Of a stretch of 64,000 nt of DNA, positions 1 to 64,000 are shown piece by piece. Both the position numbers and the translations under genes were made by a program. The notes below the pieces were generated by a model. The model saw nothing but the letters and a program-made list of their open reading frames with translations, did no database searches and was not told the origin of the DNA. This stretch comes from a virus: IMG/VR virus record IMGVR_UViG_3300006921_000012, positions 1 through 64,000 of that record; one strand, written 5' to 3'. Position 1 is the first letter of the stretch, and each line of letters begins with the position of its first letter.

Positions 1-958
1 CTTTCAGGATTATTCAAAAGACGGAAACTTATTTTATATAATAGATAAAAGTAAGGACCTTGGTGATTTCTATAAAATTGCATTATATAAAAAGTTTAGT
101 GATGGTTCAGAAGAGTGGTACGATAGAGCAGACAATAAATTAAGTGACCAAACAGAAGATGCCATCTACTCAATGTTACCAGAAGGATTAGTGAGTGCAT
201 TTGTTAATGCTCATGAACAGTATGAACCACCTAAACCAGGATTAAAATCACTAGAACAGTTTAGTAAAGAATTAAGAGAGGTTATTTATAAAAACCCTAA
301 ATTAGGTAAAATGAATACTAAGAGTGGGGTATATCAGTTAAATATAGACCAAAGGGATGGAACTTGGATGTGGACTAATATTCAAAATACCGATTTGGCA
401 ATATACGCAACACCATTATGGGATGGCGAGCTTGTACTACCAATTAGGAGTGCAGATGATGAGGTTTTAGATTATGATGTTGTTTTTCAGTCCGATTCTT
501 TAGAAAATGCAGGACTTAAACCAGAACATTACTTAAGTGAAGAACCCGGTGGATATAGGCATAAGGATTGGGGAGCTAAAATTTTTCTGAACCAATTTTA
601 TTTACCTCTAGTCAAAGGTACACTCGACCAAAATAGATTTCAGGAGGCTTCTGGACAGGAATTTATAACTTGGAATCCTCAAAGTTACGTCTCTACATAC
701 GCATTTAAGTATCCCCCACGACAAGGGACTATGACTCAGAAATTCGTAGATTACTTAAAAGAAAATCCTAGAAGAACATCAAATCAATTTTATGAAGATG
801 TTCTAGGTTATTCAAGACCTAGAGCTCATAATAATATGTTCTTTGCAGCTATTAAAGATGCTGGGATTGTAAAGATGGAAAGACAAGGTAGACAATTTGT
901 TTATAGTCTAGGCCCTAACTACCAAAATTGGGTAGAAGGAAAATTATTAAGAAACTAA
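1..958 (+). CDS. C-terminal part of a WCTS-type phage protein (5' truncated by window edge)
   Basis: The reading frame is open from base 2, so the ATG at 173 is probably internal and the true start lies before the window. The visible start (FQDYSKDGNLFYIIDKSKD, then KKFSDGSEEWYDRADNKLS) aligns by eye with the middle of the protein at 1667-3034 (YYDRYIKDGPLYVVMDKT, then QFMDIDDRSIS). Both therefore probably belong to the same phage family, which carries a WCTS motif upstream of this point. The last 75 residues (QKFVDYLKENPRRTSNQFYE onwards) look like a small winged-helix-type domain, perhaps nucleic-acid binding. Function is unknown. It is followed by the next plus-strand gene after one base (TAA, T, ATG). 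Confidence 0.75.
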   Translation, partial: FQDYSKDGNLFYIIDKSKDLGDFYKIALYKKFSDGSEEWYDRADNKLSDQTEDAIYSMLPEGLVSAFVNAHEQYEPPKPGLKSLEQFSKELREVIYKNPKLGKMNTKSGVYQLNIDQRDGTWMWTNIQNTDLAIYATPLWDGELVLPIRSADDEVLDYDVVFQSDSLENAGLKPEHYLSEEPGGYRHKDWGAKIFLNQFYLPLVKGTLDQNRFQEASGQEFITWNPQSYVSTYAFKYPPRQGTMTQKFVDYLKENPRRTSNQFYEDVLGYSRPRAHNNMFFAAIKDAGIVKMERQGRQFVYSLGPNYQNWVEGKLLRN

Positions 959-959
959 T

Positions 960-1334
960 ATGGGATTTTGTAAACCAGGTGACCCGTGTTGGAATTATCA
1001 ATTAGGGAAAGTAGATTCTGCTAGAATTTTAGCTTGGCAACAAGAAGGTTTACAGTTTGCTGCTGATTGTGGAATTGAGGTTTCTCCTTTTGGTGACTTT
1101 TGTGCTCAAGCTAGAGCATGTATCACAGGTTCAACAGGAAGTGTTAGTGCGTGTACCGTATCTAGGGATATTATAAATCCTTGTACGACTGGTACGACCT
1201 TTACTGGTAGTGTAAGAGCTCTAAGAATGGGTGTAGGGACATCTACTTACCCAAATGAAAAACTCACAGTGGTGGGAGCCATATCAGCTACCTCTCAATT
1301 ATATTTTAGTGAAATTGTTGGGGGTACTTTTTAG
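960..1334 (+). CDS. Short tail-fibre-like protein, possibly truncated
   Basis: A 124-aa protein. The N-terminal 60 residues are Cys-containing (CKPGDPCWNYQLG) and unfamiliar. The C-terminal segment MGVGTSTYPNEKLTVVGAIS is the 'GIGTxxPxEKLTVxGxISA' motif that in Bacteroidota and phage fibres normally precedes a long shaft and an intramolecular chaperone. Here the protein stops about ten residues later, at TAG, so the usual distal domains are absent. It could be a short fibre cap, a fragment left by recombination, or part of a fibre whose remainder is elsewhere. Its stop overlaps the stop of the convergent gene by four bases. Confidence 0.65.
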   Translation: MGFCKPGDPCWNYQLGKVDSARILAWQQEGLQFAADCGIEVSPFGDFCAQARACITGSTGSVSACTVSRDIINPCTTGTTFTGSVRALRMGVGTSTYPNEKLTVVGAISATSQLYFSEIVGGTF

Positions 1335-1636
1335 TTAAGATATATGTCAAATCCCATAATATTTTGTATAGGTAAACTATCTGTCTCTACTTCGTCTGAT
1401 ATATTTTCTTTAAGTTTTTTGGTCTGAGTGATATTAACTGCAATAAGAATTTGGTTTTTAGTAAGAGTAGGGTCCGCTGACTCTTTATAGTTTTCTGTAG
1501 CTATTAATTCTATTTGGTCCATTAGTAAATCTAAGTCTACACCTGGTGTACTTAAAAAACGTTCTACTTCCCCTTTTTGTGTTTCAAAAAAAGTTCGTAA
1601 ACGTTTCAAATATATTTCTATGTCTATATCCATCAT
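1331..1636 (-). CDS. Hypothetical protein, 101 aa
   Basis: A small acidic and lysine-rich protein beginning MMDIDIEIYLKRLRTFFETQ. Two adjacent ATG codons are possible starts. The first 40 residues look helical (KRLRTFFETQKGEVERFLS); the remainder mixes short strands and charged loops. No signal peptide, membrane segment or known motif is visible. It is the distal gene of the leftward unit that begins with the LRR protein. Its TAA overlaps the TAG of the plus-strand fibre-like gene (shared TTAG), so no terminator fits between them. Function unknown. Confidence 0.6.
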   Translation of the reverse strand: MMDIDIEIYLKRLRTFFETQKGEVERFLSTPGVDLDLLMDQIELIATENYKESADPTLTKNQILIAVNITQTKKLKENISDEVETDSLPIQNIMGFDIYLN

Positions 1637-1666
1637 AATTTCTATAAAAATATAAGAAAATTTATT

Positions 1667-3034
1667 CTACTTGACTATAACTATATCTCCATTTTGCCAT
1701 TTTTCTTCTAGTGCTGGAGGAATCTCTGCTGGTGTATTTCTTATATTTAATACTTCGAGGTTTGGTAGGTTGGTTAAACTCTCTGGTAAACTCTTTAATT
1801 GTGGGTTATCCGGTATGGATAAGAATTTTAAATTTTGTAATTTCTCTATCTCTTTTGGTATGTTTTCTAATATCCCTTCAATATGTAGAACTTCTAGTTG
1901 GGGGAAATTGGTAAATAATTCTAGAGGTAGTGTCATTCCTGGTAACTTCTCTTTATTTCGAGTATCAAAATCGAATCTCTTTAACCCTGCTGGAAGTTTC
2001 TCTACAAATTCATCTAACCCATATAAAGCAATGAATCTAGATACTGTATCATTAGGATAATGGACTGCAACGCTTGTTCCTTCCTGGTCTGTTAGAGATT
2101 TTGCAAATTCATGTTTAAAATAATCTTTTAAGTCTTTACCATCACCACTTAAAAATTGTTCTAAACTAATACTCCTATCGTCTATATCCATAAATTGATT
2201 ACTAGGAAAATGAAACTGGTATCTTTTCTTTGGTAGGCCTGTTTGTTTGTGACCTTCTACATCCCTTCCTTGTGGTTGTGCAATTTCAGTGTCTGTTTTA
2301 TCCATAACAACATAAAGTGGTCCATCTTTAATATAACGGTCATAATATGTTAATCCAGGGCTAGAAGTACACCATCTCGTTTCTCTATTTTGACCCCCGT
2401 AATAGCATGCTGCTTCTTTACCCATAGGGTTATTGTGTATTTCTATTACTTGCCATTTAGGTCCGTCGTACCCCATTTTTGCTCCAGGATGAACCTCCAT
2501 TTGAGCTCTTTCTGCTTTACTAGTTGTTAATTCTTCTTTACTAATACTATAATCTTTTACTTGGTCATACAAATCGTCTATAGATTTAATTTGATTTATA
2601 TCTTTTTCTCCTTTATATCTTCCGGTTTTTTTAAGATAGTCAAATTTTAACAGGTCATCTGTTACTTTATATAAATCTTCCATGAATTGTCCTTGGTGTC
2701 TTTCTAAAGCCACTCCCCAATCTGGACTACCGTATGCATATTCTTCGTCTGCTTTTTGTTGTAATCCCATCCATTGTTTAATTAACCATTGAGTGTAGGC
2801 TCCTACTTTCTTAACATCTCTAGTATCTCTATCACCTTCAAACTCACCTTTAGTAGTCGGGTCTGCTTGCATAAGGTCCGTTAATATATCTAGTTCTATT
2901 TTAGGTTTTACTACTTTACCAGAAGCTTTCTTTTTGCCTGTAGCCCATTTATCCACTAGAACATCATAACGACTTTTGTCACTTTGTTCTAGGACTATTT
3001 CATATATTTCATTTAAAAGACTTGTAAAAGACAT
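1667..3034 (-). CDS. WCTS-motif protein with C-terminal leucine-rich repeats
   Basis: A 455-aa protein. Residues 1-180 are charged and helical. Around residue 220 there is a phage-typical block, GGQNRETRWCTSSPG, followed by YIKDGPLYVVMDKT and an aromatic segment ending MDIDDRSIS. The last 90 residues carry three to four leucine-rich repeats (for example FPQLEVLHIEGILENIPKEI, LQNLKFLSIP, LPNLEVLNIRN), which normally serve protein binding. The middle region is paralogous to the partial protein at the left window edge. Similar WCTS proteins occur in marine phages, but I know of no established role. The leader carries a TATTTAT motif 15 bases before the ATG. Confidence 0.75.
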   Translation of the reverse strand: MSFTSLLNEIYEIVLEQSDKSRYDVLVDKWATGKKKASGKVVKPKIELDILTDLMQADPTTKGEFEGDRDTRDVKKVGAYTQWLIKQWMGLQQKADEEYAYGSPDWGVALERHQGQFMEDLYKVTDDLLKFDYLKKTGRYKGEKDINQIKSIDDLYDQVKDYSISKEELTTSKAERAQMEVHPGAKMGYDGPKWQVIEIHNNPMGKEAACYYGGQNRETRWCTSSPGLTYYDRYIKDGPLYVVMDKTDTEIAQPQGRDVEGHKQTGLPKKRYQFHFPSNQFMDIDDRSISLEQFLSGDGKDLKDYFKHEFAKSLTDQEGTSVAVHYPNDTVSRFIALYGLDEFVEKLPAGLKRFDFDTRNKEKLPGMTLPLELFTNFPQLEVLHIEGILENIPKEIEKLQNLKFLSIPDNPQLKSLPESLTNLPNLEVLNIRNTPAEIPPALEEKWQNGDIVIVK

Positions 3035-3049
3035 ATTATACGTTTTACT

Positions 3050-3056
3050 ATAAATA
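3050..3056 (-). promoter_or_regulatory. TATTTAT leader motif of the LRR gene
   Basis: Coding-strand TATTTAT (plus-strand ATAAATA) lies 15 bases before the ATG at 3034 and is followed by AGTAAAAC. One of eight copies placed alike. Confidence 0.45.
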
Positions 3057-3087
3057 TTGGTTTAATCGATAAATTCTGAATAAAAGA

Positions 3088-4014
3088 TTAGATTGCGGCA
3101 ATCCCGTCCTGTCCAGTAAAATTAACCCCTTTCTGGAATTCCGTCTTATCTACCAAATTAGAATTTTCTACCACATCTTCAAATAATTCATACCATTCCT
3201 TTCCTTGTTCTATGAGAATCATATCTCTTACCTTATTTAGGTAATATTGTCTTTTTGGGTGATACGCTTCTACCCATCCTCCTTCATAAGAATCATAAAC
3301 CTTTGCAGTGTTTCTAATAGAATCTCTATTAAATTTACTTAACATAAATAAGGTAGTAGTCTCTAATTTACCTAATTCAGTAAAAGGAAAGTCGTCTTGT
3401 GTATTCTTATTTAAAATAGTGGTGAATAAATAATTAACTTTAATACTTTTTGGTTTTACTAATTTTAATAAGAAACGATTCATTTCTAAGTTTAGGAAGA
3501 ACTTCTCTTTTGGTGTTGGGTCTTTCTTTTTGGAGTTCTTCTTCATGTGGGTTAAACATTTCTTTAAATATTTTTTTAATAACTCTTTATTGTTAAAATA
3601 AATAAAGTTGGTTGCTGTATGAGATTCTTCTCCTGCTTTTTCTACGTAGGGTAGTCCTATATCTCCTTCAAACACTTTATCATTAACATCGTCTTTTAAG
3701 ATGGTATCATATTCCATAAGACAGAATGGTGTTTCTTCCTTTTCCAATGCCTTAAATCGGTACACATCAGGAAAAATATCATCGTTGATGTCTCCCTTCT
3801 CTACACTTACCACTTTTATTTCATCCCATAAATTATCAATCCCTAACTCTACAAAATATTCTTTACCTAAAGTGTTAGTAATAAGATGTGCAGGACCATG
3901 ATTATCTTTCCAATTAAGTAATGATAGTAATAAAAATCCAACTTCGTAATCACGTAAACCTAGATTTGCATCCTCAATAGGAAAAAAAGTATAAATTGAT
4001 TTAATATTATTCAT
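3088..4014 (-). CDS. Glycosyltransferase-like protein
   Basis: A 308-aa protein. Its organisation resembles the DUF6734/GT-A-like proteins of Bacteroidota and their phages: an N-terminal 'LLSLLNWKDNHGPAHLITNT' strand-helix-strand, then an acceptor-side segment 'GIDNLWDEIKVV', then 'ETPFCLMEYDTIL', which sits where family members have the DxD-bearing 'PFIHIDGDV' strand, and a later 'NFIYFNNKELLKKYLKKC'. The canonical DxD is replaced by EYDT, so activity is uncertain. It could modify host or phage surface glycans. It lies four bases upstream of nothing larger than the PspC gene end, so it is probably co-transcribed with the 4-7 kb genes. Confidence 0.5.
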   Translation of the reverse strand: MNNIKSIYTFFPIEDANLGLRDYEVGFLLLSLLNWKDNHGPAHLITNTLGKEYFVELGIDNLWDEIKVVSVEKGDINDDIFPDVYRFKALEKEETPFCLMEYDTILKDDVNDKVFEGDIGLPYVEKAGEESHTATNFIYFNNKELLKKYLKKCLTHMKKNSKKKDPTPKEKFFLNLEMNRFLLKLVKPKSIKVNYLFTTILNKNTQDDFPFTELGKLETTTLFMLSKFNRDSIRNTAKVYDSYEGGWVEAYHPKRQYYLNKVRDMILIEQGKEWYELFEDVVENSNLVDKTEFQKGVNFTGQDGIAAI

Positions 4015-4018
4015 AGTT

Positions 4019-4210
4019 TTATTTTTTTTCTTTAATTATTACCCATAATACCATATAAAGTAAAATAGCTGGTATTGCAGGTGAGACAAATAACATTACA
4101 AACATTATTCTAATAAGTATTGGGTAATCGAATTCAAAGTATTCAGCGATTCCTCCACAGACTCCAGCAAACCAAAAGTCTTTATTACTTCTATATAATT
4201 TATCGTCCAT
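4019..4210 (-). CDS. PspC-domain membrane protein
   Basis: A 63-aa protein that is essentially one PspC domain: the start DDKLYRSNKDFWFAGVCGGI AEYF matches the 'kLyRs...aGVCgGiAeyf' signature, followed by two closely spaced hydrophobic segments (RIMFVMLFVSPAIPAILLYM and VLWVII). In bacteria PspC senses or relays envelope stress caused by pores such as secretins. A phage copy could dampen the host envelope response, but that is inference. Its start overlaps the end of the preceding small gene by 11 bases. Confidence 0.85.
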   Translation of the reverse strand: MDDKLYRSNKDFWFAGVCGGIAEYFEFDYPILIRIMFVMLFVSPAIPAILLYMVLWVIIKEKK

Positions 4211-4340
4211 AATTTTCTATCTTATTATTCTTTTTTAATTTTACTACTGTTTGTTTAGATTCTTTTACCTTAGAGGGTGATGGTGGTCTATAACCATAGG
4301 TTTTAACCTGTCTTAGTTCGTTTAGTGTTCTTCTTTTCAT
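4200..4340 (-). CDS. Small basic protein, 46 aa
   Basis: A short reading frame translating as MKRRTLNELRQVKTYGYRPP..., ending KIENYGR. It is rich in Lys and Arg with a central PPSPS stretch. It fills the space between the 78-aa membrane/coiled-coil gene (overlap 38 bases) and the PspC gene (overlap 11 bases), in keeping with the dense packing here. No motif is recognised; nucleic-acid binding would be a guess. Support is only position, continuous frame and composition. Confidence 0.4.
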   Translation of the reverse strand: MKRRTLNELRQVKTYGYRPPSPSKVKESKQTVVKLKKNNKIENYGR

Positions 4341-4539
4341 GATATTTTTTTCTTTTATCTAATTTTTTAATGATTGTTTTTTCCATTGATATTATTACTT
4401 TTTCAAGTTTTAATATTTGTTTTTCTAAATCTAGAATTTGTTCTCTTTTTTCTCTACCCATTTTTGCTTCCCATATTAACCATCCAAAGGCTATTACTTC
4501 TAAAATGAATAATGCTATTATTAATGTTGTTTGTGTCAT
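4303..4539 (-). CDS. Small membrane-anchored coiled-coil protein, 78 aa
   Basis: The N terminus (TTLIIALFILEVIAFGWLIW) is one transmembrane helix. It is followed by a heptad-like coiled coil (REQILDLEKQILKLEKVIIS) and a very basic tail. The likely topology is N-out or signal-anchor with a cytoplasmic coil. Such proteins are common accessory genes in large phages, and an inner-membrane spanin subunit or a membrane organiser are both possible. It starts one base after the end of the DruA-like gene upstream. Confidence 0.6.
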   Translation of the reverse strand: MTQTTLIIALFILEVIAFGWLIWEAKMGREKREQILDLEKQILKLEKVIISMEKTIIKKLDKRKKYHEKKNTKRTKTG

Positions 4540-4540
4540 A

Positions 4541-5710
4541 TTATCTTCCTACTTCTTTTATGTATTTATTTTTTGTGTCTTCCCAAGACAAATCAATTAC
4601 ATCCCAGTAAAATAATTGTTCTGGTTTAATTCTGTCTTGGTCGTACATGTTTTTATATCTTTTTATTGCTTTTTTCTTCCACCACTTATCCGTATATGGT
4701 ATATCGTCTTGGAATTTCTTTTTCATTTTTAGGTGTTTATCTTCTATCTCACCTCTTAGGAACTCACATCCGTTATCGTACATCATTGCAAGATAGACTC
4801 CTCTTTTGAATCCGTGGTCATAAGTGGACCCTTTTATCCCACAATGTTTAAAAACCTTATTAAGGATGTTCTGTTTAGGTCCTGTAGCGTTTATAGCTTT
4901 ATGGTGTTCTTCTGGGTGATTTTCTTTTAACCACTTATTCCAAGGTAGGTAAGCTTCATCATCAGGTTTTAATCTAACTTTACCTGATGTTTCTCCCATT
5001 GTTTTAAAGTGTGGCATTCCATTATACATTGAGTTGATTCCGTATAGTGAAGTGGTACCGACAGCGATTAACTTATCTCCGTATTTTTCTTCCCAGGCAT
5101 CTCTAATGGTTTTACAAGTGGTTAATGCTGCAATTAATTTACCCATTAACATATTATAACCACCTGGTTGTGTAGAACATATTGTGGTAGCGATTGCTGT
5201 ATTGTTTAGTTTGTGTTGGTCAAACTTATTAACTTTGTCCCAACCTATGTAAGCATCTCTCACTTTAATACTTGTAACGTCAGACCCTAAACAAATCAAA
5301 CCAAGGACTTTATCTGTTTTCCTATCTCTTACCCAGAATTTCATATTACGTCCCGGATTTGCAACCCATTCCATTGTGTGGATAAGTTTACGATAGTTTA
5401 CCCATTCTGTAACACCTTTTCCTGGTGTTGCCATCACAACATAAGGTTCCAAATCTTCAATTTGTTTTATTGTATGTTCTACATCATCCATATCTGATGG
5501 TACCCATAGATTAGTTCGGTAATCGTACAATTTGTTTTTTACCTTGGCCATTTTACCACCCTTATTCATTTCTTGCCACTTTTTATAAAGGGTTTGTTCT
5601 TCTACTGACATTTCTTTAAGCATGTCTAAATTATCGATTAGATTTTGTTTGTTACCTTCAAAATCAAATTCTGTTTCTTCCGTATTAAATAATTCTAATT
5701 GTTCTCTCAT
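4541..5710 (-). CDS. DruA-like DUF4338 protein
   Basis: A 389-aa protein. Residues from about 105 to 260 carry the DUF4338/Druantia DruA pattern: WVANPGRNMKFWVRDR, VLGLICLGSD, RDAYIGWD, LNNTAIATTICSTQPGG, LMGKLIAALTTC and IAVGTTSLYGINSMYNGMPH, ending KTMGETSGKVR. In bacteria DruA belongs to the Druantia anti-phage system and to stand-alone transposon-associated proteins; its biochemical activity is not established. I chose the ATG at 5710 over one 12 bases earlier because it gives an ATGA overlap with the DUF2452 stop. A phage copy could be counter-defence, inter-phage exclusion or nucleic-acid processing. Confidence 0.75.
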   Translation of the reverse strand: MREQLELFNTEETEFDFEGNKQNLIDNLDMLKEMSVEEQTLYKKWQEMNKGGKMAKVKNKLYDYRTNLWVPSDMDDVEHTIKQIEDLEPYVVMATPGKGVTEWVNYRKLIHTMEWVANPGRNMKFWVRDRKTDKVLGLICLGSDVTSIKVRDAYIGWDKVNKFDQHKLNNTAIATTICSTQPGGYNMLMGKLIAALTTCKTIRDAWEEKYGDKLIAVGTTSLYGINSMYNGMPHFKTMGETSGKVRLKPDDEAYLPWNKWLKENHPEEHHKAINATGPKQNILNKVFKHCGIKGSTYDHGFKRGVYLAMMYDNGCEFLRGEIEDKHLKMKKKFQDDIPYTDKWWKKKAIKRYKNMYDQDRIKPEQLFYWDVIDLSWEDTKNKYIKEVGR

Positions 5711-6096
5711 ATTTTTTCCCATTTACCGTTATTAAGTAACCTGAATGTGCCAATATAAGGTTCATCCCATTCTTTAGGTTTTATTAAAGATAAGAATAAA
5801 TTTTTATCTTTTCTCTCATATAGGTGATATTCTTCTCCTACTATTGGTTGAAAACTATATTGTGACTCGTAAACTAAACTAGTCCAATTATATTCTTCTA
5901 CTAATTTTTTATATTCTTCTTTTAATTCATTAAGTCTGGATTCAAAATATTTGTTTGCCTTTAAACTATCCCTTTTATCGACCTTTATAGTTTCAAATTT
6001 TTGTGCTCCCACTGAGGTTGGGTATTCTTTTTTCTTGGCATCAAATTCCTGTGTCTCATAATTATAAACTATATTATCTGGATATTTCTTTTTCAT
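5707..6096 (-). CDS. DUF2452 protein
   Basis: A 129-aa protein with the Bacteroidota DUF2452 signature: PDNIVYNYETQEFDAK, YPTSVGAQKFETIKV, a central coil (LNELKEEYKKLVEEYNW), then SFQPIVGEEYHLYERKD, LFLSLIKP and GTFRLLNNGKWEKI at the C terminus. The function of the family is unknown. The ATG at 6096 overlaps the cysteine synthase TGA as ATGA (a TTG six bases earlier is less likely), and its own TGA overlaps the next ATG the same way. This suggests translational coupling of three genes. It is probably acquired from a Bacteroidota host. Confidence 0.8.
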   Translation of the reverse strand: MKKKYPDNIVYNYETQEFDAKKKEYPTSVGAQKFETIKVDKRDSLKANKYFESRLNELKEEYKKLVEEYNWTSLVYESQYSFQPIVGEEYHLYERKDKNLFLSLIKPKEWDEPYIGTFRLLNNGKWEKI

Positions 6097-6995
6097 AGAC
6101 AACTAAAATATCTTTCTCCTCTATCACAAAGTATGGTTATAGCTTCTTTTCCATTATTATCTTCTAACCATCTTTCTGAAGCTAGTACATTTGCACCTGC
6201 ACTAATACCAACAAATATCCCTTCTTTTGCTAATTCTTTTGCTTTATCTTTTGCATCTTCTGTTTTTATGGTTATCACTTCATCTACAAAATCTAAATCT
6301 ACTAAAAATTTACTACCATCTCCAATTCCTTGTATGCCATGTAATCCTGGTTCTCCTCCAGACATCACAGGACTCTCTGCTGGTTCTATAGCAACTATTT
6401 TGATATTCGGCCATTTTTCTTTTAAAAATTTACCTGTTCCCATAAGAGTACCACCAGTTCCTGTACCTAACACTAACACATCCGGAGAATCAGTTCGTCT
6501 ATAAGCTCCTCTCTCTTTTGGTAGTGTCCATTCTTCATAGATTTCAGGTCCGGTAGTTTTATAATGAGCTTCAATGTTGAGTGGGTTGTGGAATTGGTTA
6601 CAATTAAACCAACCATTCTCTTCACATAATTTATCCCTTAACTCTATAGCCCCGTCAAAATCCCCTTCGTCTACTTCTATTAATTCTGCACCGTAAAATC
6701 TAAACATCTGTTTACGTTCTTCTGACATATTACACGGCATGATTATTTTTATCTTATATCCACGTTCTGCCGCTAACATCGCTAACGCTATACCACTATT
6801 CCCACTAGTAGCTTCACATAAAATATCACCTTTATGAATTACACCATTCCTTTCAGCGTGAGTAATAATAAAAGTTGCCATTCTATCTTTTACGGACCCA
6901 CTTGGGTTCATAAATTCAGCTTTGCCCCAAATGGTGAATCTTTTTTTCCTCAAAGGAATGAGTGGTGTGTTTCCTACATTATCTGATAATCTCAT
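6093..6995 (-). CDS. cysM: Cysteine synthase (O-acetylserine sulfhydrylase, CysK/CysM type)
   Basis: A 300-aa fold-type II PLP enzyme that should make cysteine from O-acetylserine (or O-phosphoserine) and sulfide. The PLP lysine is K36 in NPSGSVKDR. The substrate loop TSGNSG is at 63-68 and the phosphate-binding loop GTGTGGT at 177-183. MPCNMSEERK and the C-terminal GISAGAN and CDRGERYFS are also present. Length and motifs are complete, so activity is plausible. The short N terminus and MPxNMSxER favour CysM/CysK over serine dehydratase; cystathionine beta-synthase-like use cannot be excluded. As a phage metabolic gene it may support sulfur assimilation or meet the cysteine demand of the Cys-rich tail proteins. 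Confidence 0.88.
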   Translation of the reverse strand: MRLSDNVGNTPLIPLRKKRFTIWGKAEFMNPSGSVKDRMATFIITHAERNGVIHKGDILCEATSGNSGIALAMLAAERGYKIKIIMPCNMSEERKQMFRFYGAELIEVDEGDFDGAIELRDKLCEENGWFNCNQFHNPLNIEAHYKTTGPEIYEEWTLPKERGAYRRTDSPDVLVLGTGTGGTLMGTGKFLKEKWPNIKIVAIEPAESPVMSGGEPGLHGIQGIGDGSKFLVDLDFVDEVITIKTEDAKDKAKELAKEGIFVGISAGANVLASERWLEDNNGKEAITILCDRGERYFSCL

Positions 6996-7014
6996 AAATT
7001 TATTTTTATTTATT

Positions 7015-7545
7015 TTAAACTCTTTTTGATGTTCCTATTATTTGGTAGTAATCTTTCTTTCCCTCTAGATATTCTTTAGTCAATGTTAACATACTTTTAA
7101 ACATAAAAGCACCTGTAGTTTGTTTTTCACATTTGGAGAATAGTTCTACTAGGGTGGCTATCAATTCGATTGGTAGTAATCCTACACCGTCTAACCATGA
7201 GAAATCTCTACTTATTTCAGGGGTGTATATTAATTCATAGTTATTTCTTTCTTCTGTAGTCTTAAAAGGTTCTATATCATCATACATTTCTATTAATTCT
7301 TTAACTAATTCTAAAGTACCACTTTTATTAATCTCACCTTTAATAACTAAATCTACAATCCAGTGGGTGTGAGATGGTGTTCTTAATCTCTTATCTTTTT
7401 CTTTGTATTTGACTATGAAGTCTAAGTCTGGATTCTCACCTCTAAATCCTTGGAATATTGCAACTACTGTGTCGTTAGATAGTTTATATTCGACCAGGGA
7501 GTCTACTCTTGGTCCATTTTTAATTTTATATTGTAATTTTCCCAT
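7015..7545 (-). CDS. Hypothetical protein, 176 aa
   Basis: The sequence starts GKLQYKIKNGPRVDSLVEYK and contains RLRTPSHTHWIVDLVIKGE, in which the His-x-His segment may be a ligand or structural site. It then turns helical (TLELVKELIEMYDDIEPF, LPIELIATLVELFSKC). No signal peptide or membrane segment is present. It lies between the cysteine synthase and the small CxxC membrane protein, all on one strand with short gaps. I do not recognise the family. Confidence 0.6.
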   Translation of the reverse strand: MGKLQYKIKNGPRVDSLVEYKLSNDTVVAIFQGFRGENPDLDFIVKYKEKDKRLRTPSHTHWIVDLVIKGEINKSGTLELVKELIEMYDDIEPFKTTEERNNYELIYTPEISRDFSWLDGVGLLPIELIATLVELFSKCEKQTTGAFMFKSMLTLTKEYLEGKKDYYQIIGTSKRV

Positions 7546-7553
7546 AGTAATTA

Positions 7554-7700
7554 TTAAGAAAAAAAACTCAATATGTCAAAATAAAAATTCACTAAACCGT
7601 AAACAAAAAATACTATAACAAATATAAATCCTATTATCAGACGCCACTCAATTGTGACAGTCTCTTCTATATTCTTTTTTTTACATCCTTTACACCCCAT
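7554..7700 (-). CDS. Small CxxC membrane protein, 48 aa
   Basis: A short reading frame beginning [20 protein letters not shown], then one transmembrane helix (LIIGFIFVIVFFVYGLVNFY), ending FDILSFFS. The ATG overlaps the DnaJ TGA as TGATG, so it is probably translated by coupling to DnaJ. The N-terminal CxxC followed by lysines would face the cytoplasm and could bind metal or form a redox pair. It is too short for confident family assignment; a holin-like or chaperone-tethering role would be speculation. Confidence 0.6.
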   Translation of the reverse strand: MGCKGCKKKNIEETVTIEWRLIIGFIFVIVFFVYGLVNFYFDILSFFS

Positions 7701-8671
7701 CAGTTAGAAAAGTTTTCAGATTCCAATAATTCTTTTATTTTTTGTTTCTCTTCTTCGTTCAATCTTACTGGTAATTTTTGTTCTAAGTGGATATACATAT
7801 CACCTCTATTACCATCTCTTACAAATCCTTTCTTACTAGCTTTTAAAGCTTTAGACGTATTATAGAGTTCTGGTACCGCAATTTCTATCGGACCGTCAAA
7901 ATGAGGAACTTTAATTTTTTTACCTAAAAGTGCTTCTAAAGGAGAAATAGACATAATATGTATGTAATCTAAATCTCTTTTCTTTTGTTGGGGTGTCTCG
8001 ATTATATCCAAGATTAACATGAGGTCACCTGATTCTCCACCGAAACAACCATCTCCACCACCTCTTAATTTTAAGAAATGTCCAGCATTACATCCTTTAG
8101 GAATTTGGAACTTCACCGTTTTTTGTACAATATTTCCACCATTTAGATAACCTGTAGAGTGACATGCTGGACACTCAGTATTAACCAATTGTCTAAAGAA
8201 TGAATTTCCTCTCATTGATTGTACTATTCCTCGTCCCTGACATTGTGGACACATCTGAGTAGTACCTTCTCTTTTGGTATACTTCACTTCTTTCTTACTA
8301 CCATGATACACCTCCTCTAGTGTAAGACTAAGGTGGACCTTTAAATCATGACCTCTACCTCTTCTAGGTCTGTCATGATGGGGGTGTCTTCTTTGACCAC
8401 CCCCAAAAAATTGTTCGAATGCGTCAAATGGATTACCACCACCTCCTCCACCAAATAAGTCTTCTAAATTAATACCACCACCTGAATCATACTTAGCTTT
8501 TTTATCAGTATCACTTAACACACTATATGCTTCTGAAAGTTCTTTAAACTTCTCCTCCCCATCCGGATTCTTATCTGGATGGTACTTTAAAGAAAGTTTT
8601 CTATATGCTTTCTTAATCTCTTCTGGTGAAGAATCTTTACTTACACCAAGTATGTCGTAATAATTTGTCAT
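7700..8671 (-). CDS. dnaJ: DnaJ-type co-chaperone with reduced zinc region
   Basis: A 323-aa J-domain protein. The J domain spans residues 1-67 with HPD at 31-33. A Gly/Phe-rich linker follows (about 70-95), then a DnaJ C-terminal substrate-binding region. A canonical DnaJ has four CxxCxGxG repeats; here only two Cys pairs are seen, CPQCQGRG at 141-148 and CPACHSTG at 167-174, enough for one zinc site. It should stimulate host Hsp70 (DnaK) and may redirect folding to virion proteins. It is somewhat shorter than host DnaJ, as expected from the reduced zinc region. Its start is one base from the divergent gene on plus. Confidence 0.9.
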
Positions 8672-8672
8672 A

Positions 8673-9305
8673 ATGAATTCAAAAAAATATCATATTATAC
8701 TGTTTAACAATAAAAGAAAGAAAAAACTATTGTTTAGTTCTAACTTGCGTAAAACGGTTAATCAAAAATATAAAGAATTAAAGAAAAAAACAAACCCAAT
8801 CTTCCCATTAAAAATATTAAATAGAGAAGAATGTTTTTTTGAGATTGCTTTGGTAGAAAGAAAGAGTGGAAAAGAAACTGGTAAATTAAAAAAAGATGAT
8901 GTTGGTAGGTGGACTAGAAATGTTATTAAGAATCAGGATTATCAACTTATCGAGGTAGCTGAACATCAGGTAGAGGGTACGTTATATGACCACCAACATA
9001 AGAATAGGATTACTACTCAAGAACTATTATCAACATACCTCCCTAAAAGTGAAATGTGTCAATTATTTAGTTTAAATAATAAGATTGTTATGCAAAAAGA
9101 AGATGAATTTTCCTTGTTTAGTTTAAAAACTGTTAGTGAATCTAAAAGATTTATGAAGTCAATATCTTCTTACTTTACACGTGAGGGGATTACACACTGT
9201 TTATTAGTTAGTGATTTCTCTACTGTACAACGAAAACAACTATATAAGATATTAGAAAATAAAGGATTTAAGAAGTCCTTACTATACAAACACTATACTC
9301 AGTAA
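8673..9305 (+). CDS. Hypothetical basic protein, 210 aa
   Basis: A plus-strand gene inside a minus-strand region. The N terminus is very basic ([29 protein letters not shown]). The middle contains an [19 protein letters not shown] segment, and the end is a mixed alpha/beta stretch ([20 protein letters not shown]). It resembles conserved hypothetical proteins of large marine phages, but I cannot name a function. The start ATG lies one base from the DnaJ ATG on the other strand, so its promoter must lie inside dnaJ, or the true start is further in. The stop abuts the stop of the convergent gene. Confidence 0.6.
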
Positions 9306-9551
9306 CTACTTAATAAAAGTAAATTTCTTTTCAGATATATTAACTGTAAAAGTCTCATTCTTTTCTACAGTTAACCTCCCTATGTTAGATATTTCTTCTT
9401 GGATTTCATTGTGGATACGGGGGGTAACTTTTACTATAACTTCTAGTCCTTCTAGGGGTACGTCGAGTTCGTTTAGACATTCTGCAACCTCTGCAAAAGA
9501 TGAAAGATACTCTCTTAATTTCCTATTATTACCTTTTTCAGTCTTTGCCAT
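9306..9551 (-). CDS. Hypothetical protein, 81 aa
   Basis: A small soluble protein: a basic N terminus (AKTEKGNNRKLREYLSS), a helix (FAEVAECLNEL), then beta-like segments (GLEVIVKVTPRIHNEIQEEI, LTVEKNETFTVNISEKKFTF). The pattern is that of a compact alpha/beta domain. No motif is recognised. It overlaps the 67-aa gene upstream by 37 bases and its stop touches the stop of the plus-strand gene. Confidence 0.5.
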   Translation of the reverse strand: MAKTEKGNNRKLREYLSSFAEVAECLNELDVPLEGLEVIVKVTPRIHNEIQEEISNIGRLTVEKNETFTVNISEKKFTFIK

Positions 9552-9718
9552 AGAGTGTTTTTTTCTTTTGTTTTTGTCTTCTGAACTGTATTACCTACCC
9601 GCATACCCCCTAGTGATTTTATATTATCTATTAGGCTTTGCTTGTGGTTCTTTATTTGTTGATTGTCGTTTTTCAACTGTTTCTCTAACCACTCCATTGA
9701 TTTTGGACTTTTCTTCAT
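9515..9718 (-). CDS. Hypothetical helical protein, 67 aa
   Basis: A basic, helical protein (SMEWLEKQLKNDNQQIKNHK, then a short C-terminal amphipathic LWQRLKKVIIGN). It overlaps its neighbours by 95 bases upstream and 37 downstream, which is high, but its composition is typical of small phage proteins and neither neighbour's overlapped tail looks well conserved. One of the three overlapping frames could be spurious. Function unknown. Confidence 0.45.
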   Translation of the reverse strand: MKKSPKSMEWLEKQLKNDNQQIKNHKQSLIDNIKSLGGMRVGNTVQKTKTKEKNTLWQRLKKVIIGN

Positions 9719-10106
9719 CGTTTAGTGTTGGTTTATTAATACTTTTATTAGTTATAAAGTTCATTCCTTTTAAGTCTTCAAGTGTAGCACTTTCAAATAG
9801 TTTTTCTAATTCTATTCTCTTAACCTCTAATAACCTACTTTTCTCCTCTCTTTCTTTATTATCGTTGATGATAAGGGCTGCAGTTTTAAGTACTGTACTT
9901 ACACTCGATTCACTAAAATTAGAAAATAAAGAAACTGACATACTTCCATCTTTGTTAGTTCCGTTGGCTTTAGTTGCTACATTCTCACCGTACATCTCAT
10001 AATACTTCCATTGTACTGGTAAATTCATATCCACAATAAAATAATTATCGTGGAGTCTAATACCATAAAAGAAAGGTAATAATTGATTTATTTCTGCAAA
10101 TATCAT
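9624..10106 (-). CDS. Hypothetical protein, 160 aa
   Basis: The frame opens further upstream, but the ATG at 10106 (MIFAEINQLLPFFYGIRLHD) is the better start because it overlaps the stop of the membrane gene before it as ATGA. The N-terminal 70 residues are globular, with a YYEMYGENVATKANG segment. The C-terminal half is helical and charged (INDNKEREEKSRLLEVKRIE) and ends in a low-complexity tail. No known motif or signal is present. It belongs to the small-gene string at 9.3-11.2 kb. Confidence 0.5.
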   Translation of the reverse strand: MIFAEINQLLPFFYGIRLHDNYFIVDMNLPVQWKYYEMYGENVATKANGTNKDGSMSVSLFSNFSESSVSTVLKTAALIINDNKEREEKSRLLEVKRIELEKLFESATLEDLKGMNFITNKSINKPTLNDEEKSKINGVVRETVEKRQSTNKEPQAKPNR

Positions 10107-10294
10107 GTGGTTATTGTTGTTATTAAATAAGTTAAGAAGTAAGATAACCCAAATCCTAGTATGACCATATCTTTCCAATTTAGTACCATCTTTTGAGGTG
10201 GGTTACTAAATAAATTCAGAAAGAAAGTTAATACATATCTTGTCATTATTAAAATCGACCATACAAAGAATAAAAGATATATCCATCCGTTCAT
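10103..10294 (-). CDS. Small two-helix membrane protein, 63 aa
   Basis: Two hydrophobic segments are separated by a short basic loop: NGWIYLLFFVWSILIMTRYV continuing through LTFFLNLF, and DMVILGFGLSYFLTYLITTI. Size and topology fit a holin-like or other phage membrane protein, but it is about 5 kb from the amidase, so a lysis role is only a guess. Its stop overlaps the next ATG (ATGA), and it starts two bases after the histone-like gene ends. Confidence 0.6.
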   Translation of the reverse strand: MNGWIYLLFFVWSILIMTRYVLTFFLNLFSNPPQKMVLNWKDMVILGFGLSYFLTYLITTITT

Positions 10295-10295
10295 T

Positions 10296-10472
10296 TTATT
10301 GATTCTTTGTTTCTTCTAAAATTTCTTTTCTTATATCTTGACATAAAGATTTGATTTCTTGTGCGGACTTTCTTGCTCTTACACCTGCACTTTTATTAGT
10401 CTTTTCATAAAATTTAGTTAAATCTACTGATAAACTTTCTACTAAATCTTTAATTTTTGTTAATGTTTCCAT
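10296..10472 (-). CDS. Histone H1/Hc1-like DNA-binding protein, 58 aa
   Basis: The translation begins METLTKIKDLVESLSVDLTK, continues FYEKTNKSAGVRARKSAQEI and ends CQDIRKEILEETKNQ. This matches the compact Bacteroidota 'histone H1' family (Hc1, PF07432), whose typical form is 'lkelv..l..d..kFyekgNkaAGtRaRkalqelK.laqdiRkei'. The GxRxRK core is intact. Members are thought to coat or compact DNA. A phage copy could affect packaging, protect phage DNA or alter host nucleoid structure. It is separated by one base from the gene before it and two from the gene after. Confidence 0.7.
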   Translation of the reverse strand: METLTKIKDLVESLSVDLTKFYEKTNKSAGVRARKSAQEIKSLCQDIRKEILEETKNQ

Positions 10473-10473
10473 T

Positions 10474-10689
10474 TTACTTATTCTTTTCTTTTAAATTATT
10501 ATTATAAGATTCCCACAAACCTATCGTCGTCATGACTGTGGAAATCTCTTTTATTAACTTGAGAGACTTGTCTAGTCTCACATTAAACTCAAGGTCTTGA
10601 CGATTATTAAGAACTTCTTCTAATTCTGTTTCTAAAGTCTCTTTTTCTATCAAGAGTTTAGTACTTATCAAATTAAAAATTTTATTCAT
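10474..10689 (-). CDS. Hypothetical helical protein, 71 aa
   Basis: A charged, mostly helical small protein (KLLIEKETLETELEEVLNNR, then FNVRLDKSLKLIKEISTVMT) ending in a lysine-rich tail. The repeating Leu/Glu pattern suggests a coiled coil. No motif is recognised. It sits directly upstream (one base) of the histone-like gene and may be co-translated with it. Confidence 0.55.
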   Translation of the reverse strand: MNKIFNLISTKLLIEKETLETELEEVLNNRQDLEFNVRLDKSLKLIKEISTVMTTIGLWESYNNNLKEKNK

Positions 10690-10733
10690 ATTATATTATT
10701 TTAACCTAAGAGTAAGGTAATTTATATGACTTG

Positions 10734-11201
10734 TCAAGATTTTAAATTAATTTCTAACATTTTATACATTTCTGTGTAGATATCTAATTCAGATTTTGTT
10801 TTCCGAGCAGCTGGTGAAAACAAGTCCTTAAAAAAGTCCTCTACTTTTTTTATAATTATAGGACTTGGTTCTTTATAAAACGTATCGTAGAAAAAAGTCC
10901 AAAAATACTCATAATGATTACCTTCTCTATTAAAATATATACTTTCTTTCTCAAAATTACTTATAACTCGTTCCCAACACCAATTAAAGTGGTTCTGTTG
11001 GTCTTCTAAATTTTTTATAACATCTTCTCCCAAATAAGTTTTATTAACTAACACATATAAAGAATTAATGAAATCAAAAAACACACTAGATAGTTCTAAA
11101 GTTAAACCATGTGCTTTTATCCATAGGTCAATATCATCTTGACTCATTGGTTCTCTAATGTATTTGAGAAATTCGTGGGGTGTATATCTTTTTCCTTCCA
11201 T
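10734..11201 (-). CDS. Hypothetical protein, 155 aa
   Basis: The frame reaches a TTG at 11207, but the ATG at 11201 (MEGKRYTPHEFLKYIREPMS) is the likelier start. The protein is rich in aromatic residues in its middle (QNHFNWCWERVISNFEKESI, HYEYFWTFFYDTFY) and looks mainly helical. No membrane segment or catalytic motif is recognisable. It ends 44 bases before the 71-aa gene. Function unknown. Confidence 0.6.
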   Translation of the reverse strand: MEGKRYTPHEFLKYIREPMSQDDIDLWIKAHGLTLELSSVFFDFINSLYVLVNKTYLGEDVIKNLEDQQNHFNWCWERVISNFEKESIYFNREGNHYEYFWTFFYDTFYKEPSPIIIKKVEDFFKDLFSPAARKTKSELDIYTEMYKMLEINLKS

Positions 11202-11238
11202 ATCCAAATTATAATAAAGATTATGAAGGAATAAAGAA

Positions 11239-11367
11239 TTATTGAGTTTTCTTATTATAATTAAATAAGTGTTTCATACTGTCCATGTCTGTCTTTATAC
11301 TTTCACTTACAACTACAACTACTTCTTCCTCAGAATCGTCACCATCTAGATTTCGGTCTTTTAATAA
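11239..11367 (-). other. In-frame continuation after the TGA stop of the acidic 306-aa protein
   Basis: Directly after the TGA at 11368-11370 the same frame stays open for 42 codons to a TAA. It reads LLKDRNLDGDDSEEEVVVVV then SESIKTDMDSMKHLFNYNKK. Composition is acidic and continuous with the end of the upstream protein (EDGEEERITS), and the last residues look like a genuine protein C terminus. It may be a readthrough extension, or the old C terminus cut off by a recent nonsense mutation. There is no good separate start codon for it except internal ATGs at 11286 and 11277. Confidence 0.5.
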
Positions 11368-12288
11368 TCAACTAGTAATTCTTTCTTCTTCACCATCCTC
11401 ACTAGCGTCATCATCCGAATTCCAACCCAAACTTACGTTAGGGTCTGTATCACCTTCTAAAGATTTAACGTTAGTTAAATCAGGACCTGGACCTAATTCT
11501 GCATCATTCATCACATCTAAATCCGCCTCATAATCAAAATCAGCTCCTGGATTATCACTTAATGCACTTACATCAATGTCTCCACCCAATCCAATATCAC
11601 CACCTAAGGAAATATCTCCAGATAGAGGAAGTTTTATTTCCAATTCGTCTAATTTGTTTTCACTTTCTGGAATAAAGTTTGGATTACGGTGATGTGCCCA
11701 ATCGTTAGGAATTGCGTCTCCAGCTGCACCTTGTAGGTCTTTATGTTTTTTCTTCATTGTTTTCTTGATTTTCTCACCTAACTTAGAAGGTACTACATTT
11801 GCAACTTGTTGTCCGTCTGAACCTTTACCATCATTATTACCTGTTTCTATTGACCCGTCCAAATATTGACTAAATCTTTTTTTGAATTCGTCACTAGGTT
11901 CTGTCTGATATTGTAGGTCCTCCATTCCTCCACCTCTCCATTCATCTACATACTCATCTTGTTTACTGTTATTCCTATACATTGGAGACTCGTAGTCTGT
12001 TTTGGAATTATTTTGGTGTGGAAATTCAGGATTACTATTATCTTTAATAGATAAATAATCTTTAATTTTCTTCATTATAGCGTCAACACCTGATTTGTTA
12101 TCTTTACCAGCTTGTTTTAAAACTTTATTAGTAACTGCAAGTCCTGGGATTTGCTTATTAGATACCGCTTCTTTTAGTCTATCTTTTAAATTTCCAATAG
12201 TCATCTCTCTTTTAATATCCTCACTAACTAATTTTTCCACACTATTTTGTAGTGTTGGTTCTGTATTTTTAGATTTTTGTTTTGCCAT
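11368..12288 (-). CDS. Acidic, low-complexity phage protein, 306 aa
   Basis: The N-terminal 90 residues are helical and basic (SVEKLVSEDIKREMTIGNLK, KVLKQAGKDNKSGVDAIMKK). A polar, disordered middle follows, then a block with GDISLGGDIGLGGDIDVS repeats and a strongly acidic end (DDDASEDGEEERITS). A scaffold-like or internal virion protein would fit the composition and the neighbouring genes, but no family is recognised. The frame continues past the TGA stop (see separate entry). A TATTTAT motif precedes the start by 15 bases. Confidence 0.65.
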   Translation of the reverse strand: MAKQKSKNTEPTLQNSVEKLVSEDIKREMTIGNLKDRLKEAVSNKQIPGLAVTNKVLKQAGKDNKSGVDAIMKKIKDYLSIKDNSNPEFPHQNNSKTDYESPMYRNNSKQDEYVDEWRGGGMEDLQYQTEPSDEFKKRFSQYLDGSIETGNNDGKGSDGQQVANVVPSKLGEKIKKTMKKKHKDLQGAAGDAIPNDWAHHRNPNFIPESENKLDELEIKLPLSGDISLGGDIGLGGDIDVSALSDNPGADFDYEADLDVMNDAELGPGPDLTNVKSLEGDTDPNVSLGWNSDDDASEDGEEERITS

Positions 12289-12303
12289 AATTTCTTTTTT
12301 TAT

Positions 12304-12310
12304 ATAAATA
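12304..12310 (-). promoter_or_regulatory. TATTTAT leader motif of the 306-aa acidic gene
   Basis: Coding-strand TATTTAT ends 15 bases before the ATG at 12288, followed by ATAAAAAAAG. Same spacing as at 3050 and 59901. Confidence 0.45.
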
Positions 12311-12318
12311 TATCGTTA

Positions 12319-13206
12319 TTACTCATATTTTGGTTTATTTCCGGACATACTAAACATTTTTCCTATTGGTAAATCCATCTTTGCAACACCTACAATCCCA
12401 GCTTTAGGGTCCGTCACAGGTGATTTATAAAAACTTCTGGTTATCATTTCTTCCAACTCTTCTTTTGTTACCCGTATTTTTTTATTCTTTTTTTCTGAGT
12501 TTCTTGCTCTTTCTTCTGCTGTATCTCTTAATTTTTTTCCTAAATTACTATCTTCCATAGCTTCCATAATAACCTTTGCTACATAAGATTTAGATTTACC
12601 TAACTTCTTAGAGACTCTTTCAATACTTTCAACTAATTTATCTTCTTCATAGAACTGTAAAGCGTTGATGTCCCCCTGATTACAATAAGGGAATTTTTTA
12701 CATTTATCTTTAACTTTTACATATGTAGCTCCTGGTCCACCATACTTAGGGAAATTTTTATCAGAGACTGCTCTCCAATTTTTATTATTTTTTGCCCAAA
12801 TTGCTGGTTGTGAGTATGCTCCTGAGGATGAAGCTCCTGTTTCTTCTCCTAATTCTTCTTCTTCAGATTCTAGTTCTTCTTCCTCTTCTGTCTCTACTAA
12901 ATGTTTTCTTAATGACTCCTTAATACTATATTCCAAATCGGAATTTTTTATTTTATCAATTTTATTTACCTTACCCTTACCTTCACTTTCCATTTTACCA
13001 AATAAAGGCCCACTATATGAACCAGATGAACTGGCTCCTGTTGCTTCTTCTACATCTATCTCTTCTTCATCTAATGCAGAATCTAAAACATTTTTTACCT
13101 TAAAGTAATTTTTTCCTCTTGCTTCTTTAGATAATGCATCGGATATACCGTCATCCATAGTCTTATCAAATCTTTTTTTCATATCACTACCTGTACTTAT
13201 TTCCAT
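12319..13206 (-). CDS. Probable virion protein with duplicated TGASSSG motif, 295 aa
   Basis: Two near-identical motifs, EEATGASSSGSYSGP at about 53-67 and GEETGASSSGAYSQP at about 120-134, each follow an acidic stretch. Similar 'ATGxxSSGxYSxP' motifs recur in structural-region proteins of marine phages. The remainder is a Cys-bearing centre (KCKKFPYCNQGDINALQFYE) and a C-terminal half rich in helices (SIERVSKKLGKSKSYVAKVI). A scaffold, internal head protein or maturation substrate are possibilities. The start overlaps the stop of the 85-aa gene by one base. Confidence 0.6.
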   Translation of the reverse strand: MEISTGSDMKKRFDKTMDDGISDALSKEARGKNYFKVKNVLDSALDEEEIDVEEATGASSSGSYSGPLFGKMESEGKGKVNKIDKIKNSDLEYSIKESLRKHLVETEEEEELESEEEELGEETGASSSGAYSQPAIWAKNNKNWRAVSDKNFPKYGGPGATYVKVKDKCKKFPYCNQGDINALQFYEEDKLVESIERVSKKLGKSKSYVAKVIMEAMEDSNLGKKLRDTAEERARNSEKKNKKIRVTKEELEEMITRSFYKSPVTDPKAGIVGVAKMDLPIGKMFSMSGNKPKYE

Positions 13207-13463
13207 TATCGAATATTTTTAATTTGTGAATCCCAGAAACTTCTTCTTAACCAAAATGTTCTATAAAGTTCGATAAGAACTTTGGTGCTTACATCTACCA
13301 CTTCAGCTTTATGAGCTTTATTTAATTTACTATTCTTCTTTTTTAATTCTGTATCCACCAAGTCAATAACAGTATTTTTAAATGTGGCTTTCTTAAGAAA
13401 GTCTTTAATTTCTGCTCTGGAAATTCGTTCGATTTCTAATTTATCACTTTTAGTTAATGCCAT
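13206..13463 (-). CDS. Conserved phage protein, 85 aa
   Basis: A small basic helical protein (ALTKSDKLEIERISRAEIKD, ending ELYRTFWLRRSFWDSQIKNI). The pattern 'TksDkxEIExLxRxEIKDFL...LYxxxWxRRxFW' is one I associate with conserved small proteins of structural regions in Bacteroidota phages. Its function is unknown. It starts the leftward unit with the 295-aa and 306-aa proteins and has the TATTTAT leader motif 16 bases before its ATG. Confidence 0.65.
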   Translation of the reverse strand: MALTKSDKLEIERISRAEIKDFLKKATFKNTVIDLVDTELKKKNSKLNKAHKAEVVDVSTKVLIELYRTFWLRRSFWDSQIKNIR

Positions 13464-13479
13464 TGGTCTAGTTTTATAT

Positions 13480-13486
13480 ATAAATA
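13480..13486 (-). promoter_or_regulatory. TATTTAT leader motif of the 85-aa gene
   Basis: Coding-strand TATTTAT ends 16 bases before the ATG at 13463 and is followed by ATATAAAAC, resembling the copies with a three-base spacer before TAAA. Confidence 0.45.
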
Positions 13487-13503
13487 TAAGGAAGGTGGGA
13501 TAA

Positions 13504-13908
13504 TTACCTAATTTTATCTAAGACAATTGCTGAGGTAGTAATAGTTGCAGCTCCTAAGAAAAAATGGATGATTGGTTTGTTGTACCATTTAGGTTTTAAC
13601 TCCTTAGTTAAGTCAATGTATAAGTCTATTCTTTGATTTAATAATACTGTTTTTTCATTCATGAAGTGTAATTCTAAACTATCTAGTTCATGTAATTTTT
13701 TATAGTTGGTGAGTTGATTATTTAATATACTAATCTCAATTTTTTGTAAACTATCAGTTTGTTCATACACTTGGAATAGTGAATCCATTTTTACCACTTC
13801 CTTGTCGGTAAAAACATGGTTTTGAGCTTGTGCTGGTATCGCCATGGTTAACATAATGGATACAACAAATGCCCATATTAGAAATTCGTAATAGTTTATT
13901 TTTTTCAT
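13504..13908 (-). CDS. Signal-peptide protein with C-terminal hydrophobic segment, 134 aa
   Basis: I use the ATG at 13908 (MKKINYYEFL) because it gives a clean signal peptide: a basic start, a hydrophobic core (IWAFVVSIMLTMAIPA) and an AQAQ cleavage-type site. The exported part is a coiled coil (VVKMDSLFQVYEQTDSLQKI to KTVLLNQRIDLYIDLTKELK), and the last 25 residues are hydrophobic (PIIHFFLGAATITTSAIVLD). This layout, near an amidase, is compatible with a spanin-like or envelope protein; the lack of a lipobox cysteine argues against a standard outer-membrane spanin. Confidence 0.6.
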   Translation of the reverse strand: MKKINYYEFLIWAFVVSIMLTMAIPAQAQNHVFTDKEVVKMDSLFQVYEQTDSLQKIEISILNNQLTNYKKLHELDSLELHFMNEKTVLLNQRIDLYIDLTKELKPKWYNKPIIHFFLGAATITTSAIVLDKIR

Positions 13909-13919
13909 AATTCTATATT

Positions 13920-14309
13920 TTATAAAGATGCAGTTACCTCGTCTGCTATCAGTCCTGCAAGGTCTAGACCTTTCTTTTCTACACACCCTTTAAAGTCAAG
14001 TGCTTTATCTGCAACAAAAGTTATAAGCTTCTCAGCTTTTTCTGAATCATCACCCAAAGCTACATCTTTGACTGCTTCACCACAATTAGTCAAATGTTTC
14101 ATCATACTATCATCTTGCATTCCACTTGCTATCATAAATTGTACACATGGAAAAGGAATTTTATCTATGTTCCCTAGACTTTTTACTCCTACTTGAGTTC
14201 CACAGTTAGCAAGAATTTTTTCCTGGTCTCTTGTTAGTGTGTCTTCATTTATCAGTTGGTGTTGTTTTCTTATTGTTTCTTTTGTGTGTTCTGTTAATTT
14301 AATTTTCAT
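13920..14309 (-). CDS. Hypothetical protein with four cysteines, 129 aa
   Basis: It begins MKIKLTEHTKETIRKQHQLI, a start seen in many structural-region proteins of large phages. It contains four cysteines (ILANCGTQVGVK, FPCVQFMIASG, HLTNCGEAVK, DFKGCVEKKG) that could pair or bind metal. No hydrophobic segment is present. It precedes the signal-peptide protein by 11 bases. The leader has a degenerate TTTTAT at the same 15-base distance as the TATTTAT motif of other genes. Function unknown. Confidence 0.55.
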   Translation of the reverse strand: MKIKLTEHTKETIRKQHQLINEDTLTRDQEKILANCGTQVGVKSLGNIDKIPFPCVQFMIASGMQDDSMMKHLTNCGEAVKDVALGDDSEKAEKLITFVADKALDFKGCVEKKGLDLAGLIADEVTASL

Positions 14310-14339
14310 AATTTTATTTTTATTATAAAAGTTTATTGT

Positions 14340-14942
14340 TTATGTTATCTTCTTTCCCTTTAGTTCCTCAATAAAAGGTTGTATGTCTATCTCTTTATTT
14401 TTTAACTCTGACTTTGCAGCAGATTCAATACCTGTATTCCATGTACCGGCATATCCAGACCAGAAAAGTGTATTTAACCAAAATTTTACATAATTGTTTT
14501 TAAAATATAATTTCGCAAATACAGCGTTAAGGTAATTACTAGAACTTGCGGTTAAGTCTGTTAAAGTAAGAATTAATTTCCCATCTATTACTTTAAACAT
14601 AAATTCTAAATCACCATATATATTCCATCCACCCCTTTCTATATTACTATCTATAAATCCCGTAAATTCTCCTTTTGCTACGTTCCAATCTCCTTCAGCT
14701 CTTTCAATATTAGTAATTGTTACAGTTTTTAATTTTCCTACCACTTCAATCCAAGGGTCTGGAACATAATCTATTTCTGCATAACCGGCATGTTTATAAG
14801 AGAAGGGTAGTTCTTTTTTTATTCCGTCATTTAATTGTTTTAATAAACTTTGTTTAAGTTTTTTATCACTATTCCACAATCTATTAATTTGGTCCCACAT
14901 TCCTCCAGTAATACTAAAACCTTCAGTTATAAGATTTTTCAT
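14340..14942 (-). CDS. Hypothetical beta-rich protein, 200 aa
   Basis: After a helical start (MKNLITEGFSITGGMWDQIN) the protein alternates strands (WIEVVGKLKTVTITNIERAE, ERGGWNIYGDLEFMFKVIDG, KLILTLTDLTA) with a C-terminal helical part (IDIQPFIEELKGKKIT). The long amphipathic strands vaguely recall lipid-binding SMP/BPI-like domains, but this is not firm. No signal peptide is seen. It lies between a membrane-anchored coiled-coil protein and the four-cysteine protein in the lysis-like cluster. Confidence 0.55.
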   Translation of the reverse strand: MKNLITEGFSITGGMWDQINRLWNSDKKLKQSLLKQLNDGIKKELPFSYKHAGYAEIDYVPDPWIEVVGKLKTVTITNIERAEGDWNVAKGEFTGFIDSNIERGGWNIYGDLEFMFKVIDGKLILTLTDLTASSSNYLNAVFAKLYFKNNYVKFWLNTLFWSGYAGTWNTGIESAAKSELKNKEIDIQPFIEELKGKKIT

Positions 14943-14948
14943 GACTTT

Positions 14949-15263
14949 TTACTTTTTTAACCTATTTTTTAAAGAAGTGGTTGCTTGTTTACCTGTTCTT
15001 TTTTTAACTTTAGGTTTTTTCTTTTTTATTTTTTTAAGGTCTTGATTAGTTTTATTTATCTTCTTCTTAGTAGATTGTTTTTCTTTTTGGATATTCTCTA
15101 TCTTCTTATCTACCTCTTTTGTTTTTCTTTGATTAGATTTTATATTCTTTTTTATCTTTTTAACTTTCTTACTAGAGTTTGAGTTCATAAACCATACAAG
15201 TCCTACGAAGAACCCTATAACCCCTAAAATCCATTTCCAAGTTTTTTTAATGTAATCTATCAT
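14949..15263 (-). CDS. Membrane-anchored basic coiled-coil protein, 104 aa
   Basis: One N-terminal transmembrane helix (WKWILGVIGFFVGLVWFM) is followed by about 80 residues of lysine-rich coiled coil (VDKKIENIQKEKQSTKKKIN, NQDLKKIKKKKPKVKKRTGK). This is the topology of an inner-membrane spanin subunit or another membrane tether, and the amidase gene is about 0.5 kb upstream. The extreme lysine content could also bind DNA or phospholipid. It ends six bases before the next gene. Confidence 0.6.
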   Translation of the reverse strand: MIDYIKKTWKWILGVIGFFVGLVWFMNSNSSKKVKKIKKNIKSNQRKTKEVDKKIENIQKEKQSTKKKINKTNQDLKKIKKKKPKVKKRTGKQATTSLKNRLKK

Positions 15264-15266
15264 CTT

Positions 15267-15830
15267 TTATAATTCTTCTCCTGGTTGTTCTTCTTCGGTC
15301 TTTTTTCTATCTGCAAGGACACTAGCCCATTTTGTAGAAAAGACATCATAGTAACTTCTTAATTTATCTAACATCTCAACATAATCATCATTTATCTTCA
15401 TCATTGTACCGTTAATATATACACCGTTAGTTTCACCCACTGCATAATAAAATTCTAAATCAAATCTTATTAAACTTCCTGACCATTCAATATTATTTTT
15501 ATATATGTTTAATACATTAAAATCTACTAGGTCTTCTACTTGTTCTACAAATCCGTCCATTGTTTCTTGAAATGCTGATTTTTCTTCACCGGTTAACACC
15601 AAGTCTTTTTCCTGGGTTCCATGCACAATAATCTTACCACCACTTATGGTGTATTCTTTTCTTTTTTCCTCTTTTCTTTTTCTTTCTTGAAATTCATCGG
15701 TTTGTACCTCTTCGGTATCAGTGGTAACATCTTCTACTTGTTCATGTAACATACGTGATAGCCCTAGAAAACTTTTCATGTCATCATAAGCTAAGTCAGA
15801 TAACTCTCCTTTTTTAATTATTTTTTTCAT
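15267..15830 (-). CDS. Hypothetical protein, 187 aa
   Basis: The N-terminal part (GELSDLAYDDMKSFLGLSRM) is helical. It is followed by an acidic/basic low-complexity stretch (DTEEVQTDEFQERKRKEEKR) and then a globular alpha/beta region (YTISGGKIIVHGT, WSGSLIRFDLEFYYAVGE, GVYINGTMMKINDDYVEMLD). The start overlaps the amidase stop by 17 bases. No motif or signal is recognised; a virion or lysis-associated role is inferred only from position. Confidence 0.55.
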   Translation of the reverse strand: MKKIIKKGELSDLAYDDMKSFLGLSRMLHEQVEDVTTDTEEVQTDEFQERKRKEEKRKEYTISGGKIIVHGTQEKDLVLTGEEKSAFQETMDGFVEQVEDLVDFNVLNIYKNNIEWSGSLIRFDLEFYYAVGETNGVYINGTMMKINDDYVEMLDKLRSYYDVFSTKWASVLADRKKTEEEQPGEEL

Positions 15831-16428
15831 ATCCTATTCTTTCTATTAACTCTTCAAAATCAAAAGCTGGACTGATATCGGTCCAGAAATTATTATAGTT
15901 GCTTCTACTTACAACTCCTTTAAACTTATCTACACTCTCTATTTTCACATTGTGTCCAGTATATTCTAATTCCACACCTAATTCTCTATTTAAATGTACT
16001 ATTAACTCCGCACAAGACTCTAATTGTTCAGGAGTATAACTAGCCCAAAATAGATGTCCTCTCCATTTTTTTCTAAACACTTCTCCTTTATAAATATCAC
16101 CAATCCAGTTGACGTATGTATTTAGTGAAGGTTTTCTTTTTAACCAACCTAAATTTTCTAGAATAATAAAAATACTTTTAGTGTCCACCTCCTCTTTACC
16201 AAAAAATTCCGAAGTAGTGTGAGGTGGTATTATATCTACAACCCTCCCTTCTTTAGTTATCATATAATGAGGAATCTTAGTGTAATCTCCATCCATTCTA
16301 TATTTGAGACTTCTATAATAATTAGAAGCATCTCTTCCTGTATGACACAAAATAATCTGTGTTTTAGGTTTGTCTACCACAACATTATAAAACTTATTAC
16401 TATCTATTTGTTCGTCTGTCTCTATCAT
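15814..16428 (-). CDS. N-acetylmuramoyl-L-alanine amidase (endolysin)
   Basis: A 204-aa amidase_2 (T7 lysozyme-like) protein that would cut the amide bond between muramic acid and the stem peptide. The fold signature is visible: IILCHTGRD (zinc ligand H29), IPHYMITKEGRVVDIIPPH, NLGWL in the substrate strand, YTPEQLESCAELIVHLNREL, YTGHN (second ligand H159) and TDISPAFDF near the end, where the third ligand would be D184 rather than the Cys of T7. No signal peptide is present, so it needs a holin or other export. It overlaps the multi-pass membrane gene by four bases. Confidence 0.82.
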   Translation of the reverse strand: MIETDEQIDSNKFYNVVVDKPKTQIILCHTGRDASNYYRSLKYRMDGDYTKIPHYMITKEGRVVDIIPPHTTSEFFGKEEVDTKSIFIILENLGWLKRKPSLNTYVNWIGDIYKGEVFRKKWRGHLFWASYTPEQLESCAELIVHLNRELGVELEYTGHNVKIESVDKFKGVVSRSNYNNFWTDISPAFDFEELIERIGYEKNN

Positions 16429-17744
16429 TTTCTCTTTCTATATCTTAATACTTTCTTAAAAGGTACGTTCTCTTCTGGAGAATTTAAACCTTTCTCTTTA
16501 CCTAATTCCTCCAACCACTCATCCATTGCGTCATCTTCTTGGAAGGCTTCTATGACATCTTTAATCCTTTCTTGTTCATCTTTTTTAGGTTCTTCTTCTA
16601 CTACTAGTGTTTGTGTGGTGTCTGTCATTCTTTCTAAATCACCAAAGTAATCTTCCTCCTCTGTAGGTTGGTCTAGTGGATTTTTCCTACCTGTTAATTC
16701 TTTATAGTAAGGATTTATCTCACCTGTTTGAGGGTCGTAAATTGGTATTTCAAAAGGAGGATTTTCTGGTAGTGGTCTCTCTTCATCATAATGTAATCCA
16801 TCATTACCATTTTGACCTATGATATTCATTCGTTTTTCAGATTCTTCTTCTTTTAATCTTTTCTGGTTCTCTTCTACTCTCTTTTTTAATTCTTTACTTG
16901 GTTTTTCTTCTGTTATTAATATAACATTCTCTTCTTCTCGTTTGGGGTTGATTTGAGCAAATGCGAAGTTAGCTGCCACAACTAGTGCAATTGCCAATGG
17001 GTCAAAAACAAATATAATAAGTAATAAGAACCAATTAACCACTTGTCCCATGGGTTGTCCGGTAGTCTCTGACAAATATTTTAATGGACCTAGTTCTCTT
17101 TGTTCTTCATTACCTATTTCTAACTCTAGTAGTTCCCCATCAAGTCTCATTATAGAATCTTGCACCGCCTCTAGTTTTAAATTAATACCATTCCTATCAA
17201 TAATTGTGGTTTCTAATTCTTTTTGTAATGCTCGTCTAGTAGATGAGGAGGTAGTGGTAATTACCTGTTCTGCTTCTTTATCATAATAAGATACAGATGC
17301 AGGGTTTGATAATGATTTTCTTAAATCTGAGATGGTTTGATTTAATTGAGTCTTTTCAATATTCAAATCTTCTTTGTTTTCTTCAAATCTATTTTGTTTG
17401 GTTTGTAATACAAGTAATGATTTATCTAGGAATTCTGATTTGGTTGCTGTTTCCTGGTATGCTCCAGATAAGAATCCATATATACCACCTGAGGTTATTA
17501 CCATAAGAATGAAACATGCTATCATTAGATAACCTTTCAACCATTTATTTATGGTACCCCAGTATTGATATAGGAGGGACGCTACCACTAGTTTAGCAAA
17601 TTCTAAAGAACCTGCCATTATTATTACTTGAGTACTAGCTCCAGCGAATAGTTTACTAAGTCCGAATACCGAATAAAATGCTGCAGACCCTGAAACAGAT
17701 AACGCAGATAACGCTATTAAGAAAGGAAAAAATCTTTTTTTCAT
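16425..17744 (-). CDS. Multi-pass membrane protein with internal coiled coil, 439 aa
   Basis: Hydrophobic segments occur at about 5-30 (FLIALSALSVSGSAAFYSVF), 38-60, 70-92 (GYLMIACFILMVITSGGIYG) and 235-262 (WFLLLIIFVFDPLAIALVVA). The third and fourth are separated by a long coiled coil (QTKQNRFEENKEDLNIEKTQ and KELETTIIDRNGINLKLEAV). The tail is acidic and proline-rich. The AAFYSVFGLSKLFAGA start is one I recognise from conserved membrane proteins of marine phages and DUF4407-like proteins. Function unknown; proximity to the amidase makes envelope remodelling plausible. A TATTTAT leader motif lies 16 bases upstream of the start. Confidence 0.65.
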   Translation of the reverse strand: MKKRFFPFLIALSALSVSGSAAFYSVFGLSKLFAGASTQVIIMAGSLEFAKLVVASLLYQYWGTINKWLKGYLMIACFILMVITSGGIYGFLSGAYQETATKSEFLDKSLLVLQTKQNRFEENKEDLNIEKTQLNQTISDLRKSLSNPASVSYYDKEAEQVITTTSSSTRRALQKELETTIIDRNGINLKLEAVQDSIMRLDGELLELEIGNEEQRELGPLKYLSETTGQPMGQVVNWFLLLIIFVFDPLAIALVVAANFAFAQINPKREEENVILITEEKPSKELKKRVEENQKRLKEEESEKRMNIIGQNGNDGLHYDEERPLPENPPFEIPIYDPQTGEINPYYKELTGRKNPLDQPTEEEDYFGDLERMTDTTQTLVVEEEPKKDEQERIKDVIEAFQEDDAMDEWLEELGKEKGLNSPEENVPFKKVLRYRKRK

Positions 17745-17760
17745 AAAAAATCGTTTATTA

Positions 17761-17767
17761 ATAAATA
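17761..17767 (-). promoter_or_regulatory. TATTTAT leader motif of the 439-aa membrane gene
   Basis: Coding-strand TATTTAT ends 16 bases before the ATG at 17744, followed by TAATAAACG. It lies between the sigma gene and the membrane gene. Confidence 0.45.
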
Positions 17768-18568
17768 TTAACGACTCATATAGTCTAACAGCCCTTCACT
17801 CTCATTTCTTAATTTTCTTAAAGCTTTTTCTTTAATTTGTCTAACTCTTTCCTTTGTTAGACCAAAATCTTCCCCAATTTTAGCTAAAGTCTTTGGGTAT
17901 CCTACCAATCCAAAATACTCTTTTACAATAATAGCTTCTCTTTCATCTAAAACTGACATTGTTTCAATTAATTCTCTCTTTAATGCACCCATATCATAAA
18001 ATTGTGCATCTGGTGAATCAGCTTCTTCGTTTGGTATGAGTTCTAGTAATGTGTCTCCATCTTCATTAATTGGTTTACTTAAATTAAGTGTAGTTGGTAG
18101 GTTTTGTAACTTTTTACTTAATTTAACTTCGTCGTTTTTGGCCTCTTTTTTCGCTTTATGTAATTCCTGAATAACATTTGCTGGGAATCTAATAGTTCTT
18201 GCGTTATCATTTAAAGATTGGAGTATAGACTGTCTAATCCACCACACAGCGTAAGATATGAATCGGAAACCTCTTTCCCACTCAAAACTCTTAATTGCCT
18301 TTAATAAACCAAGATTTCCCTCAGCTATAAGGTCTGGTAAATCTAAACCTTGGTTTTGATAATCTTTTGCTACACTTATAACAAATCTAAGATTTCCTTC
18401 TAATAATTCTTTATGAATTGCTTTTAATTCACTTTCAGAAACATCTCCCGAGAGTATTTTATCAGCTAACTCTTTTTCTCGTTCTTTAGTAAGGACAGTG
18501 GATTTTCTAACGTCTTTTAAGTAGTGTTGTATTTCTTGTTGGTTGATGAAAATGTTATTTTTTGGCAT
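17768..18568 (-). CDS. Phage-encoded sigma-70 family factor (RpoD/RpoS-like)
   Basis: A 266-aa sigma factor without region 1.1. Region 1.2/2.1 is ...IQHYLKDVRKSTVLTKERE and NLRFVISVAKDYQNQGLDLP. Regions 2.2-2.4 are DLIAEGNLGLLKAIKSFEWE and FISYAVWWIRQSILQSLNDN. Region 3 follows, and region 4 ends KERVRQIKEKALRKLRNESE. It resembles the Bacteroidota primary sigma more than T4 gp55, which suggests descent from a host gene. It should direct RNA polymerase to phage promoters. It is transcribed together with the 178-aa gene from a host-type promoter upstream of that gene. Confidence 0.92.
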   Translation of the reverse strand: MPKNNIFINQQEIQHYLKDVRKSTVLTKEREKELADKILSGDVSESELKAIHKELLEGNLRFVISVAKDYQNQGLDLPDLIAEGNLGLLKAIKSFEWERGFRFISYAVWWIRQSILQSLNDNARTIRFPANVIQELHKAKKEAKNDEVKLSKKLQNLPTTLNLSKPINEDGDTLLELIPNEEADSPDAQFYDMGALKRELIETMSVLDEREAIIVKEYFGLVGYPKTLAKIGEDFGLTKERVRQIKEKALRKLRNESEGLLDYMSR

Positions 18569-18613
18569 ATTTTTTTATTTTAATATTATACAAATAGTGT
18601 TCCGTTGGTAACT

Positions 18614-18632
18614 ACATGACATTTTGTCATGT
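18614..18632. repeat. Perfect inverted repeat ACATGACA-TTT-TGTCATGT
   Basis: Eight-base arms flank a three-base loop, between the 178-aa gene and the sigma gene and covering the TGA stop of the former (18627-18629). On the minus strand it is not followed by a T run, so it is not a typical terminator in the direction of transcription. It could be an operator, an RNA hairpin that tunes sigma translation, or an attenuator. Confidence 0.55.
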
Positions 18633-19163
18633 TTTACTCTGATTTTTTAAAAATTTAAGTTCTGAATCTGTCAATGAGTCCATTCCTTTCTCACTAATCT
18701 TATCAAGGATGACATCAAGGTCTAATACAATGTGAGTGTTGGTCTTTATACGTAATTTAGGTTTATTTTGTTTCGCGTTTTTCCCAATTATATCTTTTAT
18801 ATCTTGTAAATCATCTAAATCGTCTACTAGTAATTTGTCTAAATCTAGATTAGTTTTTGCTAATAAATGATTCTCTAGTGATTCATCCATACGGGATGAA
18901 AATTTTGACGGTTTTGGCAATAAAATACAAACATCAATAATTTGGTCTAATTCTTCCATCACATATTCACTCATACTTTTAAATTCTTCTTCGCTTTGAA
19001 ATATGCAAATTAAGGATGTGTCGGAATGGATATATCTCATTGTACCAAAATCTGCAGTAACAGGACTTAGAACTTCTACAATCTCTTTTATTATATCATT
19101 TATATTGTCCCAATAACCCAAAGCGAATAACATATATTGTTTTTTCTTTCTATTTTTTGCCAT
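18627..19163 (-). CDS. Hypothetical protein upstream of the sigma factor, 178 aa
   Basis: A mixed alpha/beta protein with a basic start (AKNRKKKQYMLFALGYWDNI), a hydrophobic strand (TSLICIFQSEEEFKSMSEYV, IIDVCILLPKPSKF), an acidic middle (LLVDDLDDLQDIKDIIG) and the C-terminal LDKISEKGMDSLTDSELKFL. That ending resembles the short helical hairpin 'LDKIsxxGxdSLtxeExxfL' found in Bacteroidota proteins. It is the first gene after the host-type promoter at 19184-19215 and may be an early regulator co-expressed with the sigma. Function not established. Confidence 0.6.
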   Translation of the reverse strand: MAKNRKKKQYMLFALGYWDNINDIIKEIVEVLSPVTADFGTMRYIHSDTSLICIFQSEEEFKSMSEYVMEELDQIIDVCILLPKPSKFSSRMDESLENHLLAKTNLDLDKLLVDDLDDLQDIKDIIGKNAKQNKPKLRIKTNTHIVLDLDVILDKISEKGMDSLTDSELKFLKNQSKT

Positions 19164-19183
19164 ATAATTTTATTTTAATACTA

Positions 19184-19215
19184 CAAAGATACACATTTTT
19201 CTATTTACCACCAAA
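19184..19215 (-). promoter_or_regulatory. Bacteroidota-type promoter (TTTG, 20-base spacer, TATCTTTG)
   Basis: On the minus strand TTTG (19212-19215) is followed by exactly 20 bases and TATCTTTG (19184-19191), which matches the Bacteroidota -33 TTTG / -7 TAnnTTTG consensus and spacing. Transcription would start near 19177 and reach the ATG at 19163 after a very short leader, reading the 178-aa gene and then the sigma factor. Confidence 0.65.
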
Positions 19216-19261
19216 CAAATACCAAGTAAAATAACACTCTACATTTTATACACCATAGATA

Positions 19262-19268
19262 TATTTAT
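19262..19268 (+). promoter_or_regulatory. TATTTAT leader motif of the 159-aa plus-strand gene
   Basis: TATTTAT lies 15 bases before the ATG at 19284 and is followed by TAATAAAC. It is the only plus-strand copy in this set and it keeps the coding-strand orientation and spacing of the minus-strand copies. Confidence 0.5.
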
Positions 19269-19283
19269 TAATAAACAAGAATT

Positions 19284-19763
19284 ATGCCAAGTAATGAATT
19301 TATTAAAAGAATAATAAAAGAGGAATCCAAATCTATAACGGAACAACGTTTAGACGACCCTAACTCTTTTACTACCATAGTCGAGGATGTTACATTTACC
19401 GGATTAAAAGAATATTTTCCAGAGTATAAAGATAGAGATATGGATATAGGCTATCTAAACTGTAGTGTGAATTGGAGATATGAATTAGAATTAAGAAGTT
19501 GGGGTATTAAAGATATTAGTATTTACACCACTAGTGTAGTAATTAATGCTTCTATAGAAATTTTTGATGAGGATTATACCAGAATTGAAGAAGAAAAAGA
19601 AATAGAGATACTTGTAGATGATATGGGTGGTTTTGGTGGTGAAAAAGAAGGTACTTGGTATTATGAAGATATGCAAGAAGACGATATGAGGAATAATAGT
19701 ATTTTTCCTGTAGAGTTAGAAGTAGATTTGTCTGACCAATCAGTAGCGGTCATTTGGAATTAA
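19284..19763 (+). CDS. Hypothetical acidic protein, 159 aa
   Basis: A plus-strand gene divergent from the sigma operon. It starts MPSNEFIKRIIKEESKSITE, a start typical of structural-region proteins of large phages, and continues as a beta-rich acidic domain (DIGYLNCSVNWRYELELRSW, YTTSVVINASIEIFDEDYTR, VELEVDLSDQSVAVIW). No catalytic motif or membrane segment is present. Its stop overlaps that of the convergent SbcC-like gene (shared TTAA). Function unknown. Confidence 0.6.
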   Translation: MPSNEFIKRIIKEESKSITEQRLDDPNSFTTIVEDVTFTGLKEYFPEYKDRDMDIGYLNCSVNWRYELELRSWGIKDISIYTTSVVINASIEIFDEDYTRIEEEKEIEILVDDMGGFGGEKEGTWYYEDMQEDDMRNNSIFPVELEVDLSDQSVAVIWN

Positions 19764-22075
19764 TTTATTGTTGAGACGTTATTAACTTTCTTTACTGTAA
19801 CAGTGTTGTCACACCATTCTTTCACTAAAGCGTTGTGAGTGATTACAAATATTTTTTCGAAATAGTCTTTTATCTTAACAAAGAAATTACCTACCAATTC
19901 TAAATTTTCATCACTGACCTTACCAAATGCTTCATCAAAACATACTACATTAGGTTTGGGTAGAGAACAAACTTTTGCTAGTACTGCTCGTAAAGCGAGT
20001 GAAGCTATAGTTCTTTCGTACCCACTACCTGAAGATAAAAGTTTCTCTACTGATGTTTCATTATCTTCCATCCAGAACTCTAATTCGTTTCTATCATTTA
20101 TTTTTAATTTCATTGTAAAAAGTGCACTATCTGATAATAATCTATTCAGTTCACTATTAATATAAGGTATGGTATTTTTTAAAATTATTTTAGATATTCC
20201 ATTCTTACCATATGCAATTAAATAAGATTTAAATATTTTACCTATCTCTTCTTCAGACTTAATCTTTTTGACTTTATCGTTATTTTCACCAATAGTAATC
20301 TCATTTTGTTTTATAGTAGATTGTAGATTGGTTATCTCATTATTTAAGTTGTCTCTTTCTGCGTATAATGTGTCGATTCTAGTTCTTAACTTTAGTATAT
20401 TTTCTTTTACGGATTTATTCTCCTCTACTCGTTTTTCATTTTCTTCCCACAGTTCTTTTGTTTCTTCTTTTTCTTTTAACTTAAAATTTATGTCTTTGAT
20501 TTGTAAATCGTATTTTGTCTTTTTTAGGTTATTTCTTTCGTAATCCCTCCAATCTTTCATACACTCATCAAATTTAACTTCTTTAACTGTAAGGTCTTTT
20601 TTAGTTTTAGTGTCTACCTCTAATCTTAAATTATTTTTTTCTATCTCTTTGATTTTATTATCTATTTCTTCTTGGTGGTCCACATCGTCTAATGCTCTTT
20701 TACATGTTGGGCATACCTCACTCTCTTTTAGTTTTTTTATAAAATCAGTATCTGTACTTATCTCTCTTTCTAATAACCTAATTTCTAATTTTTTTTCACT
20801 TAAGTCATCAGTTACTAACTTATGTAATTTCTCATCATATTCAGTAGTAGGCTTTGTAACTATAATATCTTTTCTTTCCTTCTCATTTTTATTTAATTCT
20901 TTTTCTAATCTTTCAATTTCTCTATCTAATTCTTTAGGGTCTAAATTAACAATCTTAGGGTCTATATTTTTATGTTGTTGTGCAATTAATTTATCTCTTT
21001 CTGTTTCAATTTTTTTTATAGTATTCTCATTATTTTTTATATTTTCTTTATTAACTTCAATACTTTTACTATGGTTTGTGTTTTCATCTTTTAACTTATG
21101 AGAATCACTATCCAAATCTACAATATTGTATAAATTAGATATGAGAGTCTTAGACCACTCATTATACATTTCTTTACATATAACTTCTTTTTCTTTTAAT
21201 TTTTCTAACCCTATAAATCGTGTAAGTATTCTCCCTCTTTGTGTTGGTTTGGCTTCAATCAACTCTTCTAAGTTACTACCCGTAGTTAAAATTGTTAATA
21301 AGAAATCATCTAAGGTTCCAATAGATTTTTTAATTATATTTTCTGTTTCTCTTCTTTGTTCTCCTTGTAAATTCTGTAGTGTGCCTGTACCAATTTTTTT
21401 ACTAAAATTAAGTTCTGTCTTTACTGACCAATCACCTTTTTTTGTTTTATTTCTTACAATTCCTCTTTCAATTATAAAGGTGTCGCCATCTATTTCAACT
21501 TCTCCTCTTACTAATACTCTATTTTTATTAGTAAATCGATTGAATACATCTATTGCTTTAGTTGACTTGGTGGTGGAATTAAAAAATAAAAAAAGTAAAA
21601 GGTCTACTGTTAATGTAGTTTTTCCACCAAAATTAGATGGGATAGAATCAATTGCTGTAATTCCTTTAAGTTTATCAAAATCTATTCTATTACCTTCTCC
21701 GAACGATAGAAAATTGTCAAACTCAATCCATTTAATAGCCCAAAATTTATTACCTATATCACTTCCCGATTTTTCTAGTAGCTTCTCCTCTATTTTATTG
21801 TCTAGTCTTTTTAACTTATCCCAATCTATTATAATCTCTTGGTCAATTAAGTATTCTTTTACTAAATTATCTTGGTATGCACTATCCAATATTTTATCTC
21901 CAACATCAAGAGTTCCTTTAGAGTCACCATTATCTGTTACCTTTGTTATTACATTTACTCTTTGGGTATTGTATTTTTTCTTAAAGTAACTCTTAACTCT
22001 TTTTAATCTTTCGTTGTTAAAATTTTCTGGTGTGTCTTCCCATACTACTTTTATAAAAGGGTTGGTATATGCCAT
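19760..22075 (-). CDS. SbcC/Rad50-like recombination ATPase (T4 gp46 type)
   Basis: A 771-aa SMC-like ATPase. After a roughly 110-residue N-terminal extension the ATPase head begins IKWIEFDNFLSFGEGNRIDF, with Walker A PSNFGGKTTL at about 147-156. Two long coiled-coil arms flank the zinc hook CPTC at about residue 455. The C-terminal head has LSSGSGYERTIASLALRAVL (signature) and VVCFDEAFGKVSDE (Walker B). With the SbcD-like nuclease encoded nearby it should process DNA ends for recombination-dependent replication. The extension before the head is longer than in host SbcC. Confidence 0.9.
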   Translation of the reverse strand: MAYTNPFIKVVWEDTPENFNNERLKRVKSYFKKKYNTQRVNVITKVTDNGDSKGTLDVGDKILDSAYQDNLVKEYLIDQEIIIDWDKLKRLDNKIEEKLLEKSGSDIGNKFWAIKWIEFDNFLSFGEGNRIDFDKLKGITAIDSIPSNFGGKTTLTVDLLLFLFFNSTTKSTKAIDVFNRFTNKNRVLVRGEVEIDGDTFIIERGIVRNKTKKGDWSVKTELNFSKKIGTGTLQNLQGEQRRETENIIKKSIGTLDDFLLTILTTGSNLEELIEAKPTQRGRILTRFIGLEKLKEKEVICKEMYNEWSKTLISNLYNIVDLDSDSHKLKDENTNHSKSIEVNKENIKNNENTIKKIETERDKLIAQQHKNIDPKIVNLDPKELDREIERLEKELNKNEKERKDIIVTKPTTEYDEKLHKLVTDDLSEKKLEIRLLEREISTDTDFIKKLKESEVCPTCKRALDDVDHQEEIDNKIKEIEKNNLRLEVDTKTKKDLTVKEVKFDECMKDWRDYERNNLKKTKYDLQIKDINFKLKEKEETKELWEENEKRVEENKSVKENILKLRTRIDTLYAERDNLNNEITNLQSTIKQNEITIGENNDKVKKIKSEEEIGKIFKSYLIAYGKNGISKIILKNTIPYINSELNRLLSDSALFTMKLKINDRNELEFWMEDNETSVEKLLSSGSGYERTIASLALRAVLAKVCSLPKPNVVCFDEAFGKVSDENLELVGNFFVKIKDYFEKIFVITHNALVKEWCDNTVTVKKVNNVSTIN

Positions 22076-22078
22076 ATA

Positions 22079-22393
22079 TTAAGATTCTTTTGTTGGTTTA
22101 TTTTCCTCAAACCATTCAACAAAAGAATTTAATGCCCAAACTGCACCGCTTGCTAACATACCGTCAAAAAATAAATTAGTGTAAGGTAGTGTCACCATTG
22201 TCTCAGTTGGGGAATAGAATGTGAGGGAAAAAAAGAATCCTACCCATGTTGATGTACACATCATACATCCTAGTAAATCCCCAAAGAATGTTGAGTGTTT
22301 TGTTATCCAATTTCTTGTGTTCTCGAATATACTACCAAATACTAAAATCTGGGACATTCCATAAGCTGCTAAAATCCAAATAATTAATTCCAT
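22079..22393 (-). CDS. DUF1360-like membrane protein, 104 aa
   Basis: Several hydrophobic stretches (MELIIWILAAYGMSQILVFG, WVGFFFSLTFYS, FFDGMLASGAVWALNSFVEW) surround a GDLLGCMMCTSTWVGF motif. The pattern 'yG.S.iLv.GsIF...R.......ff..LLgC.mC...WvG' is the DUF1360 family found in phages and bacteria; its function is unknown. The paired cysteines near the membrane could be redox active or structural. It ends three bases before the SbcC-like gene. Confidence 0.75.
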   Translation of the reverse strand: MELIIWILAAYGMSQILVFGSIFENTRNWITKHSTFFGDLLGCMMCTSTWVGFFFSLTFYSPTETMVTLPYTNLFFDGMLASGAVWALNSFVEWFEENKPTKES

Positions 22394-22396
22394 GTT

Positions 22397-22942
22397 TTAA
22401 TCTGTATATAGTTCATCATTTAAGTTAGATGATTTCAGATGAGTTGCTTTATTACTACTAAATCTTTGGAAGTGGTTTAGTACGTCCTCATACTCATCTA
22501 TTTTATCTTGTAATCTTTTTATCTCTTTTTGTAAGGAGACTAACTTTGTAGTGTCCTCTATGATTACTTCTTTTTTTATTTCTTTAGGTTTAAGTGCTAG
22601 TTTATTTTTTAACTGTTCTATTTCACCTAATAAGTTTTTAACTTCTTTATCGTCAGTAACGTACTCCGTTTTAGTTACTACTTTTTCTACTATCTTTTCT
22701 ACTTCTACTTCTACGGGTACCTCCTTAATTATCTCTTTTATTATTTCTTTCTCTACCTCTTTAATTACCTCTTTCTCTTTTTCTATTATCTCCTTAGCTC
22801 CTTTAACGGGAGTCCTACCAAATTTTTCTATAGCAAACCCTCCCTTCATACAACCTAATATTAAATTATCCACATCTTCAATATTATTTAACTCACAGAA
22901 CATCTTTATCTCACTATATAATTCTTTGGGTATATTAAACAT
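22397..22942 (-). CDS. Coiled-coil protein rich in EK/EV repeats, 181 aa
   Basis: The N-terminal 45 residues (FNIPKELYSEIKMFCELNNI, DNLILGCMKGGFAIEKFGRT) form a compact domain that I associate with proteins in replication regions of marine phages. It is followed by a low-complexity Glu/Lys/Val/Ile stretch (EKEVIKEVEKEIIKEIIKEV, VEVEVEKIVEKVVTKTEYVT) and a second coil (KLVSLQKEIKRLQDKIDEYE). It may be a flexible adaptor between nuclease and ATPase, since it lies between their genes; this is inference. It overlaps the SbcD-like gene by eight bases. Confidence 0.6.
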   Translation of the reverse strand: MFNIPKELYSEIKMFCELNNIEDVDNLILGCMKGGFAIEKFGRTPVKGAKEIIEKEKEVIKEVEKEIIKEIIKEVPVEVEVEKIVEKVVTKTEYVTDDKEVKNLLGEIEQLKNKLALKPKEIKKEVIIEDTTKLVSLQKEIKRLQDKIDEYEDVLNHFQRFSSNKATHLKSSNLNDELYTD

Positions 22943-23717
22943 TTAATAATTTTTCTTTTTGGTTTTCAATATCAGTTATGTCTTCTATTCTAAAACTGAG
23001 ATAAGGTGAAGAAGATTTTACATCAATAAAATTATAAACTTTATTCTCTAATTCGTAAACACCATACCCATGATTTTTAATGGTCTCTCCAAAATTTTGT
23101 TGAATAAGACTTCCTACCATGTATACCTTGGAGGTGTTATCAATATCAAATATTTGTCTTTTGTGTATGTCACCAGCTAATACAACATCTAGACCTTTAA
23201 ATTCTTCTAACGAATAACCGCTTTCGAACATAAACCCTAAATCTGTTTTACATCCTTCGATAGGTCCATGAAATAAACCTATTTTATGTTTATCGGCATC
23301 GCTGGGTATATCGGGTCTATCGTTTTCTTCCATAAGGGAATATACACACCATAAAACATTATCGTCTTCATAACAACCCTTATGTTTAAAATAGGTAATG
23401 TTTGGTTTATTTAAATTCTCAATAATCGGACTCAAGGTATCTAACCTATCTTGGTTGTTTTCTAAAAAGTCATGATTACCTATTAAAATTATAACAGGAC
23501 AAATAGCTTCACACTCATTGAGTACCCAACTTACTATATCTAATAACTCTGGAGTCATCTGATTTTTGGAGTGGACTAAATCACCAGTAAAAACAATCCT
23601 GTCGGGGTTTAGTTCTTTCCACTGTTGGAAACACTCCACTAGTACCTCTCTATATCTACTATGTTCTTTAAACAATCTGAGATGTAAATCTGAGAAATGT
23701 ATAATTTTATTAATCAT
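22935..23717 (-). CDS. SbcD/Mre11-like nuclease (T4 gp47 type)
   Basis: A 260-aa calcineurin-like phosphoesterase with all metal motifs: SDLHL (D10, H12), TGDLVH (D46), GNHDF (N81, H82), FHGP (H150) and GDIHKRQ (D183, H185). The protein is compact, with a short C-terminal domain. It should be the 3'-5' exonuclease/endonuclease partner of the SbcC-like ATPase. It overlaps the RecB-like nuclease gene by eight bases, so the recombination genes form one unit. Confidence 0.92.
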   Translation of the reverse strand: MINKIIHFSDLHLRLFKEHSRYREVLVECFQQWKELNPDRIVFTGDLVHSKNQMTPELLDIVSWVLNECEAICPVIILIGNHDFLENNQDRLDTLSPIIENLNKPNITYFKHKGCYEDDNVLWCVYSLMEENDRPDIPSDADKHKIGLFHGPIEGCKTDLGFMFESGYSLEEFKGLDVVLAGDIHKRQIFDIDNTSKVYMVGSLIQQNFGETIKNHGYGVYELENKVYNFIDVKSSSPYLSFRIEDITDIENQKEKLLNV

Positions 23718-24480
23718 TTTTCTTATATTCTTTTAACATGTCTCCTATCTCCTTACGGTAGTCTCTACATTTTATTGGTTCGTAGTTATCATTTTTCTCA
23801 TTAAACCATACAATGTAAGAATCACCTAGGTTTAAATTAGTGTTCTTTTCTATGATGTAACGATATAAAGATAATTGTAAGGAATATGTATTAAATTCAC
23901 AAACATCTAAATGTGATAATGGTTCTTTAAATTGTTGCCATCTATTACTTCTCTTAATTTCTTTATTTGTCTTCCAATCCCAAATCTGTAATTCTTCCGA
24001 TTTACTATTCCAAAATAATTGGTCAACCATTCCACATATTCCTAATTCTTCATCACCAACAATAACCTCAGATTTAATAGGTATTAATTTTCCATATGAT
24101 TCCTCATAAAATTTATCAAATAAAACTAATAATTTATCATAATCTTCTTTTACGTCATTATTCCCCAATATTCTTACGACTCTTTCTGTTGGATAGGGAA
24201 AGACTTTATTATTTAGATAGTTCTCGGCATATTCGTGAAAAAGTGTTCCTTTCTCACAAGAATATTCTGATTTATCTTTCCATTCCTTTAATATTTCTTC
24301 CTTCGTTATACCTCTTTCATCAGCTTTTTTTTGTGACCAATACTCACTATCAAACTTTTGTTTAAATTTTGATATTAACTGAGTTGCTGATGTCATTTTT
24401 TTATCCCCAATGTAATATGTGTGGGGTTCGTCATAATATTTAATATTATTAAAAATACTTAATTCTACACTTATATCCAT
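23710..24480 (-). CDS. PD-(D/E)XK nuclease, RecB/Cas4-like
   Basis: A 256-aa protein with the RecB-family nuclease layout: TSATQLISKF, GTLFHEYAE (motif with His), LGICGMVDQLF (motif II Asp), LQIWDWKTNKE (motif III DxK) and the QxxxY-type YSLQLSLYRYIIE. No Cys cluster for an iron-sulfur site is obvious. It probably processes DNA ends in recombination or degrades host DNA. It lies between the primase and the SbcD-like gene with three-base and overlapping junctions. Confidence 0.85.
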   Translation of the reverse strand: MDISVELSIFNNIKYYDEPHTYYIGDKKMTSATQLISKFKQKFDSEYWSQKKADERGITKEEILKEWKDKSEYSCEKGTLFHEYAENYLNNKVFPYPTERVVRILGNNDVKEDYDKLLVLFDKFYEESYGKLIPIKSEVIVGDEELGICGMVDQLFWNSKSEELQIWDWKTNKEIKRSNRWQQFKEPLSHLDVCEFNTYSLQLSLYRYIIEKNTNLNLGDSYIVWFNEKNDNYEPIKCRDYRKEIGDMLKEYKKND

Positions 24481-24483
24481 ATT

Positions 24484-25407
24484 TTATTTTTTTTCTAGTT
24501 CAACGAAACTTAAAGAGGATAAATCACCTTTTAAGTCTCCTATATCTTTATCTTTAGGTAATTTTAATACCTTAATTCGTTTATGTAATCTTCCACCATT
24601 TAACTTATTAAAAAGTTGTTCAGTAGAACTCCAAGCATCCCCATCTAAACATATTATAATATTCGCGGTAGCTTTTTTATATATCTCAGACCAGAGATAT
24701 TCTGAAACAGTCTTACCTAATAAGGGGATTGCATTAGGTAAAAAAATCATATCAAAAACACCTTCTACTAAATAAATGTCCTCATTCCAATTAATATTAT
24801 CTTCATTAAATATAATATTCTCTTTTTGAACTTTTGGATTTTTGTATTTTAGTTTGGTCTTAACATAACTTCTCGCAACAAAGTAATTTAGTTCGCCTTC
24901 TTTATCGTAAGAAGGAAAAATAATTCTGTGACTATATTTTCCTGTAATAGTATAACCTAATTTATATTTTTTTATATACTCTTTAGTTATACCTCTTTTG
25001 GTAAGGTAGTTAATTGCTTCTTTATACCTCATATCTAGTTTATTCCCATCTAATAAAGATGTAAATCCTTGAGGGATAACCATTTCATCATACTCTTCCT
25101 CGTTATCTTTAAATTTTTCGGGTACCGCTAATTTAAAAATCTTCTTTTGTTGTGGAGTTCCCCACCTACCCATAAGATAATGTAGTCTTCCTTTGGTGTT
25201 GTTGGTATCTGAACATGCCCAACATTTGTAGATGTTCTTTTTATAGTTTATCTCTAGATTTCCTTTTCCATCCCCCTTATCTAACCCTTTTATATCAAAA
25301 GAACAGGTAGGACAATCAAAAGAAATTTGGCCTGAATGTGAGTTATGATTTTTCCATTCACCAAATACATCTTGTAATACATCAACTATTAAATCGAAAT
25401 CTGCCAT
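24484..25407 (-). CDS. DnaG-type DNA primase
   Basis: A 307-aa primase. The N-terminal zinc domain has C32 and C35 (FDCPTCSFD) and C62 and C65 (YKCWACSD). A linker follows with RGITKEYIKKYKLGYTITGK, then the TOPRIM domain, with YLVEGVFDMIFLP at about 216 and IICLDGDAW at about 254. The catalytic Glu and DxD are present. No helicase domain is attached, so a separate helicase must be encoded elsewhere. It makes primers for lagging-strand synthesis. Confidence 0.88.
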   Translation of the reverse strand: MADFDLIVDVLQDVFGEWKNHNSHSGQISFDCPTCSFDIKGLDKGDGKGNLEINYKKNIYKCWACSDTNNTKGRLHYLMGRWGTPQQKKIFKLAVPEKFKDNEEEYDEMVIPQGFTSLLDGNKLDMRYKEAINYLTKRGITKEYIKKYKLGYTITGKYSHRIIFPSYDKEGELNYFVARSYVKTKLKYKNPKVQKENIIFNEDNINWNEDIYLVEGVFDMIFLPNAIPLLGKTVSEYLWSEIYKKATANIIICLDGDAWSSTEQLFNKLNGGRLHKRIKVLKLPKDKDIGDLKGDLSSLSFVELEKK

Positions 25408-25444
25408 GTTAGAAATTTACACAACAAATGGGTAGGAGTCAAAT

Positions 25445-26038
25445 CTACCAGATGTCTTCCTTACACATATATCCTTTTACACAGGTGTAAGCATCTGCCA
25501 TATCAAAACATTCTTTTTTTAAGGTATTATTACGAGTATAAAACCACTCAATCTTTGGTTCTAATTCTCTCACCTCTTCCCAAATGATTTTTTTCTTATC
25601 ACATCCTTTTGGAAATTGTCCGAAAAGTACTCTTTTTCCTTTTCCGTTTTCTCTTACTAGTTTTGGGAATGCGTACTTTCTTGCATTGTACGTGGATATA
25701 AATTTAGGTATTATACCTAATACATCATACACTATTTTTACAATCATCGCATTATATCTTAATAAAGTACCAACCGTATAAATGTTATTAGAAGTTAATA
25801 AAGGTTCTTCTATTATCACCTCCACAATACCTAAATCTTTTACTTCTTGTAATTTCTTTTCAAAAGCTTCTGCCTTTTTTAAATGTTCTTCTATCTTATA
25901 TTCTGGTTTAGGTTTTACAACAGGAGAGAAATGCGTAAGTTCTAATAGTTGTTTGTCAGCCATGTTGAATAATGCCCACCCAATTGTTTTTGTTGATATG
26001 TCCAAACCTAATACTTTAGGTAAATTTTTAAACTCCAT
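25445..26038 (-). CDS. RuvC-like Holliday junction resolvase
   Basis: A 197-aa RNase H-fold protein. VLGLDISTKTIGWALF supplies the first catalytic Asp (D13), EVIIEEPLL the Glu, and the C-terminal FDMADAY the final Asp pair. A central segment, LLRYNAMIVKIVYDVLGIIP, and ARKYAFPKLVR follow the pattern of Bacteroidota phage resolvases. It should cut branched DNA before packaging or during recombination. It ends the replication block; the structural block starts two bases further on. Confidence 0.82.
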   Translation of the reverse strand: MEFKNLPKVLGLDISTKTIGWALFNMADKQLLELTHFSPVVKPKPEYKIEEHLKKAEAFEKKLQEVKDLGIVEVIIEEPLLTSNNIYTVGTLLRYNAMIVKIVYDVLGIIPKFISTYNARKYAFPKLVRENGKGKRVLFGQFPKGCDKKKIIWEEVRELEPKIEWFYTRNNTLKKECFDMADAYTCVKGYMCKEDIW

Positions 26039-26039
26039 A

Positions 26040-27209
26040 TTAAAATCTAAATTTTAAATTAAAGTATGCTGGGTCAGATGCGTTTTTTTGTACTGGTCTA
26101 TCTGGTTTAGCTATAGCTAACATTGTTCCGTCGGAATCATACAAAGCAACCTCTGTAATATATGTAGGCTTTTGTACACTATCTAAATCATAGAATGTTC
26201 CTGCTCCTAATTCGTTGGTGTTTGGTAACATAACGGGACCAGTTAATACTGTTGGATTTAGGTCTGCAGCTGTAGTGTTTTGAGTTAAGTAGAACTCATT
26301 TGCTTCTGCTTTACACAGAACATTTAAAACCCATTGTTTTTCAAAACTAAAAAATTCTGCTGAATTAGTTGTGTCCGTAAAGTATACTTGGGTAAATGCT
26401 GAACTAGTTCCTGTATATGCCCCACCAGCTAACTTTGTAGTTGCAGAATAATTAAATCCGTCTACTAGGGTTGGGTGTGTAAGTACACAGAATCCTTTAT
26501 CTAAATAACATATTCCAACTGGTTCATCTACACCATCTCCCGCATCTGTTGCTTGTGCTATTACTTTATTAGTATCGAAATCATGAGCGTTTACTACACC
26601 GTCTTGATATCCTTTAGGAATTTGAGTTAGAGTATACGATGTAGACCATAATCCCCCATTTACTGGTGATTTAATTTGGTCACTAAATAGGAAAGCGACA
26701 TTAGTACTTAAGTCTCCAACACCTGGATTAGGTACTGGTGGAACATAATTAAAAGCTGATGTATGTCCAAACACTTCAGCTTCTATACTAGGGTCACTAG
26801 ATGCGTTGTACCCCGCATAATATGAACTATAACAAGTAATGTAGGTTTTGGAACCACCACTCCATACTTGGGTTTTTAATCTGATTGTTCTACCGTCTAT
26901 TAACTCTCCGTATGTATTTTTTGGAAATTCTACCACTACAGCGGTAGATGCTGTATCTATATCCTTCAAAGCATTACTCCCCCAATCAATATCCCATCCT
27001 GTTACTTCAAAATTTGCTGCGGGTAAACCAAATGCAGGATATAAATTAGAAAAAGGTCTTCCGTTACTTGGGTCTCTCTGAATTTTAGTAAATCTTAGTG
27101 TTGACCCTTGTAATTGATTATACCCATTGAATGCTGGGTTTAATGTACCAAAAGGTATTATCTCTGAGGTTATTGTTTTGTCTCCGGGTGCTATATTTTT
27201 ATATTCCAT
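26040..27209 (-). CDS. Tail/baseplate protein with ITExxLYD C-terminal module, 389 aa
   Basis: A beta-rich, Gly/Thr/Asn-rich protein typical of a tail appendage (DKTITSEIIPFGTLNPAFNG; GLWSTSYTLTQIPKGYQDGV). The last 45 residues contain PTYITEVALYDSDGTMLAIAKP, which matches the C terminus of the 801-aa protein (VRITEIGLFDASKDLMAIAK), so the two share a module related to phage collar or fibre-attachment domains. It is the last gene of the tail block. No host-like repeats are visible. Confidence 0.65.
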   Translation of the reverse strand: MEYKNIAPGDKTITSEIIPFGTLNPAFNGYNQLQGSTLRFTKIQRDPSNGRPFSNLYPAFGLPAANFEVTGWDIDWGSNALKDIDTASTAVVVEFPKNTYGELIDGRTIRLKTQVWSGGSKTYITCYSSYYAGYNASSDPSIEAEVFGHTSAFNYVPPVPNPGVGDLSTNVAFLFSDQIKSPVNGGLWSTSYTLTQIPKGYQDGVVNAHDFDTNKVIAQATDAGDGVDEPVGICYLDKGFCVLTHPTLVDGFNYSATTKLAGGAYTGTSSAFTQVYFTDTTNSAEFFSFEKQWVLNVLCKAEANEFYLTQNTTAADLNPTVLTGPVMLPNTNELGAGTFYDLDSVQKPTYITEVALYDSDGTMLAIAKPDRPVQKNASDPAYFNLKFRF

Positions 27210-27220
27210 TTATTTGTACT

Positions 27221-27649
27221 TTAATATCCATTATTACCACCATTTCTTGTCATGTCAAGTCTTACAGTAGATTTAGTTTGTGAAACAGCCATTGTATCAT
27301 CTGTTTGCCAAGGTAATGTGGTTTTACCTGGGAAAAAGAATCTTTGATAATATAGACTCGATGTATTTTTATTTGCTTTGTTTAAGTAAGTATTTATTAC
27401 ACTTGATACCGCGGCAAACATTTTACCACCAGTACTGTAATCACCTTCTTTATTAGCTACAGAAAGAAGTTTAGCTGGTTTATAGCTTTTACTTACTTTT
27501 TCACCATAAGTTACTTTCCCAATTAAAGGTTCTGAATTGTTTCCATTATCTAAATAATTAATTCCTCCTTTTGGGTAATCCATTTTATTGTTTTTACCAA
27601 AATTGTCATTAAACTGACCTACCAAATTTTGTGTTATATCTCCTATCAT
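27221..27649 (-). CDS. Structural-region protein, 142 aa
   Basis: A polar protein (GDITQNLVGQFNDNFGKNNK, YPKGGINYLDNGNNSEPLIG) with a central helix (MFAAVSSVINTYLNKANKNT) and a basic, Asn/Gly-rich end. The ATG overlaps the stop of the upstream 564-aa gene by four bases, which implies translational coupling. It is probably a small tail component or a chaperone for the neighbouring appendage. No family is recognised. Confidence 0.55.
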   Translation of the reverse strand: MIGDITQNLVGQFNDNFGKNNKMDYPKGGINYLDNGNNSEPLIGKVTYGEKVSKSYKPAKLLSVANKEGDYSTGGKMFAAVSSVINTYLNKANKNTSSLYYQRFFFPGKTTLPWQTDDTMAVSQTKSTVRLDMTRNGGNNGY

Positions 27650-29340
27650 GTGTTCAATATTATTTGTCTATAAATACTTTCCCCACTAGTTGTAACTGCG
27701 TGAGTAGGGTTAGAAGTGTAATGTCCTCCCATGGACTTATATCCAGCTCCGTATATTTGAACAGCTGGGGAATTAAATACCAACCATCTACCCGCACTTG
27801 TCGGTGTAGCTGCTTGCCAAGTGAATGTCGGTTGTAACGCAGGTATACTCAATATAAATGATAAAGTAACCTTACATGACTTATATTTCTTGGACGTATC
27901 TTGTGGGGTGATACGTAAACTAATGTTAAATGAATATACAGCATCTTTACCTGTTCCACTTGTCGTTACCCAATTAGAGACTTCAGGGTCTTTACTTAAA
28001 GCGTAAAAGAAGTCTTCTGTTTGTTGTACAATTCTCGCTAATCCTATATTTGGTTCTTGTGTAAGGTTTCTTCTATTCATTCTTAGAGTCTGTGGTAAAT
28101 TACCACTAGTCTGGTTAGTTAACTCTAATTCCGGTGTTCCCGCAAAAAAGTTTAGTGCTGTTTCTGTGGAAGTAGTAGAATTCCTAATACCAGTACTACC
28201 TAAATAATCACTATTTTCCTTTCCTCTAAATCTCTTATCTCCTGGTTCATTATTAATTTGATTAGTTTGTAGTGGATAATAGTAATTAGTGGAGGTGTTA
28301 TTGTTATCTACAATTCTTGCTGAAGGACTTAATGTTTCTAATCCTGTTGCATTTAATATAGTACTATAACTACTATTTTCAATAATCTGTGGGTGATAAT
28401 AACCACCAGCGTCTTCTCTTATCCCATACTCTGGATATACTTGAGTTTTCTTATTGATGATGTTACCTACAACATAACCATAGTCCGCTAAAGCATTACA
28501 AATGGATAAAGGTCCTGAACCGTTAAACACTCCTTGGTCATTACTAAGACCTTCAGTAGCTACAGTAAATGGTGATATATAAGCTCTAGTTTTTCTAGTT
28601 CCAATTTTTGCTGTTTTATCAACATTATTCGTTACAGTCTCGTTATTTGGATTTACTAACGCTGCACTAGTTAACTTTCTTAATAAGTGACCATCTTTCG
28701 GTGATTCTGGTTCAATTTTAACACTACAGTTCTTTATGTTTCCACCTTCAGACACATAAAAACCATCTACTAAATTTGCAAACCATCCTCTACCAAGACC
28801 ATATTCCATATCTTCAAATAGTTGGGTGTATCTCGCACTATAGTTTCTTCCTTGAGCGTCTTGTATGGTACCAAAATAATTAGTAAAAGTGGTTGCTGTC
28901 ATACCATTCCATTGGTGGTATGGTATTTGTGTCATTGCTAATGCCTTTAATGATGTAAACATATCCGCAACGTAGAATTTAACAGTAGCGTCGGTTGAGT
29001 AGTCCATCTTAGCACTTGCCGATGTACTACGGAATCCAGCGACTAAAGAACCTACTGGTGTTAAAGACGGTAACACGGTTGCTTGACCTAGTGTATATTC
29101 TAACTTTCTTTTTATGTCATATCCTCCATTAACACCAAATATACAATTTAAATGTTCTCCAGTTACATCCGGAACTTCTCCGGAAGATAATTGTAAGGCG
29201 TTACGGTAATCTACATCCGTATCTCCCAATGCAAACTTTACCATATTATCCGCGAGACTTCCTTGTAAGAGAAGCTTTCTACCCGCAGCTGTCATATGTA
29301 AATCTAAATATAATGTTGTTGCTTTAGTTATGTATCCCAT
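27646..29340 (-). CDS. Tail appendage protein with LTxxGR N-terminal module, 564 aa
   Basis: The N terminus reads LDLHMTAAGRKLLLQGSLAD followed by VKFALGDTDVDYRN. The same module, 'LTxxGRkxLxxGxL...FxLGDxDxDY', begins the 801-aa protein and, in divergent form, the 1119-aa protein. The remainder is beta-rich with many Asn/Thr/Ser turns (GIRNSTTSTETALNFFAGTP). The C-terminal part (YKSCKVTLSFILSIPALQPT) is beta-sandwich-like. It probably attaches to the baseplate through the N-terminal module. Confidence 0.7.
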   Translation of the reverse strand: MGYITKATTLYLDLHMTAAGRKLLLQGSLADNMVKFALGDTDVDYRNALQLSSGEVPDVTGEHLNCIFGVNGGYDIKRKLEYTLGQATVLPSLTPVGSLVAGFRSTSASAKMDYSTDATVKFYVADMFTSLKALAMTQIPYHQWNGMTATTFTNYFGTIQDAQGRNYSARYTQLFEDMEYGLGRGWFANLVDGFYVSEGGNIKNCSVKIEPESPKDGHLLRKLTSAALVNPNNETVTNNVDKTAKIGTRKTRAYISPFTVATEGLSNDQGVFNGSGPLSICNALADYGYVVGNIINKKTQVYPEYGIREDAGGYYHPQIIENSSYSTILNATGLETLSPSARIVDNNNTSTNYYYPLQTNQINNEPGDKRFRGKENSDYLGSTGIRNSTTSTETALNFFAGTPELELTNQTSGNLPQTLRMNRRNLTQEPNIGLARIVQQTEDFFYALSKDPEVSNWVTTSGTGKDAVYSFNISLRITPQDTSKKYKSCKVTLSFILSIPALQPTFTWQAATPTSAGRWLVFNSPAVQIYGAGYKSMGGHYTSNPTHAVTTSGESIYRQIILNT

Positions 29341-29397
29341 TTGTAATTATCTTTTATTCTATAATTATCTTAATAATCATTTATTATTAGTAAACTG

Positions 29398-32300
29398 TTA
29401 AGTGCTTAACCATTTTATTCTCCATCCGTTAAACTTATTACCAATTATCCTTATTCTTTTTGTTTTTATCTGTACTTTCCCATCTAATTCCACCGCTAAG
29501 GTCACACAATATTCATCTTCTTCATATTTCCAATAATGACCTTCAACTTTATTTCTAATACCATTTAAGTAGGTGAATGTTTCTAAATCTCCCGGTACTG
29601 ATTTTTTATTTATCTCTGATGCATCTACTTTCTTACACGCTTTTAATTGAGGTTTAAAACCGGGTTTTAAAAACGTTTTCAATCCTGATTCTATAATCCA
29701 TTTGAATTTTGCTTGACCTTTTACTACTTTAGTATTTCCAATGTAGGTCTCACTATTAAAGACCAAGTCATAGTCTATATATGTTTCATCATTATATTGA
29801 TACGTGTATGGTTGTAAAATCGCATTCATGTCTACCACTAAACCAGTCCTTGCATTTCTATTAACTGTAGTTGTCATGTTTCGTTGGTTTTCACCCCAGA
29901 TACCCATTTCTCCAGTATTGTCTAATGTTTGTAAAGAATCGATTGGTGCTGGTGTGGCAGCACTTCTATACGCGTCTGGTGTTAATTCATTTTCAGCCAT
30001 TGCATTATTAGAAGAAACTCTTTGTTGTACCCCACCCAGAAGGGAACCATAACTACTCATTCGTACTTGAGAGCTCATTAGTGGTAAAGGTCCACAACCT
30101 ATTTCTTCTACCGTAGGTGGTACCACTGGGGGTCCACACGGTGGGTTAGGGCATGGATTAACAACTGTAGGGTCTGGTGGTCCTATTCTATTAATAAATA
30201 CCGCGGGTAAACATTGACAATATGTGCATTCATATCCCGCATAAATCTGAGTAGTTCCTGTAATAAAGTCAGTTAGGTCGGTTTGGAATGACGTTCCAGC
30301 AAATATAGCAGCACCGGGGCATGCAGCTGTAGTAGTTGCTTGTACACATCCAACCCCCGTATTGATGCCCCAACCATAATGTCTTAAACCAGCATGATTA
30401 CAGACGTTGTCCCAAGTTGCACTTGCAAAAGATTGTATAGTTGTAGGCGTACCATTTATATCTACGGCGGGTGCCATTTGTCCTGTACCACTACCATCGA
30501 TACCACCCCACGCTGGGGTTGTTGTAGGACTATAAGGGAATGCTGGTCTTTGATATGTTACTGGTATAAGGGTACTGTATGGGTTTGCACCTGTTAAGGC
30601 TATTAGTGGATGCCATGGATAAGACTTATTACCATTTGGTGCAACCCCTGAATTATCCCCATATATAGTTAGGTTTATTTCACCTAATCCTGATAATGGA
30701 ACTGTTCCTCCCATTATTGCACCATATGCATGTTGTAAAAAGTGACTATAAGTCAAAACGTTTTTTTGTACTGCAGCGTATTGGAACCCTCTAAATGTGT
30801 CATAAAAAGGCAACGTCCTCATAAATAAATCTTGTGAATATTGCCAATCTGGTGTTGGTTGCCAACGTACATTTACTAACTCAAATGGATTTCCGACTGG
30901 ACCTAAAGTAGCAGCGTATCCATTAGTACCTGTCCCATACCTTTCTGCACCATTCCAATCCCAACCCATCGCTCGGCTTAAGTTAGCAGTGGTATATGAA
31001 GCCCCACCAAATGCTGTACTTGAACCTGCTGCTCCACTTCCAGAACCATGGTATCCCATATCATGGAAAGCTATATCTGTAGACGTTGTTGTAGTTGCAG
31101 GATTAGCACCCCAAGTTGCTATGGTAGATGTAGAAGGGCTTCCTAAGTTGACTGTCCCACTACCGTAATAAGTTTTATCACCTAAAGGCATAATACCACC
31201 CCAATTATTACTATCACCAACAGCTGTTTCGTCGGTGGTAGATATAACTAATACATTTCTATCACCACCTTTAAAAGTTTCACACGGACAAGCAAGTGGT
31301 TGTTTAGTAAAATTTGTAGTTCCTGTTATAGCTACATAAGTTAAAGGACTTGCTGTTAAAGCATGGTGAGGGTCGGATATTCCCCACATATATCCCACAT
31401 TCTGTTTGTTTGCCAAGATTACAGTAGTTCCCGTAGAAACTTCTACCTGATTATTAAATGGGTTACCACATTCATTACAACCAAATAAACTACCCGTATC
31501 TCTAAAATCATCTGAACAACAATTTTGTTGACATAAAACATCTAAATTATATGAGGTTGGGTTTTGGAGTGTAACCGCTCTATTTATTCCACTATAAATA
31601 AATCGAGTATCAAATTGTGGTAATGATTGTACATATGGGTCCGCAAATGTAGTACCAGATAACTCCCATGGAGAATATAAAGTATTAAATGGTGTTGCAG
31701 TAAAAGGTTGGGTTCCTGAACTTAGACCTACACCATTTGCGTAACAGTCTGGTGCGTCCTCTCCAAAAGCTATCGGATAATTGGCCCACTCACCACTTAA
31801 ATTTGTATAATAAGAAAAGGCCTTTCCACTTTCTACCCAATTCATAGTACACCCAGTTACAAACCACTCCATTTTACTACCTCTCATATCACTATTACTG
31901 GTGATATCGGTTGTCGTACCAGGTGGGTACACTCCAAAACCTGCTAGGTAACCATTATTTACATTTATACCACTCCATAATCCTGTTACACTAAATAACC
32001 TAGGACCATAACCCACATCTTGGTCAGCTACTTGGAATGGGAATCCTGTAGATGCATTTGCACCTTCATAAACTGTATTAGTAGCACCCATTCCTTGATT
32101 TCCACCCCCATACCATGTTGTATAACCTTGAGAATTAGGATTTGTTGAGGTTACATTATAAGAACAAGTGTCTAATTCTCCATGCCATGGATAATATGAG
32201 GCATTTACCCATCTTTCACCAAATACGGGTATATGAAATACACTTCCCGTCCAACCTGTATTAATGTTTGTTCTATAGTTGGTCGCCCAGGCATCAATTC

Positions 32301-32757
32301 CATTTTTAGCCGCTGTACCTGTCGCTAATAATACACTGGTAACATCATAAAAAGCATAAATGTTAGTACAACTTAAAAATGCAGAGTTTCCAGTTATAGG
32401 GTGACAATTTATAATTGGTCTTCCTCTGTGTCCTCTCACATCTGTCATATCAAACCATTCCGTAGTTGCTGTTAAAGGATTTACAAAGTGTTCTTGTAAA
32501 TTAGCTATGATAGCTAAACCTAAATCATTATTTAGAGTTTGTGTACTACCTGGTAGACTAGTGTTTTGTGGTTGGGGAGAAACTCCGTTATCCCAGTATT
32601 GAGATGTCTTTCTGTAGTCCCAATCATCATCATAAAATGTAAATCGCTGGATGAGTTCTTTTAGACCTAATCCATTCGGCTTAACCATTCTCTCCTTACC
32701 TTTATCGGTAAGGAACATCTCAAGTGATTTTATTTTATTAAATTCTAAAAATCCCAT
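29398..32757 (-). CDS. Large tail protein with vWA-like module, 1119 aa
   Basis: The N terminus (MFLTDKGKERMVKPNGLGLK, then FTFYDDDWDYRKT) is a divergent copy of the LTxxGR module. Around residue 130 IYAFYDVTS and around 500 RNVLVISTTDET resemble the first strand and metal site, and a later strand, of a von Willebrand A domain. Matching segments occur in the 3015-aa protein, together with FGWD/YGWG, and FxTDLTDFITGTT compared with FNKDLLDFLKGDT. The protein is rich in Gly, Thr and Asn and has Cys clusters (CQQNCCSDDF, CTYCQC). The last 150 residues form a separate, compact domain. Confidence 0.65.
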   Translation of the reverse strand: MGFLEFNKIKSLEMFLTDKGKERMVKPNGLGLKELIQRFTFYDDDWDYRKTSQYWDNGVSPQPQNTSLPGSTQTLNNDLGLAIIANLQEHFVNPLTATTEWFDMTDVRGHRGRPIINCHPITGNSAFLSCTNIYAFYDVTSVLLATGTAAKNGIDAWATNYRTNINTGWTGSVFHIPVFGERWVNASYYPWHGELDTCSYNVTSTNPNSQGYTTWYGGGNQGMGATNTVYEGANASTGFPFQVADQDVGYGPRLFSVTGLWSGINVNNGYLAGFGVYPPGTTTDITSNSDMRGSKMEWFVTGCTMNWVESGKAFSYYTNLSGEWANYPIAFGEDAPDCYANGVGLSSGTQPFTATPFNTLYSPWELSGTTFADPYVQSLPQFDTRFIYSGINRAVTLQNPTSYNLDVLCQQNCCSDDFRDTGSLFGCNECGNPFNNQVEVSTGTTVILANKQNVGYMWGISDPHHALTASPLTYVAITGTTNFTKQPLACPCETFKGGDRNVLVISTTDETAVGDSNNWGGIMPLGDKTYYGSGTVNLGSPSTSTIATWGANPATTTTSTDIAFHDMGYHGSGSGAAGSSTAFGGASYTTANLSRAMGWDWNGAERYGTGTNGYAATLGPVGNPFELVNVRWQPTPDWQYSQDLFMRTLPFYDTFRGFQYAAVQKNVLTYSHFLQHAYGAIMGGTVPLSGLGEINLTIYGDNSGVAPNGNKSYPWHPLIALTGANPYSTLIPVTYQRPAFPYSPTTTPAWGGIDGSGTGQMAPAVDINGTPTTIQSFASATWDNVCNHAGLRHYGWGINTGVGCVQATTTAACPGAAIFAGTSFQTDLTDFITGTTQIYAGYECTYCQCLPAVFINRIGPPDPTVVNPCPNPPCGPPVVPPTVEEIGCGPLPLMSSQVRMSSYGSLLGGVQQRVSSNNAMAENELTPDAYRSAATPAPIDSLQTLDNTGEMGIWGENQRNMTTTVNRNARTGLVVDMNAILQPYTYQYNDETYIDYDLVFNSETYIGNTKVVKGQAKFKWIIESGLKTFLKPGFKPQLKACKKVDASEINKKSVPGDLETFTYLNGIRNKVEGHYWKYEEDEYCVTLAVELDGKVQIKTKRIRIIGNKFNGWRIKWLST

Positions 32758-32766
32758 TTACTAATA

Positions 32767-35172
32767 TTAATAATCTATTTTAATAACAAACGTTTGTGTT
32801 CCTTGTCTTTTTGTTGCTGTTCTTAATTTTGCTATAGCCATTAAATCTTTGGAGGCATCAAATAAACCGATTTCTGTAATTCTTACGGTATTAGCTGAAT
32901 TCCATGTAGGATTTAATGAGGTGTTAAACTGATTACTAGAGATGGTAACATTATATTTCATTTCATATATAGTTGCCATTATATCTGTCTCTAGATTACC
33001 AAAAAAGAAATTCTCATCACCAAATTGTAATAGACTAGGTTCTTGATTGTTATTTAAAGGAATATTAATATAGTCGTGGAGATTATATGTTGTTGCTCCA
33101 GTTATTACAACATTATTAATGTAGAAACTACAATTACTATTAGTCATACCGGTTCCTAAAATTTCTTGCCCTGGAGTATGTTGTGCTATTTGATTAGTTA
33201 AGTCAGCTATCTTCCAATTAGCAGGATTAGGATAGTCACCATAATTTACTCGTTGGAAAATTACTTTAAATTTATCAGCGTTCCATCCTGTTCCAGAGTA
33301 TGCACAACCTACACTTGTGTTGTATCCTCTTAAGTATGGCCATTCTGGTCCAAAGTTCATTACAATGTCTCTTGCTCCTGCTGAAGTATCACCAATAATT
33401 TTACTATAATAATTACAATGCATTCCTGTACTATAACCTGCAGTACTCTCCATTAGGTATGTTACATACATCTCTTCGGTATTAGGAGTGGCATTAAATG
33501 CTCCTACATTACTTGTTCCTCCAGCACAATTAGTACCAGCTGGTATTAATTCTAGTTTAGGCATTGGTAATGTCCAATTTCTATTTGATTTATAAGTCAA
33601 TGCAGTAAGTAATTCCTGGTCATCTATCACTATTAATTGTAAATCTGGGAATACTTTACCCACCCTATTTGGTGTCATTGTTTGATTTGCATCAACTGTA
33701 GCTAAGTTATCGTCCCATAGATTATAATATCTAATACCTGGGGTGTTCATGTCTGGATTCGGTAGAGACTCAATATAAAATTCTTCTGCTACTTGGAATC
33801 CTGGTGGGTCAACATAAAAAGTTTGTCCCATTTCACATTCGTCTCCTAGTCCAGTACCTGTTCCTCTTTTCTTATGCCACATAATGTGGGGTATGTGGAT
33901 TTTGAAATTATCCATTTCCCCAATACCGTTTAGTTGGGTTCCATTAGGTTCTAAAGCAAATTTTTCTCCATAAAAATTAGAGATAGTATAATTGGTGTAG
34001 TGTAAGATAGCTACCGTTCTTTGTTCAGAAGGTAACATCGTTCTAATTTGGTTAAATGAATCTCTGATATAAGTTCCTGAATTTTCTGGTTCGTAACCCG
34101 CTACATTGTTAGCTCCATAATAATCTTGTGCATTTTGTGTGTCAAATTGACCGGTATCACTATTGTATCCTAGGTATTCTTTAGTACTACAATATCCAGA
34201 AGAACCATAAAAATCTACATTTTCATATACATTCTTATCTGTACCTGCAACCGTACCTGCATTAACTAAAGTACCGTCAAATTGAGTCCAGTTTATATTC
34301 ATATTCCAGACGTTTACATCTTTAACAGAAACATCACAATTATTATCAAAAGATAAAGAACCTGGTGACCAATAAGGGATTGGTGTGTCTTTACCCCAGT
34401 AATTGGTTACTGGACCACTTGTGAAGATTAGAACTCTTGCACATAGAGTAGAGGCTGTTGCAAAATTATTAGTAGACCAATCTGGTAAGGCTCTATCTAC
34501 AGTAATATTCATAGTAGCTCCCGCGGTATCCCCACTACTAATAACATTATAAAATAAATAAGGATTAGAGTTATTAGATGGGATGTTTAAGTACCCAGAT
34601 ACACATCCTGTAGAGGATGATTGGTAAGGTGAGATATATTGTACCATAACTAAATCCCCAGCTACTGGCCAATAGTCTTGTGTACTACACTGGGTCGCTC
34701 CACTCGTTAACCACATCATTGTTCCTCCCGTCATCGACTTAACTGGATAACACCAATTAGCTGATAAAACATAACCAGAACTAGTAATCGCACTAAATCC
34801 AGCACTCATTGTACTTCCACTAAAAAATCCACGTGGTCTTGCAACATTATAAACTGGTTGTTCGGAATGAGCTGGTGATAATACACCATATGTTGCACCA
34901 CTATTAGTAGATAAAACCGGTATTGGGTATTTAACATTTTGTTTATTTCTTTCAGCGGTAATATTTGATAGGTTTTGAGCGTTCCACATTGGTTCTGTAA
35001 TCCAGATACCTGAAGACCCCGCTAGTACATCTGTATAGCAATCGTAACAGAATTCACTATCACCCAACTGAAATAATGAGAGGGATAAATTTCCTTGTGA
35101 TAATTTTTTTCTTCCAGCATCAGTTAATCTCACTGTAACTAAACCGGAATTATTCTTTAATATGTATGGCAT
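32767..35172 (-). CDS. Tail appendage protein with LTxxGR and ITExxLFD modules, 801 aa
   Basis: The N terminus VTVRLTDAGRKKLSQGNLSL followed by FQLGDSEFCYDC is the clearest copy of the shared N-terminal module. The C terminus VRITEIGLFDASKDLMAIAK is the shared C-terminal module. The 700 residues between are beta-rich and Ser/Thr/Asn/Gly-rich, with a GYSTGMHCNYYSKIIGDTSA region and several cysteines. It combines the two attachment-type modules seen separately in its neighbours. A fibre or adhesin role is inferred. A TATTTAT motif lies 22 bases before the start. Confidence 0.68.
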   Translation of the reverse strand: MPYILKNNSGLVTVRLTDAGRKKLSQGNLSLSLFQLGDSEFCYDCYTDVLAGSSGIWITEPMWNAQNLSNITAERNKQNVKYPIPVLSTNSGATYGVLSPAHSEQPVYNVARPRGFFSGSTMSAGFSAITSSGYVLSANWCYPVKSMTGGTMMWLTSGATQCSTQDYWPVAGDLVMVQYISPYQSSSTGCVSGYLNIPSNNSNPYLFYNVISSGDTAGATMNITVDRALPDWSTNNFATASTLCARVLIFTSGPVTNYWGKDTPIPYWSPGSLSFDNNCDVSVKDVNVWNMNINWTQFDGTLVNAGTVAGTDKNVYENVDFYGSSGYCSTKEYLGYNSDTGQFDTQNAQDYYGANNVAGYEPENSGTYIRDSFNQIRTMLPSEQRTVAILHYTNYTISNFYGEKFALEPNGTQLNGIGEMDNFKIHIPHIMWHKKRGTGTGLGDECEMGQTFYVDPPGFQVAEEFYIESLPNPDMNTPGIRYYNLWDDNLATVDANQTMTPNRVGKVFPDLQLIVIDDQELLTALTYKSNRNWTLPMPKLELIPAGTNCAGGTSNVGAFNATPNTEEMYVTYLMESTAGYSTGMHCNYYSKIIGDTSAGARDIVMNFGPEWPYLRGYNTSVGCAYSGTGWNADKFKVIFQRVNYGDYPNPANWKIADLTNQIAQHTPGQEILGTGMTNSNCSFYINNVVITGATTYNLHDYINIPLNNNQEPSLLQFGDENFFFGNLETDIMATIYEMKYNVTISSNQFNTSLNPTWNSANTVRITEIGLFDASKDLMAIAKLRTATKRQGTQTFVIKIDY

Positions 35173-35194
35173 GGTTAATTATTTTAATTTATAT

Positions 35195-35201
35195 ATAAAT
35201 A
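35195..35201 (-). promoter_or_regulatory. TATTTAT leader motif of the 801-aa tail gene
   Basis: Coding-strand TATTTAT ends 22 bases before the ATG at 35172, followed by ATATAAATTAAAA. It is the outlier in spacing within the set. Confidence 0.4.
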
Positions 35202-35210
35202 TTATACCTA

Positions 35211-38200
35211 CTAGATTTCATCTCCCAAATCTTCATATGTACTGGATTTTGTAAAGTAGTAAGTTGATGGTGTCATTTTAAACGCTATTCTTTCTGTTTC
35301 GTTCTTAGTTTTAATGATATTATTATCAATTAGAGGATATTCTCTATATGAAACAAGATTATAAGTATACTCACCTGGACCTGGAACATTAATGTTCATT
35401 TCGAGTCTTTGTGGTCCTGAAGTTCCTCTTGGTAATTTGGTAGTTTGGGTATACACCGTTGTCCCCGTACTATCATAAACCATTAGGTTAACTTCCTCGT
35501 TATTTCTTACATTAGTTGTATAATTAAGATTAACTTGTGGATTTGCACTATTTGCAATACCGGATACCGTTAATCGTGTATAGTAAAATACTATTAGTCT
35601 ATCCCCCGCTACTAATCCACCTGGATTTTGTACCGAAAGTATTTGTATTCTTTTAGAATTTATCTGTTTGAAGTCACTGTCAGCATATAACACAGTACCA
35701 TTAAATACTAACCCTATGTCTCCCAAAGGTTGGTAGTCTAGATTTATATTGTAATATATATTCTTATAATATAAAGTACTTGTTTTTGCGGAGGTTACTC
35801 CACTTGCAGGTACAGTAATATATTGGGAGTAGGTACTCTGATTAGTGGTATTAGGAACATAGAATGCATTTATTAAGTCCCCATCTCTTAATGTATTTTT
35901 CTTTATAGATAGGGTATTCCCATCACTATAAAAATCACCATCACTCATAGAAGTATTTGTTGACTTAAACAATGTAATACCATTAACTGTCACTTGCATA
36001 TTACCATCCGACTGGTAATCTAATGGGGTGATGAATGTTCTATTCTGAACCGCCACTGTAGTTGCTGTGGTAGCCGTTGTCCCTGTAAGTACTGTTATTC
36101 GTTGATTATATACCTGACATTGGTTCACCGTTGCTGGGTAAGTCAATTCAGTGGTGTCAAACGATGGAGCACTTGGTTTACTGACAAGAATTAAATAATA
36201 GTCTTTATCCTTATCATATATGCCATATTCATTATTTGAGTTGGAATTTAAATCTAGTGTATCGAACCAGGTAGCGGTAGTCCCAGAAACTCTATTTACT
36301 TTACAACCACTATAATAAATGTCTTGTAATTTATCTTTGATGATAGAACTTGGTTTGATGCAATATTCCCAAAAATCTTCACATGGGAAATTACTGATTG
36401 GTACTTGGTCGTTACCTTCTGTATAAATTGCTGTTGTTCCGGATAATTGAGTGGTCACATTATCAAATATTCTACTTACTAAAGGTACATTTAAAAACTC
36501 ACCCGTTTCTGGAACATATGGAAATATAGAATATTTACCATATGCATTATTATTTCTCATTTCTGCTGTCTCACTTACCCACCTTAATTTAAAAGGTACA
36601 TCTTCTATCTCATCACAATAATAAACGGCATATCTTTTTGCTGCAATATCTATTTTAGTGGCTCCTGTGATGTCTACTTGAGGTTCTACGTATGTCTGCA
36701 TTTCTACTTTAACTGAAGGTCGAATAACTGGGACCTCGGGTCTTCCTGGAAACCCACCACCAAAACTATTACTCCAATCATCGTTAACTGGGTTAGTGTG
36801 TGAAACATTTAAAGTCTTAGTATTATACAATTCGAAATAGGAAGATTTACTCACTCCTGGTTTGGTTGCCACCACTTCAAAGTTACTTTGGTACCCTGTA
36901 AACGCGATATCAAAGAATTGTGTTGTGGGTTGGGATGATGTGGTGTATCCATAATTTTGTGAACCTAAAAACTTATTTAATTCATTTCCGGTAATTATTT
37001 TACTATCTACTGATGTAGTTCTTCCTGACCAAGTAGTGGTATCTAATAAAGAGAAGTTTAATTCATAATCAGGATTATAATCATTTGTTTGACCTATAAA
37101 AGTAGACGCGTGGGTTTGTGTAGCTCCCGTATTACCCATAGTGTCCGTCATCTGGATTTTAAATAGTTCCCCTTGTTGTCCACTTCTAGTTATTCTTACT
37201 CTTACATTACCTTGTTTATCGAAATCATTACCTGATACAAATCTATAAGGACTAGGTGAGGTACCTATACTTCCACTAAACTCACTATTCCAAGGTTGTT
37301 CATTATTGATTAATGAAAATCCGGATGCACTATTCCCATAGTTATAGGTTAAATTAATTGTAGGTGCGGAAGCACCGTTTCTATTGGCAAAAGTTAAAGT
37401 TATATTATGTGAAACATTTGTAGGTCCGTACTCTCCAAGCGTGTCTTTAAACCAAGCTAAGTATAATCCTATGGTATCATCGTCCGTTGAGGTAGAACCT
37501 AGTGTTACTTCATGTGTATAGTTCAAATATGAACAACTACTAATAAATCCATTAGGTAGTCCGGAATTACTTGTACATTGAATCATACATGTCCCGACAC
37601 CATTATCCATTTGTTTTGTGGTAGCACTGACTACGGTACTATTCGTTCCACTAATGGTAAATTGATTATTAGTTATTGGTTGACATCCCCAATTCGTACT
37701 AGAAGTTAAACCTGTTGCTGCAGATGGATTGGCTTCTATTCCTTGATTATTTCTTGGATTGAACGTTACCCACTGATAATTAGTACCCACAACTGCAGTG
37801 TAGAATAACACTACAAACCTTTTTATTTTAGTACTCCAATAAAAAGTACCTGCATTAGCAGAATTTTTAGTTATTGTTGTAGGACCCACATCTTGACCTT
37901 CATAAGCAGCTTGTTGTGCTAAAGGGACGTTTGGTTGGTACCAGTCTTTGGTATTATCCGTTAAACGATTTGCGGTTGCTCCCGTATAGAACCAAAAATA
38001 TGGAGCGTAGGCACTGTAATCTTCTATAACTTTATCACTCCCTCTTTCACCCTCTTTAGTTTCTACTGTTGCTTTTTCACTTTTTTCTTCTGCAACCGTA
38101 TAATAGTCTAATTCTTCTGCAGACCTAGCGGTTTCACTATCTGTTTCACGTTTACTCTTACTTTCATCTTCCCCTGTGGTCGCTATTCCATTTGTTATGT

Positions 38201-38906
38201 ACCAAGCTCCTTCTCCATCGGTAAAATCTGTAAAAAACATTTTTTCGGCGAAGTACCCTGTCGGGTATGTATCGGCAGGACCATGAAAATATTTAGCAAA
38301 GTCTCCCATCGGTGCAACCCTAGTCCAGTTTTCTACAATAGTAGATGCGGACATATTTCCTGTGGTTGTATTCGTTGCACTACACCCTGTTACATTCCTT
38401 GATTCATAGGTATAAAAATTTCCATCATGTGCCGTAACAGTATAACCCCCATCTGTTAAATTCTTAAAGATGTGGGGATGATTACCTGGTCCAATATACG
38501 TCACACTATCTTCTAATATCCCGTCTTTAAATAAGTTGTATTTGACTTCAGGTTGGGTATGAGTAAAAGTATGTACTTTTATTTGACAATATTTAGAAAC
38601 GTTAGTAACACAGCTATTATCAATAACAGATGCGGATAAACTAACTGGGGGGATATTTCCTATTATAATAACTTCTGTACTTGCTGAACCAAATACATCG
38701 GTTACTGTACCTGAATATGCCCCAGCACATAGACTAGTTAATGTAGTAGTATTGGCTGTATAGGAGGAGGGTCCAACCCAACTAAGGGTATATGGTCCTG
38801 TTCCACCAGCTAATACTAAATTAGTAATAGAACCAGTACACGACCCACTTACAGTATAAGTGACGTCATACGAATTAAATGTTGGTATTGTTGTTCTTGC
38901 ACTCAT
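35211..38906 (-). CDS. Tail protein with N-terminal SprB-like repeat, 1231 aa
   Basis: Residues about 14-95 carry an Ig-like SprB-type repeat: LAGGTGPYTLSWVGPSSYTA and LCAGAYSGTVTDVFGSAS. SprB repeats are known from flavobacterial gliding adhesins. A charged insertion (about 270-305, KSKRETDSETARSAEELDYY) follows. The rest is beta-rich, with two similar segments near the end (FITPLDYQSDGNMQVTVNGI and NINLDYQPLGDIGLVFNGT), which suggests duplicated small beta domains. The C-terminal 90 residues look like another Ig-like unit. It probably forms part of the baseplate periphery or a fibre. Confidence 0.68.
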   Translation of the reverse strand: MSARTTIPTFNSYDVTYTVSGSCTGSITNLVLAGGTGPYTLSWVGPSSYTANTTTLTSLCAGAYSGTVTDVFGSASTEVIIIGNIPPVSLSASVIDNSCVTNVSKYCQIKVHTFTHTQPEVKYNLFKDGILEDSVTYIGPGNHPHIFKNLTDGGYTVTAHDGNFYTYESRNVTGCSATNTTTGNMSASTIVENWTRVAPMGDFAKYFHGPADTYPTGYFAEKMFFTDFTDGEGAWYITNGIATTGEDESKSKRETDSETARSAEELDYYTVAEEKSEKATVETKEGERGSDKVIEDYSAYAPYFWFYTGATANRLTDNTKDWYQPNVPLAQQAAYEGQDVGPTTITKNSANAGTFYWSTKIKRFVVLFYTAVVGTNYQWVTFNPRNNQGIEANPSAATGLTSSTNWGCQPITNNQFTISGTNSTVVSATTKQMDNGVGTCMIQCTSNSGLPNGFISSCSYLNYTHEVTLGSTSTDDDTIGLYLAWFKDTLGEYGPTNVSHNITLTFANRNGASAPTINLTYNYGNSASGFSLINNEQPWNSEFSGSIGTSPSPYRFVSGNDFDKQGNVRVRITRSGQQGELFKIQMTDTMGNTGATQTHASTFIGQTNDYNPDYELNFSLLDTTTWSGRTTSVDSKIITGNELNKFLGSQNYGYTTSSQPTTQFFDIAFTGYQSNFEVVATKPGVSKSSYFELYNTKTLNVSHTNPVNDDWSNSFGGGFPGRPEVPVIRPSVKVEMQTYVEPQVDITGATKIDIAAKRYAVYYCDEIEDVPFKLRWVSETAEMRNNNAYGKYSIFPYVPETGEFLNVPLVSRIFDNVTTQLSGTTAIYTEGNDQVPISNFPCEDFWEYCIKPSSIIKDKLQDIYYSGCKVNRVSGTTATWFDTLDLNSNSNNEYGIYDKDKDYYLILVSKPSAPSFDTTELTYPATVNQCQVYNQRITVLTGTTATTATTVAVQNRTFITPLDYQSDGNMQVTVNGITLFKSTNTSMSDGDFYSDGNTLSIKKNTLRDGDLINAFYVPNTTNQSTYSQYITVPASGVTSAKTSTLYYKNIYYNINLDYQPLGDIGLVFNGTVLYADSDFKQINSKRIQILSVQNPGGLVAGDRLIVFYYTRLTVSGIANSANPQVNLNYTTNVRNNEEVNLMVYDSTGTTVYTQTTKLPRGTSGPQRLEMNINVPGPGEYTYNLVSYREYPLIDNNIIKTKNETERIAFKMTPSTYYFTKSSTYEDLGDEI

Positions 38907-38911
38907 CTAAA

Positions 38912-41900
38912 TTAATATCTATTATTTCTTCCTAAGGTACTTCTACCTATAGGGGTGTTTATACCTAGAGATTTTAGTTTTCCTACCATAGTTTGGTTTG
39001 GTCTTACTCCTTTACAAAATTCTTGACACTTCCGTCCACAACTAGTGTTATTTTTACAATTAAGTGTTTTATCTGCTATTACTTTACCTTCATTTTCAAC
39101 TCTACATTCACATAAAGTAGTATACTCCTCTGTAGCTTCTAAACTACTATAGAGATTATACTGATTTGTTCTAATAGTAATAGGTTCTCCGTCAATAATA
39201 AGGTCGCTCAAACTAAAGTACATTTTTCTTTCTGTTTGATTTCTATTTTGTACTATATAATCTCTTCCAGTTCCCACATCTGCTGGGTTTCCAAATAAAG
39301 TGGTTGCGTTGAAATAATTCATAGTTGTATCTGGATTATCATTGTAATATACCATATGTGAAAATCTCCTATCCGTTCCTTTAACTTGGAATATGGTTTC
39401 CACTAAATAAGTGTGTTGGTAATTAGGGAATGGTGGTGTTTCTCCCACATAAGAATTAAATCGTGGCATTGTCCAATATGTCATCATTCCGTGTGAACTA
39501 AACGGTTCAGTACCAAATGGTTGTACAGCATTTGTAAATCCACCATTTAATAATGTTTCATTCCAACGTGCTGATTTTGATTTAGATATTCCCAATTCGA
39601 ACTCTCCTCTATATTTTTGTGAGACATCTAAATATGTAAGATTGGTTATGTCTTTCTCGTTATTGATAGGGGGACTATAAACTAATGGTTGGCTATCAAA
39701 CATAGTAGTTACAAATAAACTCCCTTTTTCTTTTCCTGTAAATTTCTTTCCGTTATTCCACCATATTAAATCTCTACCGTAGTTGTCCACATCCCATACC
39801 AATCCTAGAGCCTGTTTCTTTGTGTTACATGCGTCCATAGTTACCCTATACCAAGGATAAGTGGTCTCCATATTTACTGTTTTACTACCTAATCTTAGAT
39901 TAACCGATGTAGCACCACTCATTTTACTAGTACTAGTCCAGTTTACTCTATGTTTTAATCTTATCTCATCACCCGCATTTAATTTAATACACTTAGTATC
40001 TAAACTAACATCCACTATTTTAGTAAATACATGACCAGAATCACCACTTACTGATGGATATCCACATGTTGCTCCTGAAATATTATAAGTGTCGGCGATT
40101 AAATCACCAGGTGTAACATCTAAAGTTAGGAATTTATCAGCAGTTGGGTAAACTTGTGGATTATTACCTATAACATATTGAGTTAGGGTGACTGCGGATG
40201 TGGAACCACTTAATTTTCTTTCTATCCATATTTCTGCTTTAAGATGGTCTATACCCTTATATTGTGAGAAACCGTAACTAGGTGTAACTCTCCAATATGG
40301 TGAAATGTTAGTATATGGATTAGAATCGTATCCTTCTTGGGTTGTCACATCACTACCACCACCCGCATATAATATAGAACTATTAACTAAATTCTTATAG
40401 TGATAATCATTAGATGGATAACTATAATTAGTATAAATCTTATAGTAATTTCTTAAGTATTCACACCACCCTGTATCATAATAATCTAGTGTTAAAGCTC
40501 CTTGATATTGGAATCTGTATTCCGCAGTGGTTAGGATTTTATAGTATATGTAATCATTATCTACATTAACTTGTTTATATAAAGGTCCTCCATTCTCATT
40601 TAAAACCTCTGGTTTCACACACGCTGCAGTTATGGTGTTACTCCCCCCTTGGAGTGTGGCTCCATCCGCTGTAGGACCATTCATTGGTATCACAGTAGTT
40701 CCAGTAAATCCACTATATGTATAAACTAAATCAAAAGTTAAATCGCTGTTTAAGTTATTGTTTGTACTACCACTATTATAAATTCCTAAATTAGTATACC
40801 CTGTGTATTGAGTTGTTAGTCCACTTAATTGGTGGTATTCTCTCCTAAAGGTCCTCCAATCACCATATGTGGTTGCTAGTAATTCAACATTTAAACTTTT
40901 AAGTGGTGTATATAAATTATTTCCTGAATTATCGACCCCTAGTGCGGTTGTATAGTCTTTTCTTATTTCAAAATAATCTAACTCCCCATCACTTCTATAA
41001 CGTGCATAACTATTACTAAAGATGTCGTTCCCGAGAGTTCTTTCTACCCAATCATTTAAATTTTTATATTTTATAAATGTTTTATGGAAAGAGTTGGTAG
41101 GTGAAAGTGCACCCACAGTAACCGCGGATAAACTAAAGTTCATCTCTGTTGATAAAGCTGGTATTTCTTCAAATGTAGAACTAGACCTTTCATCTGGTCC
41201 TGTACCTACAACTGTTTTATAATCAGGGTTGTACAAATTGTAAGATTCTACATTACCAATTTGTTTAGAAGTAAGACTATAAGCAAATCCATCTCTAACT
41301 GATTGATTTCTAAAGAATAGTTGAGTTGTATGATTAGGGTAGGTTTGGACAATGGTAGAAAACCAATTTAGTTTTACTTTTTCATAACCATTACTATCCG
41401 TATAGGTTAGAGCGGTTCTGGTTGCAACCCTTGTGGTTGGGTCTACTATTACATTAACCGATGTCTGATTATATGGTATCTCCAATCCACTCTTATATGG
41501 TGTATTATTGAGTACCGCATATATATTACCATCCACTATCTCATAATCTTCGGTATCCACCGATGGGTGATATCTATTAAAATATTGTTGGTAATTAAAT
41601 TCTACCAGTCCACCTTCTCCCGCTAATTGTGTTAACGAACTATTCATTAGAGAGGTCATAGTATCCGATACTTCTTTTTTGTTCCCATCTAATGGGGTTA
41701 GTTGTAACATCGGTGCATTAAGGTTGGTAGGACATGGTTTACCACTTGGGATGTCGTTGTCTATTGTATCAAGTCCCCCGTAACTTACTATCTTATCATT
41801 AAATTCAATAGCGTCTGCTGGTAATCCATTACATATTAAATTTATCTCTAGTTGGTATCCGTATTTACGATTACCGTCTAAAGTAAAGTTAGTGAATATA

Positions 41901-44900
41901 TTTTCTAAGTCTTTCCATGTCATTAAATTACCTGAACTGGAATTACCCCAATATGCTGGATGTGTCATATAGGTTGCACCTAATGGACCACTTAATTGAT
42001 ACAGACCAAAGAAATCTTTTGTTTCCGATGGTGCTAATTCTATAACTATTTCAGTATCGGTCCCCACTAAAGGGTTTAATAAATCCATAGTAGGATTATC
42101 TAAAGAAGAATTATCCGAAGTAAAAGTAACATATTCTTTTGGTATTCTTATGAAACATCTATCTACAGCATCTCTATGCATTCTGTATAAATAAAATTCT
42201 GTAGTGTCGGATAACTCTACTTCCCATTTTCTCATTCCTAAATAAGTAGAATCCGAATAAATATGATTTATTATTTCTAATTTATCACCAATACAACATG
42301 GAGTAACCATTCCTATAGTATCTGCTTTTATTTTACCTATATTTTGTTCTCTTAGAGTTTTAGTAATATAAGGCATACTAGTTTGTACCTTTGCTGTTCC
42401 TTCAATTTTAAAGTCATTAATAACTGTCGGGAATAACCCACCTAAACCATTCATTGCGTCATACATGACACTTTTCCAATCAGAGTTTTTACAAATACAT
42501 CTATTTAAATTACCTGGACTATTCATAACTGTGGCAGCTCTAGTAGAAGCTCCCCCCATGGTGTTACCCATATCCAAATATCTCGAATGTCCACCACCAC
42601 TTGGTCCGTTAGGTCTTATCCATGGATAGGAGGTATTACTAATAACACTTGGTGTTGCTGGCCTACCAGTACTTTCCAATAAACCTATGTCACAAGGAGA
42701 CCAACAACGATAAGCGACAGCTCCTGAGAAACTATCTTGCATATTACAAATAGACCAATTAAATGGTTCTGTTATTGCACACGTTTTAGCTTCATAGGTA
42801 CATGCAGATTCTACCCATTCATAATAATATGGTTCTAATAAGTATGCTTGTCCGGCATTCTTAGTATCACCACCACAGCAGACTTTAGTACTACTGTTAA
42901 AGTAGAGTAAATTATTAGTTCCTGGGTCCACACTTTTCCTATCTTCTACACCATCCGCAAAAACTCCAAAAAGTTGAGTGTCTGCAGACATTACTGTAGT
43001 ATCACAATTACATGGGTCTAAAAAGTCATCACCAACCATATAACTTGAGTCAAAACAATCTTGTCCTCCTATATTGTATATTCCATCTTTGAAAATGACG
43101 GGATTAGTTGTAAATCCTGTTCCTGAAAATTGTGGTACATCTGGTATTTCTACTAAATCAGTACAATCTTCTCTAGGTCTAAAATCGTTACCTCCATCAA
43201 AACTCATTGGTGATATTGATAAATTTTCCCATGTTTGTGTGTATCCCGTACCACTAAATGGACCACATATCGTATTTCCAGTATAACTTTCTATTGCTCC
43301 TACAGTTGGTTCTGAGGTATTACCACTAATTAAACTTCTATAACATTCACGACCGTATTGTACAATCTGCCCAAGATTATAAGATTTTTGTTGGGTCCAT
43401 TGATTATAATTTTTCGGTTCACATGGTTGGGTACAAATAGCTTCACAATATTCAAAATCACCAAGAGCAAGTGTTGTATCACCTTTTAAAAAGTCAAGTA
43501 AGTCTTTGTTGAACTCGTCTCCCGTAAAGAATTCAGCTTCATTTACTGATAAGAAAATTCCGTTTGGTGCACCTGGGGAAACCCATGGTCCCGTACAAGG
43601 TGAACCCACTCTTTGGTTGTATTCTGTATGTGTGTGGTCATTACAACTAAGTTGACCACGATATATATTAGGACTACCACCAGGATAACCTACACATCCC
43701 TGATAACATGGTGACCCATATCCTAAATCTCCTATACCGTATTGAGTATTAGAGCAATTTCTTATTAATCTTTCATTTTGATGGCATGCTTCTGGCACCC
43801 CTTTACTTTTCCAATCCCAACCAAAATTCTTTAGTCCTGGACCCATATATCCTGTATGAACATTAGTTCCACTTACACTGGTATATGGGTTACTATTTGT
43901 TATAGCTGATAATGTCCCCCCTGCAGCAAGTACTGTTCCATTTTCTTTTAATGGTTCTACACATGGTACCATATAAGTGTAAGCAGTAAAACCTGTAGCA
44001 GTAGGATTTAAACTACAGGTATCTCCAGTTTTACTAGTCCACTGACATACGGTAACACCAGTGAAATTATCTTGGACTGACCATTCTCTATATGGTGTAT
44101 GTCCTGTTATTGTTGTCCCACCACTTAGATTATATTGGAAACATGTATCTGCGGGATTATTGGTAAATATACATCCTGTACACCACCCTGTTTCCATTGC
44201 CCCATAGACATGTAAATTCATATCCATTCTTTGAGGTAAGTTATCAATCGTCATTGGGTACATTAGTCCCGCAAAATAATCAAATGTCGCATGAGCGGTC
44301 ATAAAATTATTAAAGTCGGTAACATACGCTGCGGTTGGTTGTGCTATCCCACTACGACTCCAGTCAGCTGCAGCTCCAGTAGGTGGTCCTTTAGTGGTAA
44401 GTCCTTGTGCTCCATTAAAACCAAATTGGAGTCCTTGTGCATTAGGAGTTGGGGGACCTTGATTTGGTGTGGCCATAACATTATTAAAGATACCGGTATT
44501 ATCAGCAGTGTAATAAGAGGTATCTGACTCATCTACAAAATTAATTATAATTACATCTTTTGAACCTCCAGTCCATAGTCCATGACTTCCTTGACCAAAG
44601 TTACCGTTAGGTGGCATGTTCGCATCTGGAACTTCGTCGGGCCAAACAGCAAATCCACCATTTTCAGGTTCACAAAATTTTCTAGGATTACCTAAAAAAT
44701 ATGGACCACCAGCATTACTCCAACATGGACTACAAGTGTCAGGTGCTGTGGATGAGGTTCTAATGGCGTGTCCATCTGCTGGATAACTCGACCACCCTAA
44801 CCATCTTTCATTGGCCGCTGTATCTCCAAAAAGAGGAATGTGATAGGTCTTACCACTCCAACCTGTTGTCCTCATACTATTACTAAACGTATCAATGGAA

Positions 44901-47900
44901 GCTTTGGCTGCAAACATTGTATCTCCTGGAGTGGAGGTTGTATCATAAAAGGCATATATGTCTGTTTTTTTAGACGCAATACTCGCATAAACCCCATTAA
45001 GGTTAAGACAGGCCTCTGCTAAAAATGTCCCTGGGGTGGGACCATTTACTCCCCACATATCGGTACCACCACTACAACACCCTTGTACTACAATAGTTCG
45101 AGGATTGTCAATAGATGGTATTCCAGTAGTTGTATCATCAAACACATAATAACTAAAACACTCACCAGTGATACCACTTAAAATATTTACCATATTATCC
45201 AACCATAGGTCGGTAGTTGGTATGTCACTAATTGTTGTACTACTATAATAAACTGGACCCGTATACATAGTTCCGTTGAGGGTAATCTTATTAAACCAAC
45301 CTGCTCCACTAAATGTAATTGAATTGGATGCGAGATGTCCATTTACTAATACTTCTTCAAATCTAGGACCAACACATTCTACCCATGAACCTAAACATTC
45401 TAAATCATCACAAACTGGTTCATGTTTATATGCGTATTTGTATCTATGAAATGCGGAATTTTCTATTTTTGTACCACCCTGCCAAATAGTCGTTGCGGGT
45501 ACCATTTGTTCTACTAATCTCACCCAATAATCTTCCATGTTATCCACAAACTCTAACATTTTTTCGTAAGTGTACTGATTATTTGGTATTCCACATACCG
45601 ACTTACTGTTCAAATAATCTAGGTATACCATTTGTAGTGTTGGGTATCCTCCTCCGTGTCCGTCATCAATTGTAAGTCTATTTTTTACATTTACATGAAT
45701 CTTCCAGAAACTTTCAGCAAATTCAAAGAATGAGAGTTTAGATGCGTCTATTTGAATTGGTGTCCAATCTGGTCCTACCGGAGGTGATGGGTATAGTGGA
45801 TTAAGGTCTACTAAAGGTTTTAATCCGTAGAGACACCCAAACTTATTAGAAGTGTTCCATACATCCCAAGTTAATCCTTGACCTACATTTAGGAATAAAT
45901 CTACGTTTTTAACATTTAAAATTTGTCTATCAGTATGAGCGTAATATTTTGTACCTCTTCCTCTCAGTAATGAAACTCTATTTTGTAAGTTTACAAAACT
46001 TTCATCTTGTGTTCTTTTTTCGGATGCTACCCAAGATTTCTTATTATCCACTGTTCTAGATAAGTCATACCCTTCATTCATATCTGGGAATTTTCTTAAA
46101 TAGTCTAAATATTTTTCACCATAGGTAAAAGGTCCGTATTGTGTAACTACAGAAGGACTATCACCAGTAAAAACCGATTTCTTTTCATCTACAACCCTCG
46201 AACTTTTATGTTCTGGAGTTCTTTCAAACCACCCTGCTCCTGCTTGGAAATACCCATCTTTACTAAAGGTTGGTGGTACTGGGTATCCGTCTTTCCCTAC
46301 TGGATATTCTTCACGTATTGCTGTTACTTGTCTAGTTACCGCTGAAACTCCATATGTGTACCCCGTAATTGTAATAGGTATAACTCCTACTGTTGGTGGT
46401 GTTTCACTAAAGTACTGATTCCTTACCGGTACATCTTCGGTATATGTTCCACCGGAAAAACTATCTAGTTTTTGGTTAAACTTCTCTACATTAATACGAT
46501 TACCCGCTAAGTAGACATGTTCATTAAATTCAATTAATCCTTGAGGTGCTCCGATTAATCTAAGAAGAAACTCAATAGATTTTCGTGTTCCTTTAGATTT
46601 AAAGAGATAGGCGGTATTAACTAATATTTTTCTATATAATTCTAGATTAAGTTGGGTGGGTGTTTTATTAGTGGCTACTCCAGTAAATTCTTGTTTCCCA
46701 CCTCTACTAAACAAAGCATCCATGAGGTCAACTTGTGCGATAGAGTTTGGTGTTCCCCAACCTAACATTTGTGCTAAGTTCTTTAATAGAGTATCAGGTA
46801 CATTGTGTATTTTATCGTAGGTGACATTCGTCATATATGCCAACCCATCTATATATTTTTTTACCTCATCAAAACTTCTTCCATATATTTGTAATACTTT
46901 TTCAAATGCTTGGTCTTCAGTATCAAATTCTTTAAGTGCTCCTGTAGTAAGGAATCTAGATATTAAATTAGTTTTATATGAATCATAAGTAATTGCAATA
47001 TCATTCAAGGAATTTAGATAAGTTGTAAAAGAAAATCCATCTATTAAAATATTCCAATTATCGGTTAATGGCCAAGTTATACTTTTACTAGATTTAATTA
47101 ATGCTCCACTATTTGACTCTCTTAACATGTCAAATTTCGCTGTATATAGTGGTATACTTTCTCTATTTAATAAAACTTGTTCAATATCACCTAACTCATC
47201 AAATATTTCTTCTGTATTTAAGGTACTAGGACGTATAATAAATTCTTTAGTAGTGGTAGTAGCAGCACTTGTTGTAGCACTAAAAGGATTACCCTCTACC
47301 GTTATGACTAATGAACCACTCACGTTTGAGGTTGCTGGTGTTATATCCGTTACTGGGTATTCGTTGGACCCTATAAATAAACTATATTTACTAAACTCTT
47401 TTGTAAAATTTCTAATTTCACTAACTCCGTCTGTGGTTCCTGTAAAAAATAAATTTCCAATAGTAGTGAATTCTATAGCAAATGGATTTTTAATTTGTAA
47501 TACATTAACATTTAAGGTAGTCTCTTTATCAAAAGAATCATGTAATATATTAGTAGCTGTCTGACCTGTTAAAAAATCTGGTCTAACTTTTTCTACCGAT
47601 AATCCAGCTGGAAAGTTTTTAACTACATTTTGAGTCGCAACTTTCATTCTTTCAGCTAAAGACCCATAGAGTGTAAAATCAGTTACTTTATGTGGGTCAT
47701 AATTAATAAAAGCTTTTAACTGATTATTTGCAAGTATCTTTGTTTGTTCAGGATTCTGTAAATTAATACTTTCTAAAGTAATTGGTTTTGAAAAATTACC
47801 TAAAGAAAATTCAGTATTTTGTTTATCAGTAACTGAAACGGAAATTCCAAAATTTCCTAATGTAAATTGACTAGACCCATCGGTAAATTGATTACCAACT

Positions 47901-47959
47901 AAACCGTCACTAAAACTATCTAGTCCACTACTAGCATATATATTATTACCATTTGCCAT
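38912..47959 (-). CDS. Giant tail/baseplate protein, 3015 aa
   Basis: The N-terminal 480 residues resemble baseplate proteins of the gpI kind: KVLQIYGRSFDEVKKYIDGL, KNLAQMLGWGTPN and YLFKSKGTRKSIEFLLRLIG. Around 1000 DIYAFYDTTSTPGD and around 1130 DVIIINFVDES form a vWA-like module shared with the 1119-aa protein. Two related segments (EWSVQDNFTGVTVCQW and NWSICNMQDSFSGAVAYRCW) show internal duplication. The C-terminal 700 residues are beta-rich with long aromatic strands, ending in a Cys-rich tail (CECRVENEGKVI, NNTSCGRKCQEFCKG). It probably spans the baseplate and receptor-binding apparatus. Confidence 0.75.
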   Translation of the reverse strand: MANGNNIYASSGLDSFSDGLVGNQFTDGSSQFTLGNFGISVSVTDKQNTEFSLGNFSKPITLESINLQNPEQTKILANNQLKAFINYDPHKVTDFTLYGSLAERMKVATQNVVKNFPAGLSVEKVRPDFLTGQTATNILHDSFDKETTLNVNVLQIKNPFAIEFTTIGNLFFTGTTDGVSEIRNFTKEFSKYSLFIGSNEYPVTDITPATSNVSGSLVITVEGNPFSATTSAATTTTKEFIIRPSTLNTEEIFDELGDIEQVLLNRESIPLYTAKFDMLRESNSGALIKSSKSITWPLTDNWNILIDGFSFTTYLNSLNDIAITYDSYKTNLISRFLTTGALKEFDTEDQAFEKVLQIYGRSFDEVKKYIDGLAYMTNVTYDKIHNVPDTLLKNLAQMLGWGTPNSIAQVDLMDALFSRGGKQEFTGVATNKTPTQLNLELYRKILVNTAYLFKSKGTRKSIEFLLRLIGAPQGLIEFNEHVYLAGNRINVEKFNQKLDSFSGGTYTEDVPVRNQYFSETPPTVGVIPITITGYTYGVSAVTRQVTAIREEYPVGKDGYPVPPTFSKDGYFQAGAGWFERTPEHKSSRVVDEKKSVFTGDSPSVVTQYGPFTYGEKYLDYLRKFPDMNEGYDLSRTVDNKKSWVASEKRTQDESFVNLQNRVSLLRGRGTKYYAHTDRQILNVKNVDLFLNVGQGLTWDVWNTSNKFGCLYGLKPLVDLNPLYPSPPVGPDWTPIQIDASKLSFFEFAESFWKIHVNVKNRLTIDDGHGGGYPTLQMVYLDYLNSKSVCGIPNNQYTYEKMLEFVDNMEDYWVRLVEQMVPATTIWQGGTKIENSAFHRYKYAYKHEPVCDDLECLGSWVECVGPRFEEVLVNGHLASNSITFSGAGWFNKITLNGTMYTGPVYYSSTTISDIPTTDLWLDNMVNILSGITGECFSYYVFDDTTTGIPSIDNPRTIVVQGCCSGGTDMWGVNGPTPGTFLAEACLNLNGVYASIASKKTDIYAFYDTTSTPGDTMFAAKASIDTFSNSMRTTGWSGKTYHIPLFGDTAANERWLGWSSYPADGHAIRTSSTAPDTCSPCWSNAGGPYFLGNPRKFCEPENGGFAVWPDEVPDANMPPNGNFGQGSHGLWTGGSKDVIIINFVDESDTSYYTADNTGIFNNVMATPNQGPPTPNAQGLQFGFNGAQGLTTKGPPTGAAADWSRSGIAQPTAAYVTDFNNFMTAHATFDYFAGLMYPMTIDNLPQRMDMNLHVYGAMETGWCTGCIFTNNPADTCFQYNLSGGTTITGHTPYREWSVQDNFTGVTVCQWTSKTGDTCSLNPTATGFTAYTYMVPCVEPLKENGTVLAAGGTLSAITNSNPYTSVSGTNVHTGYMGPGLKNFGWDWKSKGVPEACHQNERLIRNCSNTQYGIGDLGYGSPCYQGCVGYPGGSPNIYRGQLSCNDHTHTEYNQRVGSPCTGPWVSPGAPNGIFLSVNEAEFFTGDEFNKDLLDFLKGDTTLALGDFEYCEAICTQPCEPKNYNQWTQQKSYNLGQIVQYGRECYRSLISGNTSEPTVGAIESYTGNTICGPFSGTGYTQTWENLSISPMSFDGGNDFRPREDCTDLVEIPDVPQFSGTGFTTNPVIFKDGIYNIGGQDCFDSSYMVGDDFLDPCNCDTTVMSADTQLFGVFADGVEDRKSVDPGTNNLLYFNSSTKVCCGGDTKNAGQAYLLEPYYYEWVESACTYEAKTCAITEPFNWSICNMQDSFSGAVAYRCWSPCDIGLLESTGRPATPSVISNTSYPWIRPNGPSGGGHSRYLDMGNTMGGASTRAATVMNSPGNLNRCICKNSDWKSVMYDAMNGLGGLFPTVINDFKIEGTAKVQTSMPYITKTLREQNIGKIKADTIGMVTPCCIGDKLEIINHIYSDSTYLGMRKWEVELSDTTEFYLYRMHRDAVDRCFIRIPKEYVTFTSDNSSLDNPTMDLLNPLVGTDTEIVIELAPSETKDFFGLYQLSGPLGATYMTHPAYWGNSSSGNLMTWKDLENIFTNFTLDGNRKYGYQLEINLICNGLPADAIEFNDKIVSYGGLDTIDNDIPSGKPCPTNLNAPMLQLTPLDGNKKEVSDTMTSLMNSSLTQLAGEGGLVEFNYQQYFNRYHPSVDTEDYEIVDGNIYAVLNNTPYKSGLEIPYNQTSVNVIVDPTTRVATRTALTYTDSNGYEKVKLNWFSTIVQTYPNHTTQLFFRNQSVRDGFAYSLTSKQIGNVESYNLYNPDYKTVVGTGPDERSSSTFEEIPALSTEMNFSLSAVTVGALSPTNSFHKTFIKYKNLNDWVERTLGNDIFSNSYARYRSDGELDYFEIRKDYTTALGVDNSGNNLYTPLKSLNVELLATTYGDWRTFRREYHQLSGLTTQYTGYTNLGIYNSGSTNNNLNSDLTFDLVYTYSGFTGTTVIPMNGPTADGATLQGGSNTITAACVKPEVLNENGGPLYKQVNVDNDYIYYKILTTAEYRFQYQGALTLDYYDTGWCEYLRNYYKIYTNYSYPSNDYHYKNLVNSSILYAGGGSDVTTQEGYDSNPYTNISPYWRVTPSYGFSQYKGIDHLKAEIWIERKLSGSTSAVTLTQYVIGNNPQVYPTADKFLTLDVTPGDLIADTYNISGATCGYPSVSGDSGHVFTKIVDVSLDTKCIKLNAGDEIRLKHRVNWTSTSKMSGATSVNLRLGSKTVNMETTYPWYRVTMDACNTKKQALGLVWDVDNYGRDLIWWNNGKKFTGKEKGSLFVTTMFDSQPLVYSPPINNEKDITNLTYLDVSQKYRGEFELGISKSKSARWNETLLNGGFTNAVQPFGTEPFSSHGMMTYWTMPRFNSYVGETPPFPNYQHTYLVETIFQVKGTDRRFSHMVYYNDNPDTTMNYFNATTLFGNPADVGTGRDYIVQNRNQTERKMYFSLSDLIIDGEPITIRTNQYNLYSSLEATEEYTTLCECRVENEGKVIADKTLNCKNNTSCGRKCQEFCKGVRPNQTMVGKLKSLGINTPIGRSTLGRNNRY

Positions 47960-47962
47960 CTA

Positions 47963-48868
47963 CTATTCTATATTGCTAAATGCTTTACTAAAGTCTATAT
48001 TATTTCCTTTGTCTTTTCTTACTTCATATAATGGAGTACCGAATTGGTCTCGTTTTTCATATAATGTGTATTGTTTATAAATGTTATTGTCTGCATCATA
48101 TAGAGTATAAATTCCATCACTCAATGACTTACTTTGATTACCGTATAATGCAATACCTAAACTTTCTACGTCATAATCTACCATTTCAATATCTAAAGTA
48201 ATTGGATTAAAATAAGTGTTAGTAATTATTACACTTTGGTCTGGTTGTCCAATATAAGGAAGTGCACTTGGTTTATTGGTAGGAGCTGAAGTTGGTGTTA
48301 AGGTACAGAATAAGAGATTACTTCCTCCGTTTACATATCTATATCTAATCGCTTTCTGACTACTATTAGTTAGGTTTTGAGTTACTGGTTCACAGAAAAA
48401 GGATGAAGTTACTATACGGTAGAAGTTTGGTATCTTAGTCCCATCTGAATTAAGATATTCGATTCTAAAACCTACCAATCCATTATTAACAAATCTATTT
48501 CTAAATTTACTATCTACGTTATTAAGGTCAAATACTAACCCTTTAACATTAGGTAAAGAAGAAAGAACCCCACAATCGGTAATTGTGGTCCTTATTTCTA
48601 CTGGTTTAATGTATACCGTATAAATTCCTTTTTTATCAAACTCAGATGATGGTAGCTTTAAATTGTAAAGACCACCTAAAATTTCTACATTTGCATTACC
48701 TGAGGTATTTCCGTTATGATAATAAGGTGCTAAGATTGCGTTTGCGTCTAAACTTTTTACAACCACACCACTGTTTGCTTCCCTTGTAGGGGTATAAACC
48801 ATAACAATATCTACATCTTCTGGTGATACGTCAGCGGGTCTTTTTATTCCATATGCTCCTAATGCCAT
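47963..48868 (-). CDS. Baseplate/tail protein, 301 aa
   Basis: A beta-rich protein (MALGAYGIKRPADVSPEDVD, KGIYTVYIKPVEIRTTITDC, GLVGFRIEYLNSDGTKIPNF) that ends in polar segments, FGTPLYEVRKDKGNNIDFSK. No membrane segment or repeat is visible. It lies between the giant protein (three bases) and the GCxD-repeat protein (11 bases) in the tail unit. A structural role is inferred from context and composition; the specific part of the tail is unknown. Confidence 0.6.
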   Translation of the reverse strand: MALGAYGIKRPADVSPEDVDIVMVYTPTREANSGVVVKSLDANAILAPYYHNGNTSGNANVEILGGLYNLKLPSSEFDKKGIYTVYIKPVEIRTTITDCGVLSSLPNVKGLVFDLNNVDSKFRNRFVNNGLVGFRIEYLNSDGTKIPNFYRIVTSSFFCEPVTQNLTNSSQKAIRYRYVNGGSNLLFCTLTPTSAPTNKPSALPYIGQPDQSVIITNTYFNPITLDIEMVDYDVESLGIALYGNQSKSLSDGIYTLYDADNNIYKQYTLYEKRDQFGTPLYEVRKDKGNNIDFSKAFSNIE

Positions 48869-48879
48869 TTTTTAATTTT

Positions 48880-51705
48880 TTATTCTTGTTTCTTTATTTT
48901 ATAATACCCATAAGCGTAATTTACCAATCCTCCCATAGTCTTTATCTCCCCCAATCTTTGATTTGGCTCCATAACAGACTGTTTGCCCCTCTCAATAAAT
49001 ATTTCTGATTGTATTTCTGGTGGTTCCGAAACATTCATTAATGCTTCTTCTTTTGTAAGAGGTTCTCTACATAATAAAACAGGGGTTCCATTTAAGAAAT
49101 TAACCTCGTCTTGGAAGGGTGTGATAACGTATTCACAACTTCCGTCATCAATCATTGCTAATGCGTTATAATTCCATGCATTAGGGTCCGTACAACCTTC
49201 CGTAGGATATGTACAACAACTAAAATCTTGAGGGTGTGGTACTGGTAAGGGGCCTGGTGAATAAGGTCCACCACAATCTTCAGTAGCTAGAGGATTATAA
49301 TTAATTGCCTGTGGGTCCATACATCCCGGACCTGCTCCTGGAATATCATAAGTACAGAGAGTTAAATCTGGTACCCACGCTATTTGCATATTAATATAAC
49401 TTGGTCCTTGAGCTATCCAATTAGGATGAGTATTAGTTGAAGTACACATAGGTGGTCCTCCCGCTGAAATTGCCGTATAGTTAGCAGGGTCAGCACAAGG
49501 GTCGTAGTTAACTGCAAAGACGTCAGGACAACCATAATCATACGTACATGAACCATCCATAATATTTGCCATTGGGTCGTAGTTATTTGCCGGTATTCCT
49601 GGATAGACGTATCCCGGATATGGTATGGCACCAACAACACTTAATCCTAAACCACCATCATCTATACACCCATTAATTGGTTCATCATAAAAACATGAAC
49701 CGGAATCTACATTTGCTAAGGGATTATAATTCCACACTAAATAAGAACCAAAACCAAAAATATCTGGATTACCTGGTGTTGCTGGGGTATTATCCATACA
49801 TCCAGGTATTTGATATTGACAACAATCTGCCCATCCCGGGTTGTACGTACCAGGACCTCCTGGTGGATGTGGGTCACCATTACAATCTTCTAAACAATTT
49901 GGACAATAGTTACTTGCACCTACAGCAGAAGACGTTATATTAGTCGGACTCACAAGACCTATCATAACCGAATAACCTGGATAAAAAGGTATGTCTGTAT
50001 TACCACCTGCACTAGCCCATGAAAACGATGGATTTGCTGGTGTATACCTAGCTGGGTCAGGCACTGCTGGGGGAACACCCCCACCACCGGTCCATGGTGA
50101 TAACACACCATTTCCATCATCTCTACATCCCGCATCTGAACAACAACAAGTATCGGCACTCTGGTAATTGGTTTTATTCCACGCATATGGGTGGTTAGAC
50201 ATATTAGGTGCACCATTAGAAGTTAAACTAGTACAAGGAACTGGACTACCTGCTGAAGGTTGGGTGGCAGTCGTTGGTAACCCTTGTGCGTCGTTATAAT
50301 TAAAAGTTGTAGCTCCTCCCGCAACCCATGAAACATTTTCACACATCCATTGTGAATTTACGTTATCCCAGTATTTTGAATGTGCTGGGTCTGGATTTCC
50401 CTGACAGTCTAAACCACTAGAAGTAGTGGTTGCTCCATTAAAATTAGCAAAATTAGGGTCGGGACAACCAAATTGACTATACTTACAACAAGCGTCCCAA
50501 TCTTGACTCTGTTTAAAGTCTGCATTGTGGTATTTAACATCAGGGTTGGGATTATATTGAGTTGGGCTACTTCTGTCACCACCTGCTCCCATTGTTTCAC
50601 ATCCTGCATATTGGTGATTAACACCGTACCCAACTCCACCATATACTGCAGTTGTCTCAGCACCTAAAGGACTATCCCATGAACTCGCCGCACCATTCCA
50701 TGTAGGAAATAGGGTGGTATTAGTTGCTGGGTCTACAAGGCTAGTACCATAACATGGATGAAAAACTGCTTTTCCTTCACAATCAAAACACCCATTATCA
50801 GCTCCAGTTACTTGTCCTGTCACATCAAAACCATTTAAAATAGAATTGTTCGAGATACATCCTGTTGGGGATGGGTTCGTTGGGGGACCTAAACACTGAC
50901 CATTAGGTGAACAATCACCGTCTTGGCATGTTTGCCAAACAGTTGAAGTAAGAGGACATCCAGGAGTTAAATTGTGTCCGTTCGGTATTGATTGGGATGG
51001 TATATTTGTACCATAATCCATTGGGTTTAGACAGGAGGATAGTGGGCATCCGTCCTCGTTTTCGGTACCTAATAGTAAAGGATTAATACATAATGATATC
51101 CATGGAAAACCACCTTCGTTTGAGGCATACTGCCATCCACACGTTGAAGGAGCCTTCCACCAACCACTTAAACCTGCTTGACTATTAAATAGGTATTCGT
51201 GAAATGTCAAATCTAATCTACCCGCACCAGCCCATGAACCAGTCCCACAAGGTCCAGCCCAAATACCACTAGGGTCCCTATATAGCCCTCTGTTACCATG
51301 TAATTGATAAAGTCCACTAAAAATTTGACCACACCTACTACTCTGACCTATATTAAAATAGTACATTCTACTGGTCGTGGAAAGACTATATATTCCAGTA
51401 GTACCACCTGGAAAATAACCACTTGTCCATGTATCTTCGTGTGATGTATAGGTATTAGTCCTAACAAACTGATAAAAAAATGGAATATCCCCTGCCATCA
51501 TACCCGAACATAAACATGAACAAGAATCCGTACCACTTTCTAACCCTGAATTTGCAGTATTGGCACCGTCATATGCTGAATTGTAATTAGAATTACTAAA
51601 ACCACCACCAACTAACTTAGGGTAGTTATATCCTACACCCCATGTTACTGCTCCTATTTGTTCAGTTCCGGTTGAAGGTCCTGATGCTTGTCCTGGACAT
51701 CCCAT
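48880..51705 (-). CDS. Cys-rich tail adhesin-like protein with GCxD repeats, 941 aa
   Basis: Residues about 630-860 contain a run of repeats of the form GCxDxxAxNYxPxAxxxxGSCxY: GCMDPQAINYNPLATEDC, GCTDPNAWNYNALAMIDDGS and variants ending GSCFY, GSCTY and GSCEY. Looser copies occur earlier (GCPDPNFANFNGATTTSSGL at about 410). These repeats are characteristic of secreted Bacteroidota proteins. The N-terminal half is Gly/Ser/Trp-rich with further Cys pairs. The C-terminal 75 residues are a conventional phage-like domain (SEPPEIQSEIFIERGKQSVM). A surface-binding role is inferred. Confidence 0.72.
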   Translation of the reverse strand: MGCPGQASGPSTGTEQIGAVTWGVGYNYPKLVGGGFSNSNYNSAYDGANTANSGLESGTDSCSCLCSGMMAGDIPFFYQFVRTNTYTSHEDTWTSGYFPGGTTGIYSLSTTSRMYYFNIGQSSRCGQIFSGLYQLHGNRGLYRDPSGIWAGPCGTGSWAGAGRLDLTFHEYLFNSQAGLSGWWKAPSTCGWQYASNEGGFPWISLCINPLLLGTENEDGCPLSSCLNPMDYGTNIPSQSIPNGHNLTPGCPLTSTVWQTCQDGDCSPNGQCLGPPTNPSPTGCISNNSILNGFDVTGQVTGADNGCFDCEGKAVFHPCYGTSLVDPATNTTLFPTWNGAASSWDSPLGAETTAVYGGVGYGVNHQYAGCETMGAGGDRSSPTQYNPNPDVKYHNADFKQSQDWDACCKYSQFGCPDPNFANFNGATTTSSGLDCQGNPDPAHSKYWDNVNSQWMCENVSWVAGGATTFNYNDAQGLPTTATQPSAGSPVPCTSLTSNGAPNMSNHPYAWNKTNYQSADTCCCSDAGCRDDGNGVLSPWTGGGGVPPAVPDPARYTPANPSFSWASAGGNTDIPFYPGYSVMIGLVSPTNITSSAVGASNYCPNCLEDCNGDPHPPGGPGTYNPGWADCCQYQIPGCMDNTPATPGNPDIFGFGSYLVWNYNPLANVDSGSCFYDEPINGCIDDGGLGLSVVGAIPYPGYVYPGIPANNYDPMANIMDGSCTYDYGCPDVFAVNYDPCADPANYTAISAGGPPMCTSTNTHPNWIAQGPSYINMQIAWVPDLTLCTYDIPGAGPGCMDPQAINYNPLATEDCGGPYSPGPLPVPHPQDFSCCTYPTEGCTDPNAWNYNALAMIDDGSCEYVITPFQDEVNFLNGTPVLLCREPLTKEEALMNVSEPPEIQSEIFIERGKQSVMEPNQRLGEIKTMGGLVNYAYGYYKIKKQE

Positions 51706-51718
51706 ATTTTATATTTTA

Positions 51719-53635
51719 TTAATCACTAGTTTCTACTGTTATAGAGACTTGTTTAGTACATCCTTTATCATTTAAAATGGTAAAGGTGTAAAGACCAGCT
51801 GCTGGTCCATTTATATTTGTATAATTGCTAGGACAAAGATTGTCAAAGAAAATATTATTATATTGCCCATTTACAGGATAAATAGTTATAGATTCTGAGG
51901 TATTATTATTTGTAATAGTATACTCTGAACTTAACATGTCAAATCCACCCATTTCTACTACACCATCACAATCAAAAGTATGTGATTGAATTCCATTTGC
52001 ATTTGTTAATGTAACAGTACCACATGTTTGAACATTATTTAAAGTTATATTAAGATTTTCTATTTCTGTACATCCACAGTTAGCGTTACAACCCTCTAAC
52101 GAGGAATACATATTACTTTGTGCTAATAAACTACTATAAGTCGATTCTCCACTATCTTCATCTATCCAACTACCTTGTGGTATTTCACTACAAACCGTAT
52201 TCATACATTCAAATAACCTATCCAAAGGGGTTATATTACTTACTTTAGGAATTACGGGAGTAGGTAAGGCTGTTTTCTCTTCTTGGGGTGCTCCGTATAC
52301 TATCGCAGAACCTAATACTCCACCTGCCACTCGATTTCCTGGTCCTGCTCTCCTCATCAATCCATTTGCTTGTTTACACTCATCTTCAGTACACCAAAGA
52401 GGACTCTGTTGATTAACTGTTACATAGTGGCCTGGATTTGATGGGTCGGGTATTAGATATAGGAAAAGATTTGCCTGGGTCCCTGAATTTGGTGGGAAGC
52501 CTCCACCTCCACCATCTAAATAATCTCTAATTGTCATACAATCCATTCCCATATGGACTATCCAACAATCTAAATGTGGGTCTTCACTGCAATTACAAAC
52601 TTCCTCTTCTTTACAACAATGATAATCTATATTATCATGATTTAATCCCATACTCATAGCTGAGTATGCTGTGGTCCCTCCACTATAATCTATATAATTA
52701 ATATCGTTTAAAGTGTATGCCGTATACCAAGAAGAAATGGTAGTTATAACACCAGTACCCGATAATCCCACATTTACCACTGACCCTACATTTGGGTATG
52801 GGTTGGTCCCGTATTGTTTTAAAACTTTTAACTGACTGGTATAGGAGTGTCCTGTAACCGCAAAAGGTGTATTCACCCAATTACTACTTAGAGTATCCCA
52901 CACATCTGGATTACTATCCCCCCAAAATATCCAATCTTGGGTTACCGAATCACATCCAATTGGGTCTCCAATATTTGGAGCTAACATAGAAAAGTTTCCG
53001 AATGGGTTTGGTATTACTGGACTATTAAAGTATGGAATAGGAACACTCCTAGAAATGAATGTGGTTCCCCAGGGATTTACTTGACTTAAAGTTATAGTAT
53101 AACCACTACTAGGTGTGGTGTAGGTATGACTTGCAGTTACTTGTAAAGGTGGAGTTAATTGTGATGTATTACCATCTCCCCAATCTACATCATAAGGAGC
53201 AACTCTTAAAAATTTCCTAAATTCTAAATCTGCTGTATTAAATATAGTGATACTATTATTGTTTCCTGTATATACAAAATTAACTAATACATCTCGTTGT
53301 ACGGCTAACCCATCAAATGGTGTATAAACCCCAATATCGTTAAAATCTTGAGTTAAAAGTATAGGTATTGTAATACCTGTTAAACAAGGAGGTGGAGGTG
53401 GAAGAGGAGCTGTGGATGTTAAACTTCTCCATGAATCACACCTATAATCGTTCCTCACTTTTGCTTTCCAATATCCACATTTTCCTCCATTATTAAAAAA
53501 ACAATTATTACAATTTTGTCCACTAAGTAAATTATTCTTTTGTTCAGACACATAAGATAATGGTAATTGGGCTGGTATTGCATCTAGTTGTCCTGGATAC
53601 AATCTTCTCTGAATTTGTAATGAATGTCTCTCCAT
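51719..53635 (-). CDS. Tail protein with PKD-like and SprB-like domains, 638 aa
   Basis: Residues 35-70 form a Cys4 cluster (GQNCNNCFFNNGGKCGYW, then NDYRCDSW) that resembles small metal-binding or iron-sulfur-like modules of phage proteins. Residues about 150-190 look like a PKD domain (APYDVDWGDGNTSQLT, ASHTYTTPSSGYTITLSQVN). The last 95 residues are SprB-like (NVQTCGTVTLTNANGIQSHT, AAGLYTFTILNDKGCTKQVS). In between is a DUF-like region with several Cys (EEVCNCSEDPHLDCWIVHMG). It is probably an extracellular-facing baseplate component. Confidence 0.68.
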   Translation of the reverse strand: MERHSLQIQRRLYPGQLDAIPAQLPLSYVSEQKNNLLSGQNCNNCFFNNGGKCGYWKAKVRNDYRCDSWRSLTSTAPLPPPPPCLTGITIPILLTQDFNDIGVYTPFDGLAVQRDVLVNFVYTGNNNSITIFNTADLEFRKFLRVAPYDVDWGDGNTSQLTPPLQVTASHTYTTPSSGYTITLSQVNPWGTTFISRSVPIPYFNSPVIPNPFGNFSMLAPNIGDPIGCDSVTQDWIFWGDSNPDVWDTLSSNWVNTPFAVTGHSYTSQLKVLKQYGTNPYPNVGSVVNVGLSGTGVITTISSWYTAYTLNDINYIDYSGGTTAYSAMSMGLNHDNIDYHCCKEEEVCNCSEDPHLDCWIVHMGMDCMTIRDYLDGGGGGFPPNSGTQANLFLYLIPDPSNPGHYVTVNQQSPLWCTEDECKQANGLMRRAGPGNRVAGGVLGSAIVYGAPQEEKTALPTPVIPKVSNITPLDRLFECMNTVCSEIPQGSWIDEDSGESTYSSLLAQSNMYSSLEGCNANCGCTEIENLNITLNNVQTCGTVTLTNANGIQSHTFDCDGVVEMGGFDMLSSEYTITNNNTSESITIYPVNGQYNNIFFDNLCPSNYTNINGPAAGLYTFTILNDKGCTKQVSITVETSD

Positions 53636-53638
53636 ATT

Positions 53639-54589
53639 TTATACTGGGTTTACGTATTCCCAAAACTCTATCGGGGTGTTTATACTTGTTCCTACTCTAG
53701 TACCTGCCATGTCTTCAACCCAATAGGTAAAATTATTTTTATCTAAGAGTAATTTATAATACATATTATTGGCTGGGTCAAAACTAGTCGGGTTAGGTAA
53801 TGTGGACGGGTCTACATTGGTAAATCTAGACACCTCACCATCTCTACCATTATAAAACTTTGTAGACATATAGAAAGTATTAAGATTTAAATAGGTACTC
53901 TCTTTTAACCAATAAAAGAAGTAACCTATACTTTTATTATCCATATCAAAGTGATAACGGGGTATTGGTACATTACGTGCAGTATCTAATACTGTATTTA
54001 ACCCACTAGCATCCATTATTGGGGGGTCGGGAACATTCATATTTAAAGCACCCCATTCTGAAATAACTTGTGCTGGTGTTGACCCAATAATGTTATTCAT
54101 ACAATCTGCATCTATGGCAGATAAATTAAGTTTAGTACCATTCACGGGACTAAGAATATTGGACATATAGAATTTTTGTCTTGTCTTTACAGGATTATCA
54201 TAAAAATCTAACTTAAAGAAACTTTTTAACAAATCAGAGGTATTTTCCCCCAATTCCTGATTGGTGTAACCTTTAAAGTTAAATCCAAACGGGTAGGGTT
54301 GGAATGGTGTGGCGAAGGGGAGTGTCGTAGGGTAGAGTCCCGTAGATACTTGATAAAAGTTAAACTGGTAGAATATATCGGGACTTTCTTCACTATTATC
54401 TAATAATGGAGCATGTCTATATCTACTTACTTCAAAGTCTTTAGTGGGATTTACTAATTTTCTTACTACGTCATTCTCATATACTTTTATTAAATCTTCT
54501 CTACCAGTCTCATCGAAAGTAGTACCGAACCCTAGTTGAATGACTGGGTCTTTAGTGTTTATATTAAATGTAAATTTATTCGCAGCCAT
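53639..54589 (-). CDS. Baseplate/tail structural protein, 316 aa
   Basis: It begins MAANKFTFNINTKDPVIQLG and contains VIQLGFGTTFDETGREDLIK and FYQFNFYQVSTGLYPTTLPF, with a later FYFDMDN-like segment (RYHFDMDNKSIGYFFYWLKE). The sequence is beta-rich without repeats. Its start overlaps the stop of the 597-aa gene by 14 bases. A structural role is inferred from its place in the tail unit; no specific family is recognised. Confidence 0.6.
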   Translation of the reverse strand: MAANKFTFNINTKDPVIQLGFGTTFDETGREDLIKVYENDVVRKLVNPTKDFEVSRYRHAPLLDNSEESPDIFYQFNFYQVSTGLYPTTLPFATPFQPYPFGFNFKGYTNQELGENTSDLLKSFFKLDFYDNPVKTRQKFYMSNILSPVNGTKLNLSAIDADCMNNIIGSTPAQVISEWGALNMNVPDPPIMDASGLNTVLDTARNVPIPRYHFDMDNKSIGYFFYWLKESTYLNLNTFYMSTKFYNGRDGEVSRFTNVDPSTLPNPTSFDPANNMYYKLLLDKNNFTYWVEDMAGTRVGTSINTPIEFWEYVNPV

Positions 54590-56369
54590 CTGTTAAAAAG
54601 TCATCTATTATTTCTGTTAATCCTGTAACTGACAGGTCTGATTCCATTCTAATCTGTTTTTGAACATAGAATGGGATAATTTTACTTGGGTATTGAGCGT
54701 TATTCATAAAAGGATAGTCTACACCATGTCCCCCTTCTATAAACCCTATCTCCCACAAATCTCTCCATCTCCAAGTTTTTTCTCTTTCCCAGTATTCTGC
54801 CCAATCTGGTATATCAATCACTTCTTGTGGGTCTCCAAACTCGATGTAGGTGGAGAATCTTCTGATGGGAACCTCGTAGTGTGGTTTATAAATATAACCT
54901 TTAACCCCATCTATAGTATCTTGTGACATCATAAACACCGAAGAATTCCAACTAAATTGGTGTTTTATTTCACTTATAACTCTTTCTTTTAGTTCTTCCG
55001 CATTATATTCACAGAAATCTCCTCTCAGTAAGTCCCCAACTCTTAATTCTGTACCTCTCATTAATCCAGTACCACCCGGTAGAACATCTACTATAGGACC
55101 AGAAGGTTGTGGGTCTCCTATATCTCCTCTTACAATATTAGGACCAACTGGTCCGAATGGTAAAGGTACACCTGAGGCATCTCCAACCCCACTAATGGAA
55201 GTATCCATGAAAGTTAGGGGGAAATTCCATTCCCACCCATATCGTGGGGGATAATTAAAGTAACCTAAATCATTTCTTAAAAATACTGTAACATATAAGT
55301 TTGTAAGTGGTCTTCCTAGATTATCTCTTAGAGTTTTAACATCTACATCTCTGGTGAAAGAATATAAATACGAAGGGTAACTATTCTTAACCGAAACCCT
55401 ACATGAACCTAAAGGTGTCACTTTATCAACTTGTTTAACATCCGGAAAAACTCCTTGTTCAAAACCACAATCATCAAGTACTGTATCCGATACTTTTGTT
55501 AATATTTTATTTACTCTCACATAATATTGAGAAAGACTTTCAGGATTGGCTTTATTAGTTTGCCTTCTCATGGTACCCATTGCAAAATTCGGTAGTGTTG
55601 GAAAACCTACCACCGTTCCTTGAGGAAAAAGTAAATTAAATACGGTTTCGGAAGAATTTCTAGTTGAGTCACCTACACTATAAACTGGAAAGATAGTATC
55701 TCTAAGAGTGTATGTTGTCCCTTGACCATCATCCATATTTAATACCACATATTCACCCGTACTTAATCCATGGGGAGCACCACAATAAAATCTAATCATA
55801 TCTCTTCCGTTCAAGGTTATTTGTTGAGTATGAAAAGGAATTCCTTGGTTTGCTAAAAAAGCTATAGTGTTTGAGGTTGGTGATTGTTCTGCTTGGTACC
55901 ACATTCGTTGGTCACTCATACATTCAGATGGGTAAGTTAGGAACATATTCCAATTAGTGGTGGTAGATAAAAATTCATCTACATCCTTTCTTTTAAAATC
56001 AAATTCTTGAAATTGTGGATAACCAGGCCAAGGAGAAAATGCTGTACCTCCAGAACTGTGGATATAATATAATTGTTGAAAAAGTAGGGTTGTAAATCCA
56101 CTGGAACTCGAACTCGTATCTGTATTTATAGCTAATCCACCATAGTCATTATCTATAAAAGGTGATATTTTACCGTACACTCTATAGTTACTTATATTTT
56201 GTCTTTCATCATTAAATCTATCATTAATATTCAGATTTACAGTTCTATCTCCCTGTATCAAAGGTCTAGAAGTGTCATTTAATGTAACTTGGAAAGTTAA
56301 GTCTTCTTCCGTTGCACCAGCAAACTTTTTACTTGGTATAACTTTTAATATGTTTTCTCTATTTCCCAT
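54576..56369 (-). CDS. Baseplate/tail structural protein, 597 aa
   Basis: It starts MGNRENILKVIPSKKFAGAT, then FQVTLNDTSRPLIQGDRTVN. It is rich in aromatic and proline turns (RYGWEWNFPLTFMDTSISGV, PFGPVGPNIVRGDIGDPQPS) with an acidic C terminus. A WEREKTWRWRDLWEIGFIEG segment near the end is notable for tryptophan density. No host-like repeats or membrane segments are visible. It is encoded between the membrane-domain 1170-aa protein and the 316-aa protein, so it is probably a tail component; exact role unknown. Confidence 0.6.
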   Translation of the reverse strand: MGNRENILKVIPSKKFAGATEEDLTFQVTLNDTSRPLIQGDRTVNLNINDRFNDERQNISNYRVYGKISPFIDNDYGGLAINTDTSSSSSGFTTLLFQQLYYIHSSGGTAFSPWPGYPQFQEFDFKRKDVDEFLSTTTNWNMFLTYPSECMSDQRMWYQAEQSPTSNTIAFLANQGIPFHTQQITLNGRDMIRFYCGAPHGLSTGEYVVLNMDDGQGTTYTLRDTIFPVYSVGDSTRNSSETVFNLLFPQGTVVGFPTLPNFAMGTMRRQTNKANPESLSQYYVRVNKILTKVSDTVLDDCGFEQGVFPDVKQVDKVTPLGSCRVSVKNSYPSYLYSFTRDVDVKTLRDNLGRPLTNLYVTVFLRNDLGYFNYPPRYGWEWNFPLTFMDTSISGVGDASGVPLPFGPVGPNIVRGDIGDPQPSGPIVDVLPGGTGLMRGTELRVGDLLRGDFCEYNAEELKERVISEIKHQFSWNSSVFMMSQDTIDGVKGYIYKPHYEVPIRRFSTYIEFGDPQEVIDIPDWAEYWEREKTWRWRDLWEIGFIEGGHGVDYPFMNNAQYPSKIIPFYVQKQIRMESDLSVTGLTEIIDDFLTDGCE

Positions 56370-56372
56370 ACT

Positions 56373-59300
56373 CTAATCTAGTGGTGGCATATAACCATTA
56401 ACAAATTTATCATAAGCATTATTTCCTTGATATAAACCAAAATAATAATGATAGTATCCCATAGATACTTTATCGGTAGACGGTATGAGGGACGGGATAG
56501 GTCCCGTTGGGGGTACTATTATGGGTCCTGGTTGTGATGGATTACTTACAATACTAATACCACTGTTATTTGCTGCCTCCCAATTATTATCTCTATTTCC
56601 AAAATTTACACCCGCTCCTTTTTTCCATGGATAATATGGAATTGTTTGAGCACGACTATACCCAGTACTCCCACCCATTAATCTATTTCTTAAATCCATA
56701 CTATCTATTTTCATTTCTTTCTGTGCATACGTATTATCGATAGCTGGGTCAAGAATTGTTGGTGGTAGTGGACCGTAGTTGGGGTCTGTTGGGTAGTAAA
56801 AAGGACTTTGGTATTTGTGTATAGACATTTCATTATTAAAAGCGACTGCTTGTGCGATGTCACCATCTAATAACCTATATTGTCCCCCTGCAAGACCTGC
56901 ACTACTAGCTTTGAGTTCACGTTTATTCCTATCAGACGCACCTCCTGAAGCTGGGAACCCAAATGTTTGCCATGCCCTACTACCACCAAACCAGTTATTA
57001 ACTCCAGCAAATTGTATTTCACCCCAATTATAACCCATTAATTTTTGATTAATAAAATAATCTAAAATTCCTGCTGGTGATTGTGCGGAAGATGATTGTA
57101 GTTGGTCTATGAAAAAATCGGTAGCTAGTTCACTATCACAATCTACACAGGAATTATTGGTACTTAAATCTTCAAAGGTACCCAATTCTATTACTGTTGT
57201 GGGATAATTAATACCTTTATAGAACATTCTATATTGGATGGTTGCTGTCCCTCCATTTTCTGGTTTTTCATATGAGAAAGAACCTCCCGCACTCGGGTTG
57301 TTTGCTTGAAATATTCCTGTAGTAGGATTATAAGGAGCACTTCTGTAATAATATTCGTTTGGGTTGGTGAAACCATCATCAGGACCTACAATAATATCTC
57401 TACAAAAATAATCAGTGGTAGTTTCTGTTAGGGTACTTGGGTCTGTACTTTTTATTTTTTTATTGTCAAACCTAAAATGGTAAAGGGTACCTCTAATCCA
57501 AGATGCCCAGAATCCCATATTAAAGATACCTTGACATAAACCATTATATATGTTTTTTCTTACTCTCCATTCATTAAGACCAAAGAATATAACACCCAAT
57601 CTATTCAACATAAAAGTTGCAATCAATATAACAAAACCATCTATAATAAGACCAATAAGAACAGGGCTTAAGGCAGCCCCCGCTCCAGGTATCCATGCAA
57701 ATACAGCTCCAATTGTTATCATTGTCCATATAGCTACTGTAAATGTAGCTTCTAATCCAGACCCATCATAACTAATGGTATAACATCCCGCCATACTGGT
57801 TTTATCTTCTCCATCATCTATATCTTCACCATGTTCTTCACTATAATATAATTTATTACTAGCTCTTAATGCTGGAATTTGACAATTAGGGTCGTCTACT
57901 AATGGACTACCCGATTCTTGTTGTATTTCTCCTGCTCCCCAAAGACCCGGAAAATCCATATCAAAAAATGAACCACAATTACAATCTTCACACTCATCAT
58001 ATTTGGTTAGGGGTAATCTATACTTCATAGAAGTCACCCCAGCCTGTAATAATCTAACCATAGTTATCGCAATAGCTACTTGTATTAAAGCAAAAGCAAA
58101 TGCCCCCACCGCAGATAAAATTGCACCAATAGGAAGTAGAGCACCTAAACCAAGTACTATATTTAAGATTTGGGTCATAGCGATAGCTAAAGCATTAACA
58201 GCTGATGCCACATGGAGGAGTAGACTATATGTTTCAAAAAGAACCATTAACGCTAAGAGGATATATGGAACAAATATGGATAAGACTGTTAAGAATAAAG
58301 TTAACTGTGTTATAACAAAAATAAACGACCCTCCTCTAAAACCATCGTTGGCAGGAAATTCTCTTATACTTCCACTACAATCTACTTCTTTGGCGGGATT
58401 AGTACTTTTTATCCCTACAAAATCCCATCTATTTCTTTTAGCCCCATATCCACTATGCATTACCCCTCTACCTGGGATGTCAGAATTGGTTGCGTCTGCA
58501 TCAAAAGGTGTTTGACTATAATCATTCCTATAAATGTCTATAAACTGACCTAGACTATATACTCTGTCTGGTAACATTTCATAAAAATAGTCTTCTCCTA
58601 AAAATGCTGGTGAACTTAAATAGTTGTTACATTTTATACTTGGACTAGAACCCATATCGTGTGGATAATCTAATAATTCAGTAGAAAATTGATAACTGTC
58701 TATAAATTGGTCCGTATACTCTCTAATATTTGGTACTAGATATTTTCCTTTACGGGTTCCCGCACCTGTTTCACTATCAAAACTAAGTCTAAACCTATAT
58801 TTACCTCTAGTCGGTACTCCTACAGAAGGGTCAGAAGATATTTGTTGATTTCCAAATTCATCGGTATAGATGTAATCTAAGTTCATAGGGACTTTAGCTA
58901 CAAAAGACCCCGTACCATCTAAATTGTGTAAATTTATTTTTTCTAATTTAGGTCTACAAGAACAACCTGGTTTTTCATCATTTTCTTGAAATACTGTAAA
59001 TCTAATCGCTTCTATTTTACCACTCCCTGTAGTTAATTTACATACATCACCTTGATTTCTACTTGGTCCACACTGCCATCCAACACTCCCACTATTATCA
59101 TCGGTAATAATACTCCCCATAAATAACGCGTTAGGTCTAAATTCGACATTGGAGTCTCTTAGGTCAAAATCAACTCTAGAAATACCAGAATTACACATCT
59201 CATCATCTCCCCAGAAGGAAACTGATTCTACTGTTTTATTTTGAATTACTATTTGTGGTAAAGTATCTAAGTTTTCTGATTCATTAAATACAGCAGAGTT

Positions 59301-59885
59301 TTTAAATTTTTCTATTGGTACCCCTTGGGATACAAAGTCAAATGGTTTCATTGAGTAACATCCAATGTCACTTACGTCCACAGACATGTGTATTTGATGG
59401 ATACCCAACGGTACCCCCCAAACCATGTAGTCTCCATTTTCATTAGTTTTTACAGTAAATTTATAATATTTCTCAAATACTTCTAATTTAAGAGGATTGG
59501 ATATAGTTTCCTCCGCTGTTAAGAAACTTCCTGTTGGAGTGTGTCGGTTATGTTGTTTAGTGGTAGGTAAAAGATTATATCTATATCCTTCTTCATTTTT
59601 ATCTGTAACATCCTTAAAAGGATACAGTGCGGTTATCGCATCATCTTGTTCATCTTCTGCGGTTAAAGGAATAAAAATGGAAAGTTTTGCATTAGGGACA
59701 CCCAAACCACTATTTGCTACTACTCTACCTACAATTACACCGTAGTCTGCACACATTCTTGCATACACCTCTGACTGAGTCAATTTTAGACTCAAAATTT
59801 CTAAAAGGTCAAAGTCTTGTTGTAAGTTTACTTTTACAAACCTATCTTCACCTACTTTTGTTCTTATTCTATATGATTTGGGCAT
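56373..59885 (-). CDS. Virion protein with long hydrophobic tracts, 1170 aa
   Basis: Residues about 40-180 resemble a carboxypeptidase-regulatory-like beta sandwich (GRVVANSGLGVPNAKLSIFI and DYMVWGVPLGIHQIHMSVDV). Two hydrophobic tracts follow: about 518-612 (FIFVITQLTLFLTVLSIFVP, GALLPIGAILSAVGAFAFAL) and about 713-770 (FTVAIWTMITIGAVFAWIPG, SPVLIGLIIDGFVILIATFM). Between them lies a Cys cluster, DECEDCNCGS. Multi-spanning hydrophobic segments are unusual in a tail protein and would suit a membrane-penetrating or channel-forming tip component. A TATTTAT motif precedes the start by 15 bases. Confidence 0.68.
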   Translation of the reverse strand: MPKSYRIRTKVGEDRFVKVNLQQDFDLLEILSLKLTQSEVYARMCADYGVIVGRVVANSGLGVPNAKLSIFIPLTAEDEQDDAITALYPFKDVTDKNEEGYRYNLLPTTKQHNRHTPTGSFLTAEETISNPLKLEVFEKYYKFTVKTNENGDYMVWGVPLGIHQIHMSVDVSDIGCYSMKPFDFVSQGVPIEKFKNSAVFNESENLDTLPQIVIQNKTVESVSFWGDDEMCNSGISRVDFDLRDSNVEFRPNALFMGSIITDDNSGSVGWQCGPSRNQGDVCKLTTGSGKIEAIRFTVFQENDEKPGCSCRPKLEKINLHNLDGTGSFVAKVPMNLDYIYTDEFGNQQISSDPSVGVPTRGKYRFRLSFDSETGAGTRKGKYLVPNIREYTDQFIDSYQFSTELLDYPHDMGSSPSIKCNNYLSSPAFLGEDYFYEMLPDRVYSLGQFIDIYRNDYSQTPFDADATNSDIPGRGVMHSGYGAKRNRWDFVGIKSTNPAKEVDCSGSIREFPANDGFRGGSFIFVITQLTLFLTVLSIFVPYILLALMVLFETYSLLLHVASAVNALAIAMTQILNIVLGLGALLPIGAILSAVGAFAFALIQVAIAITMVRLLQAGVTSMKYRLPLTKYDECEDCNCGSFFDMDFPGLWGAGEIQQESGSPLVDDPNCQIPALRASNKLYYSEEHGEDIDDGEDKTSMAGCYTISYDGSGLEATFTVAIWTMITIGAVFAWIPGAGAALSPVLIGLIIDGFVILIATFMLNRLGVIFFGLNEWRVRKNIYNGLCQGIFNMGFWASWIRGTLYHFRFDNKKIKSTDPSTLTETTTDYFCRDIIVGPDDGFTNPNEYYYRSAPYNPTTGIFQANNPSAGGSFSYEKPENGGTATIQYRMFYKGINYPTTVIELGTFEDLSTNNSCVDCDSELATDFFIDQLQSSSAQSPAGILDYFINQKLMGYNWGEIQFAGVNNWFGGSRAWQTFGFPASGGASDRNKRELKASSAGLAGGQYRLLDGDIAQAVAFNNEMSIHKYQSPFYYPTDPNYGPLPPTILDPAIDNTYAQKEMKIDSMDLRNRLMGGSTGYSRAQTIPYYPWKKGAGVNFGNRDNNWEAANNSGISIVSNPSQPGPIIVPPTGPIPSLIPSTDKVSMGYYHYYFGLYQGNNAYDKFVNGYMPPLD

Positions 59886-59900
59886 ACATTACTTTAACAG

Positions 59901-59907
59901 ATAAATA
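59901..59907 (-). promoter_or_regulatory. TATTTAT leader motif of the 1170-aa virion gene
   Basis: Coding-strand TATTTAT ends 15 bases before the ATG at 59885, followed by CTGTTAAAG. It marks one of the few gaps inside the tail block. Confidence 0.45.
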
Positions 59908-59958
59908 TTTGTTCTGTCAAAATTAAAAGTAATATACACTACCTATTTGTAAATCTAA

Positions 59959-61797
59959 TTATGTGATGGATGGTTGGGATAGGGTTTTAATCCTTACTGC
60001 TATATCCTTATTTGGTAATTTCACTTGAAATATCTGATTTGGTTGTGCGAATAGGGTACCATCTATCAAAGCTATTTCTTTGGTTGAAGCGTTTTTATAA
60101 GGTTGTGAAACGGTATTTTCAGAGTAATCACCTCCCACTTTATTAAAGAGTCGAAGGTCTACTAAGTTTATTACCCCTGGTTGGTTTACGATATCTTTTG
60201 TTAGTTCCCCAGTAAAGACATCTTTCCCCATTTCTTTATTGTCGGGACTGAAAAAGGTTGTAGTTTTATCTATAATGTTAGTTACTATGTCTGCTTGATT
60301 GAATCCAGGGTCGATTATTAAATCCATTTCTAGTGATAAGTCTATAACTTCAGCGGATGTTACACTTATATAATCATTTAACATTCTATAGTCCGATAGA
60401 TACTCCGCGATATTTTTCATCATCGTAGTACTTACCTTAGACGTTAATGAACCATCTTCAGAATAAGATAAAAGATTAATAAAAATCTTATTTTCCACTT
60501 CCATAACCCCTACTTTTGCTGGAGACCCAAAAACACTTGGCATAGTCTGTATTCTAGAAACATAATCATTTATGGTTACAGCTCTTTGTTGTGCGGAAAA
60601 ATTAAATGAAATATAATTTCTTATTTCTTCTACACTCGGTTGATTGGCTCCTCCAATTGCGGAAGTTACATTATTCACGGTTAAGGAATCTCTTACAGCA
60701 GAATTAATACTACTTATTGGACCATTAATAGCAAAATCTATACTGGCTACCGTATTAACACTATTAGGTCCTACATTCGTTCCTTTACCACCACCAACAC
60801 GATACTGAATAAAAATAGTAGTGTTAGACTGTGGTGCTCTCCCTAATGATAAATTATTCATATATTGGTTAAGGTCTAACTTATAACCTGTGGAAGTTAA
60901 ATCATCAAGTGAGTCTTCTGCAGAACTACTTCCCCCACCTAAAGTTAGAAAAAAGAAACCTTCTGGGGTGTATTCCGTAATAAATCTCTGGTCTGTGTTT
61001 TGCCACTTTCCTATCTTAATACCTGGTTTATCTGATTTTTTACTACTATCTTCTATAAAAACTTTATCCTGTACCAATGCTTCTACCTCATACCATTTAT
61101 TTGTCGCATTAATAAAGTCGGTATTTTTAGGTAAAGCTTGGATACTTGTACCATCTTTTTGCATTACCGCTGTAACTCCTAATACATTTTTTTCTGGTAA
61201 GAAAACTTTAAGAAATGGTTTAACGTCTGTACTAGTTATTACTTTTTTAAACACTTTAGTAACTCCATTAACTACGACCTCTCTCTTAGTTATTGTATAA
61301 TTTATTACATTTCCGTTTGAGTCGAAGTTAGGGGTCTTAGTTCGATTAGGAAAACCTTTACTATCATATGCACTTGCGAAGTCTACATCATTTACTAACT
61401 CAAAAACTTCACCACCTCCTTTAAATTGTGAATTTCTTCTTAATAACCCCAGATACCTAGTATTCTCTTTATCTCCCATAACTGGAACCGTAACCGATAA
61501 ATCTACAACTGCCACTGAAGGACGATTACCAGGTATTTTTAAACCATAAGTTCTTGCTATATTGAAGAGGGAAGAACGTTGTTGTGCATATTCCAACACT
61601 GTTTCCTGTAAACTTCTATCTATGTGATAGTTAAGATTATCTCCGATTGCCGCATTTAAATCTAATAGAACTGAAAATATAGAAGCGTCATTTGCGTTTT
61701 GGATTAATTCTGGATATTGTTCTTTAACATATTTTAACAAGTCGGTCCTTAGTCCAACAAAATCTCTTTCTGTATATGATATTTTATTATTTGCCAC
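59959..61797 (-). CDS. Baseplate wedge protein, T4 gp6-like (baseplate J family)
   Basis: A 612-aa protein beginning NNKISYTERDFVGLRTDLLK YV, then PELIQNANDASIFSVLLDLN and GDNLNYHIDRSLQETVLEYA, the characteristic gp6/baseplate J N terminus. The middle contains RDSLTVNNVTSAIGGANQPS and ISFNFSAQQRAVTINDYVSR, and the C terminus GVINLVDLRLFNKVGGDYSE. It should form the inner baseplate wedge ring with gp25-like and other proteins. The start is GTG at 61797, overlapping the gp25-like TAG (TAGTG), so the two are translationally coupled. Confidence 0.88.
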   Translation of the reverse strand: MANNKISYTERDFVGLRTDLLKYVKEQYPELIQNANDASIFSVLLDLNAAIGDNLNYHIDRSLQETVLEYAQQRSSLFNIARTYGLKIPGNRPSVAVVDLSVTVPVMGDKENTRYLGLLRRNSQFKGGGEVFELVNDVDFASAYDSKGFPNRTKTPNFDSNGNVINYTITKREVVVNGVTKVFKKVITSTDVKPFLKVFLPEKNVLGVTAVMQKDGTSIQALPKNTDFINATNKWYEVEALVQDKVFIEDSSKKSDKPGIKIGKWQNTDQRFITEYTPEGFFFLTLGGGSSSAEDSLDDLTSTGYKLDLNQYMNNLSLGRAPQSNTTIFIQYRVGGGKGTNVGPNSVNTVASIDFAINGPISSINSAVRDSLTVNNVTSAIGGANQPSVEEIRNYISFNFSAQQRAVTINDYVSRIQTMPSVFGSPAKVGVMEVENKIFINLLSYSEDGSLTSKVSTTMMKNIAEYLSDYRMLNDYISVTSAEVIDLSLEMDLIIDPGFNQADIVTNIIDKTTTFFSPDNKEMGKDVFTGELTKDIVNQPGVINLVDLRLFNKVGGDYSENTVSQPYKNASTKEIALIDGTLFAQPNQIFQVKLPNKDIAVRIKTLSQPSIT

Positions 61798-62255
61798 TAT
61801 AAATTAATTATTACGAAATCTTTAGTTTCAAAAGCACTACTAGTGGTAGTAAAATCTACCCTCACTTTAGCTGTGTACTCTTCTGCAGCGGCTCCCGATA
61901 CCCGATAAACTCTATCATCGTTAGTGGTAACCAGTGTCCCTTCGGTTTCTTCCGCTTCTTTCATTGGTGTTATTATTATATTATCTATCCTTAAATTAGG
62001 AATATATTTATCTACTTGTTCTCTTATTTCAGCCTCGATAGAATCAAACGTTGGGGTGTCCATCGGTTCAAATATATATTCATAAAGACGTGTACCAAAA
62101 TCTGGGAGGAAATACCTCATTCCTTTCCTAGTTAAAAGTAGATGGATTAAATCAGCTTTAATTTCATCCTCTGGGGTCTCTGTCAAATCGAACATGTACC
62201 CTAGTCTACTCTTATTTAAAGGAAAATTTATCCCGTATGTTCCAAATTCTGGCAT
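61797..62255 (-). CDS. Baseplate wedge protein, T4 gp25-like (GPW/gp25 family)
   Basis: A 152-aa protein with the gp25 layout: GTYGINFPLNKSRLGYMFDL, EDEIKADLIHLLLTRKGMRY and FLPDFGTRLYEYIFEPMDTP, then DSIEAEIREQVDKYIPNLRI. In T4-type phages it joins the wedge to the tail sheath start. Size and motif order are normal for the family, with a slightly long C-terminal strand region. It precedes the gp6-like gene and carries a TATTTAT motif 14 bases before the ATG, which makes it a candidate first gene of the tail unit. Confidence 0.9.
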   Translation of the reverse strand: MPEFGTYGINFPLNKSRLGYMFDLTETPEDEIKADLIHLLLTRKGMRYFLPDFGTRLYEYIFEPMDTPTFDSIEAEIREQVDKYIPNLRIDNIIITPMKEAEETEGTLVTTNDDRVYRVSGAAAEEYTAKVRVDFTTTSSAFETKDFVIINL

Positions 62256-62269
62256 TATAAGTTTTTTAT

Positions 62270-62276
62270 ATAAATA
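62270..62276 (-). promoter_or_regulatory. TATTTAT leader motif of the gp25-like gene
   Basis: Coding-strand TATTTAT ends 14 bases before the ATG at 62255, followed by ATAAAAAAC. It lies at the head of the gp25/gp6 pair. Confidence 0.45.
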
Positions 62277-62285
62277 CTTCCAAGA

Positions 62286-62507
62286 TTAATTTATTGTTGT
62301 ATTCTCTATTCTATTTGTGGTTTGTGTCTTATTTGATTGATATGGACAGTGCCTACAATTACTATTACAACAGTAACCTCTTTTCTTGTGGTACTCTTCA
62401 GTCATGACCATTTTACCTTCTTCCCAGTAAAAGTCTTTAGGTTCTAGTTTTGGTTTGACGAATTCTTTATAGTAGAGTTCTTCAATCCAGTCATCTTTTC
62501 TTTTCAT
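62286..62507 (-). CDS. DUF5522 protein, 73 aa
   Basis: It contains LEPKDFYWEEGKMVMTEEYH followed by KKRGYCCNSNCRHCPY, the DUF5522 signature found in Bacteroidota and other bacteria. The CC...C..C arrangement suggests a small metal or iron-sulfur site. The C-terminal 17 residues are polar and probably disordered. It ends 30 bases before the gp25-like gene and begins two bases after the RNR gene, so it may be transcribed with RNR. Function unknown. Confidence 0.85.
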   Translation of the reverse strand: MKRKDDWIEELYYKEFVKPKLEPKDFYWEEGKMVMTEEYHKKRGYCCNSNCRHCPYQSNKTQTTNRIENTTIN

Positions 62508-62509
62508 TT

Positions 62510-64000
62510 TTAACCCTCTGTTTCAGTTAATTCTTCTATTTTCTTTAAATCAACATCTATTTCACATTGACCACCAGAACAAGCTAATTCACCCGATAAA
62601 TCCGTATTGTCATCTAGTTCAATAACTTTAGATAAATCTATGTCATGTAAAGATTTCATCATTTCCTCATATTTTTCTTCTGTAATATCCTCAAATGGGG
62701 CTTGAGTATAAGAACCACCATCGTATGGTAATACAGATAGACCATTATAGTATTTTTTATTTTCCCACATCCACTCTCCGGCTGCATCCCATTCATGTTG
62801 TCTCAAACTAATTGTTGCAGATACATTATGTGAGTTGGAACCTTTACGGTGTCCTGAATTTACCCATTCTGTAGCTACTTTTTTCACTCTTTCTAGAAGT
62901 TGGAATGGTGATTCAGTTCTCATAATAGAACCTTTTGGTGCTTTTTGTGGTATTTCAATTACTGCCGTATCATGTGGTCTAAAGAACTCATCTTCTACCA
63001 ATTCTGGATGATTTATACTTAAATAAGTGTATATAGCTTCATTTTTACCAACTCTTATTCTTCTAATATAATAATCATTATGCCATGCATGAATACCTGA
63101 TGATGTTCCTAAAGTTAATGATGTTGTTCCTGCAGGTTTAACAGTTGTAGTTCTCGCTGCCTGATTTATACCTACTAACTTAGATACTCTTGTATTTACT
63201 CTTTTAACAAGACTTGCAGCTTTTGCCATGTCATAATTAAGTACTTTTCCAGAACCAATACCTGTCATCGAAACACCTATAAGTGCATCTTTTTCTGTTG
63301 TTTCTCTCCATACATCTCTAAGATAATGGAATTCTGTATAACCTGCTTGTAACGTACCTATAAATGCTGCTGCTTTAACTCTTTCATTTAAATCTTCTTG
63401 CGATTCAATGTTTGAAACATTTACTTCACAAAGATTACAGAATTGGTATGGTCTTAAAGCAATTTCACAACATGGGTTGGTCCCCCAATCTTTATCATTA
63501 TTTAGATAAATTCCTGGTTCACCAGCTCCTGATAGTTCTACACGTTTCCATAACTCCATAAAAAAGTCTTTTGTAATTTTGTGTCTCATTAAGACTGCAG
63601 AGTTATTTGCTCTACCTCTTTGTGGATTCAATTCCCACCAATTTCCAGCTTTACATCCAATCATTATATCATCATCAGCACTAAATAAACTAATAAGAGC
63701 TGCTCGACGAATACCACCGGCCAATACAGCATCGGCGATATAACATACAATGTCATGTACTTCAATAGTTGTAAGTTGTTCTCCATTTTCTTTTTGATTT
63801 AATAATCCTTCTATCTTTACTAAACATTCCTTTAGTGGTTGAGGTCCTGGAGCTTTCCCTCCTGACGTTATCAATCTTGCTCCTTTAGGTCGAATATCTG
63901 AGTAATCAAATTCTACTCTACTTCCACCACCATTCATATATGATTTCATTAATACTTTAATTGAGTCTGCCCATCCTTCAATTGAGTCACCGATTAAGAA
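62510..64000 (-). CDS. Class II (adenosylcobalamin-dependent) ribonucleotide reductase, C-terminal part
   Basis: The gene runs off the right edge: upstream of the ATG at 63949 the frame stays open (FLIGDSIEGWADSIKVL), matching the 'GDSxEGWxDS' of ribonucleotide reductases. Visible motifs include NPCCEIALRPYQFCNLCEVN with the catalytic Cys-x-Glu region, VSMTGIGSGKVL, AARTTTVKPAGTTSLTLGTS, DYYIRRIRVGKNEAIY and a C-terminal CSGGQC redox pair. The pattern fits monomeric B12-dependent enzymes, which make deoxynucleotides without a separate radical subunit. It needs cobalamin from the host. Confidence 0.85.
   Translation of the reverse strand, partial: FLIGDSIEGWADSIKVLMKSYMNGGGSRVEFDYSDIRPKGARLITSGGKAPGPQPLKECLVKIEGLLNQKENGEQLTTIEVHDIVCYIADAVLAGGIRRAALISLFSADDDIMIGCKAGNWWELNPQRGRANNSAVLMRHKITKDFFMELWKRVELSGAGEPGIYLNNDKDWGTNPCCEIALRPYQFCNLCEVNVSNIESQEDLNERVKAAAFIGTLQAGYTEFHYLRDVWRETTEKDALIGVSMTGIGSGKVLNYDMAKAASLVKRVNTRVSKLVGINQAARTTTVKPAGTTSLTLGTSSGIHAWHNDYYIRRIRVGKNEAIYTYLSINHPELVEDEFFRPHDTAVIEIPQKAPKGSIMRTESPFQLLERVKKVATEWVNSGHRKGSNSHNVSATISLRQHEWDAAGEWMWENKKYYNGLSVLPYDGGSYTQAPFEDITEEKYEEMMKSLHDIDLSKVIELDDNTDLSGELACSGGQCEIDVDLKKIEELTETEG

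Follow-up and report, generated by a model that had tools for sequence, protein, structure and literature searches.

The heptamer TATTTAT, which recurs at preferred distances from start codons, very probably forms the core of a late promoter that consists of a -10 box only and is most likely read by a gp55-type sigma factor together with the host RNA polymerase. A large group of T4-type Bacteroidota phages, most of them uncultured, almost certainly switches on its late genes with this box; the messages would have very short leaders or none. In this model, the motif, its placement and conservation, the lack of a -35 element, the association with structural genes and the co-occurrence with gp55-like proteins are observed, whereas the transcription start site, the time class and the identity of the reading sigma factor are what we infer. 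A literature search whose reach excluded subscription papers and preprints retrieved no description of the motif.

The window analyzed here, 64 kb out of a 65,645-base IMG/VR virus record, encodes a T4-type myovirus with gp6- and gp25-like baseplate wedge proteins and also codes for SbcC/SbcD, a primase and ribonucleotide reductase; the AT content of this genome is 66%. Two samples of relatives were compared with it: 12 records with the RpoD-like sigma factor (49-95% identical), the sequences of which were covered almost whole, and 80 loci surrounding gp55-like genes. The relatives include a near twin of the window record (G001) and a 210-kb genome with a gp55-type protein (G004).

A first-pass annotation of the window reported TATTTAT before eight genes, and the sequence confirms every one of them on the coding strand, including the plus-strand case at 19262 (Table 1). 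As described there, seven of the boxes lie 14-16 nt and one lies 22 nt before the ATG, and at each of the eight sites TAAA follows TATTTAT by 2-4 bases. The heptamer is not rare by itself, with 36 copies in this AT-rich record; what stands out is where it is placed, together with its longer version ATATTTATnnnTAAA. Among the 55 leaders of the record, there are 7 TATTTAT sites at 14-16 nt, whereas 3000 dinucleotide-preserving shuffles of the same leaders give 0.09 on average and never more than 2, so the claim that the placement goes beyond AT-richness holds. No other 7-mer in these leaders is so placed, except for A-rich ones (AAAATAA) located just before the start. Because reversed TATTTAT is identical to itself and hence useless as a control, the comparison was made with its reverse complement and with shuffles. 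With a weight matrix trained on 111 sites from the relatives, the window and G001 being left out, seven of the eight window sites come out as ranks 1-7 when every position of both strands is scored. Unguided EM motif discovery missed the motif in the window record alone (24 leaders) and in G010; applied to larger relatives, it recovered TATTTATAATAAAA from G004 and an identical core from G003, G006 and G011/12.

Table 1 Box sites, other promoter-like elements and the RpoD-like sigma factor gene in the window
Feature	Position	Strand	Context	Matrix rank
TATTTAT box	3050..3056	-	15 nt before gene 1667-3034 (LRR protein)	2
TATTTAT box	12304..12310	-	15 nt before gene 11368-12288	1
TATTTAT box	13480..13486	-	16 nt before gene 13206-13463	4
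TATTTAT box	17761..17767	-	16 nt before gene 16425-17744	7
TATTTAT box	19262..19268	+	15 nt before divergent gene 19284-19763; also covered by the orthologue comparison	6
TATTTAT box	35195..35201	-	22 nt before gene 32767-35172	3
TATTTAT box	59901..59907	-	15 nt before gene 56373-59885	about 31 (weak score)
TATTTAT box	62270..62276	-	14 nt before gp25-like baseplate wedge gene 61797-62255	5
Candidate ninth box	27670..27676	-	20 nt before gene 27221-27649	8
RpoD/SigA-like sigma factor	17768..18568	-	regions 1.2, 2 and 4; probably not the box reader	
Host-type (Bacteroidota sigma-A) promoter TTTG-N20-TATCTTTG	19184..19215	-	20 nt before gene 18627-19163	
Conserved element CGGAACACTATTTGTA	18589..18604	-	before RpoD-like sigma gene; sigma-54-like -24/-12 spacing	

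In most of the relatives, coding-strand TATTTAT peaks near the ATG and the reverse complement shows no peak. The start-aligned leaders of these phages bear out the enrichment envisaged in the first-pass annotation, with two distance peaks far above expectation. Across 610 leaders with a gap of at least 15 nt, counted after removing redundant ones, the box-to-ATG distance is bimodal, with 50 boxes at 4-6 nt where 2.6 are expected and 100 at 13-18 nt where 4.8 are expected, separated by a trough at 7-10 nt (6 sites, 3.1 expected). Genes inside operons lack the box: among 444 leaders with a gap below 5 nt, a single one has a site at 13-18 nt. The core is A-TATTTAT-A followed by an A-rich stretch in which nucleotides 5-7 after the box (AAA) are best conserved; in the 4-6 nt class, it is the ATG that occupies this place. 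In an alignment of 119 sites, no information peak that would correspond to a -35 element precedes the box. The genes behind the box include those for gp25, tail sheath, head-tail adaptor and the terminase large subunit, and a few are non-structural, such as that for a DnaB-like helicase in G004. A structured element was considered separately and rejected because DNA folding of three leaders gave no hairpin.

The box is kept in orthologues of the window genes even though the flanking sequences have diverged. The box of the baseplate wedge gene (62270) recurs in 12 relatives, with spacers of 6 and 11-15 nt, and the one at 12304 in 8 relatives, with spacers of 12-18 nt and protein identity down to 31%. 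The box at 17761, which lies directly after the RpoD-like sigma gene and precedes a gene with a signal-peptide-like start, has counterparts at 13-17 nt in 7 relatives. The box at 3050 is kept upstream of the G004 orthologue (50% identity, spacer 19), and orthologues of the gene behind 35195 carry it at 14-22 nt. The gene behind 59901, which encodes a 1170 aa protein and lies upstream of the baseplate genes, has orthologues in G001-G004 that retain the box at 15-17 nt. For gene 13206-13463, the box is found at 15-18 nt in G000, G001, G003 and G010, and at 5 nt, in the putative leaderless register, in G004-G007. The candidate ninth box sits within the gene upstream of 27221-27649; taken as single sites, 59901 and 27670 could have arisen by chance.

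We propose that A-TATTTAT-A acts as a -10-only box that functions without a -35 element. Transcription would start at the conserved AAA within TAAA, 5-7 nt past the box; the presence of this AAA at the position of the ATG in the 4-6 nt class fits such a start. In one register, the start codon would coincide with the transcription start, yielding a leaderless mRNA, and in the other, it would lie about 9-11 nt past the start, leaving a short A-rich leader that would be enough for hosts that make no use of Shine-Dalgarno sequences. The trough would then reflect avoidance of leaders of 1-5 nt. In F. johnsoniae, where the start site is known, the TAHHTTTG -7 element ends at position -5 (PMC6847099). 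A host-type TAHHTTTG is repeatedly found 4 nt before the ATG in several of these phage genomes, and therefore leaderless genes appear to be normal in the group, independently of the box. Switching of registers among orthologues is natural for a promoter and would be odd for a translation signal. The box would most likely be read by the host RNA polymerase with a phage gp55-type late sigma, following the logic of T4 late transcription, and the early genes would be driven by host-type -33/-7 promoters.

The cultured Flavobacterium phage immuto (host Flavobacterium sp. LMO8) carries the box 11-24 nt before the ATG in 21 of 88 leaders, against 1.1 expected. Its gp118 (78174-78872), which is detectable only with the clade's own profile, is distantly homologous to the gp55-like protein (hhalign 97.9%, E 3e-13). 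With the structural and early regions of this genome defined by record annotation and gene order rather than by expression data, half of the structural leaders (17 of 34) carry the box and 2 carry the early-type element TAHHTTTAG, whereas in the early module of small ORFs (60-78 kb) the box is found in 1 of 23 leaders and TAHHTTTAG in 17 (Fisher P of 3e-4 and 9e-8 for the two elements, respectively). Immuto thus shares with the clade both the box and the gp55-like protein but almost lacks the 4-6 nt class, and a profile search of its complete genome found no RpoD-like sigma. In Rhodothermus phage RM378, a related element, TATTTAAA, is located 6-11 nt before the ATG in 18 of 80 leaders, against 0.3 expected, and a possible gp55-like protein gives a weak match with the filters off only, not being recovered with default filters. 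The TATTTAAA element may belong to the same system.

The gp55-type protein was first found in G004 with PHROG_234 ('late sigma'). The family, with proteins of about 232 aa that include an extra C-terminal region, is represented by at least 389 loci in IMG/VR. PHROG_234 matches 24 of 27 family members, weakly (E about 5e-4 to 8e-4), and misses the gp55-like proteins of Mel-JY01, LR756508 and RM378; a direct hhalign comparison of the family with the single T4 gp55 sequence gives a probability of 3%. Pfam has no gp55 model, and a PDB sequence search with the gp55-like profile produced no match. The top PDB matches of the predicted structure (pLDDT 73.6) in a Foldseek search are sigma factors, none with an E value better than 0.03. 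In the covered parts of the nearest named gp55-like matches, Mel-JY01 and LR756508, neither TATTTAT nor TATAAATA, the T4 late box, is positioned. No match to the RNA polymerase beta domain (PF00562) was detected in these phages, and therefore the host core polymerase is the likely partner. The single-subunit RNA polymerase profile (PF00940) gave no match either, but neither did its controls, so this negative carries no information.

The gp55-like protein is present in all five large records tested (G004, G013, G014, G015 and G018) as well as in immuto. It was unrecognizable in the 65.6-kb fragment from which the window comes, but judging from the relatives, the phage of the window presumably carries such a gene, and a gp55-type sigma, absent from this fragment and present in five larger relatives, is the likely reader of the box. 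The first-pass annotation suggested recognition by the encoded sigma factor, which may mean the RpoD-like one. All 13 records of the first set encode this RpoD-like factor, as does the window; of 12 gp55-bearing records, 4 have its orthologue, the three largest among them. Nevertheless, we consider it unlikely that the box is a promoter read by this sigma rather than by the gp55-like one: the RpoD-like protein has a region 4, yet no -35 partner accompanies the box, and in immuto the box and the gp55-like protein occur without an RpoD-like sigma. In addition, the 'FISYAVWW' region 2 of this factor resembles the Bacteroidota sigma-A type, the reader of TAnnTTTG. Both sigmas are encoded together in G004, G013, G014, G015 and G018, so their co-occurrence in the large records does not decide which is the reader; immuto does. 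Thus, there is good support for the earlier proposal of a phage promoter whose leaders are very short, and its second part, recognition by the encoded sigma factor, is probably wrong if the RpoD-like sigma is meant.

The alternative offered in the first-pass annotation, a translation signal of Bacteroidota phages, appears highly improbable; the box would then serve initiation as an AT-rich enhancer ahead of the ATG. The fixed distance to the ATG and the enrichment of A-rich 7-mers just before it would fit this reading, as would the lack of Shine-Dalgarno sequences in the hosts, where A is favoured at defined upstream positions (PMC6847099). A translation signal is nevertheless hard to reconcile with the near absence of the box from intra-operon starts and with two registers separated by a trough, the nearer of which would place the box outside a leaderless mRNA. 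The division of immuto leaders between the box in the structural region and another element in the early module also argues against it, as does the finding that phi14:2 and crAss001, crAss-like phages of Bacteroidota, have no TATTTAT at fixed spacing. The explanation by chance in AT-rich DNA combined with shared ancestry of leaders, for which the base composition and the 36 copies in the record might speak, has a negligible probability and is already refuted for the site set as a whole by the dinucleotide shuffles, the reverse-strand control, the removal of redundant leaders and the conservation against diverged flanks.

The late promoter that we propose most closely recalls that of T4, an 8-bp box one helical turn ahead of the start site, with AT-rich sequence downstream and no -35 element (PMC2988020). 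Common to both are a single AT-rich box of 7-8 bp in the -10 position, the lack of a -35 element, the AT-rich downstream sequence, the service to structural genes, a gp55-type sigma in the phage group and, likely, the host core polymerase; the distance of one helical turn would be shared as well if transcription starts at the site deduced from the leaderless class and the conserved AAA. The sequences differ: the clade box TATTTAT(A), TATTTATA, and the T4 box, TATAAATA, are exact reverse complements, and TATAAATA is not enriched in the clade leaders. In the T4 control, the same pipeline recovers TATAAATA 24-28 nt before the ATG, a distance that leaves room for a Shine-Dalgarno sequence, which the clade hosts do not use, whereas the leaders in the clade would be 0 or about 9-11 nt long, given the deduced start. 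The similarity of the clade protein to T4 gp55 is remote, the C-terminal region is an addition, and gp45 and gp33 were not identified; PHROG_223 (T4 gp45 clamp) gave no match, although divergent clamps would escape it. Since, given the deduced start, these T4 features other than the sequence are shared, the box seems to work like a T4 late promoter without being one by sequence. The flipped octamer could be a coincidence in AT-rich DNA. Tentatively, and with somewhat less than an even chance in our estimate, a divergent gp55-type sigma carried by this large lineage of T4-type Bacteroidota phages reads the T4 late octamer reversed (TATTTATA), with many late genes expressed from leaderless mRNAs. 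If so, a single box would fix the transcription start and the start codon together, and TATTTAAA of RM378 would make this trait old in T4-type phages across Bacteroidota/Rhodothermota.

Other systems are less similar. Bacteroidota sigma-A promoters (TTTG/TAnnTTTG; PMC6847099, PMC9723704) drive early-type phage genes including 18627-19163, the promoter of which was recognized by the consensus from PMC6847099 and is replaced by TATTTAT in the leaderless register in the orthologues from G004-G008. These promoters and the box have in common the TA at the upstream box edge and the possibility of short or no leaders. However, the box has no TTTG and no -33 element and, in immuto, precedes structural rather than early genes; genuine TAnnTTTG (-7) plus TTTG (-33) elements occur separately from it. 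The late promoters of phiKZ/AR9-type giant phages (PMC5312081) likewise contain a short late motif, but that motif is read by a phage multisubunit RNA polymerase, whereas no RNA polymerase beta domain was detected in the clade.

For an uncultured phage group that is very common, these findings yield a consensus for the late promoter together with a candidate for the late sigma, and the cultured immuto, which carries both the box and the gp55-like protein, makes both testable. T4-style -10-only late transcription is thereby extended to hosts with a TAnnTTTG polymerase and ribosomes that do not rely on Shine-Dalgarno sequences. Late operons, start codons and orientations become annotatable in metagenomic contigs, and two gp55 families that differ by nature in their boxes open the way to the study of DNA recognition by gp55.

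Promoter type differs among orthologues of the DUF6576 gene: comparison of their leaders reveals a host-type promoter in the window and two related phage records (G001, G002), whereas G004-G008 carry TATTTAT in the leaderless register. An element preceding the RpoD-like sigma gene, YGGWACACTWWTTGTA, is kept in nine records (the window's and G001-G008), 20-28 nt upstream of the gene. Its spacing is that of a sigma-54 -24/-12 promoter (TGGCAC-N5-TTGCW), with C replaced by T at -12; sigma-54 is present in Flavobacterium psychrophilum (PMC9723704). The 'Alphaproteobacteria' MAG contig RFNS01000300.1 (L157) encodes a sigma that shares 57% identity with the phage RpoD-like protein; this contig is probably mis-binned and of phage origin. 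The window also encodes a PLP-dependent enzyme (PF00291) and a DnaJ-like chaperone.

Features and their coordinates
Feature	Record	Position	Strand	Remark
PLP-dependent enzyme	window	6093-6995	-	
DnaJ-like chaperone	window	7700-8671	-	
YGGWACACTWWTTGTA	window	18589-18604	-	equivalent place in G001-G008
DUF6576 gene	window	18627-19163	-	
Separate annotated sigma	RM378	128329-128928		regions 2 and 4 present; distinct from RM378p020

Flavobacterium phage immuto (NC_055915; L244) has some twelve small ORFs of early type at 67.6-74.1 kb, and a near-identical leader, GTTGCC-N~19-TATATTTAGGTATCAATAATTAAAACA, stands before each of them. By its sequence this is a host-like early promoter present in repeated copies, and the conserved leader that goes with it is long. 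In Rhodothermus phage RM378 (NC_004735; L154, L241, L242), 18 of the 80 leaders carry TATTTAAAnAAAA 5-11 nt upstream of ATG, against an expectation of 0.3, and RM378p020 may be a gp55-like protein.

All gp55-like proteins, including L074, immuto gp118 and the candidate RM378p020, contain a YF dipeptide close to the N-terminus (contexts KQYFG, NYFD, YYFT and KYFR). This is possibly a clamp- or polymerase-binding motif, located near the N-terminus, unlike the C-terminal clamp motif of T4 gp55.
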